DNA of 64,000 nt, from assembly GCA_947034885.2 (NCBI GenBank), contig OX344751.2, forward strand, positions 10,168,001 through 10,232,000, read 5' to 3'. Positions 1 through 64,000 of the stretch are shown piece by piece; positions within the stretch are counted from its first letter, which is position 1; each line of letters starts with the position of its first letter. Below the pieces are notes generated by a model. The model was not told the DNA's origin, did not search any database, and saw only the letters and a list, made by a program, of their open reading frames with translations. The stretch comes from Thuidium tamariscinum. Lineage: Eukaryota > Streptophyta > Bryopsida > Hypnales > Thuidiaceae. Position numbers and translations under genes: made by a program.

Positions 1-1043
1 TTCCACATTGACTCCATGGGAAGTCAACCGCACATAAAAATATACGTAAATTCCTAAAAATTACGTATGATGTGATAAAATCTCACTAAAAATTAGGATA
101 AGTTTTTGTGTGTTTAATAAGTTCCCAATCAAGTTTGAAGACATTCTGACATTTCCAACTACCAAAACCGACATCAACATCGGATTTCAACAGAATTTAC
201 AATTTGGCGGCGGGTTGACCGGCGTATTAGGAGCTAATGATGTCCGATTGACGCAAATGAGGAGACATTCCTTGCTCTCACAAATACCCCAAATGACCCT
301 GGCTTGACAAATTCATTAAAATGCGCAAATCCTAAAAATTAGATTTTTGACTTTTAATTGGAATTATCGTAATTCCAAATTGGGTGCACAAACGGCCTAG
401 GAGTGAGGGGTGAGGGGTCCTCTAGGCTAATTGGGGTCTTTTGAAGACAATGGCGTAGATAGATTTCCATTTCAAGTTTTTCCCTAAAAGATAGAGAGGG
501 TCAGCCCTTAGTTTGATTTTTTAATCGTTAATTGTGGTTAATTACAAGTGATTTTGAAAATATCTCTTGAAAAATCAAAGATTGGATTTGGTCAAGATCT
601 CTTTCTTGCGTAAAAAGACATCTTTGGGCTAAAGAAAGACAATTTTCAAAATAACTTTTGGTTAATTTGCAAAATATCTAGGTAGATTAGGATTAATTTC
701 AAAAGATCTTGGGTTATGATCTTGGATTTGATTTGGCCAAGATTTTATTAGCTAAATGGGGATGTTTCTAGAAATTTCTACCATTAAACAAGTATTATTT
801 TGAAATTACATTAGGGTAGTTAGGGGAAAAAGTAACAAAGTGTTTTCACTAGCAACTTACCGGGGAGGGCCCGGCCACGGGTATATAAGGGCCCTCTTTG
901 AGGTTGCCAGTACTCTTTTCTTTTGTGCACCAACACTTTGTTCTTCTACTCTTATTTTGTACTACCAACATGGTCGGAACACCTCTTGAACGAAAGATCT
1001 TGACCAAGTTTTGTTTTGTGTTTGATTGTTGAACTTTGGAGGC
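1..1043. other. non-coding, possible LTR or promoter sequence
   Basis: I see no supportable gene here. The stretch is AT-rich and ends in a GC-richer segment with a TATA-like box at 882-889. That arrangement would fit the end of an LTR or a promoter, but no partner repeat, primer-binding site or downstream coding region was found. Confidence 0.3.
882..889 (+). promoter_or_regulatory. candidate TATA box
   Basis: TATATAAG lies in a short GC-rich context (GGGCCCGGCCACGGG just upstream). A start site would be expected near 910-915. The following 130 bases contain no convincing ORF before the TTAA element at 1048, so the promoter, if real, may belong to a transposable element. The call is weak because it rests on one motif. 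Confidence 0.3.
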
Positions 1044-1047
1044 TTAA

Positions 1048-1974
1048 CCCCTAAAGTTCTTTGACTATGTTTTCACCAAAAACCCTCCAAATCTGCCATT
1101 TCTAACACAAGTACCAAATATTTGGAAAATACTGTTTTTGGACATATATAACCGTAGGATCTTATAGTATTCAGGTTCGAGAAGACAAGGAAAAAATTTC
1201 AGAAATTTTTACCGCGTGGATTACAAGATATTAGTGTTTGAAGTTACAAAAATCTTTTTTTTATCACTGCGAAAATCCGAGCAGCTGCACTTTACAAGCT
1301 CACATTTGCATGAAAAAGAGTCCAAAATGGTAGTGCTTCTTTGGATTCATTCTCCAAGGCTAGTTGGCTACATGCTCAAAAATTTTCAAATCATTTGGAA
1401 TTGGACAACATATAGAAAAAAAATAGTAAGTAAAAAAAAGTAGAGAATGATTCAAAATACTAAATTGTTAAAAATTTATTTGTGAAATTGAAACTTGACA
1501 ATCCCAATGGTTCAAATGTTGTAATAAACAACCTACATCCAATGTTTTTATTTTTTTCCAAAAATATTGGAAATTGAGTAAAATAAAGGACTTCAAAGTT
1601 TATTTTAGAGTAGGGAATCTATATAACTACCCGCAAACTGAAACTCTTTATAACTTTTGACTCATTAGTCCAAATGGAATGATTCAAAGCTTTCCACATA
1701 TATATAAATCTATTAAACCAATTTCAAATTTTTATTTTCTAGAAAAGTGATTTTTTCTGATTTGCCCAAGCTGCCCGAGTTGAGAAATAAACAACATATT
1801 ATGTGATAACTTTTTAACCATGTCGTCAAAAGTCACAACAATTGTTGGGCTTTAAAGATATTCCTCGTCCACACCTTCTATTAAAGTTTGGTCCCAAAAT
1901 ATGGAAATCTCTAGTCACACATACTTGCCTGAAATAGTTATGTTGCCAAAAAAGGCATGTTGGTCCTTTAGGGG
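1048..1974. mobile_element. TTAA-flanked non-autonomous DNA transposon, copy T1
   Basis: The 927 bp element begins CCCCTAAAG and ends with its complement CTTTAGGGG. It is bounded on both sides by TTAA (1044-1047 and 1975-1978). The left 250 bases resemble, in reverse complement, the right part of T4 (19979-20858): a CTGCCATTTxT block, an ACCGTAGGATCTTATA block and an AAATTTCA...TTTTTACC block occur in the same order. It has no coding capacity. TTAA duplication with termini starting CCC is characteristic of piggyBac or Kolobok elements, so this is read as a MITE-like derivative of one of these. Confidence 0.75.
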
Positions 1975-1978
1975 TTAA

Positions 1979-2571
1979 GGCCCCTCCAATTGATTCTAAT
2001 TCTCTACTTTTGTACAAGAGGCTAAGCCTCACATTCTTGTTGATTCCTATTATGTGGAAATTTCAAGTGTGGAACACCAAAGACTGGTTTAAATATTGTC
2101 ATGTGTACCTCCTTTGGTTGTGAAATCTTGAAATACTAAGAAATTTTAAGAATTTAAAATGAAAGTTTAGTTAAACACTGTCATGTGTACCTCCTTTTGC
2201 GAATAAAATTCTTAAAATACTAACCGACACTTGCAAACGGCGAAGCCATCAACCTTGACATTATAAAGTGACTGATAAGCCTTCAAAATTCCCATCACAA
2301 GTTGATAAAATGTAACACAATTACAACGAAGTGGAAGCCCAAGGCTTGAATTCATCACCAAAATTATCATTATCACTTACCTTCCTCTCATAAGCAATTT
2401 TCTTTGTTGAAAAACTCATAAGAAAAGGAAGATTAATTTGAACTCATACAAGCCAAAGTTACAAGAGTTGATTATTGGCCATCAATTTTCTCTCTTTTAC
2501 TTGTGTGGGAAAAAACCAAAATTTAATCATTTTAAAGACCAAGCCAGTTTGGAGCGGACAGGGCCAGACCA
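1979..2571. other. non-coding AT-rich sequence
   Basis: No gene is visible. It contains a loose internal repeat, since a phrase with GTCATGTGTACCTCCTTT occurs near 2098 and 2187, and otherwise decayed AT-rich sequence. Confidence 0.4.
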
Positions 2572-2727
2572 GGCAGGCGGACTCCAACGGGGAAGGGGTG
2601 CAGCCAACCGGCCAGTGCCATGTGTCCAAGCGGATGAAGCCAAACCCTAGGCAGGTGGACTCTGACGGGAGAGGGGGTGCAGCTAACCGGCCAGTGCCAC
2701 GTGTCCGGGGGACGGGGCCAGTTTGGC
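2572..2727 (+). repeat. two-unit GC-rich tandem repeat, period about 78 bp
   Basis: Units begin at 2572 (GGCAGGCGGACTCCAACGG) and 2650 (GGCAGGTGGACTCTGACGG). Both contain AACCGGCCAGTGCCAYGTGTCC. The block is far more GC-rich than its surroundings. Open frames on both strands through it look like by-products of base composition and are not supported as genes. Confidence 0.65.
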
Positions 2728-4317
2728 AGCCTGAGTCAGTTCGAGTAGACAGGACCAGTTCGGACTTCGGAGTAGCCGGAGCCAGACCAGGCAATGACCG
2801 TAAGAGCAACTCTCACTTCATTAACAATAGATACTAAAAGTTTGATTTTTCAAAACAAAATTAGAAAGGTTGGTAGTGGAAGCCACAACCCATAATTTTG
2901 ATCCAAAAAATCTAACATACAAGTATCAAAAATTCTTCACAAATAGTCTCATCTCAACCGCCATAGCCAAAATCTCACACTCAAAATTGCAAAAACAAGG
3001 AATGAAAGTGGGAAAGAGGAGTGGAAGGAAATAAGACTATGGAAGAGAAGATGAATTGAAGGAATTAGGATTAAAAAAACTAATTTATTAGAATCTTACT
3101 ATTGAAGGTGGTTCTTTGATTCCTTATCCTTGACCTTTGGTATTTAAAAATCAATTTATTTGGAATCTTACTATTAAATTAAGTCTCATTCTCAGGGTAT
3201 GTTCTACATTCTTTGGTAGTTAGTTATTAATTAGATTCTTAGAAGGTTTGGATTTTGTTGGTTTTGTTTTATTAGGCCTAATAAGCCAAAAGGAAAAAAA
3301 CAAATTGACAACCAATTTCTTTAAGATTTAAGAGGAATTAAAATTTAATTAGATTTGAAAAGATTTGGTTAGATTTTTAGATTCTTTACTAATTAACCAC
3401 CTTCAAAATTAGAATAGGAATTTCAACAAAGAGAAAACAATAACCAAAATTAACAAATTAGCTAGAATTCCCAATTGATTTTTTGCATTAGAATAGATTT
3501 ATTTGCTAGGGACTTAACCATTTAGGTAGACTAAATTAATTTGTGGTATTTTCCAATTACCGGGGAATTAGGAATTAAGGGAAATACGCAAATAATTTAG
3601 AACTATATCACCATTAGTATTTTCTTTCTAACTAGAATAGATTTGATTTTTCCGACAACCTTAGAATTATTATGGATTAGATGGAGAGTCGTAATGATTT
3701 CAATGGCAAGATGATGGGAGACTACCTTCACATGATGATGTTTGGCGACGGGACAATGGAGATTTGTGTTGAGGAGATAAATCTATCTCATTTGATTTTT
3801 ATTCTCATTATTTTGTTGTTAAGTTTATTTTTACTGAATGCTTGGAATTAGGGTTAGATAGAATTTTACATGATAAACTAGGATAGGATAGAATAGAGTA
3901 GTTGAATTTTAGAATTGAATTAAATTAAGACCATTTACCACAAAGGCTTGAACTATCAACTAACGAACCTTATTAAGAAGATTAGAAATTAGAAGACGTG
4001 ATTAAAAGAGTTCATTGCTTAGAAGGCACTCTTTGAACACTCAACTAGAGAAAGTACTTGATTAGACAGAGAACCCGTGTGATGAATTTTAAGGTTGAGT
4101 TAGAATCGTTCACAATGGTCATTCACAAAAAAAACCCACCAAAATCATATTTTAAATGTTCAAAATACAACTAGAAAGAAGCTCACTTTGTAGACCTCTT
4201 CACCACATAAATTTAACTATTTTTGAAAATCCTTCCCTAGAAACTAGAAAGCTAGAAGTTTACTAAAAGACATCTCATCCAAATTTCATCTCAAAATCAT
4301 TAAAAAAAAGGTATTCC
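2728..4317. other. non-coding AT-rich sequence
   Basis: No supported gene. A 57-codon ORF from about 3682 with a hydrophobic C-terminus has no recognisable family and was not called. The rest is AT-rich with scattered short repeats. Confidence 0.4.
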
Positions 4318-4553
4318 ATAGTACCAAAAACCCCTAAACTGCAAAGTGTGACATTCAATCGGGGTCTATATTTGAATAGTAAAATATTTTTGAAAATTAT
4401 AAAAAAATCAAGGAAGGTGTATAATAGTTACGCGTACCTTTCCTATAAAGCTTGAGTCATTTGGAGCCAAAACACAAAATTTATGGCCAAAAAACAAATC
4501 AATATGCAACGTGTGATTCAAAATAGTACAAATGATTCTTGCAATTACCCAAT
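4318..4553. repeat. fragment of the GGGTGATTGCAAG repeat family
   Basis: The block with ACATTCAATCGGGGT followed by a TTTGAATAGTAAAATATTTTT-like stretch and ending in TTCTTGCAATTACCC matches the right half of the elements at 8401-9460 and 57928-58652. The left end is missing, so this is a truncated copy. Confidence 0.5.
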
Positions 4554-4607
4554 GACAGTTTGGAGTGGTTTGAGGGAGAAAAATGGCCTTGGTCCTTTAG
4601 GGGTTAA
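4554..4607. mobile_element. solo right end of a TTAA-type element
   Basis: The sequence ends GGCCTTGGTCCTTTAGGGG followed by TTAA at 4604-4607, which is the right terminus of the T1/T4 family. No matching left end was found upstream, so the rest appears lost or overwritten by the repeat fragment before it. Confidence 0.5.
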
Positions 4608-4854
4608 AAGTGTATACATGTAACATATTTTTCACCTTAAATTTTTTTTTTAAGTGTATCTAAAGAAAAAAAAATGAGTATTGTTCAAAACGCAATGCTT
4701 TTTGCATGGTGATTCTTGTAATGATCCATAGAAAGAGTTTGCAAAATGGATACTTATAAAGTAAAAATCTATAATCATAAAAAATCTCTATAAATATAGA
4801 CTTTGAGGTTCATAGGCTAATTTCTATGTTCACAAACTAGTACTCTTTGACATT

Positions 4855-6282
4855 CAACACTACCAAATTACTCAACTTTCGAAGAGATTAAGATCAACTT
4901 TGGAATCCATTCCCTTCAAAATCCATGGTTTCAAACTTTGGAGTCCTCCAAATGAATCTAGTAGATTCTTCAACACACCACAATACTCTACATTCAACAC
5001 TTTTAAGTTGCTCAACTTCTAAAAAATTCATAAGGTTTTTGAATTCCACTTCAAAATCCAAATCATTCAAATTTTGGAGATCTCCAAACAAATCTAATAG
5101 CTCTACAAGCTCATTACAATAGCTCAGATTCAAGACTTTCAAGTTGCTTAACTTTTTAAGGAATTTAGATAAACTTTGGATTCTACTCTCTTAAAGATCT
5201 AAGTTTTTTAAGTTTTTGAGGTCTCCAAATGAATTAAGTAGTGCTATGAGAGTAGGAGCTTATACAATTTTTGAAGGTTCAACACTTTCAAATTACTCAA
5301 CATTCCAAAAGATTCAAATAAAATTTAGATTCTACTATATCAAAGATTCGAGTTTTCAAGTTTTTGAGGCCTTCAAATGAATGAGGTAGTCCCATGAGTT
5401 TAGAACAATATTGAAGACACAACACTTCCAAGCTGCTCAACTTTCCAAGAGATTTAGATAAACTTTCAATTCCATCCTTTCAAAAATCCAAGTTTTTCAA
5501 GTTTTCGAGGCCTCTAAATGAATCAGGTAGTGCCATGCGCTTAGAACAATATTCTAGATGCAACACATCCAAGTTACTCAACTTTCAAAAGATTCTGATA
5601 AATTTAGGATTCCATTCCATTAAAGATCTAAGTTTGTTAAATTTTGGAGGCCTCCAAATGAATCTAGTAGTTCCATAAGCTCATGACACCTCAATATATG
5701 CAACACATTCAAGTTGCTCAACTTTCCAAAAGATTAACGTGAATTTTGGATTCCACTCCATTGAAGATCCAAGCTTTTCAAGTCGTGGAGGCCTCCAAAT
5801 GAAATCTGGTAGTTGTACAAGCTCACATCACCTCTGTAGATGCAACACTTCCAAATTGTTCAACTTTCCTAAAGATTCAGGTAATCTTCTGATTCCACTC
5901 CCTTCAAGATCCAAGTTTTTCAAGTTTTCTAGGCCTCCAAAAGAATCTGGTAGTTCCACAAGCTCACGACACCTTTGTAGATGCAACACTTCAAAATTGC
6001 TCAACTTTCCAAAAGATTTAGGTAATCTTTCGATTCCGCTTTCTCCAAAATCCAAGTATTCCAAATTTTGGATGCCTCCAAATGAATCAACTAGTGCCAT
6101 GAGTTCAGAACAATATTGTAGATGCAACACTTCCAAATTGCTTAATTTTCCAAAAGATTCAAGTAATCTTTTGATTCCACTCCCTCCAAGATCCAAGTTT
6201 TTCAAGTTTTGGAGGCCTCCAAATGCATGAGGTAGTACCATGAGCCTAGAACAATATCAAAGACGCAACACTTCCAAGTTCC
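4855..6282 (-). pseudogene. decayed downstream continuation of the LRR array
   Basis: On the minus strand this continues the same alternating LRR units as the TNL gene (SFGKLSNLEVLHLQYC and SFGGLQNLKNLDL types), but with frame breaks. A clean stretch of about 137 codons spans 6241-5828, and degenerate units are still recognisable to about 4894. An 8-base insertion near 6320-6330 (TTGGAAATTTAGA where sister units have TTGGAGTGG) shifts the frame out of the intact gene, and an in-frame TGA follows near 6256. It is best read as repeats now lying downstream of the stop and decaying. A sequencing error at the frameshift would instead make the TNL protein longer. Confidence 0.75.
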
Positions 6283-9200
6283 TCAACTTTCCAAAAGATT
6301 CAGGTAAACTTTGGATCCCATTCTAAATTTCCAATCAACATCCAAGTTTTTCAAGTTTAGGAGGCCTCCAAATGAATGAGGTAGTGCTATGAGCTTAGAA
6401 CAATATTGTAGATTCAACACTTCCAAATTGCTCAACTTTCCAAAAGATTCAGGTAATCTTTCGATTCCACTTTCTTGATCCAAGTTTTTCAAGTTTTCCA
6501 GGCCTCCAAATGAATTTGGTAGTTCCACAAGCTCATCACACCTTTGTAGATGCAACACTTCTAAGTTGCTCAACTTTCCAAAAGATTCAGGTAAACTTTG
6601 GATCCCACTCCAATGAAGATTCAAGTTTTTCAAGTTTTCTAGGCCTCCAAATGAATGAGGTAGTGCCATGAGCTTAGAACAATATTGTAGATGCAACACT
6701 TCCAAATTGCTCAACTTTCCAAAAGATTCAGGTAATCTTTCGATTCCACTCCGTCTAAGATCCAATTTTTTCAAATTTAGGAGGCCTCCAAATGAATGAG
6801 GTAGTGCCATGAGCCTAGAACAATATTGAAGAGGCAACACTTCCAAGCTGCTCAACTTTCTAAAAGATTCAGGTAATCTTTCAATTCCACTCCCTTCAAG
6901 ATCCAATTTCTTCAAGTTTTGGAGGCCTCCAAATGAATGAGGTAGTGCCATGAGCTTAGAACAATATTGTAGATTCAACACTTCCAAGCTGCTCAACTTT
7001 CTAAAAGATTCAGGTAATCTTTCAATTCCACTCCCTTCAAGATCCAATTTCTTCAAGTTTTGGAGGCCTCCAAATGAATGAGGTAGTGCCATGAGCTTAG
7101 AACAATATTGTAGATTCAACACTTTCAAATTGCTTAACTTTCCAAAAGATTCAGGTAATCTTTCGATTCCACTTTCTTGAAGATCCAAGTTTTTCAAGTT
7201 TTCCAGGCCTCCAAATGAATTTGGTAGTTCCACAAGCTCATCACACCTTTGTAGATGCAACACTTCTAAGTTGCTCAACTTTCCAAAAGATTCAGGTAAT
7301 CTTTCGATTCCACTTTCTTGAAGATCCAAGTATTCCAAATTTTGGAGGCCTCCAAAGGAACGAGGTAGTGCCATGAGCTTCAAACAATATTGTAGATACA
7401 AGACTTCCAAGTTGCTCAACTTTCCAAAAGATTTAGGTAATCTTTCAATTCCACTTTCTCCAAGATCCAAGTATTCCAAATTTTGGAGGCCTCCAAATGA
7501 ATCAGGTAGTGTCATGAGCTCAGAACAATATTGTAGATGCAACACTTCCAAATTGCTCAACTTTCCAAAAGATTCAGGTAATCTTTTGATTCCACTTTCT
7601 TGAAGATCCAAGTTTTTCAAGTTTTCCAGGCCTCCAAATGAATCTGGTAGTTCCACAAGCTCATCACACCTTTGTAGATTCAACACTTCCAAGTTGCTCA
7701 ACTTTCCAAAAGATTTAGGTAATCTTTCGATTCCACTTTTTCCAAGATCCAAGTATTCCAAATTTAAGAGGCCTCCAAATGAATGAGGTAGTGCCATGAG
7801 CTTCAAACAATATTGTAGATACAAGACTTCCAAGTTGCTCAACTTTCCAAAAGATTCAGGTAATCTTTCGATTCCACTCCCTCTAAGATCCAATTTTTTC
7901 AAATTTAGGAGGCTTCCAAATGAATTTGGTAGCCCTATGAGGTTTGGAGAATCTACTAGCTTCAATACTTGTAACTTCCTCAAATTTCCAAGAGATTCAG
8001 GCAATCTACTAAATGAATAATTGCTCCAAAACAATATCACTAATTCATTATTCATAGGTACTTTTGGAAAATGACTCAATCCAAAAAATTCATCTGAAAA
8101 ATCAAGCCAATGCAAGTTTTCTGGAAGTGATGACATTGAAAATAAGCCACACCTCCATTTCAATATACGCAATCCTTTTAGGAGAGAGAGGTCTTCGATA
8201 TAATTTTCAAGACGCCATTGAAGGATTAAAGTTTGAAGAGAAACTTGTAGTACCTATTAAGACATTCCAAAACAACTAAATTACAATTGGAAAACTTCAA
8301 TACATAGACTTTTGTTGAAGAAAAGTTATCAATCTAGGCACAGTAAACTCAAAATAGATATATTAAAAAAATTTAATTACTAAAACTAGATGAAGACTAT
8401 AGGGTGATTGTAAGAAACACTCCACGTTTTTGGTTCAAAAATGAAGTTTCTGACTCTTGGACTAGTAGTACTACATGTTAGCAGTGCACCTATAAATATT
8501 AACCATCAATTCAAGGTGCCTGAAAATGTGGATCGTTAGTAAATACCATATAGTACTATAGATTGCTACAAAGTACTGCAAAGGCCACTAGTAGAAAATA
8601 GTAGAAAAGAAGTTTGTGGACCTTTTCATTTTTAGTAATTCAAAAAAAATTCAAAATGTTATTTTAAAAAATCCACTTTTCTAGACAAAATTGTACTCAC
8701 ATTGCAATAAAAAATTCCTCTTTCAATTTTTTCCCTCTTTGAAGCCTCTACGCAAAGGAAAATCACTTTGATTCCAAGTGTGCAATATACATGTTCCTAT
8801 TTTCATAAAAAATCATCATCAATGCTTGTAATGGTACTAGTAGGGTTTGAGTGTCATGTAGAACATCCAATATTACATGTCGCACGTGACAACTTGTCAC
8901 AAAAACATCGCAACTTGTTGCAAAAATCCATTTTCAGCAGCTCAAAAAAATGGAAATCTTACTATAACTATGAATCTAAATTTTAAATGTCATATGTAAT
9001 TATAAAATTGAGACACTTAATTGAAACCAAACTTATATATGTCAAAATTTTTAATTTTTAATGATTTATTTTTAAGTCAATTTGAGACGTCTCAAGGACT
9101 CTATTGGATGTGGCATGATGTTTGTCTATTGCATTGTCACACTGTGTAGGAAGAAAATCCTAGACACTAGACCTCCAACTAGTTCAATTTGTAGCTTCAA

Positions 9201-11464
9201 ATTTGGAATTTAGGGTAAAAAATAGGGCTAAACCCCCCTTCAAATTGGTTAAGGTAAACACCCAATTGCGGGTAGGTTAAAAATAGTAAACTAATTTTTA
9301 AATATGTGAAAAAAAAACTCAACATCTAAAACTTTTGTATGTCCTTAGTTTCAAATTTCAAGACAAATAAACAAAAGATGCAAAAGTTATTAGTAGAAAA
9401 CTACATGTTTGAGGTCAAGGGGACCAAAAAAAAAGACAAGTGTTCCTTGCAATCACCCTACAAATATAACAATTCCTAGATCCTCAAACAATCAAACTAA
9501 ATAAACATTAAAAAGATTCACCAAATGAAAAGTCAATAATTAAAAACCATACCTCATTCTTGTTCAACAGTTCCAAGGATTTGGAATCCCACAAGCGTTT
9601 GCAAATACCCAAACTCACTTGTTCTTGCTTGCAAATTGTATGGCCCATGTCTCGCAAGTGGTCATGCATGCCAAAGTTACCATACTCATCCACTCTAATC
9701 AAGGCCTTCTCTACAAGGCTACGCACACCCAATGCTACAGACCAACCTTGGGATTTCCAAACAAGTTTAGCTGCCTCTACTGATGCTCCCAGTAATGCAC
9801 ATGCAATATCTAAAAACATTTCTTGATATTCTTCTTGAAGAGAGTCATAGCTAATCCGAAGACAGTCAAATATCTTCCTTTCATCCATAATAGTGCCACA
9901 TTTCAACTTCTTCAACACTTCCTTCCAAATCTCCACATCTTCTTCATCCCTCAAAAGAGATCCACAAACCTTCAAGACCAACGGAACTCCACCACATGCC
10001 ATACTAACATCTCCAATAAGACCTTCAAATGTTGGAGGCACTTTCAAATCACCTCCAAATGCATGACATGCAAAGACACTTTGAGAATCTTCTTTGTTCA
10101 AGATTTGAACATCGTGCGTAAAAATCTCATGATTGAGATGAAATGAAGTTGACTTCTCAAATACACGACGGTTTCGAGAAGTGACAATGCACAAGCTACC
10201 TTCTTTTAGCATTTTACGTGACATCAAATAATCCATTTCACTATCATCACAAACATCATCCAAAACTACAAGAATGGATTTCTTAGATAACCTTTCTTCA
10301 AGGATAACCTTCCCTTGCGATTTATCTATGGTATTTTGTAATGACTCATTCTCACACAAGGCCTTCATAATATAATTTTGGACACTTGTTAATCCACCTT
10401 GATTCACCTTCTCCACCACATCTCCCACATAACACTTTGCGTCGAATCTTCTCCTCAATTGGTTGTACAACTCTCGTGCCAAAGTAGACTTTCCAATTCC
10501 ACCCATTCCCCACAATCCCAACATCAACACTTTCTTCTCATCAAGTATTTGAATGAGGTTTTCAGCAACTTGCTTCACGCCTATAATATGATCACCCTCA
10601 TCCAAGGGAAGGGGCTTATTTGCCAATTCAAAGAGCTTTCCAACAACCTCTAGTACCAAGTCCTTTTCCAACCTACAAACAATTTGAAGCAGATTTCATC
10701 AACACAAACTACAATGTCAATGTCAACTTCAACTATAATACTCTTTATTAGATAGAGTGCAAACACACATATTTACCTCTTGTCTCCCACTTTGTATTCC
10801 CAACCATAGAGCTTCGAAGCTCTTTCCAAATCAACCCTCCATTCTTCAATCAAAGCATTATCATGTCTTTGTGACAACTTCATAAATCCACTAGCTAGTT
10901 GGCCTTTTTTTGGAAATCTCACTTCCCATGGTTGAACTTTGTAGAAGATTGGAAACACCTTCATTGAAGGAGAGTTCAAAATTGTGTGTAATTCTTTCAT
11001 ACACCACTCGGATTGTGCAAAACTCTCAGAAAAGATGACTAAAGCTAGGGGTGTTGTTGTGATAGCATGATCAATGCATTTCCAAGAATCTTGGCCTTTA
11101 CCGATGGATATGCAATCCAAAAAGGGATGCAACCCAACTCTTTTCAAAGCTTCGTATAAATAGCCCACAAAGCTTGACTTGGTGTCAGGGCCTCTATGAC
11201 TTATGAAAACATCATAGTTTCCATATTTATCTGAACAACAACCAACTATTAATTCTTATTGGCAATTCAACAATTTATGAATTAATATATATTTTGGAAT
11301 CAATTTCAAAATCCACCATTGATAAAAAAAACTATAAGTTATGATATTGGAATTTCAATAGGCAAGGGAAAGGCAAAAAGGTTGGTAGTGACAAAATTCT
11401 TTATACCTTCAATTGTACACAATTTCTTGGAATGCTCAATGTGACCTTCCATTCCACTTGTCAT
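6283..11464 (-). CDS. TIR-NBS-LRR (TNL) intracellular immune receptor, four exons
   Basis: Proposed exons on the minus strand are 11464-11407, 11230-10777, 10672-9553 and 8253-6283. The introns have GT/AG borders with compatible phases, giving about 1,200 residues with no break. Exon 1 starts at an ATG and encodes 19 residues. Exon 2 is the TIR domain: it opens YGNYDVFISHRGPDT and keeps the SEWCMKEL segment that holds the catalytic glutamate of TIR NADases. Exon 3 is the NB-ARC ATPase: P-loop GMGGIGKSTLA, kinase-2 LVVLDDV, RNBS-B CIVTSRN, GLPL as CGGVPLVLKV, and MHD as FGMHDHLRDMG. Exon 4 holds a linker and about 24 leucine-rich repeats in two alternating types, forming a 47-residue (141 bp) super-repeat. 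Family knowledge: such proteins sense pathogen effectors inside the cell and signal through TIR enzymatic activity. The C-terminus is altered by a frameshift, so function is likely but not certain. The exon 3/4 join spans a 1.3 kb intron containing a repeat. Confidence 0.88.
8401..9460. mobile_element. repeat element with GGGTGATTGYAAG termini inside a TNL intron
   Basis: It starts AGGGTGATTGTAAGAAACAC and ends GTGTTCCTTGCAATCACCCT, forming imperfect inverted repeats of about 20 bp. A related element lies at 57928-58652 and a fragment at 4318-4553. It fills most of the large intron between the NB-ARC and LRR exons. No coding sequence is visible and the target duplication is not clear, so the superfamily is unassigned. 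Confidence 0.6.
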
Positions 11465-12592
11465 ACTTCACCTTTGCAAAATTGAAATCAATAACTTTGA
11501 ATTTGAGAATAGAATAGTAATTTATATTTCACCAATTCTATATAAAAAAATAAGCTATTTCTAACCATTTTTTAATTCCAAGTTCCAAAAAAGAATTTTG
11601 TACACACATGACATGTGAAAAAATAACTAGAAGAAACAAGAATACTCTCAAATATTGTAAAATTGCATTATTGTATGAGCTACTTTACACCTCATGAGTT
11701 ACAAAATGCCAATGTAGTAAAATTTTGTATTACAAAATGAGATTGTAGACAATGGTACATTTGGTGAACAATAAGCAAATTGAGGAAGAACTAATATCAA
11801 AAATGGTTATAGAACTTAAAATCACTCGTAATAAAAAAAATTTGAAAGAGAATGCTTATATTCCCTTCAAAATACATTCAAGGAAGAATTAGGAACTTCT
11901 ATCTTCCATGCATAAGTCTTCAAGAAAATACAAAGCTCCTTGAAATTCACTCCACTAAACTCATTATATTTTAATACTATGACTTTAAGGTAGAAACACC
12001 CAAATGCATCAAATGCCTAAAAGTACCGCTTGATCAAGAGCTCTCATTATATACATCTACTAAATCAATTTATCAATTGTTGAAGAAACAATTTTAGAAT
12101 ATCTATAAGGAAAAATCACTTCCCTCCTAGCTTCTATATGCAATATCCAAATGATGCTCTCCTTCTTTCTTTGAAATCTCCTTTCAAAAATCAATTAGAA
12201 TATATATAAGTAATATTAAACTAATAATAAAATTTGTAGAAAAAATGGTTGATTTTAGAGTCCCTACTTTATTGGCAACATCAAATTAGCAACAAATCTA
12301 AAGTTGTTCTTACAAACTTTGAAATCTACCTCAAAAAACAATCAAGACTCAAACCACCATTACTTTATTAATTGAAATCATTAATCTCGTATCAATTTTA
12401 CAACAAATTGGAAGGACCAAGGGATTTAGTAAAAAAAACACCATTATAGACATAAGAAGTTAAAGAGGGGATAAATTTTACTACCCCATTTCAAGGTGTT
12501 GAAAATAACTCTTCATTTTTATAAAAAAATACAAGTCCTATCCAAGCAATCTCAAATACAATACTTGTAACCCTAGAGTGAACCCTCTTACA
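11465..12592. other. upstream region of the TNL gene
   Basis: AT-rich sequence with no supported ORF. It should contain the promoter of the minus-strand TNL gene, but I could not single out a convincing TATA box in this AT-rich context. Confidence 0.4.
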
Positions 12593-12596
12593 TTAT

Positions 12597-13144
12597 CCCT
12601 TTAGGGCCTAAGGAGCCCCAAGCAACCTCTTGAATTCTTCTAGAATCAAATTTTCATATTATAATTTTATAATTTATTTAAATTATTATTTTTCTACAAA
12701 TAAGAATTCATATCTTCTATCTAATGTGATTTTTAATTTATTTTTGGAAAAAAATGAAATTTATATGATTTTTTAAAGTTTATGCCTTTGAAAAATCATA
12801 ATAATTACAAAAAAGCTCAATTTCCCATGAAATTTTTATTGAAAATAGAGTTCATTATATTTAACACTATGGTGAAGTTTTCATGCTCTCTTTAGTTATA
12901 CACAAATAAATTCAATAGAGAAACATGTTCCACAGTGCATTTTGAAACTCTAAAATTCCGAACTTCAAATTGCAATAGACAAATCATTATTGCTCCAAAT
13001 TTGATGGCCAATGGCTCATTGGAAGTGGAATACCCGTGCCTTCACATCTTGTTCATACCCCAAGAAGAACTAAGGCCAAGAGAGTGTTCCAATTCCCAAA
13101 TTCAATTTAAAAGAACCAAAATTGGTTTGCTAGGCCCTAAAGGG
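12597..13144. mobile_element. TTAT-flanked DNA transposon relative, copy T7
   Basis: Both ends carry the same 14-base inverted terminus, CCCTTTAGGGCCTA. The flanks are TTAT at 12593-12596 and TTAT at 13145-13148, a perfect four-base direct repeat that differs by one base from TTAA. At 548 bp it is shorter than T1-T6. An open frame inside shows no conserved protein. Terminus and flank place it with the TTAA group, either as insertion into a variant target or after an early mutation. Confidence 0.65.
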
Positions 13145-13148
13145 TTAT

Positions 13149-13344
13149 GTTTGGAATGTACATTAGACTAGCAAAAACAAATTACTTGAACTAATTCATT
13201 GTCCAACCAAAGGTGATGCTTAGGTGCATGAATCATACTTGTCCAATGGCACACACTATTCACCTACATTCAAACATCTTAAAGAAGATAATAAGAATAC
13301 GACAAATTTAAAATTCAAGATTTTCAAATGTTTGATCTATACAC
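13149..13344. other. short non-coding gap
   Basis: Unassigned sequence between T7 and the point where similarity to the right-hand end of the window can first be followed. The inverted duplication may begin further left, because its right arm runs off the window. Confidence 0.3.
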
Positions 13345-16277
13345 TAATTCAACTCTTTAAGTTGCTTTCATTCAATGTAATCATGTATTACATTAGTTAA
13401 TAAATCAAAACATGTAGATTCCAATATCTTGCAATATGCATTCATAATGAAAACTCAAAATTACATTATCCATTATAGTTAGTGATTATGTACATTCAAG
13501 AAAAAGTATTGAGTACCCTAAAGGAAGGAACAATGTAAAGAAGATCTCAATGTTTGTACACATACTTAACTCAAAAGAAATGTCCTTAATTGAAGGAAGA
13601 TATACAAAGCTTGTTTCAAGAAGATAGGATTGACTCAACAAATAGTGATTAGAATAAGTATTGGCAAGCCATATTTAGTGATTCAATGACAAATCTAGGA
13701 TGTTGTTGTCAACACTCTATTCTTTAAAAAGAAAGAATTTGAAAGCAATAATGCTTCACAACTAAACCCATCCAAAAGCATCACTACACCTTGCAGCAAG
13801 AACATTCTTCAATCCATTTATCTATTTCAATAGGAGTAGGGGCAAGAATTGTCAACTAATGGATGTTCCACGTGTCCTTTTTTCAACCTCTAGGCCTATA
13901 TATACACCCCCAAAAACAAGTCCTCAATTCACATGCTATATAAAATGGATTGCACAACGGAATAGGTAAGAAAAAACAAAACGTAAGGAAACTATACCCA
14001 ATTGGGTTTTCTTCCAAAATCCAAAAACTACACATTCTTGCTTGCCTAAAATGCACTATCTGTATTCAAGCCTCTATTCATGCTGGCCTAAGATAGTTTT
14101 TGGATACAGCACTTTCAAAGTTCATAACTTATGCCTTTAGAATCCAAAAGATGCATAAGAAGACAATCTATAATACTCTTTGGACATCAAAGAAGATCCA
14201 CCCCCCCAAAATAAGGCAATTCAACAATAAAGAGAACACAAGTTATCTTACACATTTCAGCAAATCAGTTCTATAAAATCATATGGCATTGGAAGCACAA
14301 ATTCACACCTTACAATCAAACCGCCGATTTGCCAAGATCTCTGACTTGCACAACATGGCAAGGGGATGGCCAAGTGAACCAGACTCACCTGAACAGGATC
14401 CAACAGAGTCCTCCAATTTGCACACCTTTCAATCTTCGCCTTGCACTAGAACCTCCACAAACGACACTTCCAGAACCGAATTAAACGCAAGCGATGCACC
14501 AAGCCCCTTGAAAGCCACCTGCTGACATACACAGCACCGCGGAAAGCTTAGCATTGTGTGTAAACATTGAGAGCACTTACCGTCTTTTTCGTACACACAA
14601 CGAACAAGGTGGGTTTACAAGCAGATGGCTCAGTTGGAAAAGAAGTGTTCATGCTTACTCAACAGTGAGTTTCGGATCACCGATTTTGGTTGAAGGCTCT
14701 ACACCGTCTCTGCCGTAACTGCAATTATATTCACTGCAAATCAGACACTCCCTTGATGATCAACTTATTGCAAGAAACGAAAACCAAGAAACATAACTTG
14801 CAGGCTGGTGAAGTGCTTACACAAACTGCCGTTTGCCATCGAACACTTGGCTGCGATAAAAGCTAGCTCCAACCCGTGCTGAAGGGAAATGGCTTCCGAC
14901 TCCACTCTGTCTCATGATCAGCAAGGACAACGTTTTTGTGAGACAATTGAAAGCAACATGCCACGGGAGAGAGTTCTACCATCTGGACTTGAGAATCAAA
15001 TCTCAAGGTTGACAGTAGATTTAGGTTGTTTTGAAAACGTGAGACTCAGGGAATCACAAGGTCATAGTATCAACATTCTTCGCCATGCCGCATGGAGAAG
15101 TCTCCCTAATGATCAATATTATTCTAGTGATATTCCTGGCATATAACCGTGATAATCGTATAGAGGTCTCGCATCATGGGAATATCACTGCAATCGTTAT
15201 GACCACAAAGAGATCTCAGATTCTCTTTGCGATGCTTTACCCAAGCTCCGGAAATTAAGCAATCTGTTATCGCTGGAAATTATATAGGTCCAAAAGGAAA
15301 CACCGCAGTTCAGAGGGAATAAGAACACAACACAATTTGACTGACTTCAAGATTTTCAGATGTCTGACTTTTACTCTTGATCAGCTCTTTAGGTTGATTG
15401 TTTTTATTCCATGTAACTACATGGAATAGAAGCAAACATGTCGGTACATGATTAAAAATCAGATTCCAATCTCTGCAACGTGCATTCATGATGGGAACTT
15501 GAAATTGCAGTTGTAGTTAGTGATTAATTAATATGTGCTTTCAGAAAATAGTATTGAGTTCAAGCTGTAAATAGAGAAACAGAGTACAGATAAGATCTCC
15601 GAGTTTGTACAAACATGCAAGCCATTAGAAAATGTTTAGAGTTACCCTAGAGTTCAAAGAAGACTTGAGGAGCTTGTTTCAAGGGAAAGGCAGGATTGAC
15701 ATAACAAAAAATACTGTGAATAAGTGTTGGCAAGCCTTATTTAATTGGTTACCTTAAGCTTTTGTAGTCGAAAGATCGATCACTTTGATGGAACAATCCG
15801 CATGCTTGCCAGAACCATCTGCTCGCTTAAAACTCCACCGAAATCACAGCAACACGAGCATACAAGAATATATACCCACGAAATAACGTCTGGATCGAGG
15901 TGCTGAACCGCAACCCGAAACGAAAGACTTCACCGATCGAGCTACTGTCAATGCATCATCGATGCAGCTAGAGCACTAATTAAGACGTCGAAGTCGGGCT
16001 CCAAGCACACACTAGACGCAAGGGAAACAAGGAGATTGGTACTCCAAGCAAAGCCTGGAGCGTGCAAAATGCTTCTCAAGAAGCACTGCAACTTTGCAAT
16101 GAGGATAAGAAATACTCGATCGACGAGGCGACCTGATCATTCAAACAATCCGAGGCAAGCCCGAACGAGCGATAGTCGGGGGGGAGGACTCGACCTGGGC
16201 AGGAAGACTTTGTCAAAAAAGCCGGTCCTACCTACCTGGAAGTGCGACAATCGTGCCCATGTTTCCCTGTGACAAGT

Positions 16278-16529
16278 TTGGAAACCCTTCAAGGGTGGAG
16301 CTTTACTGGTGAAAAACGCCCGGAGGCAGGTACACGTCCCAAAGGGCAGGGAGAGAGGACGCAACGCCAGAGGCGAGACTGAACAGAGAACGGAACCAGC
16401 GAACAACAGCAAGGAAAACGCGGGGCTGAGCGCGAGGAGAGAGGCGGAAGAACAAACGGGGAGAGCCCGGGACTGAGCAAGGAGGCGGAAAAACACAGGG
16501 AGGGCCCCAGTGATGAACCAAAGCCAGGA
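16278..16529. mobile_element. 252 bp insertion with 15 bp target duplication
   Basis: The direct repeat TTCCCTGTGACAAGT occurs at 16263-16277 and 16530-16544. The right arm of the inverted duplication has a single corresponding sequence (CCCCTGTGACA, near 61235), so the unoccupied state is visible. The insert is GC-rich, unlike its surroundings, and has neither inverted ends nor an A-tail. Long target duplications are typical of LINE-machinery insertions, so it could be a retroposed transcript piece, but its origin is not recognised. Confidence 0.65.
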
Positions 16530-16661
16530 TTCCCTGTGACAAGTAAGCTTTCTACCACCAGACGTTTGCTCGGTCGGTCCAATGACTCCGATGTGCGTGC
16601 AAAGACTTGCTTCCCCTTTCGTACCACTGACTCAAGCCTAAACAGGAATTGAATGCACTGT

Positions 16662-16774
16662 CGTTGTCGTTACTTGGGTCCCCCCTTGAAGGCCACTTGT
16701 GGCTGGCAGGCTTGTATATTGTCTTTTATGGCAATGAAATCCCGTTTCATTTGCATAAAAAAGAGAGAGAGAGA
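16662..16774 (+). mobile_element. 5'-truncated L1-type LINE 3' end
   Basis: The insert carries the usual plant LINE 3' end (TTGTATATTGTCTTTTATGG, then CAATGAAATCCCGTTTCATT) and a short A-rich/GA-rich tail. It is bounded by the direct repeat GAATTGAATGCA on both sides. The insertion sits at the very left end of the MITE at 16784, so it landed in the MITE boundary. A copy is shared by the right arm (61013-61135), so it predates the duplication. Confidence 0.65.
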
Positions 16775-16783
16775 GAATTGAAT

Positions 16784-17054
16784 GCAGGATGTTAAATCCT
16801 ACCATTGAAGGTGGGCCCAGCAGGTGGATTTACCTCAAGGAAAAATGTAGGAATTTTTTATTTTTTTGCAAATTTTCTTCTTTGCAAATTCTGAATTCAT
16901 ATTTGCAATCAAAGACCCCCAATTAACAATGTGAGGTATAAACATACCCTAGACATGGCCCAAAATAGGGGGCTTCTTTTTACTTTTATCTAGAGATCGA
17001 ACCTAGAAATTATCCTGCTTGGCCCACCTTAGATGGTAGGATTTAATGTCCTAC
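16784..17054. mobile_element. MULE-like MITE with 9 bp target duplication
   Basis: The termini are inverted: left GCAGGATGTTAAATCCTACC; the right end reads the same inward with two changes near the tip. Similarity extends about 38 bases through an AAGGTGGGxCCAGCAGG block. Flanks are GAATTGAAT and AAATTGAAT, a 9 bp duplication with one change, as expected for Mutator-like elements. The sister copy at 60736-61003 has a perfect 9 bp duplication. It is non-coding. Confidence 0.75.
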
Positions 17055-17187
17055 AAATTGAATTTGAACTTGATCTTGAGTTGCTCTTGTTTCCAGAAGT
17101 ATTATATTGATATTAAATTCGAAGTTCGGCCTAAGGACAAACTGAAATCACGTTGGCATCAGGTCCAAGACATCCACATCTTCTAAT

Positions 17188-18472
17188 CAGTGATCCCAGA
17201 ACTAGTTTATAGAAATTTGTGTAATATGCTACCTAGTTTAGGGGATTTAGTGCAATTTCTTACCTTCAAGATAAATAAGAATCAACTTTGGCTATCTTGA
17301 GAAAAAGTGGCATTAATCCCTAAAGGACTAAGAAGACACAATGTGTTCTCTTCAATGTTTTCAATGGCAATTTCTTAGAAGGGTGAAACAAATCTCAATA
17401 TTTTGTAAACTAAGATCTTGTAAAAAAAGAAGTTTACATACTTTTTGCATTTTCCGATTTTCTCATTTTGAATGTGAGAAGTAGTTAAAAATTCATTTAG
17501 GAAATGTAGTTGAGAATGTAGTCTAGTAGGAAAAGAGAGCAAAAATAATGTTTTTTCATGAAAAGAGTAGTAGAGATGGAAAAAAACAAAAACATTTTCT
17601 TATACATTTCTATTCTATAATCCACACAAAAAAAAATTACAAAAAAAAACTCAATTTTTTTTAACAATTTTAAAAATAAAAGGTTCAATCTAGTGTAATT
17701 AACAATATAAAATAATTAAAATGGTTCCAAATTTTTTTGAGATGTTCCAAACAATACGATAATAACATTAGTTGTTTCATTTCAAAAATTTATCCATATG
17801 AATTCTTTTAAGAATTTTGTAGATCCAATTTGCTTAGATTTGACTTTTTAGACTTCATATTTGGAAATGTGTACAAATTTGAGGGAGTTTTTTATTTTTC
17901 AAAATTTTCGATATGAAAATACTACATATGCTTTGGACTCCAAATAAATTTTTCTAGGAGGTTAAAAAATCTTTATTCATCTTTTTATAAATTTTTCTCC
18001 AAAAACTGCATTTTTTGTCTATGTAGTTGATCATTTAAAATTGTTATAATCTAAAGATCTAACGGTTAATATTTTCTACAATTAGTTCCATGCATACTAG
18101 ATATAGTAATCTTTACTTTTATATGGTTAAAATTAAAAAATTTAATTACATCTATGTGCAACAAAATATCAAAGTGGTAGAATTGATTGAAAACCTCCAT
18201 TGTCAAAACCGTGTTAGTCCTTTAGGAGTTAAAAAAATTAGAAAAGAAAGGATTTTGCAAGTTGTAAAGGATAATGGGGGGTACTAATACCCATAACTAA
18301 CTATAGAGATGCTAATTCTAGTGTAGAGTAAATAACAAATTGGTTATCAAATTCTATTGGTTATTGAAATCTTAGCTAAAATTTAATTTTTTCAAGGATT
18401 TTTTTCCTATAGAGATTTAGCTACTAAAAATTTTTAGTAGCAATGGAGCAAAATTTAGCCAATTTTGCTTCT
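17188..18472. mobile_element. hAT-type MITE carrying nested TTAA element T2
   Basis: This segment is present in the left arm but absent from the equivalent place in the right arm (near 60613), with CTTCT at both borders. It starts CAGTGATCCCAGAACTAG, and its sister at 59165-59508 starts at its other end CAGTGTTCTCAAAACTGG, so the family has hAT-like CAGTG termini. The right terminus of this copy has lost about 10 bases. Without the nested T2 it is about 370 bp, against 344 bp for the sister. Confidence 0.55.
17317..18228. mobile_element. TTAA-flanked DNA transposon, copy T2 (nested)
   Basis: The 912 bp element has termini TCCCTAAAGGACTAA and, inward from the right, CTCCTAAAGGACTAA. It is bounded by TTAA at 17313-17316 and 18229-18232. 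It interrupts the hAT-type MITE; the uninterrupted sister reads through near 59403-59406. It is non-coding and very AT-rich inside. Confidence 0.78.
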
Positions 18473-18547
18473 GACTTTGCAGACTACGGTACATCCAAGC
18501 TCTGATTTGGGTGGATGGACCTAGTCTTCCTGCTTGCCGTAAGTTAA

Positions 18548-18840
18548 GGGAGGAGGCTCAGAAACCGCTCATTTAAGAGCTGATCTCCCTTTTTCATATA
18601 TTTCTTTTGATGTAAATATTTTGAACTTATTTTTTAGTCAAAGAAAAATATTCTAGAAATCTAACACAAGTTGTTTCATATTTTTTGAAGCATTACTGAA
18701 GTAGTTATGAATTTTCAAATACAATCTAGCATAGGGCCCTATTTGTGATCAATAGGCCCTGAAAACTCATACGTGTACAGCTTAGAAATAATTCTAGCTT
18801 TGTTCAAGAACTAGCATTGCAACATGTAAAAAGTAATCAA
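18548..18840 (+). mobile_element. GGxAGGAGGCTC-type element (partial)
   Basis: TTAA at 18544-18547 is followed by GGGAGGAGGCTCAGAAACC and an AAGAGCTGATC block, then body sequence (AGCATAGGGCCCTATTTGTG) shared with 30082-30420 and, reversed, with 54383-55162. The counterpart in the right arm ends near 60533. No right terminus was found in this copy. Confidence 0.5.
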
Positions 18841-18966
18841 GGTGGTTTCTAAATGCGTTCCTTCTTAAAGCTAAAGTGAATGCTTGAATTAATCACTATT
18901 TCAGATTTTGTAACATTTGTAAGAAGGGAGTTCAACAACCAAGTCTTATTTTATTCACTTAGTTAA

Positions 18967-19822
18967 CCCTTAAATGTCTTGATCCATTGTGAAATGGTCA
19001 AACTTCATGTTTGAGCACAACATTGTCATCTAAATTTCCTTCAAAAAATAACTTTATATTTTTATCACTTGAAACTCCAAATTGTATATCACTACAAGAA
19101 ATTTCAATTTATTTCATGAAAAATTGTAATTGTTATCATTTTTGTTGCAAAAAATGAACATAAATAAGTAAAAATAAAAAAATAGTCCAAATTATTTGAA
19201 ATTTTCTCAAGAAGTATAAGTAGCTATGGAAATTAGTGTGAAAAAATTTTAATTGATAATTTTATTTTTCACAACCAAAACAAGCACAACAAAGACCTTG
19301 AAGTCAAATTCAACTATCAAACCAAATTTATCCTCTTATTTAATGGACATATAAAATTTTGATATTTTTTGCTAGTGGAAAAATGCATTTTCTATTTATG
19401 CTGATTTTTTCAATTATTTTGATGTAAAAAACAAATTATAATGATTTTTTAAAGCTAAAGGTGGAAATAAATTGATATCAATTATAATATATATTAGAAT
19501 AGTCTATATTTTCTTGCCATAAATGAGGGATAGAATGGAAATCATAATTTTATAGTTCAAATTTAAAATCCATTTAAAAAAATATATATATAAATGAAAA
19601 ACACACAATATTGAGTTATTTGGATTTTAACACATTGAGCTTTCAATTGTAATAACTTTTCCGATTTTCGACATTTTTCAAATTTTCAAAATGGAATAGA
19701 AAGAAAACTTGGCAAGCTTCATTTTCTTAGTTGAAACCACATTCAAAAAATAGTTATTTTAAAAGTTGTAATTGAGGTTGACTAAGGCGCATCCACTATG
19801 TGGATGCTTGCGCATTTAAGGG
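18967..19822. mobile_element. TTAA-flanked DNA transposon, copy T3, at a duplication junction
   Basis: The 856 bp element has perfect CCCTTAAATG / CATTTAAGGG ends and TTAA at 18963-18966 and 19823-19826. Its left flank belongs to the inverted-duplication block (matching 60113 and beyond) and its right flank to a different duplicated block (matching 51141 onward). It therefore sits exactly where two duplicated blocks meet. It is non-coding. A CACTACAAGAAA string inside (near 19090) is a single end-like motif only. Confidence 0.75.
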
Positions 19823-19978
19823 TTAAAGCCAAGAACTTTGAATGATTTTGGGATTTGGAATAGGAACCTACAGGATCACCAATTCACCATTGGGAAGCAA
19901 TTTCTTTTTTTTATTGAACTATTTTGGTGTTTATTAGGTTTGTTGAAAGCAGCTAGATCAGATTAATAGGTTCATTAA

Positions 19979-20858
19979 CCCCTAAAAGCCCAATGTGCCC
20001 TTTGGGGACAATTTGGAGTTTGGGTAGGTTCCAATGACCTCAGTTTTTAATGAATCTTTTTGAAACTTTCTCATAAGATAGGAAAACTGATAAGCTTTGT
20101 GGGAATATCATTTTTATTTCAATTGGTGCATAGGAGCAAAAGTTATACCACAAAAAGCCCAAATTTTAACTTGGTGGGCAGAAAAATAAATTCACAAAAG
20201 ATTCAAATTTAAATTTAATTTGTTTAATCTTATATATTATATTTTTGTTTGCATGTGAAGCTTTGATTCATTCCATTTGGATTAGTTATATGAAAGTTAT
20301 GAACAATCTTGTTTTTCAGGCAGTTTGAGCTTCTTCTTGAAAAAATAACTTATAGGATATATTTCTTATTGAAATTTTCACAATTTTTCCAAAAAAAATG
20401 CTTGACAAGGTTGAATTTTCTTGCTAGAACAATCTCACCATTGAAAGTATTTTTTCTTTCAATCTCAGACCTACCTCTACTTAATAGTTTTTAAAGAATG
20501 AAAATGAAGTATTTTTTTCCTGAAATTTTTTTCCTAGAATTTCAACTCAATCTTTAAACACAAAATTATTTTAATTCAAAGTCCATAGTACAAAAAATTT
20601 CAACAAATGAAAATCAAATTCATTTGGAATTGCAGGAGAGTGTTCAAAAACTCTTTTTCCAACTTTGAATGCTTATATCTTCCAATCTATACGGTCAATC
20701 TTCATGAAATTTTTACCACATTATCTCAAAGAAATAAAGTATATGATCCTATAGTTAGATTTTATAAAAACACTTTTTTTGGTTCTTTAGGATGAATGTA
20801 GCAAAAATGGCAGTTTTGTGTGTTTTTTGATAGAAAAATGGCCTTGGGCCTTTAGAGG
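19979..20858. mobile_element. TTAA-flanked DNA transposon, copy T4 (empty site visible)
   Basis: The 880 bp element has termini CCCCTAAAAGCCCAA and, inward from the right, CCTCTAAAGGCCCAA, flanked by TTAA at 19975-19978 and 20859-20862. The duplicated locus lacks it: 51270-51290 reads GGTTCATTAAAAAATGAAG with one TTAA, while here GGTTCA-TTAA-element-TTAA-AAAATGAAG is present. This directly shows a TTAA target duplication. The body is shared with T5 (46571-47446, inverted) and T6 (35481-36370). Confidence 0.9.
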
Positions 20859-22245
20859 TTAAAAAATGAAGCAAGCCAAATGTAAGTCCCTACATACATA
20901 GTCTCTTGTTTCACATGTCCTCCATCACTGATTTTTCTAAGGTCAAGTTTAGATTGGGATTTGGACCAAGAAACTTTGAAAATTGAGCAATCCTATTAGT
21001 TGCGTGGTTTTTTGGACTTGGTTTTGGACCAAGAAACTTTGGAAATTGAACAATGCTATTGGTTGCATGGTTTTTTGGACTTGGTTTTGGACCTTGCCCT
21101 AAATCTAGCTTAAGTTTACCTTGTAACAATGCAATTGCCTAAAAGTACAATGGATGTAAGAAAAAAGTGCAAATGTTCATTCTTTGAATTTTGTGTGAAA
21201 AGGGAGGTCTTGCATAGTAGTTTGACCTCCATTGAGATCTTTTGGAATTTTTAAGAAATTGATTCACATTATACTAGAAATTGATCAATTCCATAGTGAC
21301 TAATTTGACATTTGAGAATTATTTAAATGGCAAGCCCATACTCACAAATTGATTTGCATTCTATGTATTCAACACAAATCATATTGACCTTGGATGCTAG
21401 AGGAACCCAAATGTGGCTTATAGATGATGAAAAAAGCTTTTTTGAAAATGTAAAATGAGATATTTTCTTGTAAGTTTCAGTTGTTGGTAAGAACATACTC
21501 CTTGTTATAATAAATACAAGAAGGGCCTTATGGGTGTAGATCCAAGATTTTTTGTAAATAAAAGATTCTGTGCCACATCACAAATAAAAAGCCCTTCCAA
21601 TCTATATTAGCAACTCCTACTTCTATGCTCAAAATCATTTGAAAGACATTGAGCACAACTAGCTTGACAATAAGCATACAAGTGCCTAATATAAAATGTG
21701 GAACTAAATTAAAATTAGGGTAAGACAAGTCTTAATTTAATCACTTAATGTGTCAAAGCTTTAATTAATAAATTGAAGTCAAGTACCCTAGTCCATTAAA
21801 AAATTAGAATGTCAAAATCTAAGAATTCAAATATTGGTATCAATTCAAGTTGGCACCAAAAGGTATAGGATATTTGACATCATTCTCAACAACCAATCAT
21901 ACATATTTCTCTCTAATATATACAAATGTCTATGTTGTCCAATTATTTTTAATGATCAACCAAACCATATTCTTTCTAATGATCTATAGACTATGATGTC
22001 ATTGAGTTTCTTAAACTCAAATATATTTTATAACCTCTTGCCAATCCATTTTCAAAGGTACAAAGTTTTGAACTATATATTTACATTGATCCAATAGTAA
22101 CATCTACATTTTGATCAAAAAGTATTATTTTTCTTAGAAATTGATCACTAACACAAGATTTATACAATAAAAACATGAAAATCTATAAGAACTTATTATT
22201 GGTTCTTAGTACAACCTAAAGTTAGTACTTTCATCCATAAACATT

Positions 22246-22576
22246 GCGTAAGAAGATTTTCAGCTGGTTTATAAGACTGTGAGTTCCCAAACGCTCGGAA
22301 TGCATTGGGAACATTGGGAACGCAGTGCTGATGTGGTCGAGCGACTGCCACGTCAAAAAATACTAATTAATTAAATATTAAATATTTTAAAATATTTTTT
22401 AAAATCATTTTCTTTCTTTTCTAAACATTCTGAAAATTTTGAAAAAAAATTTTGAATTTTTTTTTTTCAAAATTCAAAAATTCAGACCAGCAGGAGGCTG
22501 GTCTGCAGCAGTGGGAACAGTTTCTGGGAACACCCCTGAAACAGTCTTCTTGGGGGCCACAAATCCTCTTATAGTA
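22246..22576. mobile_element. MITE-like insertion, about 330 bp
   Basis: This sequence interrupts the duplicated block: the other copy runs from AAACATT straight to GGGACATTTAG near 52620-52635. The ends show weak inverted similarity (TAAGAAGATTTT... against TATAAGAGGATTTG inward). A diverged copy lies immediately downstream at about 22690-22985. The middle contains a long A/T-rich near-palindrome near 22430-22480. No target duplication could be fixed. Confidence 0.5.
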
Positions 22577-22689
22577 GGGACATTTAGTGTCCAAAAGATG
22601 GTATAGTATCTTTTTATGTGAAATAAAAGTAGAATTCATTTAGAGAGATTTGAGGCCCTCTGAAGAATGTAGAGTTCTAGATTGTTGGA

Positions 22690-22985
22690 ACGTTGTGGGA
22701 ATTGTTGGAATTGTTGGAAATGCTTTGATATCAACAATTTGATGTGGTTGAGCAATTGCTGCATCAAAGAATATTAGTTAGTTAGTAAAATTAATTAATT
22801 AATATTTTGAAAAAAAATTGAAAAAAAATGAAATCATTTAAAATTTTAAAATTAAAATTTTTTTAATTGAAAAATTCAGATTAGCAACAGTTGGTTTGCA
22901 ACATTGGGAACAATTTCAAGGAACAACCTTGAAACAATCTTCTAGAGGCCCCAAATCTCTTCTTATGATTCATTTTTGGAATATT
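22690..22985. mobile_element. diverged second copy of the preceding MITE
   Basis: The order of motifs is the same as in 22246-22576: a TGATGTGGTYGAGC block, an ATTAATTAAT-rich centre, GCAxxxGTGGGAACA-type and GAAACARTCTTC blocks, then a CCCCAAATCTC-like end. The sequence has drifted strongly. It is non-coding. Confidence 0.45.
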
Positions 22986-23072
22986 GTGTAGACAAAAGAG
23001 ATCTTCACTATTAGTTTGATTTTTAATAAGTACTTTTGGAATTTTGTAAACCCATGATTCCCACGGTATTAA

Positions 23073-23330
23073 CCCTTTAAGGACCGGTCAACCACTTTTG
23101 GGTTGATTTTTGCACTTATTGTCTATTATTAATTATAGAACATCTCATTTCTAAAAACTTAGAAAACAACACAATTAGAGTATCTTTGTATGCTTCTAAC
23201 AAAGCCATTTTCAAGGAAATGTGTGCAAAAATGCATTAGCTACGCTTGTTTGAACTTAAATTACTTGGCCCTTCATATGTGAAATTGTAAACTCATTTTT
23301 GTTTTTCATTTTGTTCATTTTGAAAATTCT
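23073..23330. mobile_element. left end of a TTAA-type element, truncated
   Basis: TTAA at 23069-23072 is followed by CCCTTTAAGGACCGGTC, resembling the T-family left end. No matching right end was found. The sequence runs into the leader of the LTR retroelement, which may have inserted here and displaced the rest. Confidence 0.35.
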
Positions 23331-23339
23331 AGGCTAATA

Positions 23340-25938
23340 GACTAGTTCAGACCAGTTCTAAATAGAAACTATGTAGTAAGCTAAGTCAAATAGGCTTAAT
23401 AATGGGAATAGGACTAATAGTCAACCGGAAGATAAGAAGTAGTTAGGCTAATAGTCAGGTTCGGTTAGTGAGAGTTGGTTACGCCAAGAATACAAAGGCA
23501 AATCGACTTTCTCTTTTTTCTCTCTCTCTCGGCGTTTGCAGCAATTGCTCGCCCTTGCATTCTGTAATTTTTGCAACCTGTAATCAAATGCAATTTCCGT
23601 CCATTTTATTGTGTAAGCTCTTGTGATTCTGTGAGCCAATGATTGGCTTTGTGTTTTCTTTATTTGGACAATTAGCCAGGGATTGGCGTTGTTCTTGTTC
23701 TTTGCTTCTTGATATTCTTTTTGGAGTTACGGTCTATTAGCCAGTGATTGGTTTTGGAGTCTTTCTGGTTTCCTTGTGTTTCGTGCAATTACAGTCAATT
23801 AGGTAGTGAATGCTGGTTGAGTTTTATTTCCAACTGTGTGGATAGCTTGGGCTTGTGTGTGGACAATTTCTCTTGAATTAATTACGTTAAGGACGATTAG
23901 TCAATGAGTGCTCAGCAAATGAGAAGTCAGTAGCCAGGGATTGGTGCTGTTTAGTTGTTGAGTCGATTTGCCCGTGATTGGTTAAGTGAGATGTCGTGCA
24001 GAGGTCAGTGATTGGCTTTTATTTTCAATTCTTTATCAAGTCAATTAGCCGAGTGTGAGAGTTGATAACTGAGCTTGGTTTCCCAATTAAAAGTGGGCTA
24101 AACTGAATACAAAAACTTGGGATGTAATGAAGTAGTCAGGGAGTGGCTGCTTGTGTGTTTGCTTTATAATTAGGTAGTTAGAGATAAGTCAATTAGATGG
24201 TTTCCTAAGCGATTGGAGCAAGACTGCTAAGCTGGAGAAAGAACTGTAAAGAAATGGAAGGAGTTGCGGGAGAAAGCCAAGCTGCAAGGTTGCAAAATTC
24301 TAAGTCTAATTGACGGTAAGTTCCTATTATTCTAATATGCATAATTGTTTCTTGTTTTGATAAACTTGACAAATTGACAAATTGTTGATGAAGTAGGGAA
24401 TACTTCTAACTTTTATAAAACAAATATTTTATCAATTGCCAGTGATTGGTATGTCAAATCGAATAGTCTAAAGTCAAGGGTGTTAAGCCAGTGATTGGCA
24501 AGTTCCTTTTATTTTGTATTAGCAGTTTATTGATCAGTTGGTGGGAAGCTAACTGCTGCAAATTGGAATAGATAAGTCAAGTAGACAGGGCTATGATAAT
24601 TTCCCAAAGCAATTCTTTGATAAATTAATATTATAAACAAATTAATTATGCAAGGCGAATAGTCTGTGAACTGAATAAGGTGATGTACAAGAGGTTGGAC
24701 ATAACCCCATTCGGTTTACATACTGTTGAATGGTGATGTGTTTGGTTTATGTTTTAAAGTCTAATAGTCATATTAAAACTGGAGGTAAACATGCTCATGA
24801 AATCTGATGTCTAAATGATGAAGTCCAATAGTCTGATAAAGAAGGAATTAATACAGGGAACAATTTTGATGAAGTTCTTTTGATATACATAACCAAAATT
24901 TATTAATAAATTGATAAAACTGATCTTGTCTAATAGTCGTAATAGAATGTTGAATAGCAAAGTGTGATGCAGTAAGGATCAAAAGAGGACAGTGCAATTG
25001 TCATTACTTTAATTATATTAATTATAATTTTTGGAGGTCATTCCTATGTCAATTAGTCAATGTTTGCAAAGCTGGAATTAACAGAGCAACATAAGAATGA
25101 ATAATCGAATTTAGTAATTTAGTAATTAATTGAAGAATGGCTGGATGTCTAATTGTTTGGTATGTGGAGATTGGTTTGTAGAAAATCAATTTGACATTGT
25201 GTGCTAAGTGGTGTTTGCAGGGAAAAGAGGGAACCAAATATCTAATGCTAATAAGAAAATCTTTGAATATGGTTGTTGAGATCTTGTATGGAAGTTGGAC
25301 AAATTGACAATGTGTAGCTATTGCTAGAATCAGTTATTTGTTAGAATAGCCAGACCATTTGACTAAAGAACTTAATCATACCATTGTATATGGTTATGCT
25401 ATGTTTGATTTCACTAACTCAATGTGTATGATTCAGGAAGAGAAGTGACATGAATATTTGACTTGAACATAAATTGAGATTAATAATCTTTTGTGATTAA
25501 GTACTTAGTGAATAGTGGACCAATTGACTAAATATTAAATTGAAGAAATAATTAAAGAGAATACAATGGTGTATATGCACACCTATATATATTTAAATAT
25601 ACCTTGTGGGTTTGATTAAGTCTATAGAACAGGAGCCAAGAGTATTTGACACTCCTATGATTATTTGACACTAGAATTCTAGTATAAGACTGTGACAGTA
25701 AGTCAAGGGTTAGTTCCATGGGAATTGGACGGAAATTAGAATAAGTTAAGACATGAAATACCTTTAGAAAACTAATTCTTTTAATTTTAATCTTTTATTT
25801 CCGAAAATGAGTGATAATCCTACCTAAAAAGTGACTTTAGATACAAAACGATAGACTATTTGATTTTTCCCAAATGAAAGAACCACCACTAGGGGATTCC
25901 TTGGGTTTTGTTTTCTAAGAAATCCTAAGCTACATTTT
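23340..25938 (+). mobile_element. probable 5' LTR and leader of a long LTR retroelement
   Basis: The stretch lies directly before a primer-binding site (25939) and gag-containing ORFs and has no coding potential of its own. A pyrimidine-rich run (CTTTCTCTTTTTTCTCTCTC, near 23508) and the clustered motif array at 23637-24500 lie in it. The exact 5' boundary of the LTR cannot be set because no 3' LTR is in the window. If it ends just before the PBS, the LTR could exceed 2 kb, as in Ogre/Tat-type elements. Confidence 0.5.
23637..24500 (+). repeat. array of dispersed AGCCAGTGATTGGC motifs
   Basis: About ten copies of a TAGCCAGTGATTGG-like motif occur at irregular spacing (near 23637, 23672, 23729, 23795, 23931, 23966, 24002, 24130, 24436 and 24486). 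The core GCCAxTxxTTGGC is imperfectly palindromic. A second motif, TCTAATAGTCA, recurs near 23415, 23446, 24762, 24822 and 24930. Regular spacing is lacking, so this is not a simple tandem repeat; protein-binding or RNA-packaging sites are possible. Confidence 0.55.
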
Positions 25939-25956
25939 TGGCGCCGTTGCCGGGGA
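25939..25956 (+). promoter_or_regulatory. retroelement primer-binding site, tRNA-Asp type
   Basis: TGGCGCCGTTGCCGGGGA is the exact complement of the 3' 18 bases of plant tRNA-Asp (ending TCCCCGGCAACGGCGCCA). This PBS is known from Athila/Tat/Ogre-type Ty3/gypsy elements. It primes minus-strand DNA synthesis. It fixes the LTR/leader boundary a few bases upstream, near 25930-25936. Confidence 0.85.
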
Positions 25957-26232
25957 AAAATCCTGGCTATCGGTGTCTAAAATGTAAGGTAGGAATAGAT
26001 TCTCTTTTTAAAAATTCATAATCAAAATACCCTTTGATATAATAGGAAGAATAGAATATACAACTTCTTCTTATAAAACTCATAAGATGAATGGTATGTA
26101 TTCTTCCATAATTATATTCCAAGATTAAAGATTCGATTTTTGAAATTATTAAGAGAACCCTTAATATAAAAAAAAATTTTAAAAAAATTTAAAAAATCCT
26201 TGTGGAAAGAAAATTAGAATAATGATCTTCAA

Positions 26233-26745
26233 ATGGATCCACATAATAAAATAAGTAAAGACTTTATAAAAGATATGTTATTAGAAGTTTTTAAGGACGA
26301 GTCTAAAGTAGATACACCTAAGCCTGTAATACGTTATAATAGAGATTGTTTATTATCTATGAGACATAGAAATCTTAATAAACCTAGTAGTGAACCAATT
26401 GTGAAACCAACATATAAAATAGGACCGAAAAACATTAAAGTAAATAGAAGAGCTCCTCAAGAAAAGCCAAAGGTTGTGTGTAATTTTTGTGGTGCTTTAG
26501 GTCATATTAAAAGAACTTGTGCTAAAAACCAAGCGTATCAAAATAATCTTAGAGCCCGGTCAACCATTTTAGATTTTGAACCAAAATTTCTTAAGGTAGT
26601 TAAGTTTTTAGATTTATTACAAATTCGACCAACCACAATTGAGGAATTAAAACAATTAAGAACTATTATTGATACTTTAATTTATTTCCATCCAACTTCT
26701 TATAATCAACGTTGTCCACCCCCTTCTTATGAGCATATGGACTAA
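26233..26745 (+). CDS. retroelement ORF A with one zinc knuckle
   Basis: The ORF encodes 170 residues, starting at an ATG about 280 bases after the PBS. A CCHC knuckle, CNFCGALGHIKRTC, lies at residues 83-96 in a basic context, so the product probably binds nucleic acid. It precedes two further ORFs and the main gag in the same element. Extra ORFs upstream of gag are known from Ogre/Tat elements, but I could not match this protein to a named family. The C-terminal part has no recognised domain. Confidence 0.6.
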   Translation: MDPHNKISKDFIKDMLLEVFKDESKVDTPKPVIRYNRDCLLSMRHRNLNKPSSEPIVKPTYKIGPKNIKVNRRAPQEKPKVVCNFCGALGHIKRTCAKNQAYQNNLRARSTILDFEPKFLKVVKFLDLLQIRPTTIEELKQLRTIIDTLIYFHPTSYNQRCPPPSYEHMD

Positions 26746-26809
26746 ATAGGAAATTCAATACCTATAGATGATTAAAAGAACATAAAGGAAGTTATGAATA
26801 TAGTTCAAT

Positions 26810-27304
26810 ATGGATCCTTTATTACCATGGGAAATTCCCGAAGTGCTAAAGGATTGTTTTTCGGGTCCTTGTCTTTTTATGGCCTTATATCGATTCTATA
26901 AAGGTGCATATTTTGGACAAGGTTTTCAATTAAGTGGTAATTATATAGAGAATAGAGAATTTAAAGAATCTATTGAACATTTGCCTTTAGATATAAAGAG
27001 ATTAATTTTTAGTAAAATTTGGGATGAAGGAAAACCTTTTAGAGAAATCATTGTAAAAGAGGGACAATTGTATTTACCTTTTCAATTACATTATTTATTT
27101 TTACAATATTCAAAATTAAAACATATTGTTAAACCTAAGGTTCCTAGAGTGACTGCGGGTTGGACTGGTCAACAAATAGCAAGAAAGACTTATGCTTTTA
27201 GTTATGGACCAGTAGATTTAACCCATACCCCACTAATCCCTGAATTTATGTGTAGTAAGAAGTGTAATCCACTAAGTCCTTCCTTTAGTTTGATATGTCC
27301 ATAA
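26810..27304 (+). CDS. retroelement ORF B, unknown function
   Basis: The ORF encodes 164 residues, 64 bases after ORF A. It is mixed hydrophobic and basic, without zinc-binding, protease or polymerase motifs. It could be an independent small protein of the element or part of a longer ancestral product broken by mutations. No function is assigned. It is AT-rich like its neighbours, so codon use does not separate it from the rest of the element. Confidence 0.5.
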   Translation: MDPLLPWEIPEVLKDCFSGPCLFMALYRFYKGAYFGQGFQLSGNYIENREFKESIEHLPLDIKRLIFSKIWDEGKPFREIIVKEGQLYLPFQLHYLFLQYSKLKHIVKPKVPRVTAGWTGQQIARKTYAFSYGPVDLTHTPLIPEFMCSKKCNPLSPSFSLICP

Positions 27305-27504
27305 AAGACAAGCACATCAAACTCAAGGACACTTAATTCATTGTCATAAGATTTTTTAAAAGGAAAAGTATAAAACCCTGTAGTTATCTAAAAATAATGG
27401 GAACCCCTTATCTATTGAAATAATGGGACATTAATTCTTTTTGATTTTCATTGGAAATTTTTATTACAACTTTTTAAATCAATTAGATTCTATGGCCTCT
27501 CTAA

Positions 27505-28500
27505 ATGTCTGGACAAGATCCGGCAAAGGTATTTAGAGAAGCTGTACATAGGGCACGACGAGAAAGACCAACATTTAGAAGAACAAATTTGGCGTTTATA
27601 AATCCTTGTTTTTCACCTACTACACCTCCTTCTACTCCAACAGAACCATTGAGTGTAACTGCGAGTCCTATAATTACAGTTCAACCTCCACCTAGTCCAA
27701 TAGATCAGGATGTAGGAGAAACTTTGTGGTCACAATTTCAACGACTGGTTGCTAGTTCATACTATAGTGAACCACAAAGTGAATTAACTAGCCCAAACAT
27801 TGATTTTGAAATTTCCTCCACTACTCGACAGGTTTTAGAGAATGTTATTTCTGATCGAGGTAAAGCCATAGTAGATGATTCGTTAGAAGATACAGCATCT
27901 TCCTTTTATCCAGGAGAACCAATCACCCCTAATTCTGAACCTTCAACTCCTATTCCCCAGTTTGCAAGTCCAATTGGATCGCCCACATCAGGGATTTATA
28001 ATTTTGAAACTAGTGGGGAGATTACTGAATATTTACGAAGACATTGGTATGACCAAAGTCGTGGGGTTGTAGAACGATTAGAAAGCTATTTAACCCCCCT
28101 TAGGGCAAATTATTTATCTCCTGTTAAAGAGGAGTTAGAAACTTCTTCTACTAGTTCCAATTATAAAAATCTGGAACCATATCCTTTTAAGGGGAGCTCC
28201 TCGAGCCCAATTTTAAATTTTCAATATGAGAGTAATGTAAACCCATTTAATCATAATCCTAATTATGATAATCCGTTTAGTTATTATTCCGATCACCATA
28301 ACCTATATAGTGATCAACATTCAATTAATACAGATGTACCACCAATAGTCCCACCTTTTGAATCACCCTTTGTACCCTTTGTAGAACTACCAATAGACTC
28401 CTTGGAAGATCCTCCATCAGAGCCATTAGAAAGTAGTGATACTGAACCAAACAATATTAATATTGACCCACCACCACCTGATTTTGAAGAAATTAACTAG
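27505..28500 (+). CDS. retroelement ORF C, proline/serine-rich
   Basis: The ORF encodes 331 residues. The N-terminus is basic (VHRARRERPTFRR). The rest is a low-complexity region rich in Pro, Ser, Thr, Glu and Asn with a YNPF-type aromatic stretch near residues 240-275, and looks intrinsically disordered. It ends 15 bases before the gag ATG, which fits expression from one element transcript. No enzymatic motif is visible. It may be an accessory or N-terminal gag-region protein. Confidence 0.55.
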   Translation: MSGQDPAKVFREAVHRARRERPTFRRTNLAFINPCFSPTTPPSTPTEPLSVTASPIITVQPPPSPIDQDVGETLWSQFQRLVASSYYSEPQSELTSPNIDFEISSTTRQVLENVISDRGKAIVDDSLEDTASSFYPGEPITPNSEPSTPIPQFASPIGSPTSGIYNFETSGEITEYLRRHWYDQSRGVVERLESYLTPLRANYLSPVKEELETSSTSSNYKNLEPYPFKGSSSSPILNFQYESNVNPFNHNPNYDNPFSYYSDHHNLYSDQHSINTDVPPIVPPFESPFVPFVELPIDSLEDPPSEPLESSDTEPNNINIDPPPPDFEEIN

Positions 28501-28515
28501 ATAGACGAATACAAT

Positions 28516-29775
28516 ATGGCTCAACCTAGACCTTTAAATTTGGTAGATTTACCACAATATTACGGTCATGCTGGCTCTGACCCTGACCATCATTTAAATA
28601 GATTTAATATAGTATGCTTAGCTAATATGATCCCAGATGAACGGAAGCTTCAAACTTTTCCTGCTACCCTCTTGGGAATAGCTCAAGAATGGTACCAGAC
28701 TAATGGCCAAGCTTTTGTAGCATGGGATGCATTAAGAGATGCTTTCCTAGCCCGATTCCGACCTTTAGCCTTTACTGAAAGTTTGCAAGAAAGGTTAAGA
28801 ACCATTAGAATGGCAATAGGGGAATCAGTGACTAACTACTATGGTAGAATGGAGTACATTCTACAACGGTGGGGAAATCACGGAATCCCTGATGCCTATT
28901 TGACCGGAATCTTTATAGGAGGCTTATATCCTCCTGAATTTAAAATTGCCATAAAGGAAAAGAATCCTAGGGATATAGCAACCGCATTACAATATGCTAA
29001 ACAGTATGAAGAGGCTAGGATAGGAGAGGATCAAATGACCACCATAGATCCTAATATGTATCCTCCTCAGTTATCCTACCCTCAACCAGTGAGGCAATTA
29101 CCTAATTACCCACCACCTATTTATCCAAACATACCTATGAAAAATTATCCTCCTTCAACCGCAGTAGTAATACCTCCTGTGGCTGAAATAAAAGACACAA
29201 AATCAGATCTTTTGAATAAGTTGGTAGAAGAAATGGCTGATTTAAGGGTACAAATAACTAATGCCCCAATTAAAAGGGGTAAGCTTAACAATAATAGGAC
29301 AAATGTATGGTGCACTAATTGTAAAGGTCAAGGACATTTACCAAGTGAGTGCCCTTCACCTTTTACAAATGACCCTACAAACAATAGTAGACCTCATTGT
29401 AGTTTTTGTGGAGGAAATCATCTCACAGATAAGTGTTGGAATTTAGCATCTGTAAGACAAGAATTTAAGGACGTTAAACAAGTATTTCAAGTAGAGGAAA
29501 AACGGCCATGGGTGAATAAACAAAATCCTAATAGACGACCTTTTACACGTCCTAATAATGGGCCACCTTATAGGCCAAATGATAATAGGCCTAGGTGGAA
29601 TGATACATATAATGAACCTCCAGTTTGGAATGGACCACCTACAAATCCTAATACACATAGATATGGTCCACCCCAAGATGGAAAAATGGTAGTATGCTAT
29701 AGGTGTGGAGAATTAGGACATTATGCAAATAATTGTCCTAACCCACGTAAACAAGTTGGTTATACACAGGGTTGA
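28516..29775 (+). CDS. gag: Ty3/gypsy-type Gag with three zinc knuckles
   Basis: The ORF encodes 419 residues. Residues 20-180 match the plant retrotransposon gag fold (LGIAQEWYQ, WDALRDAFLARFRP, LRTIRMAIGESVTNYYGRM, IPDAYLTGIFIGGLYPPE). A Pro/Asn-rich linker follows, then three CCHC-type knuckles near residues 265-278, 294-306 (CX2CX3HX4C, one residue short) and 393-406 (CYRCGELGHYANNC). Gag forms the particle and packages the RNA. No protease, reverse transcriptase, RNase H or integrase follows: the ORF stops at 29775 and GC-rich island 1 begins within about 35 bases. The element is therefore truncated or a gag-only non-autonomous type. Confidence 0.88.
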   Translation: MAQPRPLNLVDLPQYYGHAGSDPDHHLNRFNIVCLANMIPDERKLQTFPATLLGIAQEWYQTNGQAFVAWDALRDAFLARFRPLAFTESLQERLRTIRMAIGESVTNYYGRMEYILQRWGNHGIPDAYLTGIFIGGLYPPEFKIAIKEKNPRDIATALQYAKQYEEARIGEDQMTTIDPNMYPPQLSYPQPVRQLPNYPPPIYPNIPMKNYPPSTAVVIPPVAEIKDTKSDLLNKLVEEMADLRVQITNAPIKRGKLNNNRTNVWCTNCKGQGHLPSECPSPFTNDPTNNSRPHCSFCGGNHLTDKCWNLASVRQEFKDVKQVFQVEEKRPWVNKQNPNRRPFTRPNNGPPYRPNDNRPRWNDTYNEPPVWNGPPTNPNTHRYGPPQDGKMVVCYRCGELGHYANNCPNPRKQVGYTQG

Positions 29776-29807
29776 CGAATCGGTACGTCCAGGCCAAAAT
29801 TACGTCC

Positions 29808-30046
29808 AAAATCCGGACGTCCGGACGTCCGGACTTAGTGGACGTAGTGGACGTTGTCCTCGGCGACCGGCGGACGGAGAAGCGAACGAAACTGCGGACG
29901 GGCAGACGGGCGGTCGGCCTGCGGACGGGCGGACCAAAGTGCGGACGGGTAGACGGGCGGTCGGCCAGCGGACGGGCAGACCAAAGTGCGGACGGGTGGA
30001 CGGCACTGCGGACGGGAGGACGGATGAGTGGGCGGTCGACAACTTG
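29808..30046. repeat. GC-rich CGGACGGGC island 1
   Basis: The island is a dense array of irregular units built from CGGACGG, GACGGGCGGTCGG and GGACCAAAGTGCGGACGGG, beginning with a palindromic run of TCCGGACG units. Flanking DNA is strongly AT-rich. It lies about 0.8 kb upstream of the SRA-domain ORF and directly after gag. Open frames on both strands arise from the composition and are not genes. Confidence 0.75.
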
Positions 30047-30081
30047 TATTTCTGGATTTAGGGTTTTCAAATAACATGTAA

Positions 30082-30420
30082 GGTAGATGGCTTGAAAAGC
30101 GACCCTTTAAGGGCTGTTCGGTTTAGAGTGGGTTTAGGGTTCCCAAAAATATTTCCCCTTATTTTTCATTTCAAGAACCATTGATGCGAAATCTAAACCA
30201 AATGGTTTCATATATTTCCAATCATTTATAAATTACTTATGTTTTCAAAGAATTCTAGCATAGGTATGTATTTGTGATTCTAGGTCTTGCAAGTTGCAAA
30301 ACCCACACAAGTGCAGTGTGGAAAAAACCATTGCTTGACCAAAAACAAGCAATGAAGCGCTCAAAAAGTAATACTTCAGATTCCTAAATGTGACCTTTAC
30401 TAAAATTAAGCCCTAAAACC
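30082..30420 (+). mobile_element. GGTAGGAGG-type element, partial
   Basis: It begins GGTAGATGGCTTGAAAAGCG followed by ACCCTTTAAGGGCTG, matching inward from the right end of the element at 54383-55162. The body (TTCATATATTTCC, AAATTACTTATG, TATTTGTGATTCTAGG) also matches. The preceding bases are GTAA rather than TTAA. No right end was found. Confidence 0.5.
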
Positions 30421-30726
30421 AACATTGTCTTCATATACTTTTAAGTCCAATTGAAAGTGCTATAACTTTTGTACCCAATTTCCAAATTCAACAAAACTTG
30501 TCGGAAAATTTGCACACTCTCTTCTAGTTTGTGTGATAAAATTTTTAGAACAATCTAAGTTACACTGATTACTTGGGAGTCAATCAAAGTTCACAAGTTC
30601 AATTTGAATTCACCAAACTGCATTGAGATGGCTTCAACTTCAGTGGCCTGTATCTTTTTCATCAAATGTTAGTTTTCCAAAAAATGTGTTGGGTTATGTT
30701 TTCCTTGAAGCCTAATTATTGTCGTA

Positions 30727-30805
30727 AATTTTTTTTATTTTTTTATTTTTTTAAACAAATGGAATTCCATTGCAAAACACAGAGTACAAAGCAGCCAAGC
30801 CAAGC
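30727..30805 (-). mobile_element. L1-type LINE 3' end
   Basis: On the minus strand the sequence reads TTGTACTCTGTGTTTTGCAA, then TGGAATTCCATTTGTTT and a long A-rich tail, the usual 3' end of plant L1-type LINEs. It lies just upstream of the SRA relic on the opposite strand. Only the 3' end is present. Confidence 0.55.
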
Positions 30806-30837
30806 CAGTTCAATCCATTGCTTCAGTCTGTCTAGCC

Positions 30838-31614
30838 TTGTTCCATATAGATGGCGACGGTCCTATTGCCACGCGAGATTTTCCTGAGGGTTGTGTGAGA
30901 TTGCCGAGGAAAGTCACGAAGAACCCCACAAGGCCACAACCAGCGGGAACTGTAGAGGAAGAGGCAATTTCAGACCCTAATGGAGCGGGAGCTTATGAGG
31001 TAGATGGAGAACTACCAAGAGATTTTGACCAGGTCAGTGTCAGGGATCAATTTTTGCAGCAGTGTGCTCTGTACTCCCGGATCTTACAACATTATCAAAA
31101 ACTCAAGACGAGGGGTCAGTTGCTTGGTAATCGGCCTGACTTGCAGGCAATGAAGCAGATGAATGAAGAAGGAAAATCTAATGAGTTTCAAAAGTTTGGT
31201 CACGTTCCCGGAATCGTAGTCGATGATCAATTTGAATTTTGGTCAGAAATGTTTGCCATTGGGTTGCACCGGCAAGTGCAAGGAGGGATTGCATGGGTTG
31301 AAGATCGAGGGGAGAAGGTGGCTTGCAGCGTGGTGATCTCAGGTGGTTACCGAGATGATGATGACCATGGGGAGACAGTCAAATACACTAGCGAGGGTGG
31401 AAACGATTACAAAGGTGACAAGCGGTTTTAAGGGGATCCAAAGCCCAAGAAAGGGAACAAAGCGCTTATTAACTCCTACAAACGTGGGGAAGTTGTTCGT
31501 TTGATTAGGGGCCATGATGTGGACGCTGGATGGAACAAAATGTATTCCTATGATGGATTGTACAAGGTGAAGCGTTACAACCTTGAGGTGGCACGAGATG
31601 GTCACAAGGTGTAA
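30838..31614 (+). pseudogene. SRA (YDG) domain relic of a SUVH-type protein
   Basis: The frame encodes the SRA fold: FGHVPGIVVDDQF, GLHRQVQGGIAWV, a VVISGGYRDDDDHGETV stretch and YTSEGGNDYKGDKR. Then comes an in-frame TAA at 31429-31431, after which the same frame continues with KPKKGNKALINSYKRGEVVR, VIRG-like LIRG and MYSYDGLYKVKRYN, ending at a second stop. Family knowledge: SRA domains bind methylated DNA, and in SUVH proteins precede pre-SET/SET domains that methylate H3K9. Here the protein lacks an ATG-led N-terminus (the frame opens at TTG), the last part of SRA and the whole SET region. It is most simply a retrocopied or transposon-carried fragment. Confidence 0.75.
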
Positions 31615-31812
31615 ACATTGTCACAATTTAATTTTTGTTCATTATTTTTAAATACCATGAAACCAAGAAATCAAAAATCAATAAATCATAGTGACGTTTC
31701 TAATATGCGCATGAAAACTTGTATTACTTTCAAAGGTTCAAACAAACCATTTCCATTACAAGCTCCATGTACCATGAATATCTAAACACCTAAGTCTACA
31801 TTCCTTGAATTT

Positions 31813-34800
31813 CTAAGGCTTGTAATCAACGTCTCCTCTCACCTCAGCTCCACTACTATGACCTCTTGAATCCCATTCCGAGTCTTCTTCATTACTTGTG
31901 CTATCCATACTATCGGATGAAGACTGTAGAGCTCGCTCTTTTCTTCCGGATACTTGCTTTGATGCAAGCGATCTCTTGCGTCTACCCTTCTTTTTTTCTT
32001 TCACCATGTCTCTACCTCCTAGTGTAGACTTCCCAATCCCTTGTTCAAGACCATTAACCGGTTTCACTTTGCTTTGTGAGAAAGGTTCACATACATCAAG
32101 GGGGGTTCGACCTAGACTTTGCCGCTTCGATGGTGATTTTGAAAAGGCCTCCAGTATTCTTTTAGTTCTAGCTTTCTTGGACTCTTTCATTGCTGGTTGT
32201 CTTGCTTTTGATCCGCTTGGAATGATGATCTCATTTGCGCCAAAAGAGAGTGATCGATCCGATGACTTCACCCAAGGTCGACCAAACATAGACTCCAATG
32301 TCTCATCTTCTTCTGGATCTTTATTTCCGTTGCGTAAACTACCGAGACCACCTAAACTTGCATTGCCGTTTTTGAATAGTATGCGTGGAGGACCGCTACG
32401 TGGGGGTAGGGTTGGATCTCGTACGAGGGGCTTCTTGCCTTTGCCAACATCAAATGACATGGGGCTCCCAGACTCCATCATACCTGCATCTACATATGTT
32501 GCTACTCCCCGTGCTTTACCTTTCTCGGTACTTGCAAGACAGCTTTTCTTACACGCCAATACTTCAACGAATGCAACACTTATATCACCAACATTTTTGT
32601 CCACCTTCACTCCACTGTCTCCCAAGTCGTTTTGTTTTCCAAGTTCTTCTGCTTCGACCCCTACTGGCGATGGACATTTAGAAATTGGAATCAATTCATC
32701 CGGGGTCGAAGTCCCACCGATGTTCATCGTTGCCCCATTTCTCTCTTCCATTGCCACATTAGTGTCCCGGCTATGTGCTCGAACATTCTCACTACTCAAT
32801 ACTGTAGTTCCATCCACAAATTTAGCTTCTGATGGGACACCCTCATCATAGTCGTAATTCTCCTCGTCCTCTTCAAAATTGAAGACATCCAATGGATTGT
32901 CTTGAAAGTCTTCATCATTATGATGAGGGTTTTGGGATGGTTCATCAACCAAACTAGTCACATTGTATTCCGCATCATATTCATCATCAAATAGGGGATC
33001 TCTCTCTTCACCATCGCCATGATCTTCACCACCTTCATCCTCTGACATGGACTCTTCCATATCCACACTCTCGAATTGCTCTTCGTACCACTTCTTCTCA
33101 TCATTTTCTTGAGATGCGGAAAGCACTTTAGTATTGGTGTACACATACACCAAATCTTGTGCTCTCTGTGGCGTCAACTTGTTTCGAGATTTGTTGTGAA
33201 CAAATGAATAGCTACTCCAATTTCGTTCACACGAAGAGGAAGATACCGGTTGGGCCAAAATACGCTTGGCAATTGGAGCAATGAACTTCCCGCACGCGCC
33301 CTCAAAATCCCACCAAGCATGTGCTGACAATTGTTGTTCGTTGGGGTCCAACATTTTGTGGAAAGGGGGTTCCCTATGTCGAAAGGCTACAAATTCCTTC
33401 ACAACAGCGGCATACTGTTCTGTGGTACATACTTTCGTTAAAACACGCTTGCATGCATCCATTGCATCTTGATCATCAGCAAGCTCTTTGTCGTGAAGAA
33501 GATAGGGATTCAACAAAGCCCCTGCATAGTGTAGATCTGTCTCTACCATCGCTCGCCGTTCATGAAAGGCTTCTTGTAGATGGATGGCTAAATCCAAGGA
33601 CAAACTAAAAGGTGCTTCGTCCAACGACAAAACGTGCTTCTGTATTTTCTTCATGATATGTAGCACCTTCCCCATATATGGCCTTTTTGCATCCAAATCG
33701 CGTAGACCATGTACCACCGGAGCCGATAAATCCTTGAAATTTTGACAACGCCGCCAAAAATGCTCGTTCAAAATGATGTCCTTCACCCTTCGGCTCACAT
33801 TGCGAGGATGAGTATTCCGCCCCAATGTTTTCACGTATTGTTCCCACTGTGGGTCCGTCACCGTTTGCTGTAACTTCCCCTTCACCTTCAACATACGGTC
33901 CACCATGTTGTAATTAGAAGCAAACCGAGTTTCCACCGCCATCAACAACATGCAGTCCGGCGAGTACCTTCGAAATATTGCAAGAGGCATGTGCCTCTTT
34001 TTGAAGAATTTCACTACGTTACGGGCATTGCCCACGACCTCCTCAATCCACCGTTCGTTGCCCCAATCTTTCAATAACAAATTCAGGGCATGGACCACGC
34101 AACCCTGGTAAAATATATGAGGGTACTTCGGAGATATCAAGTTGAATGCGGCTTCATTCACAGGCGCATTATCTGCGCTTATTTGTACTATTTTGTGAGG
34201 ACCCACTTCTTCTATGAATTTTTTCAATATAGAGGCTAAATAGGCGGCATTCTTCTCTTTTCCTGTTGTATCCTCCGATCCTAGGAATTGCTCGCCCGCA
34301 GAAGACACGAGCATTGCATTTACCAAAGGACGATTTGCCGCCGAAGTCCACCCATCAATAGACAATGTTGCTCCAAACTTCCTGATGCTGTCTTCTGTTC
34401 GCTTCTTCATATTCACTTTAATGTCTGCCTTCGCTTGATCAAGCAACTTATGTCGTAATTCATGGTATGACGGTGGGGTATAGGGTTTGTGAAACTCAGC
34501 CGTTTTCTTCACCGCTTCTTTAAATGCTGCATTCCGTGCCACCGAAAATGGTATGTTCGCAGCATAAAAAAAATTAGCCCACACTGCATGCAATTTCCGT
34601 CTACTCGCTTCTTCGAAGCCATCTCCTATCCGCCGCTGCACCAAAGGCCTACTAGTTGATCCTACCCCTGTGTCTCCTTCATCTGATGCTTGAGTACTGG
34701 CAAGTGCTCCAGAAGACACGCGGTTTAGGGTCTCTTTTGGTATTGTACAAGAATCTTCCGGTGTAAGACGTATTGGCGATGTCGAAGGTCTCTCATTTCC

Positions 34801-35082
34801 TGCATCATTTTCAACCGTGGCCTCCAATGTCCCGTTTCCACCCAAATTCTCGTTTTCACCTCTTCGTGGGATTATCCCCTTGCATTGACGAAATAGCTTC
34901 TGAACTTGGGATGTGAGTCGTGGACATAGACTGATTCCTCGATCACGAGACCCCGATGCACCTTCATAACCAAGATGGCTAAACATACGGCATGTTTTTT
35001 TGGCAAACACTAGGTTGCAGGCTTTGCATTGTACCTTCCCAACTGAAGGGGCGCCATACCAAGAAGACCAATCCTTGCTCAT
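31813..35082 (-). CDS. hAT-superfamily transposase with long C-terminal extension
   Basis: The single open frame encodes about 1,089 residues from the ATG at 35082; the upstream in-frame opening at 35136 is a TTG. An N-terminal BED-like zinc finger (VQCKACNLVFAKK, C-x2-C, with distal H/C) is at about residues 22-60. A DUF659/RNase-H-like core contains SIDGWTS near 240 and ISADNAP near 300, where hAT catalytic aspartates lie. The C-terminal dimerisation domain, with PVSSSSCERNWSSYSFVHNK, is near 605-650. About 430 further residues follow: acidic, then Lys/Arg-rich (KEKKKGRRKRSLASKQVSGR), probably disordered and nuclear. Typical hAT proteins end soon after the dimerisation domain. No hAT termini with an 8 bp duplication were found around it, so it may be a domesticated or immobilised copy. 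It converges on the SRA relic. Confidence 0.88.
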   Translation of the reverse strand: MSKDWSSWYGAPSVGKVQCKACNLVFAKKTCRMFSHLGYEGASGSRDRGISLCPRLTSQVQKLFRQCKGIIPRRGENENLGGNGTLEATVENDAGNERPSTSPIRLTPEDSCTIPKETLNRVSSGALASTQASDEGDTGVGSTSRPLVQRRIGDGFEEASRRKLHAVWANFFYAANIPFSVARNAAFKEAVKKTAEFHKPYTPPSYHELRHKLLDQAKADIKVNMKKRTEDSIRKFGATLSIDGWTSAANRPLVNAMLVSSAGEQFLGSEDTTGKEKNAAYLASILKKFIEEVGPHKIVQISADNAPVNEAAFNLISPKYPHIFYQGCVVHALNLLLKDWGNERWIEEVVGNARNVVKFFKKRHMPLAIFRRYSPDCMLLMAVETRFASNYNMVDRMLKVKGKLQQTVTDPQWEQYVKTLGRNTHPRNVSRRVKDIILNEHFWRRCQNFKDLSAPVVHGLRDLDAKRPYMGKVLHIMKKIQKHVLSLDEAPFSLSLDLAIHLQEAFHERRAMVETDLHYAGALLNPYLLHDKELADDQDAMDACKRVLTKVCTTEQYAAVVKEFVAFRHREPPFHKMLDPNEQQLSAHAWWDFEGACGKFIAPIAKRILAQPVSSSSCERNWSSYSFVHNKSRNKLTPQRAQDLVYVYTNTKVLSASQENDEKKWYEEQFESVDMEESMSEDEGGEDHGDGEERDPLFDDEYDAEYNVTSLVDEPSQNPHHNDEDFQDNPLDVFNFEEDEENYDYDEGVPSEAKFVDGTTVLSSENVRAHSRDTNVAMEERNGATMNIGGTSTPDELIPISKCPSPVGVEAEELGKQNDLGDSGVKVDKNVGDISVAFVEVLACKKSCLASTEKGKARGVATYVDAGMMESGSPMSFDVGKGKKPLVRDPTLPPRSGPPRILFKNGNASLGGLGSLRNGNKDPEEDETLESMFGRPWVKSSDRSLSFGANEIIIPSGSKARQPAMKESKKARTKRILEAFSKSPSKRQSLGRTPLDVCEPFSQSKVKPVNGLEQGIGKSTLGGRDMVKEKKKGRRKRSLASKQVSGRKERALQSSSDSMDSTSNEEDSEWDSRGHSSGAEVRGDVDYKP

Positions 35083-35394
35083 AATGATGAATTTTAAGTG
35101 CGTCTTTGGAACTTCAAATTCCGAGTGTAACCACAAAAAGGGTGAAGATCTCCGCAGGAATAAAAATCGTCAATAAAGTAACCGATATAGTTTGAAAGAA
35201 GCCTTGGAAACCAAAGCCCCCCTGACCACTGAACTATGCATTACCAAGCAAGGGACACAACCGAAATTGCAGCGCCTAGCCCTTGGAAATCTTAGCGTTC
35301 AGCTTTACAGGAGTGCTTGCGAATGACAATTTCTGGAAACTTATACTCAGTTCTAAGGTTGCTCTTCGTGACCGTTGCAACGGACGGGAGACAA
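35083..35394. other. upstream region of the hAT ORF
   Basis: The sequence between the hAT start codon and GC island 2 has moderate GC content. No clear TATA box is seen. It should hold the 5' leader of the minus-strand gene. Confidence 0.4.
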
Positions 35395-35476
35395 TCCCGA
35401 TTGACACTGCGGACGGCCCGACAGGGTACTCCGATCGGCGGACGGCGAGCGGCGGACGGCCTACATCGGACGGCCT
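35395..35476. repeat. GC-rich CGGACGGCC island 2
   Basis: This short array (GCGGACGGCCCGACAGGG, GGCGGACGGCGAGCGGCGG, ACATCGGACGGCCTACAT) is of the same kind as islands 1, 3 and 4. It lies about 310 bp upstream of the hAT start codon, between that gene and element T6. Confidence 0.7.
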
Positions 35477-35480
35477 ACAT

Positions 35481-36370
35481 CCCAAAGGACCAAGAGTGCA
35501 CTTGGGGGACTTCAAGAATTTGGGCAGTTACTTGTCACTTCAATTTTGAACGAATTCGCTAGAAATTTTCACATAACTCAGATAGAAAACTTGATTAGCT
35601 CTGTGGGAATATTATTCTTTTCCAATTGGTGACCGTGAGCAAAAGTTATGCCATCTTCAATATCATTTTCATGTCGCCGGGAAGAAAAAAATCATCAAAA
35701 ACTTCAGAATTAAAAAAATAATTTTTTTTTCTAATTGATTTTATTTTTGTCTACAAGACTACAAGTGAAGCTTTGATTCATTCAATTTGGATTAGTGATG
35801 TGAAAGTCATGAACAATCTTGTTTTTTAGACAATGTAAGCATGTTTTTAAAAAAAAAAATTTAGGATTCACTTGTGAATGCAATTTCCACAATTTTCAAT
35901 AAAAAATTGTTGGGCAAGGTTGTTTTTGCTTGCCAAAACAATTTCACCATTCAGATTATAGTGTTTCAATTCAATGTATGAGATCTTTGCAATTTACTTT
36001 CTCTTTCAATCTTGGACCTACATGTACTTGACAATTTTTTAAAGAATGAAAAAACACACTTTTGTTGCTGAATTTGTTTTCCTGAGCTGTTACCTCAATT
36101 TCTCAATAGAAAAAAGTTTAAATTCAAGGTCTATAGTGCAAAAAAATTACAGAAATGGAGGACAAAGTCATTTGCATTTGCAAACTCAAGTTCAAAAAAA
36201 CATTGTTTTCCAACTTTGAATGCTCATATTAGGGTCAAACTTCATGAAATTTCCACCACATTGGATACAACTTCTATGAAAATCTGAAAGAAAAACCCAA
36301 AAAAAAACCCATTCATAATGAGTTGTTCGATATTCCTATATTCCAAAAAACCCAGTTGGGTCTTTAAGGG
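35481..36370. mobile_element. T4-family element, copy T6 (target site decayed)
   Basis: It aligns throughout with T4: left CCCAAAGGACCAAGAGTGCA against CCCCTAAAAGCCCAATGTGC, the middle phrase GTGAAGCTTTGATTCATTC, and the right end GTTGGGTCTTTAAGGG. The flanks are no longer TTAA (ACAT and CTTT), so the edges have mutated or it was moved as part of a larger event. The left edge abuts GC island 2. Confidence 0.7.
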
Positions 36371-36947
36371 CTTTCAATTATACTTAAATTGTTATTACAA
36401 ATTTACAACTGGACTTCAAACATCTTAAACTTTGTTTTAGAGACAACAAATCACAAAAGACTTTCTTGTAGACTAAATTGAACTTGGTTTCTTTAAACTC
36501 TTCAAGATCATGGTAATTTCAAAAGCATTTGGAAAAAAATATGGAATGATCAAAAATGAATTTATGAAGTTCTACAGTGAACATAGTAATTTTATTTTTT
36601 TTCCTGCATGGCTCCTACCTTCATTCACATATCCCATTCTCTTCTAGAATTAAAATTAGCCTTTTGCATCATCAAACAAAAACATCTTCATATATGATCA
36701 ATTGATCATATGATGGTACATGTCAGACTTCAACTAAAATAAAACTCTTGAATATATATACACATTTGCAACTCTGTATTTTACACTTATTTTTGTATTG
36801 ATAAAAAAAAATACAAACCATACTATAGCTACTATGAATGATTTGCAATGAATCTCCGAAAGATTCAAAGTTAAAACAAGTCCTCCGTAATATAATATCT
36901 AACAGCTAATAAAAGATCCACTTCTACTAAATCTTTTCACGAATACC
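36371..36947. other. non-coding gap, 3' of the RING-H2 gene
   Basis: AT-rich, no ORF of note. It probably contains the 3' untranslated region of the minus-strand gene at 36948. Confidence 0.4.
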
Positions 36948-39900
36948 CTACGGTGTAACACGAGATGGACCCTCTCTATCCCTAAGTCTTGCACTTGTAC
37001 GGCGAGTGTGAGGACCGGGGCTTCCGTCGCCAGTGGACCCTCTCGAAGCCACTGCCATATCAACAGCACTGAATTGTCTTTTTGTTTCTGGAGAGAAGTC
37101 ATCCTCATCTTCCACCCTCCGCTTATTCTTTCGCTTCTGAGGCAGATCCACTTCATGTGCCTTTAATGCTTCCAAGGCATCATCTACTGAAGCTACCATT
37201 AAGTTCAGTGTTACATTGACATCTCCAACGGAAAACCAGTGCGGGCCGGGGCCATCTCCTCCCACTAAAAATTTTCGAAAAGACATTATGGCCTCGCTCA
37301 TCCTCCTGTCAAAAGCCCCTGCCACTTCCACAATTGACTGTGAGGAGTTGGAATCCCCGTCTAACTCTACAAGAGCTCGAACCTGCGCAGCTTCTTCCAA
37401 CTTTGACAGGAAGAGGGCCCTCCCTATCAATGTGTGATTGTACGCCCCGTATCGCTCTTGCAACTCTTTTGTATGCTCCACATCCACCCAATTGCCATCT
37501 GGTCCTTTGTTCACTTCCTTCTCTGGAAATCGAAAGAACTTGTGATGGTCTATGCTCCAATGCCCACCTATGCCGCGACAAAACAATTCGCGAGCTTCGG
37601 GATCTTCAATACCCCTTGCTCGCAATTCCACGTGTCGATCTTGGGTCATCCACACAAAGGGATCTAGCGGCACCATTGCCTCTTCATACAACCCATGCTT
37701 CTCTTCCAATGAATCCCACGTGAGAGGTTTTCCCCAATGCATATAATTTTGGAAGTAAAACGGGGCTTGATCAAGTGGAAGGGTCCATCGATTGTATTCG
37801 TGACTAGGGGGCATACATTCCAAGGTCCCAACCATTTCGTAAAACCTTGAACTCAAAGGAGAACGACACTCCGGACAAACCGAGCGAACGAGTGAGGCTT
37901 TGATTATGCACGTCACATGGAAAGTGTGACGACATTGGCCCATAGTTAGGGCTCCCTCGGGACCAAATGGACCTTGACAAATGCTGCATTTACCTTCCAA
38001 GATCCCTCGAGAAGTGTGAGAAGCATGCACCACTGTCTTCTCATTGTCCTTGATGTGTGCCGAAAGAGTGTTGTACGGAACCCAACCTTCTTCTACCTCC
38101 AAGGCCCAATTGATGTGGGGTGATTCTTCTTTCTTTGTGTGGTTCAACCGCTCGAACATCGCGTCCATGTCTCCCCAACATGTGATTTCTGTAGTCCCCT
38201 TCGGATGTGTTTCAAACCTCTTCCTCATACTCATCAGTGAAGATTCTACTATTTGCTGTTGCTCATCCGATTTTCCAGCCAATTTGAGAAGCCCTTTCAT
38301 TGCTCGCGAAACTACAGTTGGTTTGTCTTCTAGTTTTTGAATCCATGCCAACCATCGATCGTCTTTGGTACTCTTTGGAAGGGAGTCATCCAATCGAAGA
38401 ACATGCTCTAGTCGTTGCAATTCACTCTGCAAAGACGCGTTTTCTTCGGTGAGCTTCTCCACTTTCTGCTTCAATTCATCAACTTCATGGCATTCTGTTT
38501 GAATGGGAGCATCTTGAAATGAAGTTTTGCGATTTTCAATGGCCACTAGAGGTGTCACTTCATGTATCTTTTTTTTCTCATCGCCACTAAAATGCTTAGC
38601 TCCATCTCCTTCCTTAGCTTCGGTGAACTCACCTTTTTTGATCACGTCCTTCAATTTCTCAACTTCTGACTCCAAATCTTTAATACGATCACTTTGCCAT
38701 TTCACAGTTGCAACTTGAAATTGTGCCGTATTCTTAGAAGTCCTCAATTGCTCTACCATTTCGTTTGAGGTTCCCTTCAATTCTTTCTGCAAGGCCAGCA
38801 GTTTTGTATTCTCTTCCAAGAAGGCCACCAATTGGCGCTTGTCCTCGAAGCGCTCGTCCAAAAACGGTAACAAGGACTCGGTGAACTTATGAAACGTCAA
38901 TGCACTTGCCAACAATTCAGGTGACAATTTTGCAAACTCCTGTGCCACCTCTGTAAGTTGCGGAGATACTTCAGTTACAAATCGACCTAGAGTTGCCAAT
39001 GTCACTTGGATTTCAGCAACAGTTGCCCAACTGTGACGATTGGCTTCACCTTGGGTTGCAATGCTTGTGGTGGCCTCACTTGTCTCTTTTGACCGGTTTA
39101 GGTCAAGAAGGTGAGACCCAAACATAACTGAACCCTCCAACAACCGTTCCAGCTCTGCGGCATTCGGCATGTTCGAAAGAGCCTCCAATTGTGATGTGTT
39201 CAATGTGGACAAATGCGGGTATTGGCTGGGGATGACTTCAACATCGATGACTACTTCTTTTCCTTTTCCCTGAGACGCCTCTCCATTTTTTTTGGCGGTA
39301 GCTGCTTCAATTCTGGCGCTCTGTACGGGGCTGGAAACGCTCGGTTTGCTCAAACATGATGGTTTAGGGTTTAGCCCGAAGATGTCGAGAGCATTACTGT
39401 CAATAATATCATGAATTGTAGCATTGGCCTCAGCAACTTCTCCCTCGGCTACCTCTTCCGTATCTTCAGTACCTTCACATCGAGCCAATGGGGGCCCACC
39501 TTCTTTCTTCCCACTTTGAATATCTTCAAGAATGCCCTGTTCAGCCACCGTCGTAACATTTGGTGTGCATATTAAATCTGTAGGAGGAGTTGCAAACACT
39601 TCTCCTTCCACACCTTCACCTTCAGTATCTTCCATTGTCCTCAAAGTGTGTGTAGGCTCACTAGGCTGCAAGCGTGGTCCATCACTTGGTACCTCTGAGA
39701 CTTTTGTTTCAATTTTTCTAGTATTTTTTAATACTCTTTTGGGCTTCGGTACCTCACTTGGCCCTCCTTGAGGATTGTACAAATCGGGAATGTCTTTTCC
39801 ATTCATTTCTTGTACAAATGGAGTTTGTGCTGTCGTCGGATACGTGCTCCAATCCACCTTGCGTTCCAATATCAATTCTGCATACACCATAGAAGCCAAG

Positions 39901-40265
39901 CTGTAGTTTATGTACCCTTTACTCATTGCTTTCTTTCCAAAGAGGGCCTGCCAAACCTCCAAAGCGCGATGCACAAAATGCGCGTTGTTGCAGTTGGTGG
40001 GTTTGCAAAAAAATCCACGTGTATGAAGTTCATGGGCCTCCCTAGGCCACAACTTGTCAATGTGATACATTTTCACGTATTTTTTGCACATTTTTGAAGA
40101 CCAATACGGTGCTGCCTCATCCTCCCATCCGTTTTCCGCTTTGATGTTTGGGTCATCCAAAATCTCATAATGTAATTCGTGACTGGCGCCCTTTGGCTTA
40201 TGCCTTCGATTGTCACCACCCGCTGGATTTATTCCCCCACCACGTTCTTCACCCTCACTTGCCAT
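36948..40265 (-). CDS. large RING-H2 finger and coiled-coil protein, unknown family
   Basis: The uninterrupted frame encodes 1,105 residues from the ATG at 40265 (MASEGEERGGG). An in-frame ATG at 40385 is possible but lies too close to the TATA box at 40425. An N-terminal segment with WEDEAAPYWSSKMCKKYVKM (about 45-130) looks folded. A long acidic/Pro-Ser linker follows. Two coiled-coil stretches lie near 490-545 and 595-625 (DELKQKVEKLTEENASLQSE). A RING-H2 finger lies near 760-800 (CSICQGPF...CRHTFHVTC...CPEC, C3H2C3), giving a likely E3 ubiquitin ligase activity. A Trp-rich folded tail and a basic C-terminal motif (QKRKNKRR) resembling a nuclear signal end the protein. The absence of introns in such a long gene is notable. 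No named family is recognised. Confidence 0.8.
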   Translation of the reverse strand: MASEGEERGGGINPAGGDNRRHKPKGASHELHYEILDDPNIKAENGWEDEAAPYWSSKMCKKYVKMYHIDKLWPREAHELHTRGFFCKPTNCNNAHFVHRALEVWQALFGKKAMSKGYINYSLASMVYAELILERKVDWSTYPTTAQTPFVQEMNGKDIPDLYNPQGGPSEVPKPKRVLKNTRKIETKVSEVPSDGPRLQPSEPTHTLRTMEDTEGEGVEGEVFATPPTDLICTPNVTTVAEQGILEDIQSGKKEGGPPLARCEGTEDTEEVAEGEVAEANATIHDIIDSNALDIFGLNPKPSCLSKPSVSSPVQSARIEAATAKKNGEASQGKGKEVVIDVEVIPSQYPHLSTLNTSQLEALSNMPNAAELERLLEGSVMFGSHLLDLNRSKETSEATTSIATQGEANRHSWATVAEIQVTLATLGRFVTEVSPQLTEVAQEFAKLSPELLASALTFHKFTESLLPFLDERFEDKRQLVAFLEENTKLLALQKELKGTSNEMVEQLRTSKNTAQFQVATVKWQSDRIKDLESEVEKLKDVIKKGEFTEAKEGDGAKHFSGDEKKKIHEVTPLVAIENRKTSFQDAPIQTECHEVDELKQKVEKLTEENASLQSELQRLEHVLRLDDSLPKSTKDDRWLAWIQKLEDKPTVVSRAMKGLLKLAGKSDEQQQIVESSLMSMRKRFETHPKGTTEITCWGDMDAMFERLNHTKKEESPHINWALEVEEGWVPYNTLSAHIKDNEKTVVHASHTSRGILEGKCSICQGPFGPEGALTMGQCRHTFHVTCIIKASLVRSVCPECRSPLSSRFYEMVGTLECMPPSHEYNRWTLPLDQAPFYFQNYMHWGKPLTWDSLEEKHGLYEEAMVPLDPFVWMTQDRHVELRARGIEDPEARELFCRGIGGHWSIDHHKFFRFPEKEVNKGPDGNWVDVEHTKELQERYGAYNHTLIGRALFLSKLEEAAQVRALVELDGDSNSSQSIVEVAGAFDRRMSEAIMSFRKFLVGGDGPGPHWFSVGDVNVTLNLMVASVDDALEALKAHEVDLPQKRKNKRRVEDEDDFSPETKRQFSAVDMAVASRGSTGDGSPGPHTRRTSARLRDREGPSRVTP

Positions 40266-40407
40266 GACTTTGAGTCCACCACTGTCGGGAAATGAAAAAT
40301 TAGTTTGATCACCCAACTCTCCACCTCGTAGGATACAACTGGCACAATGAAGCAACAGTAGAACATCCGACAAGGTTGAACCCAATAATGGAGAGGAGTG
40401 AAAGAAA

Positions 40408-40662
40408 TCCGTCCGCCGTCCGCCCTTATACCCGTCCGACCCCGAACCTAACTGGGGTCGGCACCGACCGTCCGCCCGAACGACACGAAGCGGCCACGAG
40501 GGCGGACAGTCCGCCGCCGTCTGCTCTCGACCCTAGAAGCGCCGCCGAAGCTCCCGTCCGCACGCCCAAACCTAGTCCGCCGTCCGCAGTAGCGGTCCTC
40601 CCGTCCGCAGTTGCCGTCCGCAGGTGCGGAGGCGCCGTGCGCCGTCCGCGCGTCCGATGGCT
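40408..40662. repeat. GC-rich CCGTCCGC island 3
   Basis: Units such as CCGTCCGCCGTCCGCCC and GTCCGCAGTTGCCGTCCGCA are packed from just upstream of the RING-H2 gene. Read in the direction of that gene they are CGGACGG units. The TATAAG box at 40425-40430 lies inside the array. The many overlapping open frames here are compositional. Confidence 0.75.
40425..40430 (-). promoter_or_regulatory. candidate TATA box of the RING-H2 gene
   Basis: On the minus strand the sequence is GGGTATAAGGGCGGACGG. The start of transcription would fall near 40395-40400, giving a leader of about 130 bases to the ATG at 40265. The kinase-like gene has the same arrangement at 44366, GGTATAAGATAGGCGGACGG. Confidence 0.55.
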
Positions 40663-40887
40663 CTGTAAACTCGCGTTTAAGCCTGGGATTCTCCTGTGCG
40701 TGTGTCCTCGGATTCGAAGTCCGCCAGCAAAGCAAACAGCGCGCAATGAGGAATTCACTAATTCAGGATAGGGATCCAATGTTCAAGTTATTTAAATTTA
40801 GTTCTTGTAAAATTATAGAAGGAATTTAAAGCAAGCAATGGTAATATGTGCAATTTTTTTATATTTCTGAGACTTTCTCAAGGTCAA

Positions 40888-40940
40888 GGGTTTAGGGTTT
40901 AGGGTTTAGGGTTCGTAGGGTTCGTAGGGTTTAGGGTTTA
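40888..40940 (+). repeat. interstitial telomere-type repeat (TTTAGGG)
   Basis: Three to four TTTAGGG units are followed by two TTCGTAGGG variants and further TTTAGGG. This is the plant-type telomere heptamer. The short length and internal position suggest a repaired break or microsatellite growth, not a chromosome end. Confidence 0.7.
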
Positions 40941-42245
40941 TTGTTTAGTGGCAATTTTCATATTTCATGACATTCTATTGAAAAAGAAATTTGTATGCCA
41001 AATATCATCATTATGTAAATGATTAAAGTGAATATCCAATAATGTAGAAGACAGACACAACAAGTCAACAACACATATATGAATTTGCTTTCGAATGCAG
41101 TACTTTTATCTTGTCATGTAGTCATGTACTCATGTGACTAATCAAAATAGAATGATTTTGAACTTTACATGTACATATTGAGCAACTCTTAGTCTATTCT
41201 AACTAAATTTTCATCGTTATAGGGAATCCCTTCAAGCATTTTATTAATACTTTTTGTTTTTGTTTTTTACCAAGCTAACTCTAAAAATGAGCAATAAGCA
41301 AAATAAATAAAATTTCAAGGATTAGTTGGAACTATAGGATTTACAACAGCCAATATTTTACTACGTAGTCCACAATGTCCTCTAACTTATGTTTGACAAA
41401 AGACATTGTTGGATAGAAGGTAATTCGAAGTCATTCATGTTTGACTTCACTAGCTCTACAATACACATGTTTAGCCACTGTTCGTACAATTGTACCCATA
41501 GGGTCTCATATAAATACATAATATAGAGCATATATGAAATTTTTTGGAAATTTTACTTGCCCATGCAAAGTTTTGGCAAATTTGTTTCACTATGACTACT
41601 AGCACTCATGCCCCCAAGGGATGTAAAACACATTAGTTATATCCAAACAAACCTCCTAAAGTATTTGTACCCCAACCCCATATATACCAACCCTATACAC
41701 TTCAATCTTATTTGACGCAATCATGTTTGTCTGTTTGTCAAAACCTTAATTACTGAGGCACCTTAAACCGCTCACCTATTTAACCGGATGTCCTTCACCG
41801 TGTAAGCTCTTGTCTTACCTGACTCCATCCACCAAGAGCCAAAGACCCCATCTACCGTGATGTCTAGGTCTTATCTATATTACACTATCCATTTGTTCAC
41901 AAATTGAAAGTCCTTAGCTCAAACATTGGAATTTGAACTGTAGATTTTTGCTTTCAAAAATTGGTATTAATGGATCAAATATCCAATACAGCATTAATGT
42001 ATGAAAAGGTAATTATATATATGTTTTTATTTTTAAAAAAAGAGAATGGTGACAATAGTGGTATAGGTAATATACTAATATGCAAACGGAATCTCAAATT
42101 CAAAGTCTACAACTTTGATTTGTACATCATCAATTCTAAAATAATTTTCCAAATAATATTGGATGATGATTTTTTTCCAATCTTCAATTTTTGAGAAGAT
42201 TATAAATGTTTAAATAAGGGATTACTAGAAAATAATGAGGAGTTT
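40941..42245. other. non-coding AT-rich sequence
   Basis: No supported gene or clear repeat is seen. Short open frames lack recognisable protein features. Confidence 0.35.
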
Positions 42246-42263
42246 GATGCAGATACGAAATTT

Positions 42264-42672
42264 GTGGCACATTTCTTGGACGTTTCTCGAGGTGGTAAAA
42301 TTCAGTTCCAAGACTCCACAGGAGTTGAATCCATGCCAACCATCGATCATCTTTGGTACTCTTCAAATTTCATGTGGTGGTTTGAAAATGCACCAAGCAA
42401 TTATAGTGTACTCTTCCAATTTGGACTATATTGGAAGGTAGCCTCACATGTCCAAGCTGTGGCAAAGTATTCTTGTAATTCCTGGTAGCACAGATTCTTG
42501 TGAGAGGGCATTTTCTACTCAAAATTATATTGAGTCTAATTTACGTTCTAGTTTAGTATTGGAGACTTTGGAAGCAGAAATTCGAGTTGCAGTGGCAAGA
42601 ATTCCTATAGAAGCCATTGACTTTGAACAAGTTTGGGTGAAATGGTGTGGCATGAAAGGTCGCGGCTTGTAG
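42264..42672 (+). pseudogene. hAT transposase C-terminal relic, frameshifted
   Basis: The stretch ILVIPGSTDSCERAFSTQN followed by ESNLRSSLVLETLEAEIRV is the hAT dimerisation signature. It is preceded in another frame by FMWWFENAPSNYSVLFQFG, matching the region before it, so a frameshift lies near 42450. The remainder of the transposase is missing. It is not a copy of the transposase at 31813-35082, because the signature differs (SSSSCERNWSS there). A 39-base patch at 42324-42362 matches the RING-H2 gene. Confidence 0.7.
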
Positions 42673-44042
42673 GTTTGTTTTCTTTTGTACGCTATGGTAT
42701 ATAGTGACTCTTTTCATGTGCAACAAAAAATTCATATTGGTATTACAAATTTTTCAAAATTGATAATATTCAAACTCACCAAAAAAAATGTATGGAAAAT
42801 GAGGGACACCCAAAAATTGGACAAGGGTGTCCTTCTAACACCCAAAATTTTGACCACGGTGTCCCCTAGAAATTTGGCTAGGGTGTCAAATTTATGCCCT
42901 AACTGTGAGCTTGTAAGCCTCAAAGATGATGCACCTGTAATGTAGTTGTTTACACTATAGAAACCTTGTATAATAAGAGTGTATTTATATTATAGAGCCC
43001 TATATTGTAGGTATTTTTACTATAAACACCTTCTTAGGTGGAAGTATAACTACTTATATACATATTAGGAGTTCACATGCTCGTGTTCATGCTCATTTAC
43101 TAGCATTGTTGCACTATTTTATGTTCAAGTTTTCATGAATTAGAATCCCATCCACATCAAAAGAAAGTGAAATAAGTTAGAGTCAATCACTCCATCCATG
43201 AACTTCGCACTAATTTATGTTCAAATTTTTATAAGTTGCTTCAATTTTTTTTTCGTTGTTTAGGGGTTATAGATTGAAATTTGTAGACATAATAATTTTT
43301 GAATTGACATCTTCAAAATAAACATAATAAAGGACTAATGAGACCACATTGTTTTATTTTACACATGAAAACAGAAGTGTTCATAATGGATTTCTATATT
43401 GATATTTTTTTTCAAACATATTCTACGCATAGTCATACAATTTAAAGGTCAATTTTTTTAAGTAATAAATACGATTACACTACAATTTTTTCCAAATTCT
43501 AAAAATAAAATATTATATATAAGAAACTAAGATACTAGGAATCAAAAAAGCATATCTGTTTTTATCATAACAAATGTTTTATTCACAATTCTAAAACCTG
43601 AATATGGTATACAAACAGGTTGTGCAATCAGTAAATGAGAGGAGGTCCTAAAAGTGCTCAAGACCGAAGACCACCCACTTCTTCAAATGTAAGTTATTTA
43701 AACATGTTGTTTTCCTATACACTTCAGCAATGTGCAAACAATGTACATTTTAGGAGGTGGGCGATTTTAGGTCCCCATGCCATTTCAACTCTAAAAATTC
43801 ATAACTAATTTGACATAGTTCCACAAAGTTCCAAAGAACTTGGTTTACATGCTAATTGCACATATCTTTCAAGGACAATTGACCATTGAAGGATTAAAAG
43901 TAAATAATAGGTAGGTAAAACTTCTTGAGGTAGTTCTAAAAAATATTCTCTTTCAAGACAAGTGGAATTGATGTGTACCCCATTTGGTTTTGTATTTTTT
44001 AAAGCTTCGTAGAATTAGTTATGAAATTTTGAAGTTGGAATG
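42673..44042. other. non-coding sequence with a short GTGTCC repeat
   Basis: AT-rich. Near 42797-42890 a phrase of the type GGTGTCC...AAATTTTG recurs three times in alternating orientation (GGGACACCC, GGGTGTCC, CGGTGTCCCC). Otherwise nothing is recognised. Confidence 0.35.
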
Positions 44043-44396
44043 CCCCGGGGCCGTCCGATCGGACGGCCACAGTGATCGGACGGCCCCGAGGACGTCGAGG
44101 CGGACAACTCCGACGAGGTGAGGCGGACGGCCGCGATCGGACGGCCACTGCGATCGGACGGCCCCAAGGACGGCCCCAAGGACGGCCCCGAGGACGACGA
44201 GGTGGACGGCCCCGGTCGGACGGCCATTGCGATCGGACGGCCCTAACGAGGCGACGCGGACGGCCCCGATCGGACAGCCAGCGCGATCGGACGGCCCCGA
44301 CGAGGCGCGGCGGACGGATCGGACGGCCCCGACGAGGTTGCGAACGGGTCGGTCCGTCCGCAAGGTATAAGATAGGCGGACGGCCCGTCCGCAACC
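44043..44396. repeat. GC-rich GATCGGACGGCC island 4
   Basis: This is the longest and most regular of the four islands. Units GATCGGACGGCC alternate with CCAAGGACGGC and CCGACGAGGCG spacers, about 16-30 bp apart. It ends in GGCGGACGGCCCGTCCGCA, about 190 bases before the start codon of the kinase-like gene. A TATA box lies within the last units. Confidence 0.78.
44366..44370 (+). promoter_or_regulatory. candidate TATA box of the kinase-like gene
   Basis: GGTATAAGATAGGCGGACGG places TATAA inside GC island 4. A start near 44395-44400 would give a leader of about 190 bases before the ATG at 44588. The layout mirrors the RING-H2 gene promoter (40425-40430). Confidence 0.55.
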
Positions 44397-44587
44397 GCAT
44401 TCTTATCTTCCCCCTTGTGTTTCACAAGAGAGAGCGGAGAGCTTGGTGGTTAATCCTCCATTGGCTCCTTTCTAAGGGAAGTTAGGAGTGGGATTTAGGG
44501 CCAACTTGTTGCCCTTTTTTTGTATATCTTTTGTGCATTGTGCTTGAAATCAAGAGTTTTTAAACTCTTATCATTGATTTGATCACG

Positions 44588-46075
44588 ATGCCGAAAGGAA
44601 AGAAGGTAGCAAAGGCAAAACCGGTAGCGCTAGACATTGAGGACATGCCTTCGGATGATTGCAAGGCATATGTCATCCGTATCATAGTGCAGTTTTATGA
44701 GGAGGAGAGCACTGCATCCCTTGATACCAAGTACATCCGATACGAAGAGGAGTGCATTGAGAAGTTCAAATCGGATATGACGAAGAGGATGACGGATGCT
44801 CTCTTTGTTCCAGGATGGATTCATGAAACGGAGAAGAGAGGCTTCCAAAGGTTTCTGCAGAACAGGGTGCAAGATTCATTGTGGAATGCCAAAGTGGTAT
44901 TGACAAAGTACGGGAAGGAACATCGGGTGGATGATCCCACATTTGAAGAAGTCATTTTGAAGGCGGACTTGTTTGTACAACGATGTGCTCCGTTTACAAA
45001 GAATGCTAGGAAACGGAAGGGACAAGGATCATTGGGGTGGTGGAACACGGATGAAGGAGCTCTAGAATTGCAACGTGGGCGGCGGCATCTTGTGGCATTG
45101 CCCATTACCGCAAGGGTGATTCCACAAGACAGTACGGTCTTGAAGGGGGGCTATGCAACAATACAGAGGGTGCGAATTGAAGGATGTGCTGAGATACCTG
45201 CCTCTTGGGAGTTTGCAGCGAAGGTATCGCATCAACAACGCTTGAGGCCTCAACTCGCAAAGTTGGAACACCAGAACGAGTCAATGGCAGTGCGGATTCC
45301 ACATGACGGAGTTATACGATTCGCAGCAGTCCATGGAACAAACAATGAAGGGTACATGTATTGGTGGAATGGTGGAACGTTGAGGCAAATGTTGAACATG
45401 GATAGGGACTATCCAGATGACATTCACATTCGATTGGCTTATTCCAAGCCATCACCCGAAGAGGTGAATCGAGCATTCTTTCTAGCTCGATGGAGAAGGA
45501 AACGAACGGAGCTCGCATGGGCATTGGTGCACATTTTGCATGCGGTGCATCAAGCGGGGCATCTACACAACGATCTCTCGCCGGACAACATCATGTTTCA
45601 CTTTCCGGATGATGAGTCACGTGTATATATTGGGGTTTGCGATTGGGGCATGACTACCGTACATAGTGATCCACCCAAATCCTTGTACACTTTCACATCT
45701 GAAAGTGAGAAGAAAGAAGCTTTGCAAAGAAGATGGTGGGTGGATCCGTCTATTGTGTATGTGCATAAGAAAGATGCAGATGTGGAAACGATTCCACATT
45801 TATCACGTAAATCAGAAGAGTTTGCGGTTGGTAAACTAGCTCAACAGATCAACAAGCAATGCATGTCCAAGGAGTACGCGGCGCTCCATCGTGATAACAG
45901 AGGACATACGAAGTGGAGCCACCATGAGTTAGGACTTGTGTTTCATAATTATTTGGAACTTCTGTGTTCTACAGATGTAGAGAGGGCAGTAAGTTTGACT
46001 AAAATCGTCCAACGATTTACTGGCCCAGGTTACAATTGGCCTATCCCAGATGAACATTTCCGCCATTCATATTAG
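44588..46075 (+). CDS. atypical protein-kinase-like protein, single exon
   Basis: The frame encodes 495 residues from the ATG at 44588 (MPKGKKVAKAK); the frame is open nine bases earlier from a TTG. The N-terminal 170 residues are charged and unassigned. The kinase fold follows: a glycine loop variant LKGGYATIQRV near 185-195, a lysine in FAAKVS near 211, the catalytic loop as HLHNDLSPDNIM near 323-334 (HND in place of HRD, with Asp and Asn kept), and the metal-binding motif as CDWGM near 350 (DWG in place of DFG). Key catalytic residues are present, so phosphotransfer is possible, but the glycine loop is weak. No signal peptide or membrane segment is visible. The intronless form and the island upstream match the RING-H2 gene. 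Confidence 0.78.
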   Translation: MPKGKKVAKAKPVALDIEDMPSDDCKAYVIRIIVQFYEEESTASLDTKYIRYEEECIEKFKSDMTKRMTDALFVPGWIHETEKRGFQRFLQNRVQDSLWNAKVVLTKYGKEHRVDDPTFEEVILKADLFVQRCAPFTKNARKRKGQGSLGWWNTDEGALELQRGRRHLVALPITARVIPQDSTVLKGGYATIQRVRIEGCAEIPASWEFAAKVSHQQRLRPQLAKLEHQNESMAVRIPHDGVIRFAAVHGTNNEGYMYWWNGGTLRQMLNMDRDYPDDIHIRLAYSKPSPEEVNRAFFLARWRRKRTELAWALVHILHAVHQAGHLHNDLSPDNIMFHFPDDESRVYIGVCDWGMTTVHSDPPKSLYTFTSESEKKEALQRRWWVDPSIVYVHKKDADVETIPHLSRKSEEFAVGKLAQQINKQCMSKEYAALHRDNRGHTKWSHHELGLVFHNYLELLCSTDVERAVSLTKIVQRFTGPGYNWPIPDEHFRHSY

Positions 46076-46570
46076 TATTTTAGTGTTTTACGTAGAAGTA
46101 CATAAGTATTGAATAGATGTACCGGCAAGGAAATATATCCCTATGTACTTCAAGTCCTCAACTATATCTTAAAAAGATGTGTGCATCACAAATTTTCCCA
46201 AATATATGTGCAATTCACTTCTATCTCACATTTGTTTTTGCATGTTTTGGTCTTTTGGAACCTGTCATGATGAGTTGACCCTTGAAGCCTTGAAGTATTG
46301 GTTCTTTAGATTTTGATCTACTTGGAAAGTTTTGAATAATTCCATTTTGATTTGTAAGATGAACATTAGGCCCTATGGGACTTACTAATTTTTCTGGAAT
46401 TTTGTGTACATCTCCCAATTGGTGCACTAGAAGATCTTAGGGTTACATGTGTCACTTCTAGTTTAAAATTTTTAAGTATGACCCATGGTTACATCCATAT
46501 CGATAACTCTATTGCTATGTCAATTAGATTTTTAAAATGAAATTGTACATTAATTGGGAAATCCTTCTTA
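46076..46570. other. 3' flank of the kinase-like gene
   Basis: AT-rich, without a supported ORF. It probably holds the 3' untranslated region of the gene before it. Confidence 0.4.
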
Positions 46571-47446
46571 CCCCTAAAGGACCAAGGCCTTCTTTTTGTC
46601 AATAAACTCTCGAAATTGCCAATTCTGTTGCATTCATCGAAGAAAAAATAAAATAAAAAAATTTAAGGATCTAACCGTAGGATCTTGTACTTAACTTGAT
46701 TGAGATTAAGTGGTAAAAATTTCATGAAGTTTGACCGTACAGATTGGAAGATATGAGCATTCACAGTGGGAAATACAAGTTTTTTGAACTGCGGTTTGCA
46801 ATTTCAGATGACTTTGACTGGAATTTGTATTAAAAAATCGCATTGAAGACTTTGAATCTATAATTTTTTGTGTCAAGAAATTGAGTTGAGAGTCTAGGAA
46901 AAAAATTTCACACAAAAACACTTGATTTTCATTCTTTTGCAATTGTTAAGTAGATGTAGGTCCAAGATTGAAAGAAAAAACGAATGGTTAATAACTCTAA
47001 GATGGGATCTAAATACAATAATCCCAATGGTGAGATTGTTTTAGAAAGTAAACCTTACCCTGTCCAACAATTTGTTTTGAAAAATAGTGAAAACTGCATT
47101 TTTAAATGAATCATGTATTCCTATAAGTTATTTTTTCAAGAAATTGTTTAGATTGACCGAAAAACAAGATTGTCCATAACTTTCTCATTGTAAGTCCAAA
47201 AAGAGTGAATCAAAGCTTCACATGTAAGCAATATTATATTATTTTAGAAAAATTAAATTAAAAAATTAAATTCTGACTTTTTGCAAAAAATAAAATTCTG
47301 CCCGGCGAATGAAAATTTGGGCTTTTTGTGGTATAACGTTTTCTCCCGGTCACCAATTGAAATAAAATTTACATTCCCATGAAGCTAATCAGTTTTACTA
47401 TCTTATGAGAAATTTTCAAAAAGATTCATTAGAAATTGAGGTCAAA
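46571..47446. mobile_element. T4-family element, copy T5, inverted and truncated
   Basis: It begins CCCCTAAAGGACCAAGGCC, preceded by CTTA (a decayed TTAA). It then follows the reverse complement of T4, including ACCGTACAGATTGGAAGATA and TCACCAATTGAAATAAAATT. Similarity stops near 47446, about 60 bases before the other terminus, so that end is lost. Its orientation is opposite to T4. Confidence 0.75.
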
Positions 47447-48904
47447 CAATTATTTAAATAATTTTAATCTTCATAATAATAACATAATAGTTTTTAAAAT
47501 AAATAAATAAACCTCATATGGTTAAATTTTAAAAAAAATTATTGTGTTTAACAATTTGAATAAATTTAATTGTTTACTTGCTAAAAGTTACCATTACAAA
47601 TAGTTCATATTTTTCTACTTCATTGTTGGGAACTTGGGAGTTGGAATGTAAAAGGAATTTCCTATAGACCAAAGAACGCAACATTTGGATACTATATTAT
47701 ATTTTTATGTTTCAAAATAGTTTTATTAAAATATGCTAGTCTACTTTTCAAGCTACTATTTCATATCTTATTGACTTTTCAAAGAATTTGAGCTCCTTCA
47801 AACAATTTTCAAAAAATTGTAGGAACTAGGAAGAGTGAAGTTGAATTTGGCATTTGATTGAAGTCATTTTATATTTTCGCATAAATCAATTCTGTAAATT
47901 AGTAGCACATCGAATCCTCCATCTTCCTTTCAAACATCTAAAACCTCTTTCTATAGCCATTCTAGTGCTGGTCTGCTAGATAGTATGAAATTTCAATGAA
48001 TTTTTTTCCTTGATAGTCCATCTTATACATCTTTGAATGGTCTAATTAAATTTGCACCACCTCCCACTAATTTGGAAGGTAAAAAATTTGTAGAAAAACA
48101 ATGTTTTTATTTTGGAAGTAAAATAAATTGGAAGAAAATAGAGAAACACAAACAAAAATTTTGTTGTTTATTTTTCTATAAAGATTAGAGGTAGAGAAAA
48201 GATAAGCACGCGTATTTTTAAGTTTTTAAAATTTTTTTAATTGATTTCATTGAGCATTGAGAGAATCTAAGAGAACATGAATTAGAAATTGCGCCCTAGA
48301 ATCCAGCCCAAGGGGTTTATATTAACTAGGGCCGGATGGGAAAATTAGGGCCGGATAGAAGGCCGGATTGAAGGCAAATCCGGCCGACTTTCCATTCGGC
48401 CCCAGGCCCAATATAAACCGGCCCTTAATACCTTGTGCTGTTAGAGGTTGAATATTTTGCATTTCTTTATAAGTCAATAAAAAACAGAATTTACACCAAT
48501 CAAGAAGAATTTCGAACCGTGACAAACTGACAATCGAAATAGTATTTTGGTGAGGTATTGAAAGTTTATATTCAACATTTATTTAAAAATAATCGGAATT
48601 TTTTCTTTACTTCGATTGGATGTGTACTGTCTTTTTTTTGTGCTTTACATTATCTTCTAATTCTTCTTTGATACTAACTTCAAAACAATCGTAATGTTAA
48701 TATTTTATAACACATTTGGGTTTTGTCCTAACCCATTGGGGTTATAGGGGTTCAAAATGTATCGGCCTTTTGAACTTGTTCATTATTTGTTAAAAGAAAA
48801 CAATGTGAAGATCTACTAAAGTACTAATTCTACAGTCTCAGGAGTCCTATATATTCAAGGACTTTGGAAGGTTTGGGATATTGAAGTGTTCAAGAAGTAC
48901 ACTT
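47447..48904. other. non-coding AT-rich sequence with one foldback
   Basis: No gene is seen. At 48308-48428 an imperfect inverted repeat of about 35 bp arms (GGTTTATATT, then AGGGCCGGATGG on the left; the same read inward from the right) brackets GC-richer GGGCCGGAT repeats, and could fold into a hairpin. Its right terminus reads inward TTAAGGGCCGG. Confidence 0.45.
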
Positions 48905-49863
48905 CAACTAAATTAGTGGCAACAAATTCTCAATTCACATGCTATACAAAATGGATTGTACAACTAGATAGGTAAGAGAAAAAAAAACATAAGGAAACTA
49001 CACCCAATTAGGACTTCTTCCTAAATCCAAAAACTATAAATTCTTGCTTGCCTAAAATGTATTGTCTCTATTCATGCCTCTATTCATGGCAACCTAGGAT
49101 AGCTTTTGGATACACCTATTTTTAGCTCTTTCAAAGTTCAGAGTTTATGCCTATAGAGTCCAAAAAATGCATAACTTGAAGAAAATCTAAAATACTCTTT
49201 GGACTTCCAAGAAGATCCAACCCCAAAAAATAAGGCAATTCAATAATAGGGACAACGCAAGTTACCTTACACATCTCAGCAAATCAGTTCCTTGTAATCA
49301 TATGATGGTGGAAGTACAAATTCACACATTCCAATCAGACCACCACAATGCCAAGATCTCTGACTTGCACAACATAACAAGGGTATGGCCAAGTGAACTA
49401 GACTCACCTTAAAAAGAGTCCAACCATTACATTTTGTCCTCCAATTTGCATGCCTTTCAATCTTCGCCTTGCACTCGCACCTTCAGAAACGACATCCCTA
49501 GAACCGAATTAAACCCAAGTGATGGGAATGTTTTGAGAAGCAAAACATCAAAGGTTGACAGTAGAATTAGATTGTTTCGAAAACATGAGACACAGGGAAT
49601 CACAAAATCACAAAGTCATTCTACTCCATGCTAATGGACAAGTCTCCCTAATGATCAATATTATTCTAGTGATATTCCTGGCATATAATCGATCGTGATG
49701 ATCGTGTAGAGGTCTCGTATCATGGGAATATCCCTGCAATTGTTGCGACTATAGAGAGATCTCAGATTCTCTTCAGGATGCTTTCTCAAAGCTCCGGAAA
49801 ACAATCTACTTTGCCGAAAATCATGTCAAAAGGAAACACGGAGCATAGTTCGGAGGGTTTCCT
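48905..49863 (+). repeat. third, shorter copy of the inverted-duplication repeat
   Basis: It matches 13920-15310 of the left arm in direct orientation (TCACATGCTATAxAAAATGG, TTCTTGCTTGCCTAAAATG, ATATTATTCTAGTGATATTC). An internal deletion of about 0.5 kb falls near 49525. It ends against the NTF2-like relic. It is non-coding. Confidence 0.7.
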
Positions 49864-50760
49864 CTACCAAATATTCCATGTCACACGAGCAGCCTCGGGA
49901 TCACCGGCAATGATGTCATCCACGATGAACTTCGGTTTGGCGCCCACGGAGTCCACGAACTTCTGAAACAACTCAAGAATCGCCTGAAAATCAAACATGC
50001 GCACTGTCACCAAATTGAATGTCACAGACAGATGGATGGGGCTGGCCGGAGTTCAGGACTTATGCTCAAAGAAAGGAGGTCATTTTAGGCAACCCAGGTG
50101 GAGATCCCTACAATGGAGCTCACGGTTTGGGACGGTATTCAGGCTCAAAGTCGTGCAAGGCCGGATTTGATAACAGATACCCTTACAAGCCCTTTTAAGA
50201 AAGACTTGTGGGGAAGGTTTCAACAAGTCTAAATTGCACACTGTCTGACATCGTCGGAAAGAGAAGCATGCAACTCCCAAAATTCTCCTTGCGGTACTCA
50301 CCACATTCACTGCTAATTAAAATACATGAGACAGGCCTAATTTCGGGATGGGCATGATAACTACACTTTATTGAAAGGTTTTGGAGGAAGAGTCTCTACC
50401 ATGTTTTGGTTCCTTTTTGGTCATTGGACTTGGTGGGTAACTTTGGCTGTTTGTGGAACAAAGAAGAAATGCTTCAATAAATTATAAAGTAGGGTTCGTC
50501 AACTCCAATTATACCTGCCAATTTTTTTTCTGACGTTGGAGAAGTGTGAAGCTGCGCTTGGACATGGAGCAAGACGGTTGTTCAAACGATGGGCACGAAC
50601 CATCTTGCAGGTCAATCCTTTTAGTTTCCTCCGCTGGTTGCGGAGACTGGCTTTGAAATTTGTAATGCCAGAGTGAGGTCAGCGCACACCCGTCATGCAA
50701 GTGATCGTGGTCTGCATCAGCACATTCTCAATCTAGAGTCTGCGCTGCAGGACAAGCATG
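49864..50760 (-). pseudogene. relic of an NTF2/SnoaL-like protein gene
   Basis: A putative exon at 49983-49864 (minus strand) starts after a good acceptor (TTTGATTTTCAG). It encodes AILELFQKFVDSVGAKPKF followed by IVDDIIAGDPEAARVTWNIW, matching the middle of plant NTF2/SnoaL-like proteins, where a [VI]VDDI-x-GD-x-VTW block is usual. It then hits TAG at the border of the repeat at 48905-49863, so the downstream part is lost. An exon-like segment at 50511-50715 ends KKNWQ with a GTATAA donor and could be an N-terminal (transit-peptide) exon, but this is inference. The intervening DNA has no clear middle exon. Confidence 0.45.
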
Positions 50761-51140
50761 AATTTTCAAACTGTGTTCCATGAGGTTAGGCGGTGAGGGT
50801 GTTGGTCGTTTCGATTGCAAGCTTCAGTTTTTCTTCGCTAAATTGAAAGTCCCATTGAGGAAAACCCCATGTCCATTTCTTGATTAGCAACTATTTTTAT
50901 GTCCTCCATTCAAACGACTGCAGGGTTTATGTCAAGCTAGGACCACAGGATGCAGCAAGCAAGGGTCTTCCATTAGACAGTTCAATAAAGTTACAGTGTT
51001 GATTATTCCACGATTCTCCCATTGAACAATCCCCAATCCTCCCCAAAGGCTTGAGGATCTAATTTTGCTAAAGTATCATTTGAGGACTAACCTTCAAAAT
51101 TTTTGATTGAAAGATATCGCCAATGAGAATCTGAGTTTTA
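50761..51140. other. non-coding gap
   Basis: No gene or repeat is recognised. It may have been upstream sequence of the NTF2-like relic. Confidence 0.3.
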
Positions 51141-52790
51141 TAGCCAAGAACTTTGAATGATTTTGGGATTTGGAATAGGAACCTATGGGACCACCATGGG
51201 GAAACAATTTCCTTTTATGTTAAACAGCATCAGTGTTTATTAGGTTTATTGAAACCAGCTGGATCAGATTGATAGGTTCATTAAAAAATGAAGCAAGTTG
51301 AACTGCTGTACGAATGTGAGTCCTCACATACACTGTCTCTCGTTGCACCTGTGCTCCATCACTGATTGTTCTAAGGGCACGTTCATACTGGGATCCAGGA
51401 CCAAGAAACCTTAGAAATCAAGCAATCCTATTGATTGTGTGGTTTGGGGGACCTCCTAGCCTAAATCCAGCCTAAGTTTACCCTGTAATGATGTAATTGC
51501 CTAAAAGTACAATGGATGTAAGAGAAAAGTGCAAATGTAAGTGAAAAGTGCAAATGTATGAGAAAAGTACAATGTTCATTCTTTGAATTTCGTGTGAAAA
51601 GGGAGGTCTTGCATAGTAATTTGACCTCCATTGAGATTTTTTGGAATTTTTAAGAAATTGATTCACATTGTACCAAAAAATGATGAATTCCATAGTGACT
51701 AACTTGACATTTAAGAATTATTTAAATGGCAAGCCCATGCTCACAAATTGATTTGCATTCCATGTACCCAAGACAAATTGTATTAACCTTGGAATGCTAG
51801 AGGAACACAAATGTGGCTTATGGAGGATTGGAAAAAAGCTTCTTCTGAGATGTAAAACGAGATATTTTCATCTAAGTTTCATTTGTTGGTAAAAACACAC
51901 TCCTTGTTATAATACACACAAGAAGGGCCTTACGGGTGTATCCAAGAATTTTCTAAGAATAAAAGATTGTCTACCACATCATAAATACATAGCCCAAGTT
52001 CCAGTGTATATTAGCAACTCCTACTTCTATGCTTAAAATCATTTGAAAGACACTAAGCATAACTAGCATGACAATAAGCATACAAGTCCCTAATATAAAA
52101 TGTGGAACTAAATTAAATTTAAGTTAAGACAAGTCTTAATTGAATCACCTAATGTGTCAAAGCTTTAATTAATAAACTAAAGCCAAGTACCCTAGTCCAT
52201 TTAAAATTATAATGTCAAAATTTGAGAATTCAAATATTAGTATCAATTCAAGTTGGTACCAAAGGTATGGGATATTCCACATCATTCTCAACAACCAATC
52301 ATATACATCTCTCTCTAATATATACAAATGTCTATGTTGTTAAATTATTTTCTAATCATCAACCAAACCATATTCTTTCTAATGATCTACAGCCTATATA
52401 ACCTCCAGCCAATCCATTTTCAATGGTACAAAGTTTTGAACTATACATTTACATTGATAATCAAAATTGACTCAATACCAACATCTACATTTTGATCAAA
52501 AAGTCTTAGTTTTCTTAAAAATTGATCACTAACACAAAATTTATACAATTAAAATATGAAAATTTGTAAGAATTTATTGTTGGTTCTTAGTACAAGCTAG
52601 AGATAGTACTTTAATCTATAAACATTAACAGGGACATTTAGTGTCCGATAGATGGTATAGTATCTTTTTATGTGAGATAAAAGTACAATTCATTAGAGGA
52701 GATTTGAGGCCTCTTAAAGATTGCAGGGTTTTAGACTGTGGTAGTGTTGTAGGAATTGTTGGAAATAGATTACAAGGTGGATTGTATAAT
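51141..52790 (+). repeat. second duplicated block, copy 2
   Basis: It is the direct counterpart of 19827-22720, lacking T4 and the 22246-22576 MITE. It serves as the reference for both unoccupied sites: 51280-51283 (single TTAA) and about 52628. No gene is recognised. Confidence 0.8.
51280..51283. other. empty TTAA target site corresponding to T4
   Basis: GGTTCATTAAAAAATGAAG carries one TTAA. The paralogous position around T4 carries two, one at each edge of the element. Flanks match for more than 100 bases on both sides. Confidence 0.88.
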
Positions 52791-52897
52791 GAGTTCAATA
52801 GCTTTTTGTGTGAAATTAAGTTTTTTGAAAGTGCACTTCAGTAGTGTGCCAATACTCTTTATAGTTGTTCATGTTCACCTCATAGCATCTCCACCCT

Positions 52898-53008
52898 CAG
52901 TACAAAAAAATGAGTGTCTACAATGACTACAAGATGACTGCAAAATGACTACTATAGTCATTTTGCAGTCATCTTGTAGTCATTGTAGACACCCATTTTT
53001 TTGTAGTG
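52898..53008. mobile_element. CACTA-type foldback MITE
   Basis: The 111 bp element is almost entirely a hairpin. The right arm read inward starts CACTACAAAAAAATGGGTGT and the left arm starts CAGTACAAAAAAATGAGTGT. Both continue through CTACAATGACTACAAGATGA to a centre at about 52953. CACTACAA termini are those of CACTA (En/Spm) elements. The near-perfect stem could yield double-stranded RNA if transcribed. Confidence 0.75.
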
Positions 53009-54382
53009 CCAATCATGGGATACAGGGACGGGAAAATGGGTTCTTTTGAGCCCTCCATGTCCCAGGCTTCTCTTGGCCATGGAGACCCCCCAGCCATTCC
53101 CGCCCTGACAACATGGGCAAAGAGTTGAATCACATGTTTTCATGCGGTTGCTTTAATTGTTGGTTGTTGGGATTGTTGAACTTCGGGAACTAAAGAAAAA
53201 AATAATATATTGAGATAAATTCAAAACAAGTTGTAAGCTTCAATTTGCTTAAGAATTGAAAATCCATGAAATGCACTTCTAGGTCTAAATCCACTTTTGA
53301 ATCTACATCCAAACATTGGAAAACTATTTGTTCTAAAATTTTAAATATTGAGTTGAAAAATTAATCCAACAAGTAATTTCTCAAAAACAATCACGTTATA
53401 ATTTGCTCCAAAACAAGATACTCTATAACCTACATTACTAATCCAAATGGAATGAATGAAAGCTATTTAGATTTTTTTAAACAATCTTTAAGAGACTAAT
53501 AAATCAATCATTCAAATATTAGAAGTTGTAAAAATTTAATTCAAAATAAAAAGTTAAGCATAGAAAGTGTGCTTGAGGTGTGCTTGAGGTCCAATGGGGA
53601 ATAAATTCTTGTGCTTGAGGTGTGCTTAAGGTCCACCTCATGCACACTTCAAGCACAATTTGATAAAAGTAAAAGAAAAACAAACTTAATTCCAAATTCA
53701 ATGGGAGCTAAATTATTATGTTTGAGGTGTGCTTGAGGTGACCTCAAGCACACTTCAAGCACAACTCAACACAATTTTTGATTTCCTAATAGAATTTGAA
53801 TTTATTAAAAAAAGTTGTGTTCATTGGTATTTTAGTTGTGCTTTAGTTGTATTTGGAAGCTGACATGTTTATTAAACCTTCTTGGTCAACTTGCTTGGAG
53901 GGGACGGGGACCTATGGTTTGCACAAAGGTTTTTGGGGTAACCGGCTTCATTTCCTCCCGAGGCGGATCATTGGTGGCCCATGTTTTGGAGGTCGGGCCC
54001 GCCCTAGGCCGGGGTAGCCTCCTTTCCAGTGAATGGGTGGAGATGCTCTGGCCAATCCCAAAAAATTGTTGTATGCAAATTTTTGAAACATTATAGAAAA
54101 AAATATCATTCTAAAAATAAAAAATATATACATTTTTCTTGTTATAATCTTACAACTCTTATCCTATTTCATATTCAAAATTGGTATGCATACTAATAAA
54201 CAAGCTCATTAAACATTTCTACGGTTAGATTTTGGAAGAAAGAAATTTGCTTCTTTGGATAATTACAAGCCAATGTTCTTTTTTCATAGTCAAAACACAC
54301 TTGAAAATGCTTAAGCATTTAGGGATTAAGGAACCATTTAAAGATTAAAAGCTCATACCTTATTCATGTGGTGTCCAATTAT
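53009..54382. other. non-coding AT-rich sequence with palindromes
   Basis: No gene is supported. The notable content is the palindromic cluster listed separately at 53569-53764. Confidence 0.4.
53569..53764. repeat. cluster of GTGCTTGAGG palindromes
   Basis: The phrase GTGCTTGAGGTGTGCTTGAG and its complement recur. One foldback is at 53609-53658 (TTGTGCTTGAGGTGTGC against GCACACTTCAAGCACAA). A tighter one is at 53722-53758, with about 18 bp arms meeting with no loop at GGTGACC and one mismatch. An unpaired copy lies at about 53569-53590. Confidence 0.7.
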
Positions 54383-55162
54383 GGTAGGAGGCTCTAAAAG
54401 CAACCAGCCTTTTCAAACAATCCCTATGAATTGATAAAAAATAGACATTAAGCACACCATAAACGGATACAGTTCAAAAGAGAAATAGACACCTTATAAT
54501 GTTAGGACCATAATCCATCCACAAAAGGTTTATTCAAAGAGCACTGGCAGATGCAATAAAGGCCATAATAGGACGGTTTTATAATCAGTGGCCATATAAA
54601 AATTTAACTTTAAAAAAACTAGATTTTACTCCAGAAAAATCCATTTCAGCAGTAAAAAATAAAGAAAAGCCATAACATTCAGTAGCAAGCCATGCCTCTA
54701 CAGTGATGGTGTGGCATATTCCACTCCCAACCAATTAGTTACTTGTGAACACTGCTGGGTGTGGCATATTCCACACCATCACTGTAGAGCCAAAGCAATG
54801 CCAGCCTTGCTATTGAATGTTATGGCAAAGGTCCATTTTTGTTGCATCCAAGGACTTATTTTTGAAAGTATTCAGGCCCTTCTTGCATGCCGGGCTGGTG
54901 CTTGTCAGGCCATGTTATGTCTTTTTCCAATTTTACTGTGCACACTTCAAGGGAACCCTAGGATCACAAATAGGTGCCTACGCCTGGTATCTTTAAAAAT
55001 TCATAAGTAATTCATAACTACTCCGAAAAATGTGAAACCACTTCCATTGGATTCTGCTACTATTTTTCTATGTCAGAAAAATTACTGAAAATACTTTCCA
55101 TCACCATTGCCTCATGAAAACTGCGATCAGCCCTTAAAGTGTCGCTTTTAGAGCCTCCTACC
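54383..55162. mobile_element. DNA transposon with GGTAGGAGGCTCTAAAAGC termini
   Basis: The 780 bp element has inverted ends identical over 19 bases. The left flank is TTAT and the right flank CTAC, so a TTAA-like target is suggested on the left only. The right half matches 30082-30420 and 18548-18840. A separate hairpin (54696-54789) is nested inside. An open frame near 54711-55010 has no recognised domain. Confidence 0.7.
54696..54789. mobile_element. foldback element with CTCTACAGTGATGG ends
   Basis: Arms of about 30 bp (CTCTACAGTGATGGTGTGG, then CATATTCCAC) are perfectly inverted around a loop of some 40 bases. The inner part of each arm, TGTGGCATATTCCACA, is itself palindromic on the right. 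It lies inside the element at 54383-55162. Confidence 0.65.
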
Positions 55163-55308
55163 CTACTGCAAACTAAAAATAAATTGGAACTTTTTCATAT
55201 AGTTGCCAATACAATCTAAGAAAAATAATTGAGATTCAATAATAGTAACAATGCTCAATTGTAAATTAGTAGATGTGCATACCAGGACTGACTTAGACCT
55301 GCAATTAA

Positions 55309-55582
55309 GGTAGGTACACCCAAAATGGCACCTGACCTTAAAGCGCTATGTACAACATGCATACATTTTCAAAATCAGTCATGTACCTTGACTGTAGATG
55401 GTGCTTTCAAAAACACACTTTTGACTGTTAATAACTTTTGCATATGGTATCCAAATCCACTGTTCTTTGGTGTGTTGGAACATGCTTTCACTCACCAACA
55501 AGGGTGTAAAAAAAAGTCTGAACAACATAATAACAGGAACTACGCCGAGTATGAAAAACTGGCACTTTAGGGTGTACCTACC
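55309..55582. mobile_element. TTAA-flanked MITE with GGTAGGTACACCC ends, copy T9
   Basis: The 274 bp element has inverted ends GGTAGGTACACCC, with similarity continuing through AAAxTGxCA. TTAA occurs on both sides (55305-55308 and 55583-55586). It is a second TTAA-using family, distinct in terminus from T1-T6 and close in its first bases to the element at 54383. The open frame inside is not conserved protein. Confidence 0.75.
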
Positions 55583-55586
55583 TTAA

Positions 55587-57927
55587 AGACAGAGGTGGTT
55601 TAGAATGTGCCAATTCCATTACTCTACTGGAGCCACAAACATGTTGATAATCTGAAAGTGGTGAGACATTGCCACATGTACCTTCATACACCCATAGTCC
55701 CATGTTCAATGTTTAGAACTTCAAAATTTGTAAATAAAGTTGCATGTGTATGAAACAATTAGGGCTGGATTTCTCTTGACTTTGCTCATAATTGCATCAG
55801 AGAGAATTTGTCAAAAAGGCCACCCAGACACCCAAAAAGCATTGGGTTCCATTGCCTAAGCCGTAAGGGAGAAACACCCATTTCTGTCCATGTACCTATT
55901 CCTGGACCCTAGAGTGTCACTAAATTTGTCCATAAGCATTCATTAAAGTGTCTGACAATTGTTTAATTCTAATTTGCTGACGCAGATGTAAGACACATGT
56001 ATAATTTTCATTCATTGACAACTGATTTCAACGGAGTTCAGTTTAGGGTACACCTATAGGATGGTTCCAGTGGTCTAGGGAGCCAACACTTTGAAAATTT
56101 ATAGAAATTACATATTGATTTCAATTTTTTTTTTAATATTCATGATTTTCACTCGCTAATACTAGAAAAATATCAGTTTCAGAAAAAGATGCCTCCAACT
56201 ATGCTGAAGTCCTTATTTGGACGGTTTTGGGTGTTTCTACCGTACATTGCCAAGCCATCTTTAAAATTCACATGAGTGTTGACCTCACAAGCAAAAAAAA
56301 TACAACAATATTGGCAAAGATACCACAATATTACATCAACCTCTATTGTCGACATTGTGTCAAGAAAGCTTCTAAGTTCCTTGACTTCAAACTTCTCCAA
56401 ACATGAGCAATCTGACAAGGAATCAATTGAGGTGGAGAATAATTCCAATTACAGCAATGGTAGGGAGATTGAGACCATAGGTAAGCAAATGAAAGACCCC
56501 ACCATGGCTATCAAAATATTGCTTCTAAGCTTCTCACGTTAAAGTCCAATATATTGATACAATACAATTTTAATTGGACAACTTCTCAAGTTTGTCCCTT
56601 GTACTTTCATCAAGGACTTTTTATGTTTTTTCAAACTTTGGAAGGCATGAGCTTTTATAACTGATACTAATTGCTCCATACAATAGAGTGCATTCACTAT
56701 TATTAAACAAATATTAAATTGTGTTGGAACCAAAATGATGATTCTCATGTATTTTAGCATGCATTATTTTGTCAAAGTTTGAAAAATTTATAAATTTTTG
56801 AAGTTCTAATTCTCCGTGCAAACCAAGAGTAAGCTTTTGAACATAGACTTTTATATTTTCATTGTGTACTTGTGTAATCAATATTATAAAAATTGGACAT
56901 CTATTTTTTGGTTTTAAACTGGGTGGCATTTTTTTGGGTTTAGGATGATTATTCATAAATTTCTTTGAGGTACTTGAAAATATAATTGTATATAATTTGT
57001 TGGATATTTTCTTAATTGAGGGCTTCTTGTTTAAAGATTGGTTGTGTCATAGACCTAAATCAGCACCAGCGTTGGTATTCTTGCAATCCTATACTACAAT
57101 CTATTTTTGTAGTATAGCATATATCAATATACGACTGCAACATTTGCCTTATATGTTGTAGATTTTGTTATCTATTTGGAAAAGCATAGGGATCCTAGTT
57201 GTAGTAAGTGTTTGTAAAAAGTAAAAAAATGCCAATGACCTATGAAACCCTAATCCCTCACCTAATTCAATTGCAAATCCTTAAAAAAACTAGTTTCCAA
57301 CAATCTTACCTTGACAAAGTTTTTGAAATTTCTTCTACATATTTTCAAACTAATCTTATACAAGACTCAATGATTCAATATGCAATAAAATTATTTTCTA
57401 TGTTTATTTGTCTTTGTACAAGAAAAAAACAAGTTTAGAATGTTATTTGACAAAACAATCTCATGGTCTTATGGAGCTTAAAGTATTAAAAATAAAAAGA
57501 GAGAGGAGACATAATTGAGTCTTAATTAATCTTCATCCTTCAATTTCTATATTTTTGTTGTATAATTCCAATCATCCAATGATTGATTTGATTGAGCTTC
57601 TAAGAGTGCAATGACTGCAATCATTCTATAGAGGTGAAATATTTCATTGCATTTCAAATGCATATATCAACAAAAGCTAGAAAATAAAAAATGATTCTTA
57701 GGATGATTTTGCAAAGCTCAAAATTTTCTTTATTTATTGTCAATAATATTTGCATCCCTCATTGCTATGCTTGTGTATTATGGCATTATTCTTTAAACTT
57801 GGACAAAATGAACCTAGTAGTTTGATTACTTTGATAAAGTAACTTTATTGTCTTTGGAGAATTCTAGTGCTCCTTCTATTCAAAATTTGTACAATTGCAA
57901 CTTTTTCTCTTCTTATTTTAAATACAT
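55587..57927. other. non-coding AT-rich sequence
   Basis: No gene is recognised. Open frames up to about 89 codons on both strands (for example around 56180-56540) lack known domains. A small perfect hairpin, CTATACTACAA paired with TTGTAGTATAG, is at about 57089-57117. Confidence 0.35.
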
Positions 57928-58652
57928 GGGTTATTGCAAGAAACACTTACCATTTTGGCTTAAAATGGCCTATTTCAATGAGTATTGTGATTTTTGGAAT
58001 AATTTTTTAAAAATAAAATAAAATATGAATAATTTGAAAAGAAATGAAAATATTATGTCTCTTCAAATTTAAATCTAATCAAATTTAACTCTAAAAGTTA
58101 TGTACAAGAAATTATAAATAATTATAAATACAATGAAAATAGATACTTTGATGGGGTTTTTTTTAATAGTAAAATGTTCAAAAAAATAAAATATTTTTTT
58201 TTCTAATTTAAAGATTCTTATCCTTAGCCATTTTCATCTTTGGAAAAATAAATTGTATTCTCTACACCTACACAAAGATATTGCACTTTGAACACATGCA
58301 GAAGTTGGATAGTTTACTATTTTAGAAAGTGTTTTCTTGTATGGGCTTGTGTAACTTTAGTAGGAGTCGTGGCATGCTAATTTTGAGCTTAAAATTTTCA
58401 TTTTTGGATCAAAAAAAGGTCTACCCCCCCCCCCCCCAATGGCTAAGGTAGACATTCAATCGAGGTTTTTTTTAAAATAGAAAAATCATTTTTAAATTTT
58501 TTATAAAATTACATAATTTCTAGAACTATCATATATACCTTTATTTCAAGTGTCATGTGAAATGGACAAACAACTCAAAAGTCAAGAGTAAAAAACCACC
58601 TATCCAAGGCCAAGGGGACAAAAAGTAGGACAATTGTTTCTTGCAATCACTC
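57928..58652. mobile_element. repeat element with GGGTTATTGCAAG termini
   Basis: It begins GGGTTATTGCAAGAAACACT and, inward from the right, GAGTGATTGCAAGAAACAAT. It is related to 8401-9460 by these ends and by the right-hand block AGGTAGACATTCAATCGAGG. A run of about 14 C residues at 58425-58438 is internal. It is non-coding. Confidence 0.6.
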
Positions 58653-59164
58653 ACATATTATGAACTTAAATCCCTAAGTGACCCAACATCCACACATAGA
58701 TGATGACCAAAGTGATTTAAGATTTCAAACTAATGTTTTGTTCAATTACCATGTCATTCATCCGAAGCAATTCTTGAATCTCTCCAATATGACTTTTCTT
58801 TCTTTAGGAAAAAATTGATCAGATCGACCAAAATACTATATTTGTTCAAATATACATATAAGCAAAAATGTGAAATAAAATCCATAAAAGGATTCAGGTG
58901 TTTGAGAGTTAATATACAGTATAAAAATCAAGGCAGTCTTGCTCACTACTCCATTATTAATACTAACTTACTTATCAGCAATTGAAAGCTCACTGCTTGT
59001 TTGTTTGTTTTTGAACAAATGAAAGGGAATTTTATTGCAAGGGTAACACAATGCTCATTGTTGAATGTGGTCATGCTCACTGTTGAGCGAGGTCAATTGA
59101 AACACGTTGAAACTTGAATCTGGCGGAGTAACTGAGAATAGTACCGTACAGCTGCACTGCCAAC
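58653..59164. other. non-coding, with an L1-type LINE 3' end
   Basis: No gene is seen. At 58998-59055 the minus strand reads TTGCAATAAAATTCCCTTTC, then ATTTGTTCAAAAACAAACAAACA, the end of a LINE with its A-rich tail. Confidence 0.45.
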
Positions 59165-59508
59165 CAGTGTTCTCAAAACTGGCTAAATTTTGCTCGATTT
59201 CTACCAAAAAAATCTCTTTGCTACTATTACATTGTAAAAAGGGCCTTTAATGAAGCCACTTTAGTCAAAATTACAACAAACAATAAAATTCGATAGCCAA
59301 TTTGCAACTTCTTCTATAGTAGAATTAGCATATATTTAGTTAGTTTTGTCTTATAGTACTCCCAATAATCCTTCACAACTTGCAAAATTCTTTCTTCTCT
59401 ATTTTATTCTGCTATTACTCACTCTCAAGATACCAAAGTTGATGCTTATTTCTCTTGAAAGGTAGCATATTGCAATAAATTTCAAAAACAGTCCTAAAAT
59501 CACTACTG
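59165..59508. mobile_element. hAT-type MITE, sister of 17188-18472
   Basis: It starts CAGTGTTCTCAAAACTGG and ends with the inverse of CAGTAGTGATTTTAGGACTG. It matches the reverse complement of the left-arm element on both sides of T2, and reads continuously through the T2 site near 59403-59406. Confidence 0.6.
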
Positions 59509-60109
59509 CCAATTGATTCCATTGTTTATTATTACTTGAAATAGTGACAAATTGTGGAGTGAGTGGAAATAGTCACAAAAGACACAAATGGTGGGGCTAA
59601 CTTTGCTACTAACAATAAGGTAGGACCACCCATTTCCAATTAGAGCCCCATCATTAGTAACTAAGGTGGCACAATTGTTGGAGAGGTGGAAAGTCATTTC
59701 TGTTCTTTTAATATTGAATGGTTTAATGAGTTGCTTAATAGGAAGCTACCACATGACACATGTCTATCATTTTGTGTGCCTCAATGAACAACAAGTACTC
59801 TATCACTAGACATAAATAGGAAGACTCTAAAGTCGGACATGCATTTAGACCAACTTTTGCCTTTAGAATTTTTTTGTAAATTCACTCTATTTTATAGAAT
59901 TATAGAAGCTTCAGCTATCTCCCTCGTTTCTATCTTCCCACTTACGGGAGAGGGCTCTAAAATCGCCCAAGCTTTTGCAACTACCCAATAGAAGGCTGTG
60001 AAATGGAACTTGATTGTGAAACAATGAATTTCCAATTACATAGGAGCATGATAAGAGTTTGGTTTTTCCTTCTTCAATAGATGGTTTCAGAGCCACAATG
60101 GCTTCATTC
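59509..60109. other. non-coding gap beside the right arm
   Basis: No supported gene. The sequence directly beyond the TTAA at 60110-60113 differs from what lies beyond T3 in the left copy. Confidence 0.4.
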
Positions 60110-60735
60110 TTAACTAAGTGAATAAAATAAGACTTGGTTGTTGAACTCCCTTCTTACAAATGTTACAAAATCTGAAATAATGATTAATTCAAGCATTCAC
60201 TTCAGCTTTAAGAAGGAACGCATTTAGAAACCACCTTGATTACTTTTTACATGTTGCAATGCTAGTTCTTGAACAAAGCCAGAATTATTTCCAAACTGTA
60301 CACGTATGAGTTTTCAGGGCCTATTGATCACAAATAGGGCCCTATGCTAGATTGTATTTATTTTTTGAAAATTCATAACTAATTCAGTAATGCTTCAAAA
60401 AATATGAAACAACTTGTGTTAGATTCCTAGAATATTTTTCTTTGACTAAAAAATAAGTTCAAAATATTTGCATCAAAAGAAATACATGAAAAAGGGAGAT
60501 CAGCTCTTAAATGAGCGGTTTCTGAGCCTCCTCCCTTACGGCAAGCAGGAAGACTGGGTCCGTCCACCCAAATCAGAGCTCGGATGTGGCGTGGTCTGCA
60601 AAGTCGGAAGATGTGGACGTCTTGGACCTGATGCCAACGTGATTTCAGTCCGTCCTTTGGCCGAACTTCGGATTTAATATTAATATAATTCTCCTGGAAA
60701 CAAGAGCAGCTCAGGATCAAATTCAAATTCAATTC

Positions 60736-61003
60736 GCAGGACGTTAAATCCTACCATCTAAGGTGGGACCAGCAGGATAATTTCTAGGTTCGATCTCCAG
60801 ATAAAAGTGAAAAAAAACCCTATTTTGGGCCATGTCTAGGGTATGTTCAGACCTCACATTGTAACTTTGGGGTCTCTGATTGCAAATATGAGTTCAGAAT
60901 ATGCAAAGAAGAAAATTTGCAAAAAATAAAAAATTCCTGCGTTTTCCCTCGAGGTAAATCCACCTGCTGGGCCCACCTTCAATGGTAGGATTTAACGTCT
61001 TGC
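60736..61003. mobile_element. MULE-like MITE with perfect 9 bp target duplication
   Basis: The ends are GCAGGACGTTAAATCCTACC and, inward from the right, GCAAGACGTTAAATCCTACC, flanked by ATTCAATTC at 60727-60735 and 61004-61012. It is the counterpart of 16784-17054. Confidence 0.78.
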
Positions 61004-61012
61004 ATTCAATTC

Positions 61013-61135
61013 TCTCTCTTTTTCTTTAAGCAAATGAAACGGGATTTCATTGCCATAAAAGACAAAATACAAGCCTGCCAGCCACAAGTGGCCTGGCAGG
61101 AGGGACCCAACTCACCCAAGTAACGACAACGACAG
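61013..61135 (-). mobile_element. 5'-truncated L1-type LINE 3' end
   Basis: On the minus strand it reads CTTGTATTTTGTCTTTTATG, then GCAATGAAATCCCGTTTCATTT, and an A/G-rich tail. It corresponds to 16662-16774. The upstream copy of the target duplication has been partly deleted here. Confidence 0.6.
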
Positions 61136-64000
61136 TGCATTTTAGGCTTGAGTCAGTGGTACGAAAGGGAAAGCAAGTCTTTGCACGCGCATCGGAGTCA
61201 TTGGACCGACCGAGCAAACGTCTGGTGGTATGTCACAGGGGCACATGGGCAGTGATGGGCACGATTGTCGCACTTCCAGGTACAGTAGGTAGGACCGGCT
61301 TTTCTGACAAGGTCTTCCTGCCCAGGTCGAGTCCTCCCCCCCGACTGTCGCTCGTTCGGGCTTGCCTCGGATTGTTTGAATGATCAGGTCGCCTCGTCGA
61401 TCGAGTATTTCTTCTCCTCATTGCAAAGTTGCAGTGCTTCTTGAGAAGCATTTTACACGTTTCAAGCTTTGCTTGGAGTACCAATCTCCTTGTTTCCCTT
61501 GCGTCTAGTGTGTGCTTGGAGCCCGACTTCGACGTCTTAACTAGTGCTCTAGCTGCATCGATGATGCATTACTTCGAAGCATGCATTGACAGTAGCTCGA
61601 TCGGTGAAGTCGTGCGTTTCGCGTTGCGGTTCAGCACCTCGATCCAGACGTTATTTCGTGGGTATATATTCTTGGATGCTCGTGTTACTGTGATTTCGGT
61701 GGAGTTTTAAGCTAGCAGCTGGTTCTGGCAAGCATGCGGATTGTTCCATCAAAGTGATCGATCTTTCGACTACAAAAGCTTAAGGTAACCAATTAAGTAA
61801 GGCTTGCCAACACTGTTTCACAGTATTTTTTGTTATGTCAATCCTGCCTTTCCCTTGAAACATGCTCCTCAAGTCTTCTTTGAACTCTAGGGTAACTCTA
61901 AACATTTTCTAATGGCTTGCATGTTTGTACAAACTAGGAGATCTTATCTGTACTTTGTTTCTCTCTTTACAGCTTGAACTCAATACTATTTTCTGAAAGC
62001 ACATAATTAATCACCAACCACAACTGCAATTTCAAGTTCCCATTAATTGTGAATGCACGTTGCAGAGATTGGAATCTGATTTTTAATCATGTACCGACAT
62101 GTTTGCTTCTATTACATGTAGTTACATGGAATAAAAACAATCAACCTAAAGAGCTGACCAAGAGTAAAAGTCAGACATCTGAAAAAGTCAGTCAAATTGT
62201 GTTGTGTTCTTTTTCCCTCTGAACTGCGGTTTTTCCTTTTGGACCTATATAATTTTCAGTGATAACAGATTGCTTAATTTACGGAGCTTGGGTAAAGCAC
62301 CGCAAAGAGAATCTGAGATCTCTTTGTGGTCATAACGATTGCAGTGGTATTCCCATGATGCGAGACCTCTATACGATCATCACGATTATATGCCAGAAAT
62401 ATCACTAGAATAATATTGATCATTAGGGAGACTAAGCCGTTTCCCTTCAGCAAGGGTAGTAGCTAGCTTTTATCGCTGCCAAGCGTTCGATGGCTAACGG
62501 TAGTTTGTGAAAGCACTTCACCAGCCTGCAATTTATGTTTCTTGGTTTGTGTTCCTTCCAGTAAATAGATCGTTAAGGGAGTCTCTGATTTGCAGTGACT
62601 GTAATTGCAGTAAAGGCGGAGACGGTGCAGAGCCTTCAACCAAAATCGGTGATCTGAAAGTCACTGGTGGGTAACCATGAACACTTCTTTTCCGTAAACT
62701 GAGTCATTTGGTCTCCTTCTGCCCGTGAAGTTGCGAACCCACCCTGTTCGTTGTGTGTATGGAAAAGACGGTAATTGCGCTCAATGTGTGCACACAATAC
62801 TAAATACTAAGCTTTCAGTGCTGCGTATGTAAGCAGGTGGCTTTCGATGGGCTTGGTGCATCACTTGCATTTAATTCGGTTCTGGAAGTGTCGTTTCTGA
62901 AGGTGCTAGTGCAAGGCGAAGATTGAAAGGTTGAGGACGAAATGTTATGGTTGGATTCTGTTTTTAGGTGAGCTTGGTTCACTTGGCCATCCCCTTGCCA
63001 TGTTGTGCAAGTCAGAGATCTTGGCAAATTGGCGGTCTGATTGGAAAGTGTGAATTTGTGCTTCCCCTGTCATATGATTTTGTGGAACTAGTTTGCTGAA
63101 ATGCGTACAGTAACTTGCATTGTCCCTATTATTGAATTGCCTTATTTTGGGGGTTGGATCTTCTTGGAAGTTCAAAGAGTATTCTAGATTTTCTTCTTAT
63201 GCATTTTTTGGACTCTACAGATATAAACTTTGAACTTCAAAAGTGCTAAAAATAGGTGTCATGAATAGAGGCATGAAAAGGGATAGTGCATTTTAGGCAG
63301 GCAAGAATTTGTAGTTTTTGGATTTAGGAAGAAGTCCCAATTGGGTGTCGTTTCTTTATGTTTTGTTTTTGCTTATCCATCTAGTTGTCCAATCCATTTT
63401 GTATAGCATGTGAATTGAGGATTTGTTTTTTGGGGTGTATACATAGATTTGGAGGTCGAAAAGTAAGGACATGTGGAACATCCATTAGTTGACAACTCTT
63501 ACTCTACTCCTATTGAAATAGATAAACAGACTGAAGAATGTTCTTGTTTCAAGGTATGGTGATGTTTTACGACGGGCTTGGTTGCAAGGCATTGTTGTTG
63601 TCAAATGATTTCTTTTAGAGAATAGAGTTATGACAACACATCCTAGATCTATCATTGAACCACCAAATATGGCTTGCCAACACCTAATGACAATATTATT
63701 TGTTAGGTCAATCCTATCTTCTTGAAATAAGCTTTGTACATCTTCATTTCATGTAAGGGCGTTGCTACAAACTTAAGTATTTGTACAAACACTTGGACCT
63801 TCTTTTCATCTTTTTTTTTAGGGTATTCAATATTGTTTCTTAAACATAGATAATCACTACCTATAATGGATAATGTAATTTTGAGTTGGATAATGCACAA
63901 TGCACGATATTGGAATCTAAATTTTATCATGTTCTAATTTAATGGCTTATGTAATTCATGATTACATGGAAAAAAAAGAAACCTAATGAGTTGAATTAGA

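Follow-up and report, generated by a model that had tools for sequence, protein, structure and literature searches.

The six short elements T1 to T6 in the window, by which we mean the whole 64,000-nucleotide stretch of DNA analysed here, are very probably non-autonomous (MITE-like) piggyBac transposons, and relatives of 5.0 to 7.8 kb elsewhere in the genome encode DDD transposases that putatively mobilise them. The short elements are assigned in this way because their ends are of the same kind as those of the full-length relatives, TTAA adjoins T1 to T4, and the relatives contain the piggyBac transposase domain, PF13843. The superfamily is known mainly from animals, and the present host is a land plant, probably a moss. 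A preliminary description of this DNA had proposed TTAA-targeting transposons of the piggyBac or Kolobok type in plant DNA, a proposal that is supported here, with piggyBac as the type indicated for the T1 and T4/T5/T6 families.

Short elements in the window

T1: element 1048-1974, or 1044..1978 including TTAA at 1044-1047 and 1975-1978; minus strand; putative non-autonomous piggyBac element
T2: element 17317-18228, or 17313..18232 with TTAA on both sides; plus strand
T3: element 18967-19822, or 18963..19826 with TTAA on both sides; plus strand; terminal motif CCCTTAAATG
T4: element 19979-20858, or 19975..20862 with TTAA on both sides; plus strand; ends collinear with full-length L031 and L036
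T5: 35481..36370; plus strand; degenerate member of the T4 family, 68% to T4 over 800 bp
T6: 46571..47446; minus strand; T4 family, 73% to T4 57-880; terminus at 46571 only
Right-end fragment of T4 type: 4551..4607, end to 4603 and TTAA at 4604-4607; plus strand; perfect 14-mer, 81% to T4 828-880

Read directly in the window sequence, TTAA is exact on both flanks of T1, T2, T3 and T4, as had been claimed. The accompanying claim that all six elements have CCC inverted termini stands for T1, T3 and T4 and, with TCC/CTC ends, for T2, and it fails at one end of T6: the end at 46571 is good (flank CTTA), but position 47446 is no terminus, the alignment to T4 there lacking T4's first 56 bp. T5 has CCC at both ends and TTAA at neither flank (left ...CCTACAT, right CTTTC...). 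The short elements have brief, imperfect inverted repeats. The T4-type end at 4551-4603 was absent from the preliminary description.

Sites in the window with at most one mismatch to TTAACCCCTAAAGG number 7, against a Markov mean of 0.045 (maximum 1 in 200 runs). At up to 3 mismatches the excess is weak (16 sites against 8.2 in 30 runs), so lone weak ends should be disregarded; those with 2 to 3 mismatches at 12611, 13130, 23069, 30406, 43270 and 54329 are near chance expectation and were left uncounted.

T1 to T6 are several families, not one. Pairwise alignment makes T4, T5 and T6 mutually 68-73% alike over 750-880 bp, T1 has only short stretches in common with these three, T2 and T6 have one common stretch of 39 bp, and T3 has no stretch in common with the other window elements against which it was aligned. 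For each of T1 to T4, 40 genomic places were scored, and the best other copy among them is 96% identical for T1, 93% for T2, 100% for T3 and 83% for T4. The places scored for T1 are near full length, with copies besides that of the window 92-96% identical, and the full-length copies among those of T2 are 88-93% identical. Of the earlier characterisation of the family as old or diverse, diversity is borne out by the presence of several families, while a single old family is at odds with such close copies elsewhere as those of T3 (100%) and T1 (96%).

TIR, NB-ARC and LRR frames also occur in the window. Plastid rbcL and accD were found, and an rpoA C-terminal domain was seen only on nuclear contig C2. 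These genes point to a land plant, most likely a moss, with the elements in its nuclear genome.

TTAA flanks and empty sites

Across the genome, TTAA precedes 3,265 of 3,671 exact CCCCTAAAGGACCAA ends (89%). It is present at 16/16 ends in a set of eight T1 copies that includes the one in the window, and in 40 further chosen copies it flanks 69/80 ends and stands on both sides in 31/40, although these copies were picked among alignments reaching, or nearly reaching, both ends, which favours intact ends. The preliminary description had suggested looking for an excess of TTAA beside genome-wide ends, and these counts supply it. T4 copies have TTAA at just 15/20 ends. The base outside TTAA is variable among the 40 copies, one of which has TTAG on both sides.

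Two related empty sites of window elements lie within the window itself:

Related empty site of T4: 51138..51445; plus strand; flanks of T4 recognisable at 78%, with one TTAA between them at about 51281-51284
Related empty site of T2: 59174..59480; minus strand; 75%, junction diverged, with GCAG for TTAA

One T1 copy likewise has a related empty site with a single TTAA, and full-length L036 has empty-site counterparts with a single TTAA at 91-94% identity (against L125 and L126, the two examined of 41 rows). In a local test of 30 joined flanks the match continued across the junction in only 4, and four of six junction alignments examined carried another tetranucleotide, namely TTCC, TTCA and TTAT where one T1 copy was compared with three repeats, and GCAG for T2.

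These flanks bear on whether the short elements could instead be PIF/Harbinger or Tc1/mariner MITEs whose TAA/TTA or TA target sites read TTAA by chance. Both are common MITE superfamilies in plants, but a duplication of 2 or 3 bp leaves the outer bases free, whereas the full TTAA lies on both sides in 31/40 copies and is single in empty sites, and one copy has TTAG doubled. As PF13843 in the full-length relatives also contradicts it, we give this explanation next to no weight. The 3-bp TWA target duplication of PIF/Harbinger was not found; the four-base TTAA was present instead.

Full-length relatives

A genome search with PF13843 yielded 116 scored matches from 658 candidates, all above the cut-off and spread over ten large contigs (C1 to C10, 24-54 Mb). 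The controls gave 0/14 matches, which says little about plants because the named controls are prokaryotes. None of the 116 matches listed lies in the window, in keeping with the earlier statement that it contains no transposase gene. Ends were located for 7 of 11 full-length candidates (for L028 and L029 by choosing a lower-ranked pair by eye) and were sought without success in L027, L032, L033 and L034; among three further candidates they were located for one. The terminal inverted repeats match at 16/16 bases in L030, 15/16 in L035 and 12/16 in L017, and the elements measure 5.0 to 7.8 kb.

Two of these elements connect the short families to transposase genes. On C9, an element of 7,795 bp carries a PF13843 transposase and T1-type ends (CCCCTAAAGGACCAA / CCCCTAAAGG); similarity to T1 copies covers the first 135-181 bp of this element and stretches within 7444-7603, and at its right end T1's outermost ~190 bp align in the terminal motif only. 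The ends of T4 are collinear with a 5.1-kb element, its positions 1-139, 608-785 and 827-870 are collinear with L031, and T5 and T6, besides their similarity to T4, have short matches of their own to full-length elements. Full-length piggyBac-encoding elements with the same ends, which the preliminary description had put forward as something to look for, are therefore present for both T1-type and T4-type ends. An autonomous relative from another superfamily, named there as evidence that would count against the proposal, did not appear, the full-length relatives encoding a piggyBac-type DDD transposase. Because the ends of short elements resemble those of full-length ones at only about 69-74%, and the right end of the C9 element agrees with T1 in the motif only, no exact mobiliser is assigned to T1 to T4.

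A Kolobok element could in principle have moved the short elements, since Kolobok also duplicates TTAA and the target duplication is thus common to both superfamilies. This would apply most readily to T2 and T3, which gave no alignment to seven full-length elements and the C9 element and agree with them in motif only, and the piggyBac domain was the sole transposase domain sought. However, the transposases that accompany T1-like and T4-like ends are of the piggyBac type, unlike Kolobok, and the T3 motif CCCTTAAATG is like that of the full-length piggyBac element L030; the T2 motif is CCTAAAGGACTAA. We consider a Kolobok-type mobiliser very unlikely. PiggyBac is favoured for the T1 and T4/T5/T6 families through the homology of their ends to transposase-bearing elements, and we infer the same superfamily for T2 and T3 from terminal motif and TTAA only.

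One full-length element of 5,096 bp is present in ten copies, 8 of them identical and 2 with one substitution each. TTAA stands at 20/20 of their ends and the flanks differ between copies. Two substitutions in ~51 kb among ten copies indicate that copying was very recent.

Transposase proteins

PF13843 matches six long frames with E values of 5e-77 to 1e-80, and two partial frames match as well. In an alignment of eight transposases, D676, D781 and D897 are invariant in 8/8, and these catalytic aspartates align with those of the solved piggyBat (E 3.4e-27) and T. ni piggyBac (E 1.1e-22) transposases. A cysteine-rich C-terminal tail is visible by eye in 7/8, the L035 frame stopping before it. 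The moss elements thus resemble the piggyBac superfamily (T. ni piggyBac, PDB 6x67/6x68; piggyBat, PDB 9c0f) in PF13843 and the three aligned aspartates, and also in the cysteine-rich C-terminus, CCC-type ends, TTAA duplication and single-TTAA empty sites.

The open frames of the elements examined, measured from stop to stop irrespective of start codons and introns, are 521-1,023 aa long, compared with about 580 aa for known piggyBac transposases, and many of the transposases have long N-terminal extensions. A short N-terminal segment, picked by eye, is common to five of seven proteins tested. The leave-one-out test failed for L027 and L033, where shuffles reached 12.3-12.6 bits, and the weakest passes (14.0 and 14.4 bits) are near these shuffle scores; the segment was sought in L031, L032, L035 and L036 and was not found there. 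A scan of viral contigs with the transposase alignment gave 24 pattern stretches, none confirmed as a relative.

Seven of the transposases are 28-66% identical to the first in the eight-protein alignment, a range not expected from one recent arrival. This weighs against reading the piggyBac genes as contamination or a single very recent horizontal transfer, with no resident moss superfamily, a reading that the eight identical 5,096-bp copies favour in so far as at least one lineage must be very young. The distribution of the 116 matches over ten large contigs and the position of short derivatives close to a plant TIR-NBS-LRR gene in the window also speak against it, and we regard it as unlikely. 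Several piggyBac arrivals over time are possible.

Proposed mobility

By analogy with piggyBac, the moss transposases would bind the common CCC(C)TAAA ends, excise the element and insert it at TTAA, and the vacated site would keep a single TTAA. The encoded enzymes would mobilise T1 to T4 in trans, and copying may be recent or ongoing. We tentatively suggest, at somewhat less than even chances, that piggyBac is a long-resident, diverse, still mobile and unrecognised superfamily in mosses, whose enzymes may carry an N-terminal module of their own. It could have escaped recognition because annotation classes lack piggyBac or because libraries presumably lack plant piggyBac entries. Common TIR classifiers cover few plant superfamilies, and piggyBac is not known to be among them.

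PiggyBac in land plants

The superfamily itself is already known; what would be new is an abundant, very recently copied piggyBac in a land plant, a host unlike those of the known systems compared. The moss elements are also longer than complete bee piggyBac elements (about 2.2-3.5 kb; PMC10140906), and their first bases are often CCCC, as against the CCYT motif given for piggyBac (PMC10175614). A photosynthetic host outside the land plants has 14 copies of potentially autonomous piggyBac, 0.26% of its genome (PMC5963040), and is like the moss in this potential autonomy and unlike it in not being a land plant.

Automated piggyBac labels in land plants do exist, as tables for a fern (1,230 'PiggyBac' copies, 122,417 bp, 0.00%; PMC6890710) and Stellaria (60 copies, 2,318 bp; PMC13180808) indicate; among six flowering-plant repeat surveys, in the parts covered, four give no piggyBac and two give a trace. 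In the moss Ptychostomum knowltonii, terminal inverted repeat transposons make up 29.13% of the genome, with CACTA the largest group and piggyBac unmentioned in the main-text portion covered (PMC11704416). The covered part of PMC10619864 contains only 'piggybacking'. No abundant, recently active land-plant piggyBac was found in the main texts of the open-licence literature searched, which also includes portions of PMC7386202, PMC8319324, PMC9845207, PMC5963338, PMC3325252 and PMC12873296. Judging by two titles cited in PMC12732532, piggyBac is used in plants as an animal import.

Part of the share assigned to terminal inverted repeat transposons in mosses may be misfiled piggyBac, and the present elements would suggest that moss repeat annotation misses this superfamily. 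PiggyBac is a leading scar-free gene-delivery transposon, and a native source would provide plant transposases that, if the sequence-based reading is true, may be endogenous scar-free enzymes. A native, abundant piggyBac in a land plant would widen the known host range of the superfamily, and vertical descent versus horizontal transfer into plants would become testable.

Transposases and full-length elements

In the 363-Mb genome (19 contigs), a search with the piggyBac transposase domain PF13843 yielded 658 candidates, of which 116 were scored; all 116 exceeded the cut-off and lie on contigs C1-C10. None of these scored matches falls in the window (contig C3, bases 10,168,001-10,232,000), consistent with the preliminary description, which had found no transposase gene there. 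The domain was matched in 0 of 14 control genomes, the named ones being prokaryotes with little bearing on plants. Eleven of the scored matches contain an open frame of 1,023 amino acids, and the 10 retrieved all represent a single 5,096-bp element (both TTAA counted), present on C1, C2, C5, C8, and C9. Eight are identical and 2 carry one substitution each; their flanks differ, and TTAA stands on both sides in 10/10. Among solved structures, the 1,023-aa protein matches that of piggyBat (9c0f, 3.4e-27) and that of T. ni piggyBac (6x67, 1.1e-22), and 3 of its aspartates align with those of both structures, the catalytic residues of piggyBac transposases. Seven other transposases of the genome are 28-66% identical to it; the aspartates are kept in all 8 aligned proteins and a C-terminal cysteine-rich tail in 7.

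Ends were located in 7 of 11 loci, with a lower-ranked pair picked by eye for L028 and L029, and full-length elements with ends found start with TTAACCC. These elements are piggyBac by every feature tested; at 5.0-7.8 kb they are larger than the piggyBac elements that have been described from bees.

Ends of full-length elements, by locus
L017: CCCCTAAACGCCGG
L030: CCCTTAAATGACCCTG; 16/16 match between its two ends
L035: CCCTAGAACGCCCAA; 15/16 match between its two ends
L031/L036: CCCCTAAATGCCCAAA
L029: CCCATTAACGCCGG

Inspection by eye picked out a segment of about 38 residues within the N-terminal extension; leave-one-out tests recovered it in 5 of 7 proteins (14-39 bits, their shuffles reaching no more than 9.5) and not in L027 or L033 (shuffles up to 12.6 bits). 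Pfam gave no match at this segment in the scanned proteins, and we regard it as a lead only. In the right flank of locus L018 (C2:19452000-19459500), a near-identical full-length piggyBac copy is located precisely at the TTAA that bounds a T1-type element.

Short elements and other features of the window

T1 (1048-1974), T3 (18967-19822), and T4 (19979-20858) have the inverted CCC-type ends and exact flanking TTAA first ascribed to them. T2 (17317-18228) likewise has exact TTAA on both sides and inverted ends of this type, which read TCC/CTC. T5 (35481-36370) has TTAA on neither side and T6 (46571-47446) a single real end. The window has 7 sites within one mismatch of TTAACCCCTAAAGG, where 200 Markov sequences averaged 0.045, and one more such end is present at 4551-4603.

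Other features of the window
4909-11255, minus strand: TIR-NBS-LRR type resistance gene; its LRR part contains some 20 tandemly arrayed 141-bp units (81% matches)
30709-31431, plus strand: SRA-domain open frame, following closely on a retrotransposon gag-like frame
31813-35169, minus strand: hAT-like transposase; its 1,118-aa frame is open throughout and carries DUF659 and a hAT dimerisation domain
36948-40532, minus strand: RING finger in a 1,194-aa open frame, close to tandem repeats of CGGACGG type
40887-40948: short internal array whose unit, AGGGTTT, is of plant telomere type
44564-46075, plus strand: 503-aa open frame, weakly matching protein kinases (under the Pfam cut-off) and adjoining GGACGGCC tandem repeats

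Target sites and genome-wide copies

The preliminary description proposed TTAA targeting, and the tabulated flanks bear this out: the 15-mer CCCCTAAAGGACCAA occurs exactly 3,671 times genome-wide, directly preceded by TTAA in 3,265 cases (89%), versus a background of 0.7% of positions in the window. TTAA was present at 16/16 ends of 8 T1 copies cut with flanks, including that of the window. In 40 further copies, 10 per family and read at both ends, it was found at 18/20 (T1), 19/20 (T2), 17/20 (T3), and 15/20 (T4) ends, and on both sides in 31/40. A shift of up to 3 bases was tolerated, chiefly for T2, whose alignments end short; the copies came from near the top of the lists, with earlier-ending rows skipped (2 for T2, 3 for T4), which biases them toward intact ends. 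The base outside TTAA varies among copies. One T1 copy is flanked by TTAG left and right, the pattern that a 4-base duplication at a rare target would produce.

Copy counts are lower bounds, the best 40 candidates being scored per search. For T1, the best 40 of 9,435 candidates are all near full length and 92-96% identical (T1 itself excluded); for T2, the full-length ones among the best 40 of 1,210 are 88-93% identical; for T3, the best 40 of 988 are 84-100% identical. Among the best 40 of 6,281 for T4, 32 align in one near-full piece (T4 itself counted), the closest other copy at 83%. Within 1 Mb of C6 (C6:24748776-25694519), 5 T3 copies score almost equally, which suggests segmental amplification.

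Empty sites

Of 30 joined flanks aligned to a set of sequences extracted from the genome, 4 matched across the junction. Those of T4 match window positions 51138-51445 (78%) with a single TTAA at the junction, and the flanks of a T1 copy in locus L005 show the same pattern at 81%. The junction has diverged in the remaining 4 alignments examined: those of one T1 copy to 3 repeats (TTCC, TTCA, TTAT) and that of the T2 flanks (GCAG). Full-length L036 sits inside a dispersed repeat; its 304-base joined flank returned 41 rows, all across the junction, and in the 2 that were read, L125 (94%) and L126 (91%), TTAA stands there once. A single TTAA at such sites is the mark of precise piggyBac insertion. 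The window holds 2 repeat pairs, one inverted and up to 95% identical (16001-18966 and 59174-61519), the other at 19823-21994 and 51138-52397; both are interrupted on one side only, by T2, T3, and T4.

Host and earlier reports

Contig C19 (115,000 bp; 25-28% GC in four 10-kb pieces) is a plastid contig that carries rbcL, accD, and further chloroplast genes, and we take its gene content and sequence to be those of a bryophyte. A search located the rpoA C-terminal domain on nuclear contig C2 and nowhere else; the absence of this gene from the plastid, through loss, is a trait of mosses. In the window itself, open frames carry the TIR, NB-ARC, and LRR domains of a plant resistance gene. The host is firmly a land plant and likely a moss, the latter only likely because the plastid contig may be incomplete.

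Our observations come from one genome. Searches of the open-access literature yielded no report of a native moss piggyBac, nor a description of one in another land plant beyond table entries. One piggyBac host listing names plants without detail (PMC10140906), and piggyBac families are present in a haptophyte alga (PMC5963040). Among repeat surveys of flowering plants, no piggyBac is reported in the tables of those of Lathyrus, cork oak, and bamboo or in the text of that of switchgrass; entries for feather grass (one piece, 75 bp), Stellaria (60 pieces, 2,318 bp), and a fern table (1,230 copies, 0.00%; PMC6890710) do appear.

Relationship of short to full-length elements

T2 and T3 aligned to none of the full-length elements compared; the T3 terminus CCCTTAAATG is common to T3 and full-length L030, and the T2 termini CCTAAAGGACTAA resemble those of T1 and T4. 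T4 positions 1-139 match L031 1-139 (69%), 608-785 match 4861-5040, and 827-870 match 5082-5125, with order kept. The preliminary description had called for a search for a full-length element with the same ends, and one with T1-type ends was found:

C9:16263599-16271393: T1-type full-length element, 7,795 bp, TTAA counted

It starts with CCCCTAAAGGACCAA, ends with inverted CCCCTAAAGG, and contains a 521-aa open frame with a scored piggyBac domain; a further TTAA-CC type end was not found within it. Its first 135-181 bp are matched (70-74%) by the window's T1 and by 5 further T1 copies, which also match, in corresponding order, segments of 20-164 bp in the interval 7444-7603, near the other end, where nothing beyond the motif aligns in the outermost ~190 bp. 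Because their end regions match those of L031 and the C9 element with order kept, T4 and T1 are best read as putative short derivatives of transposase-bearing piggyBac lineages.
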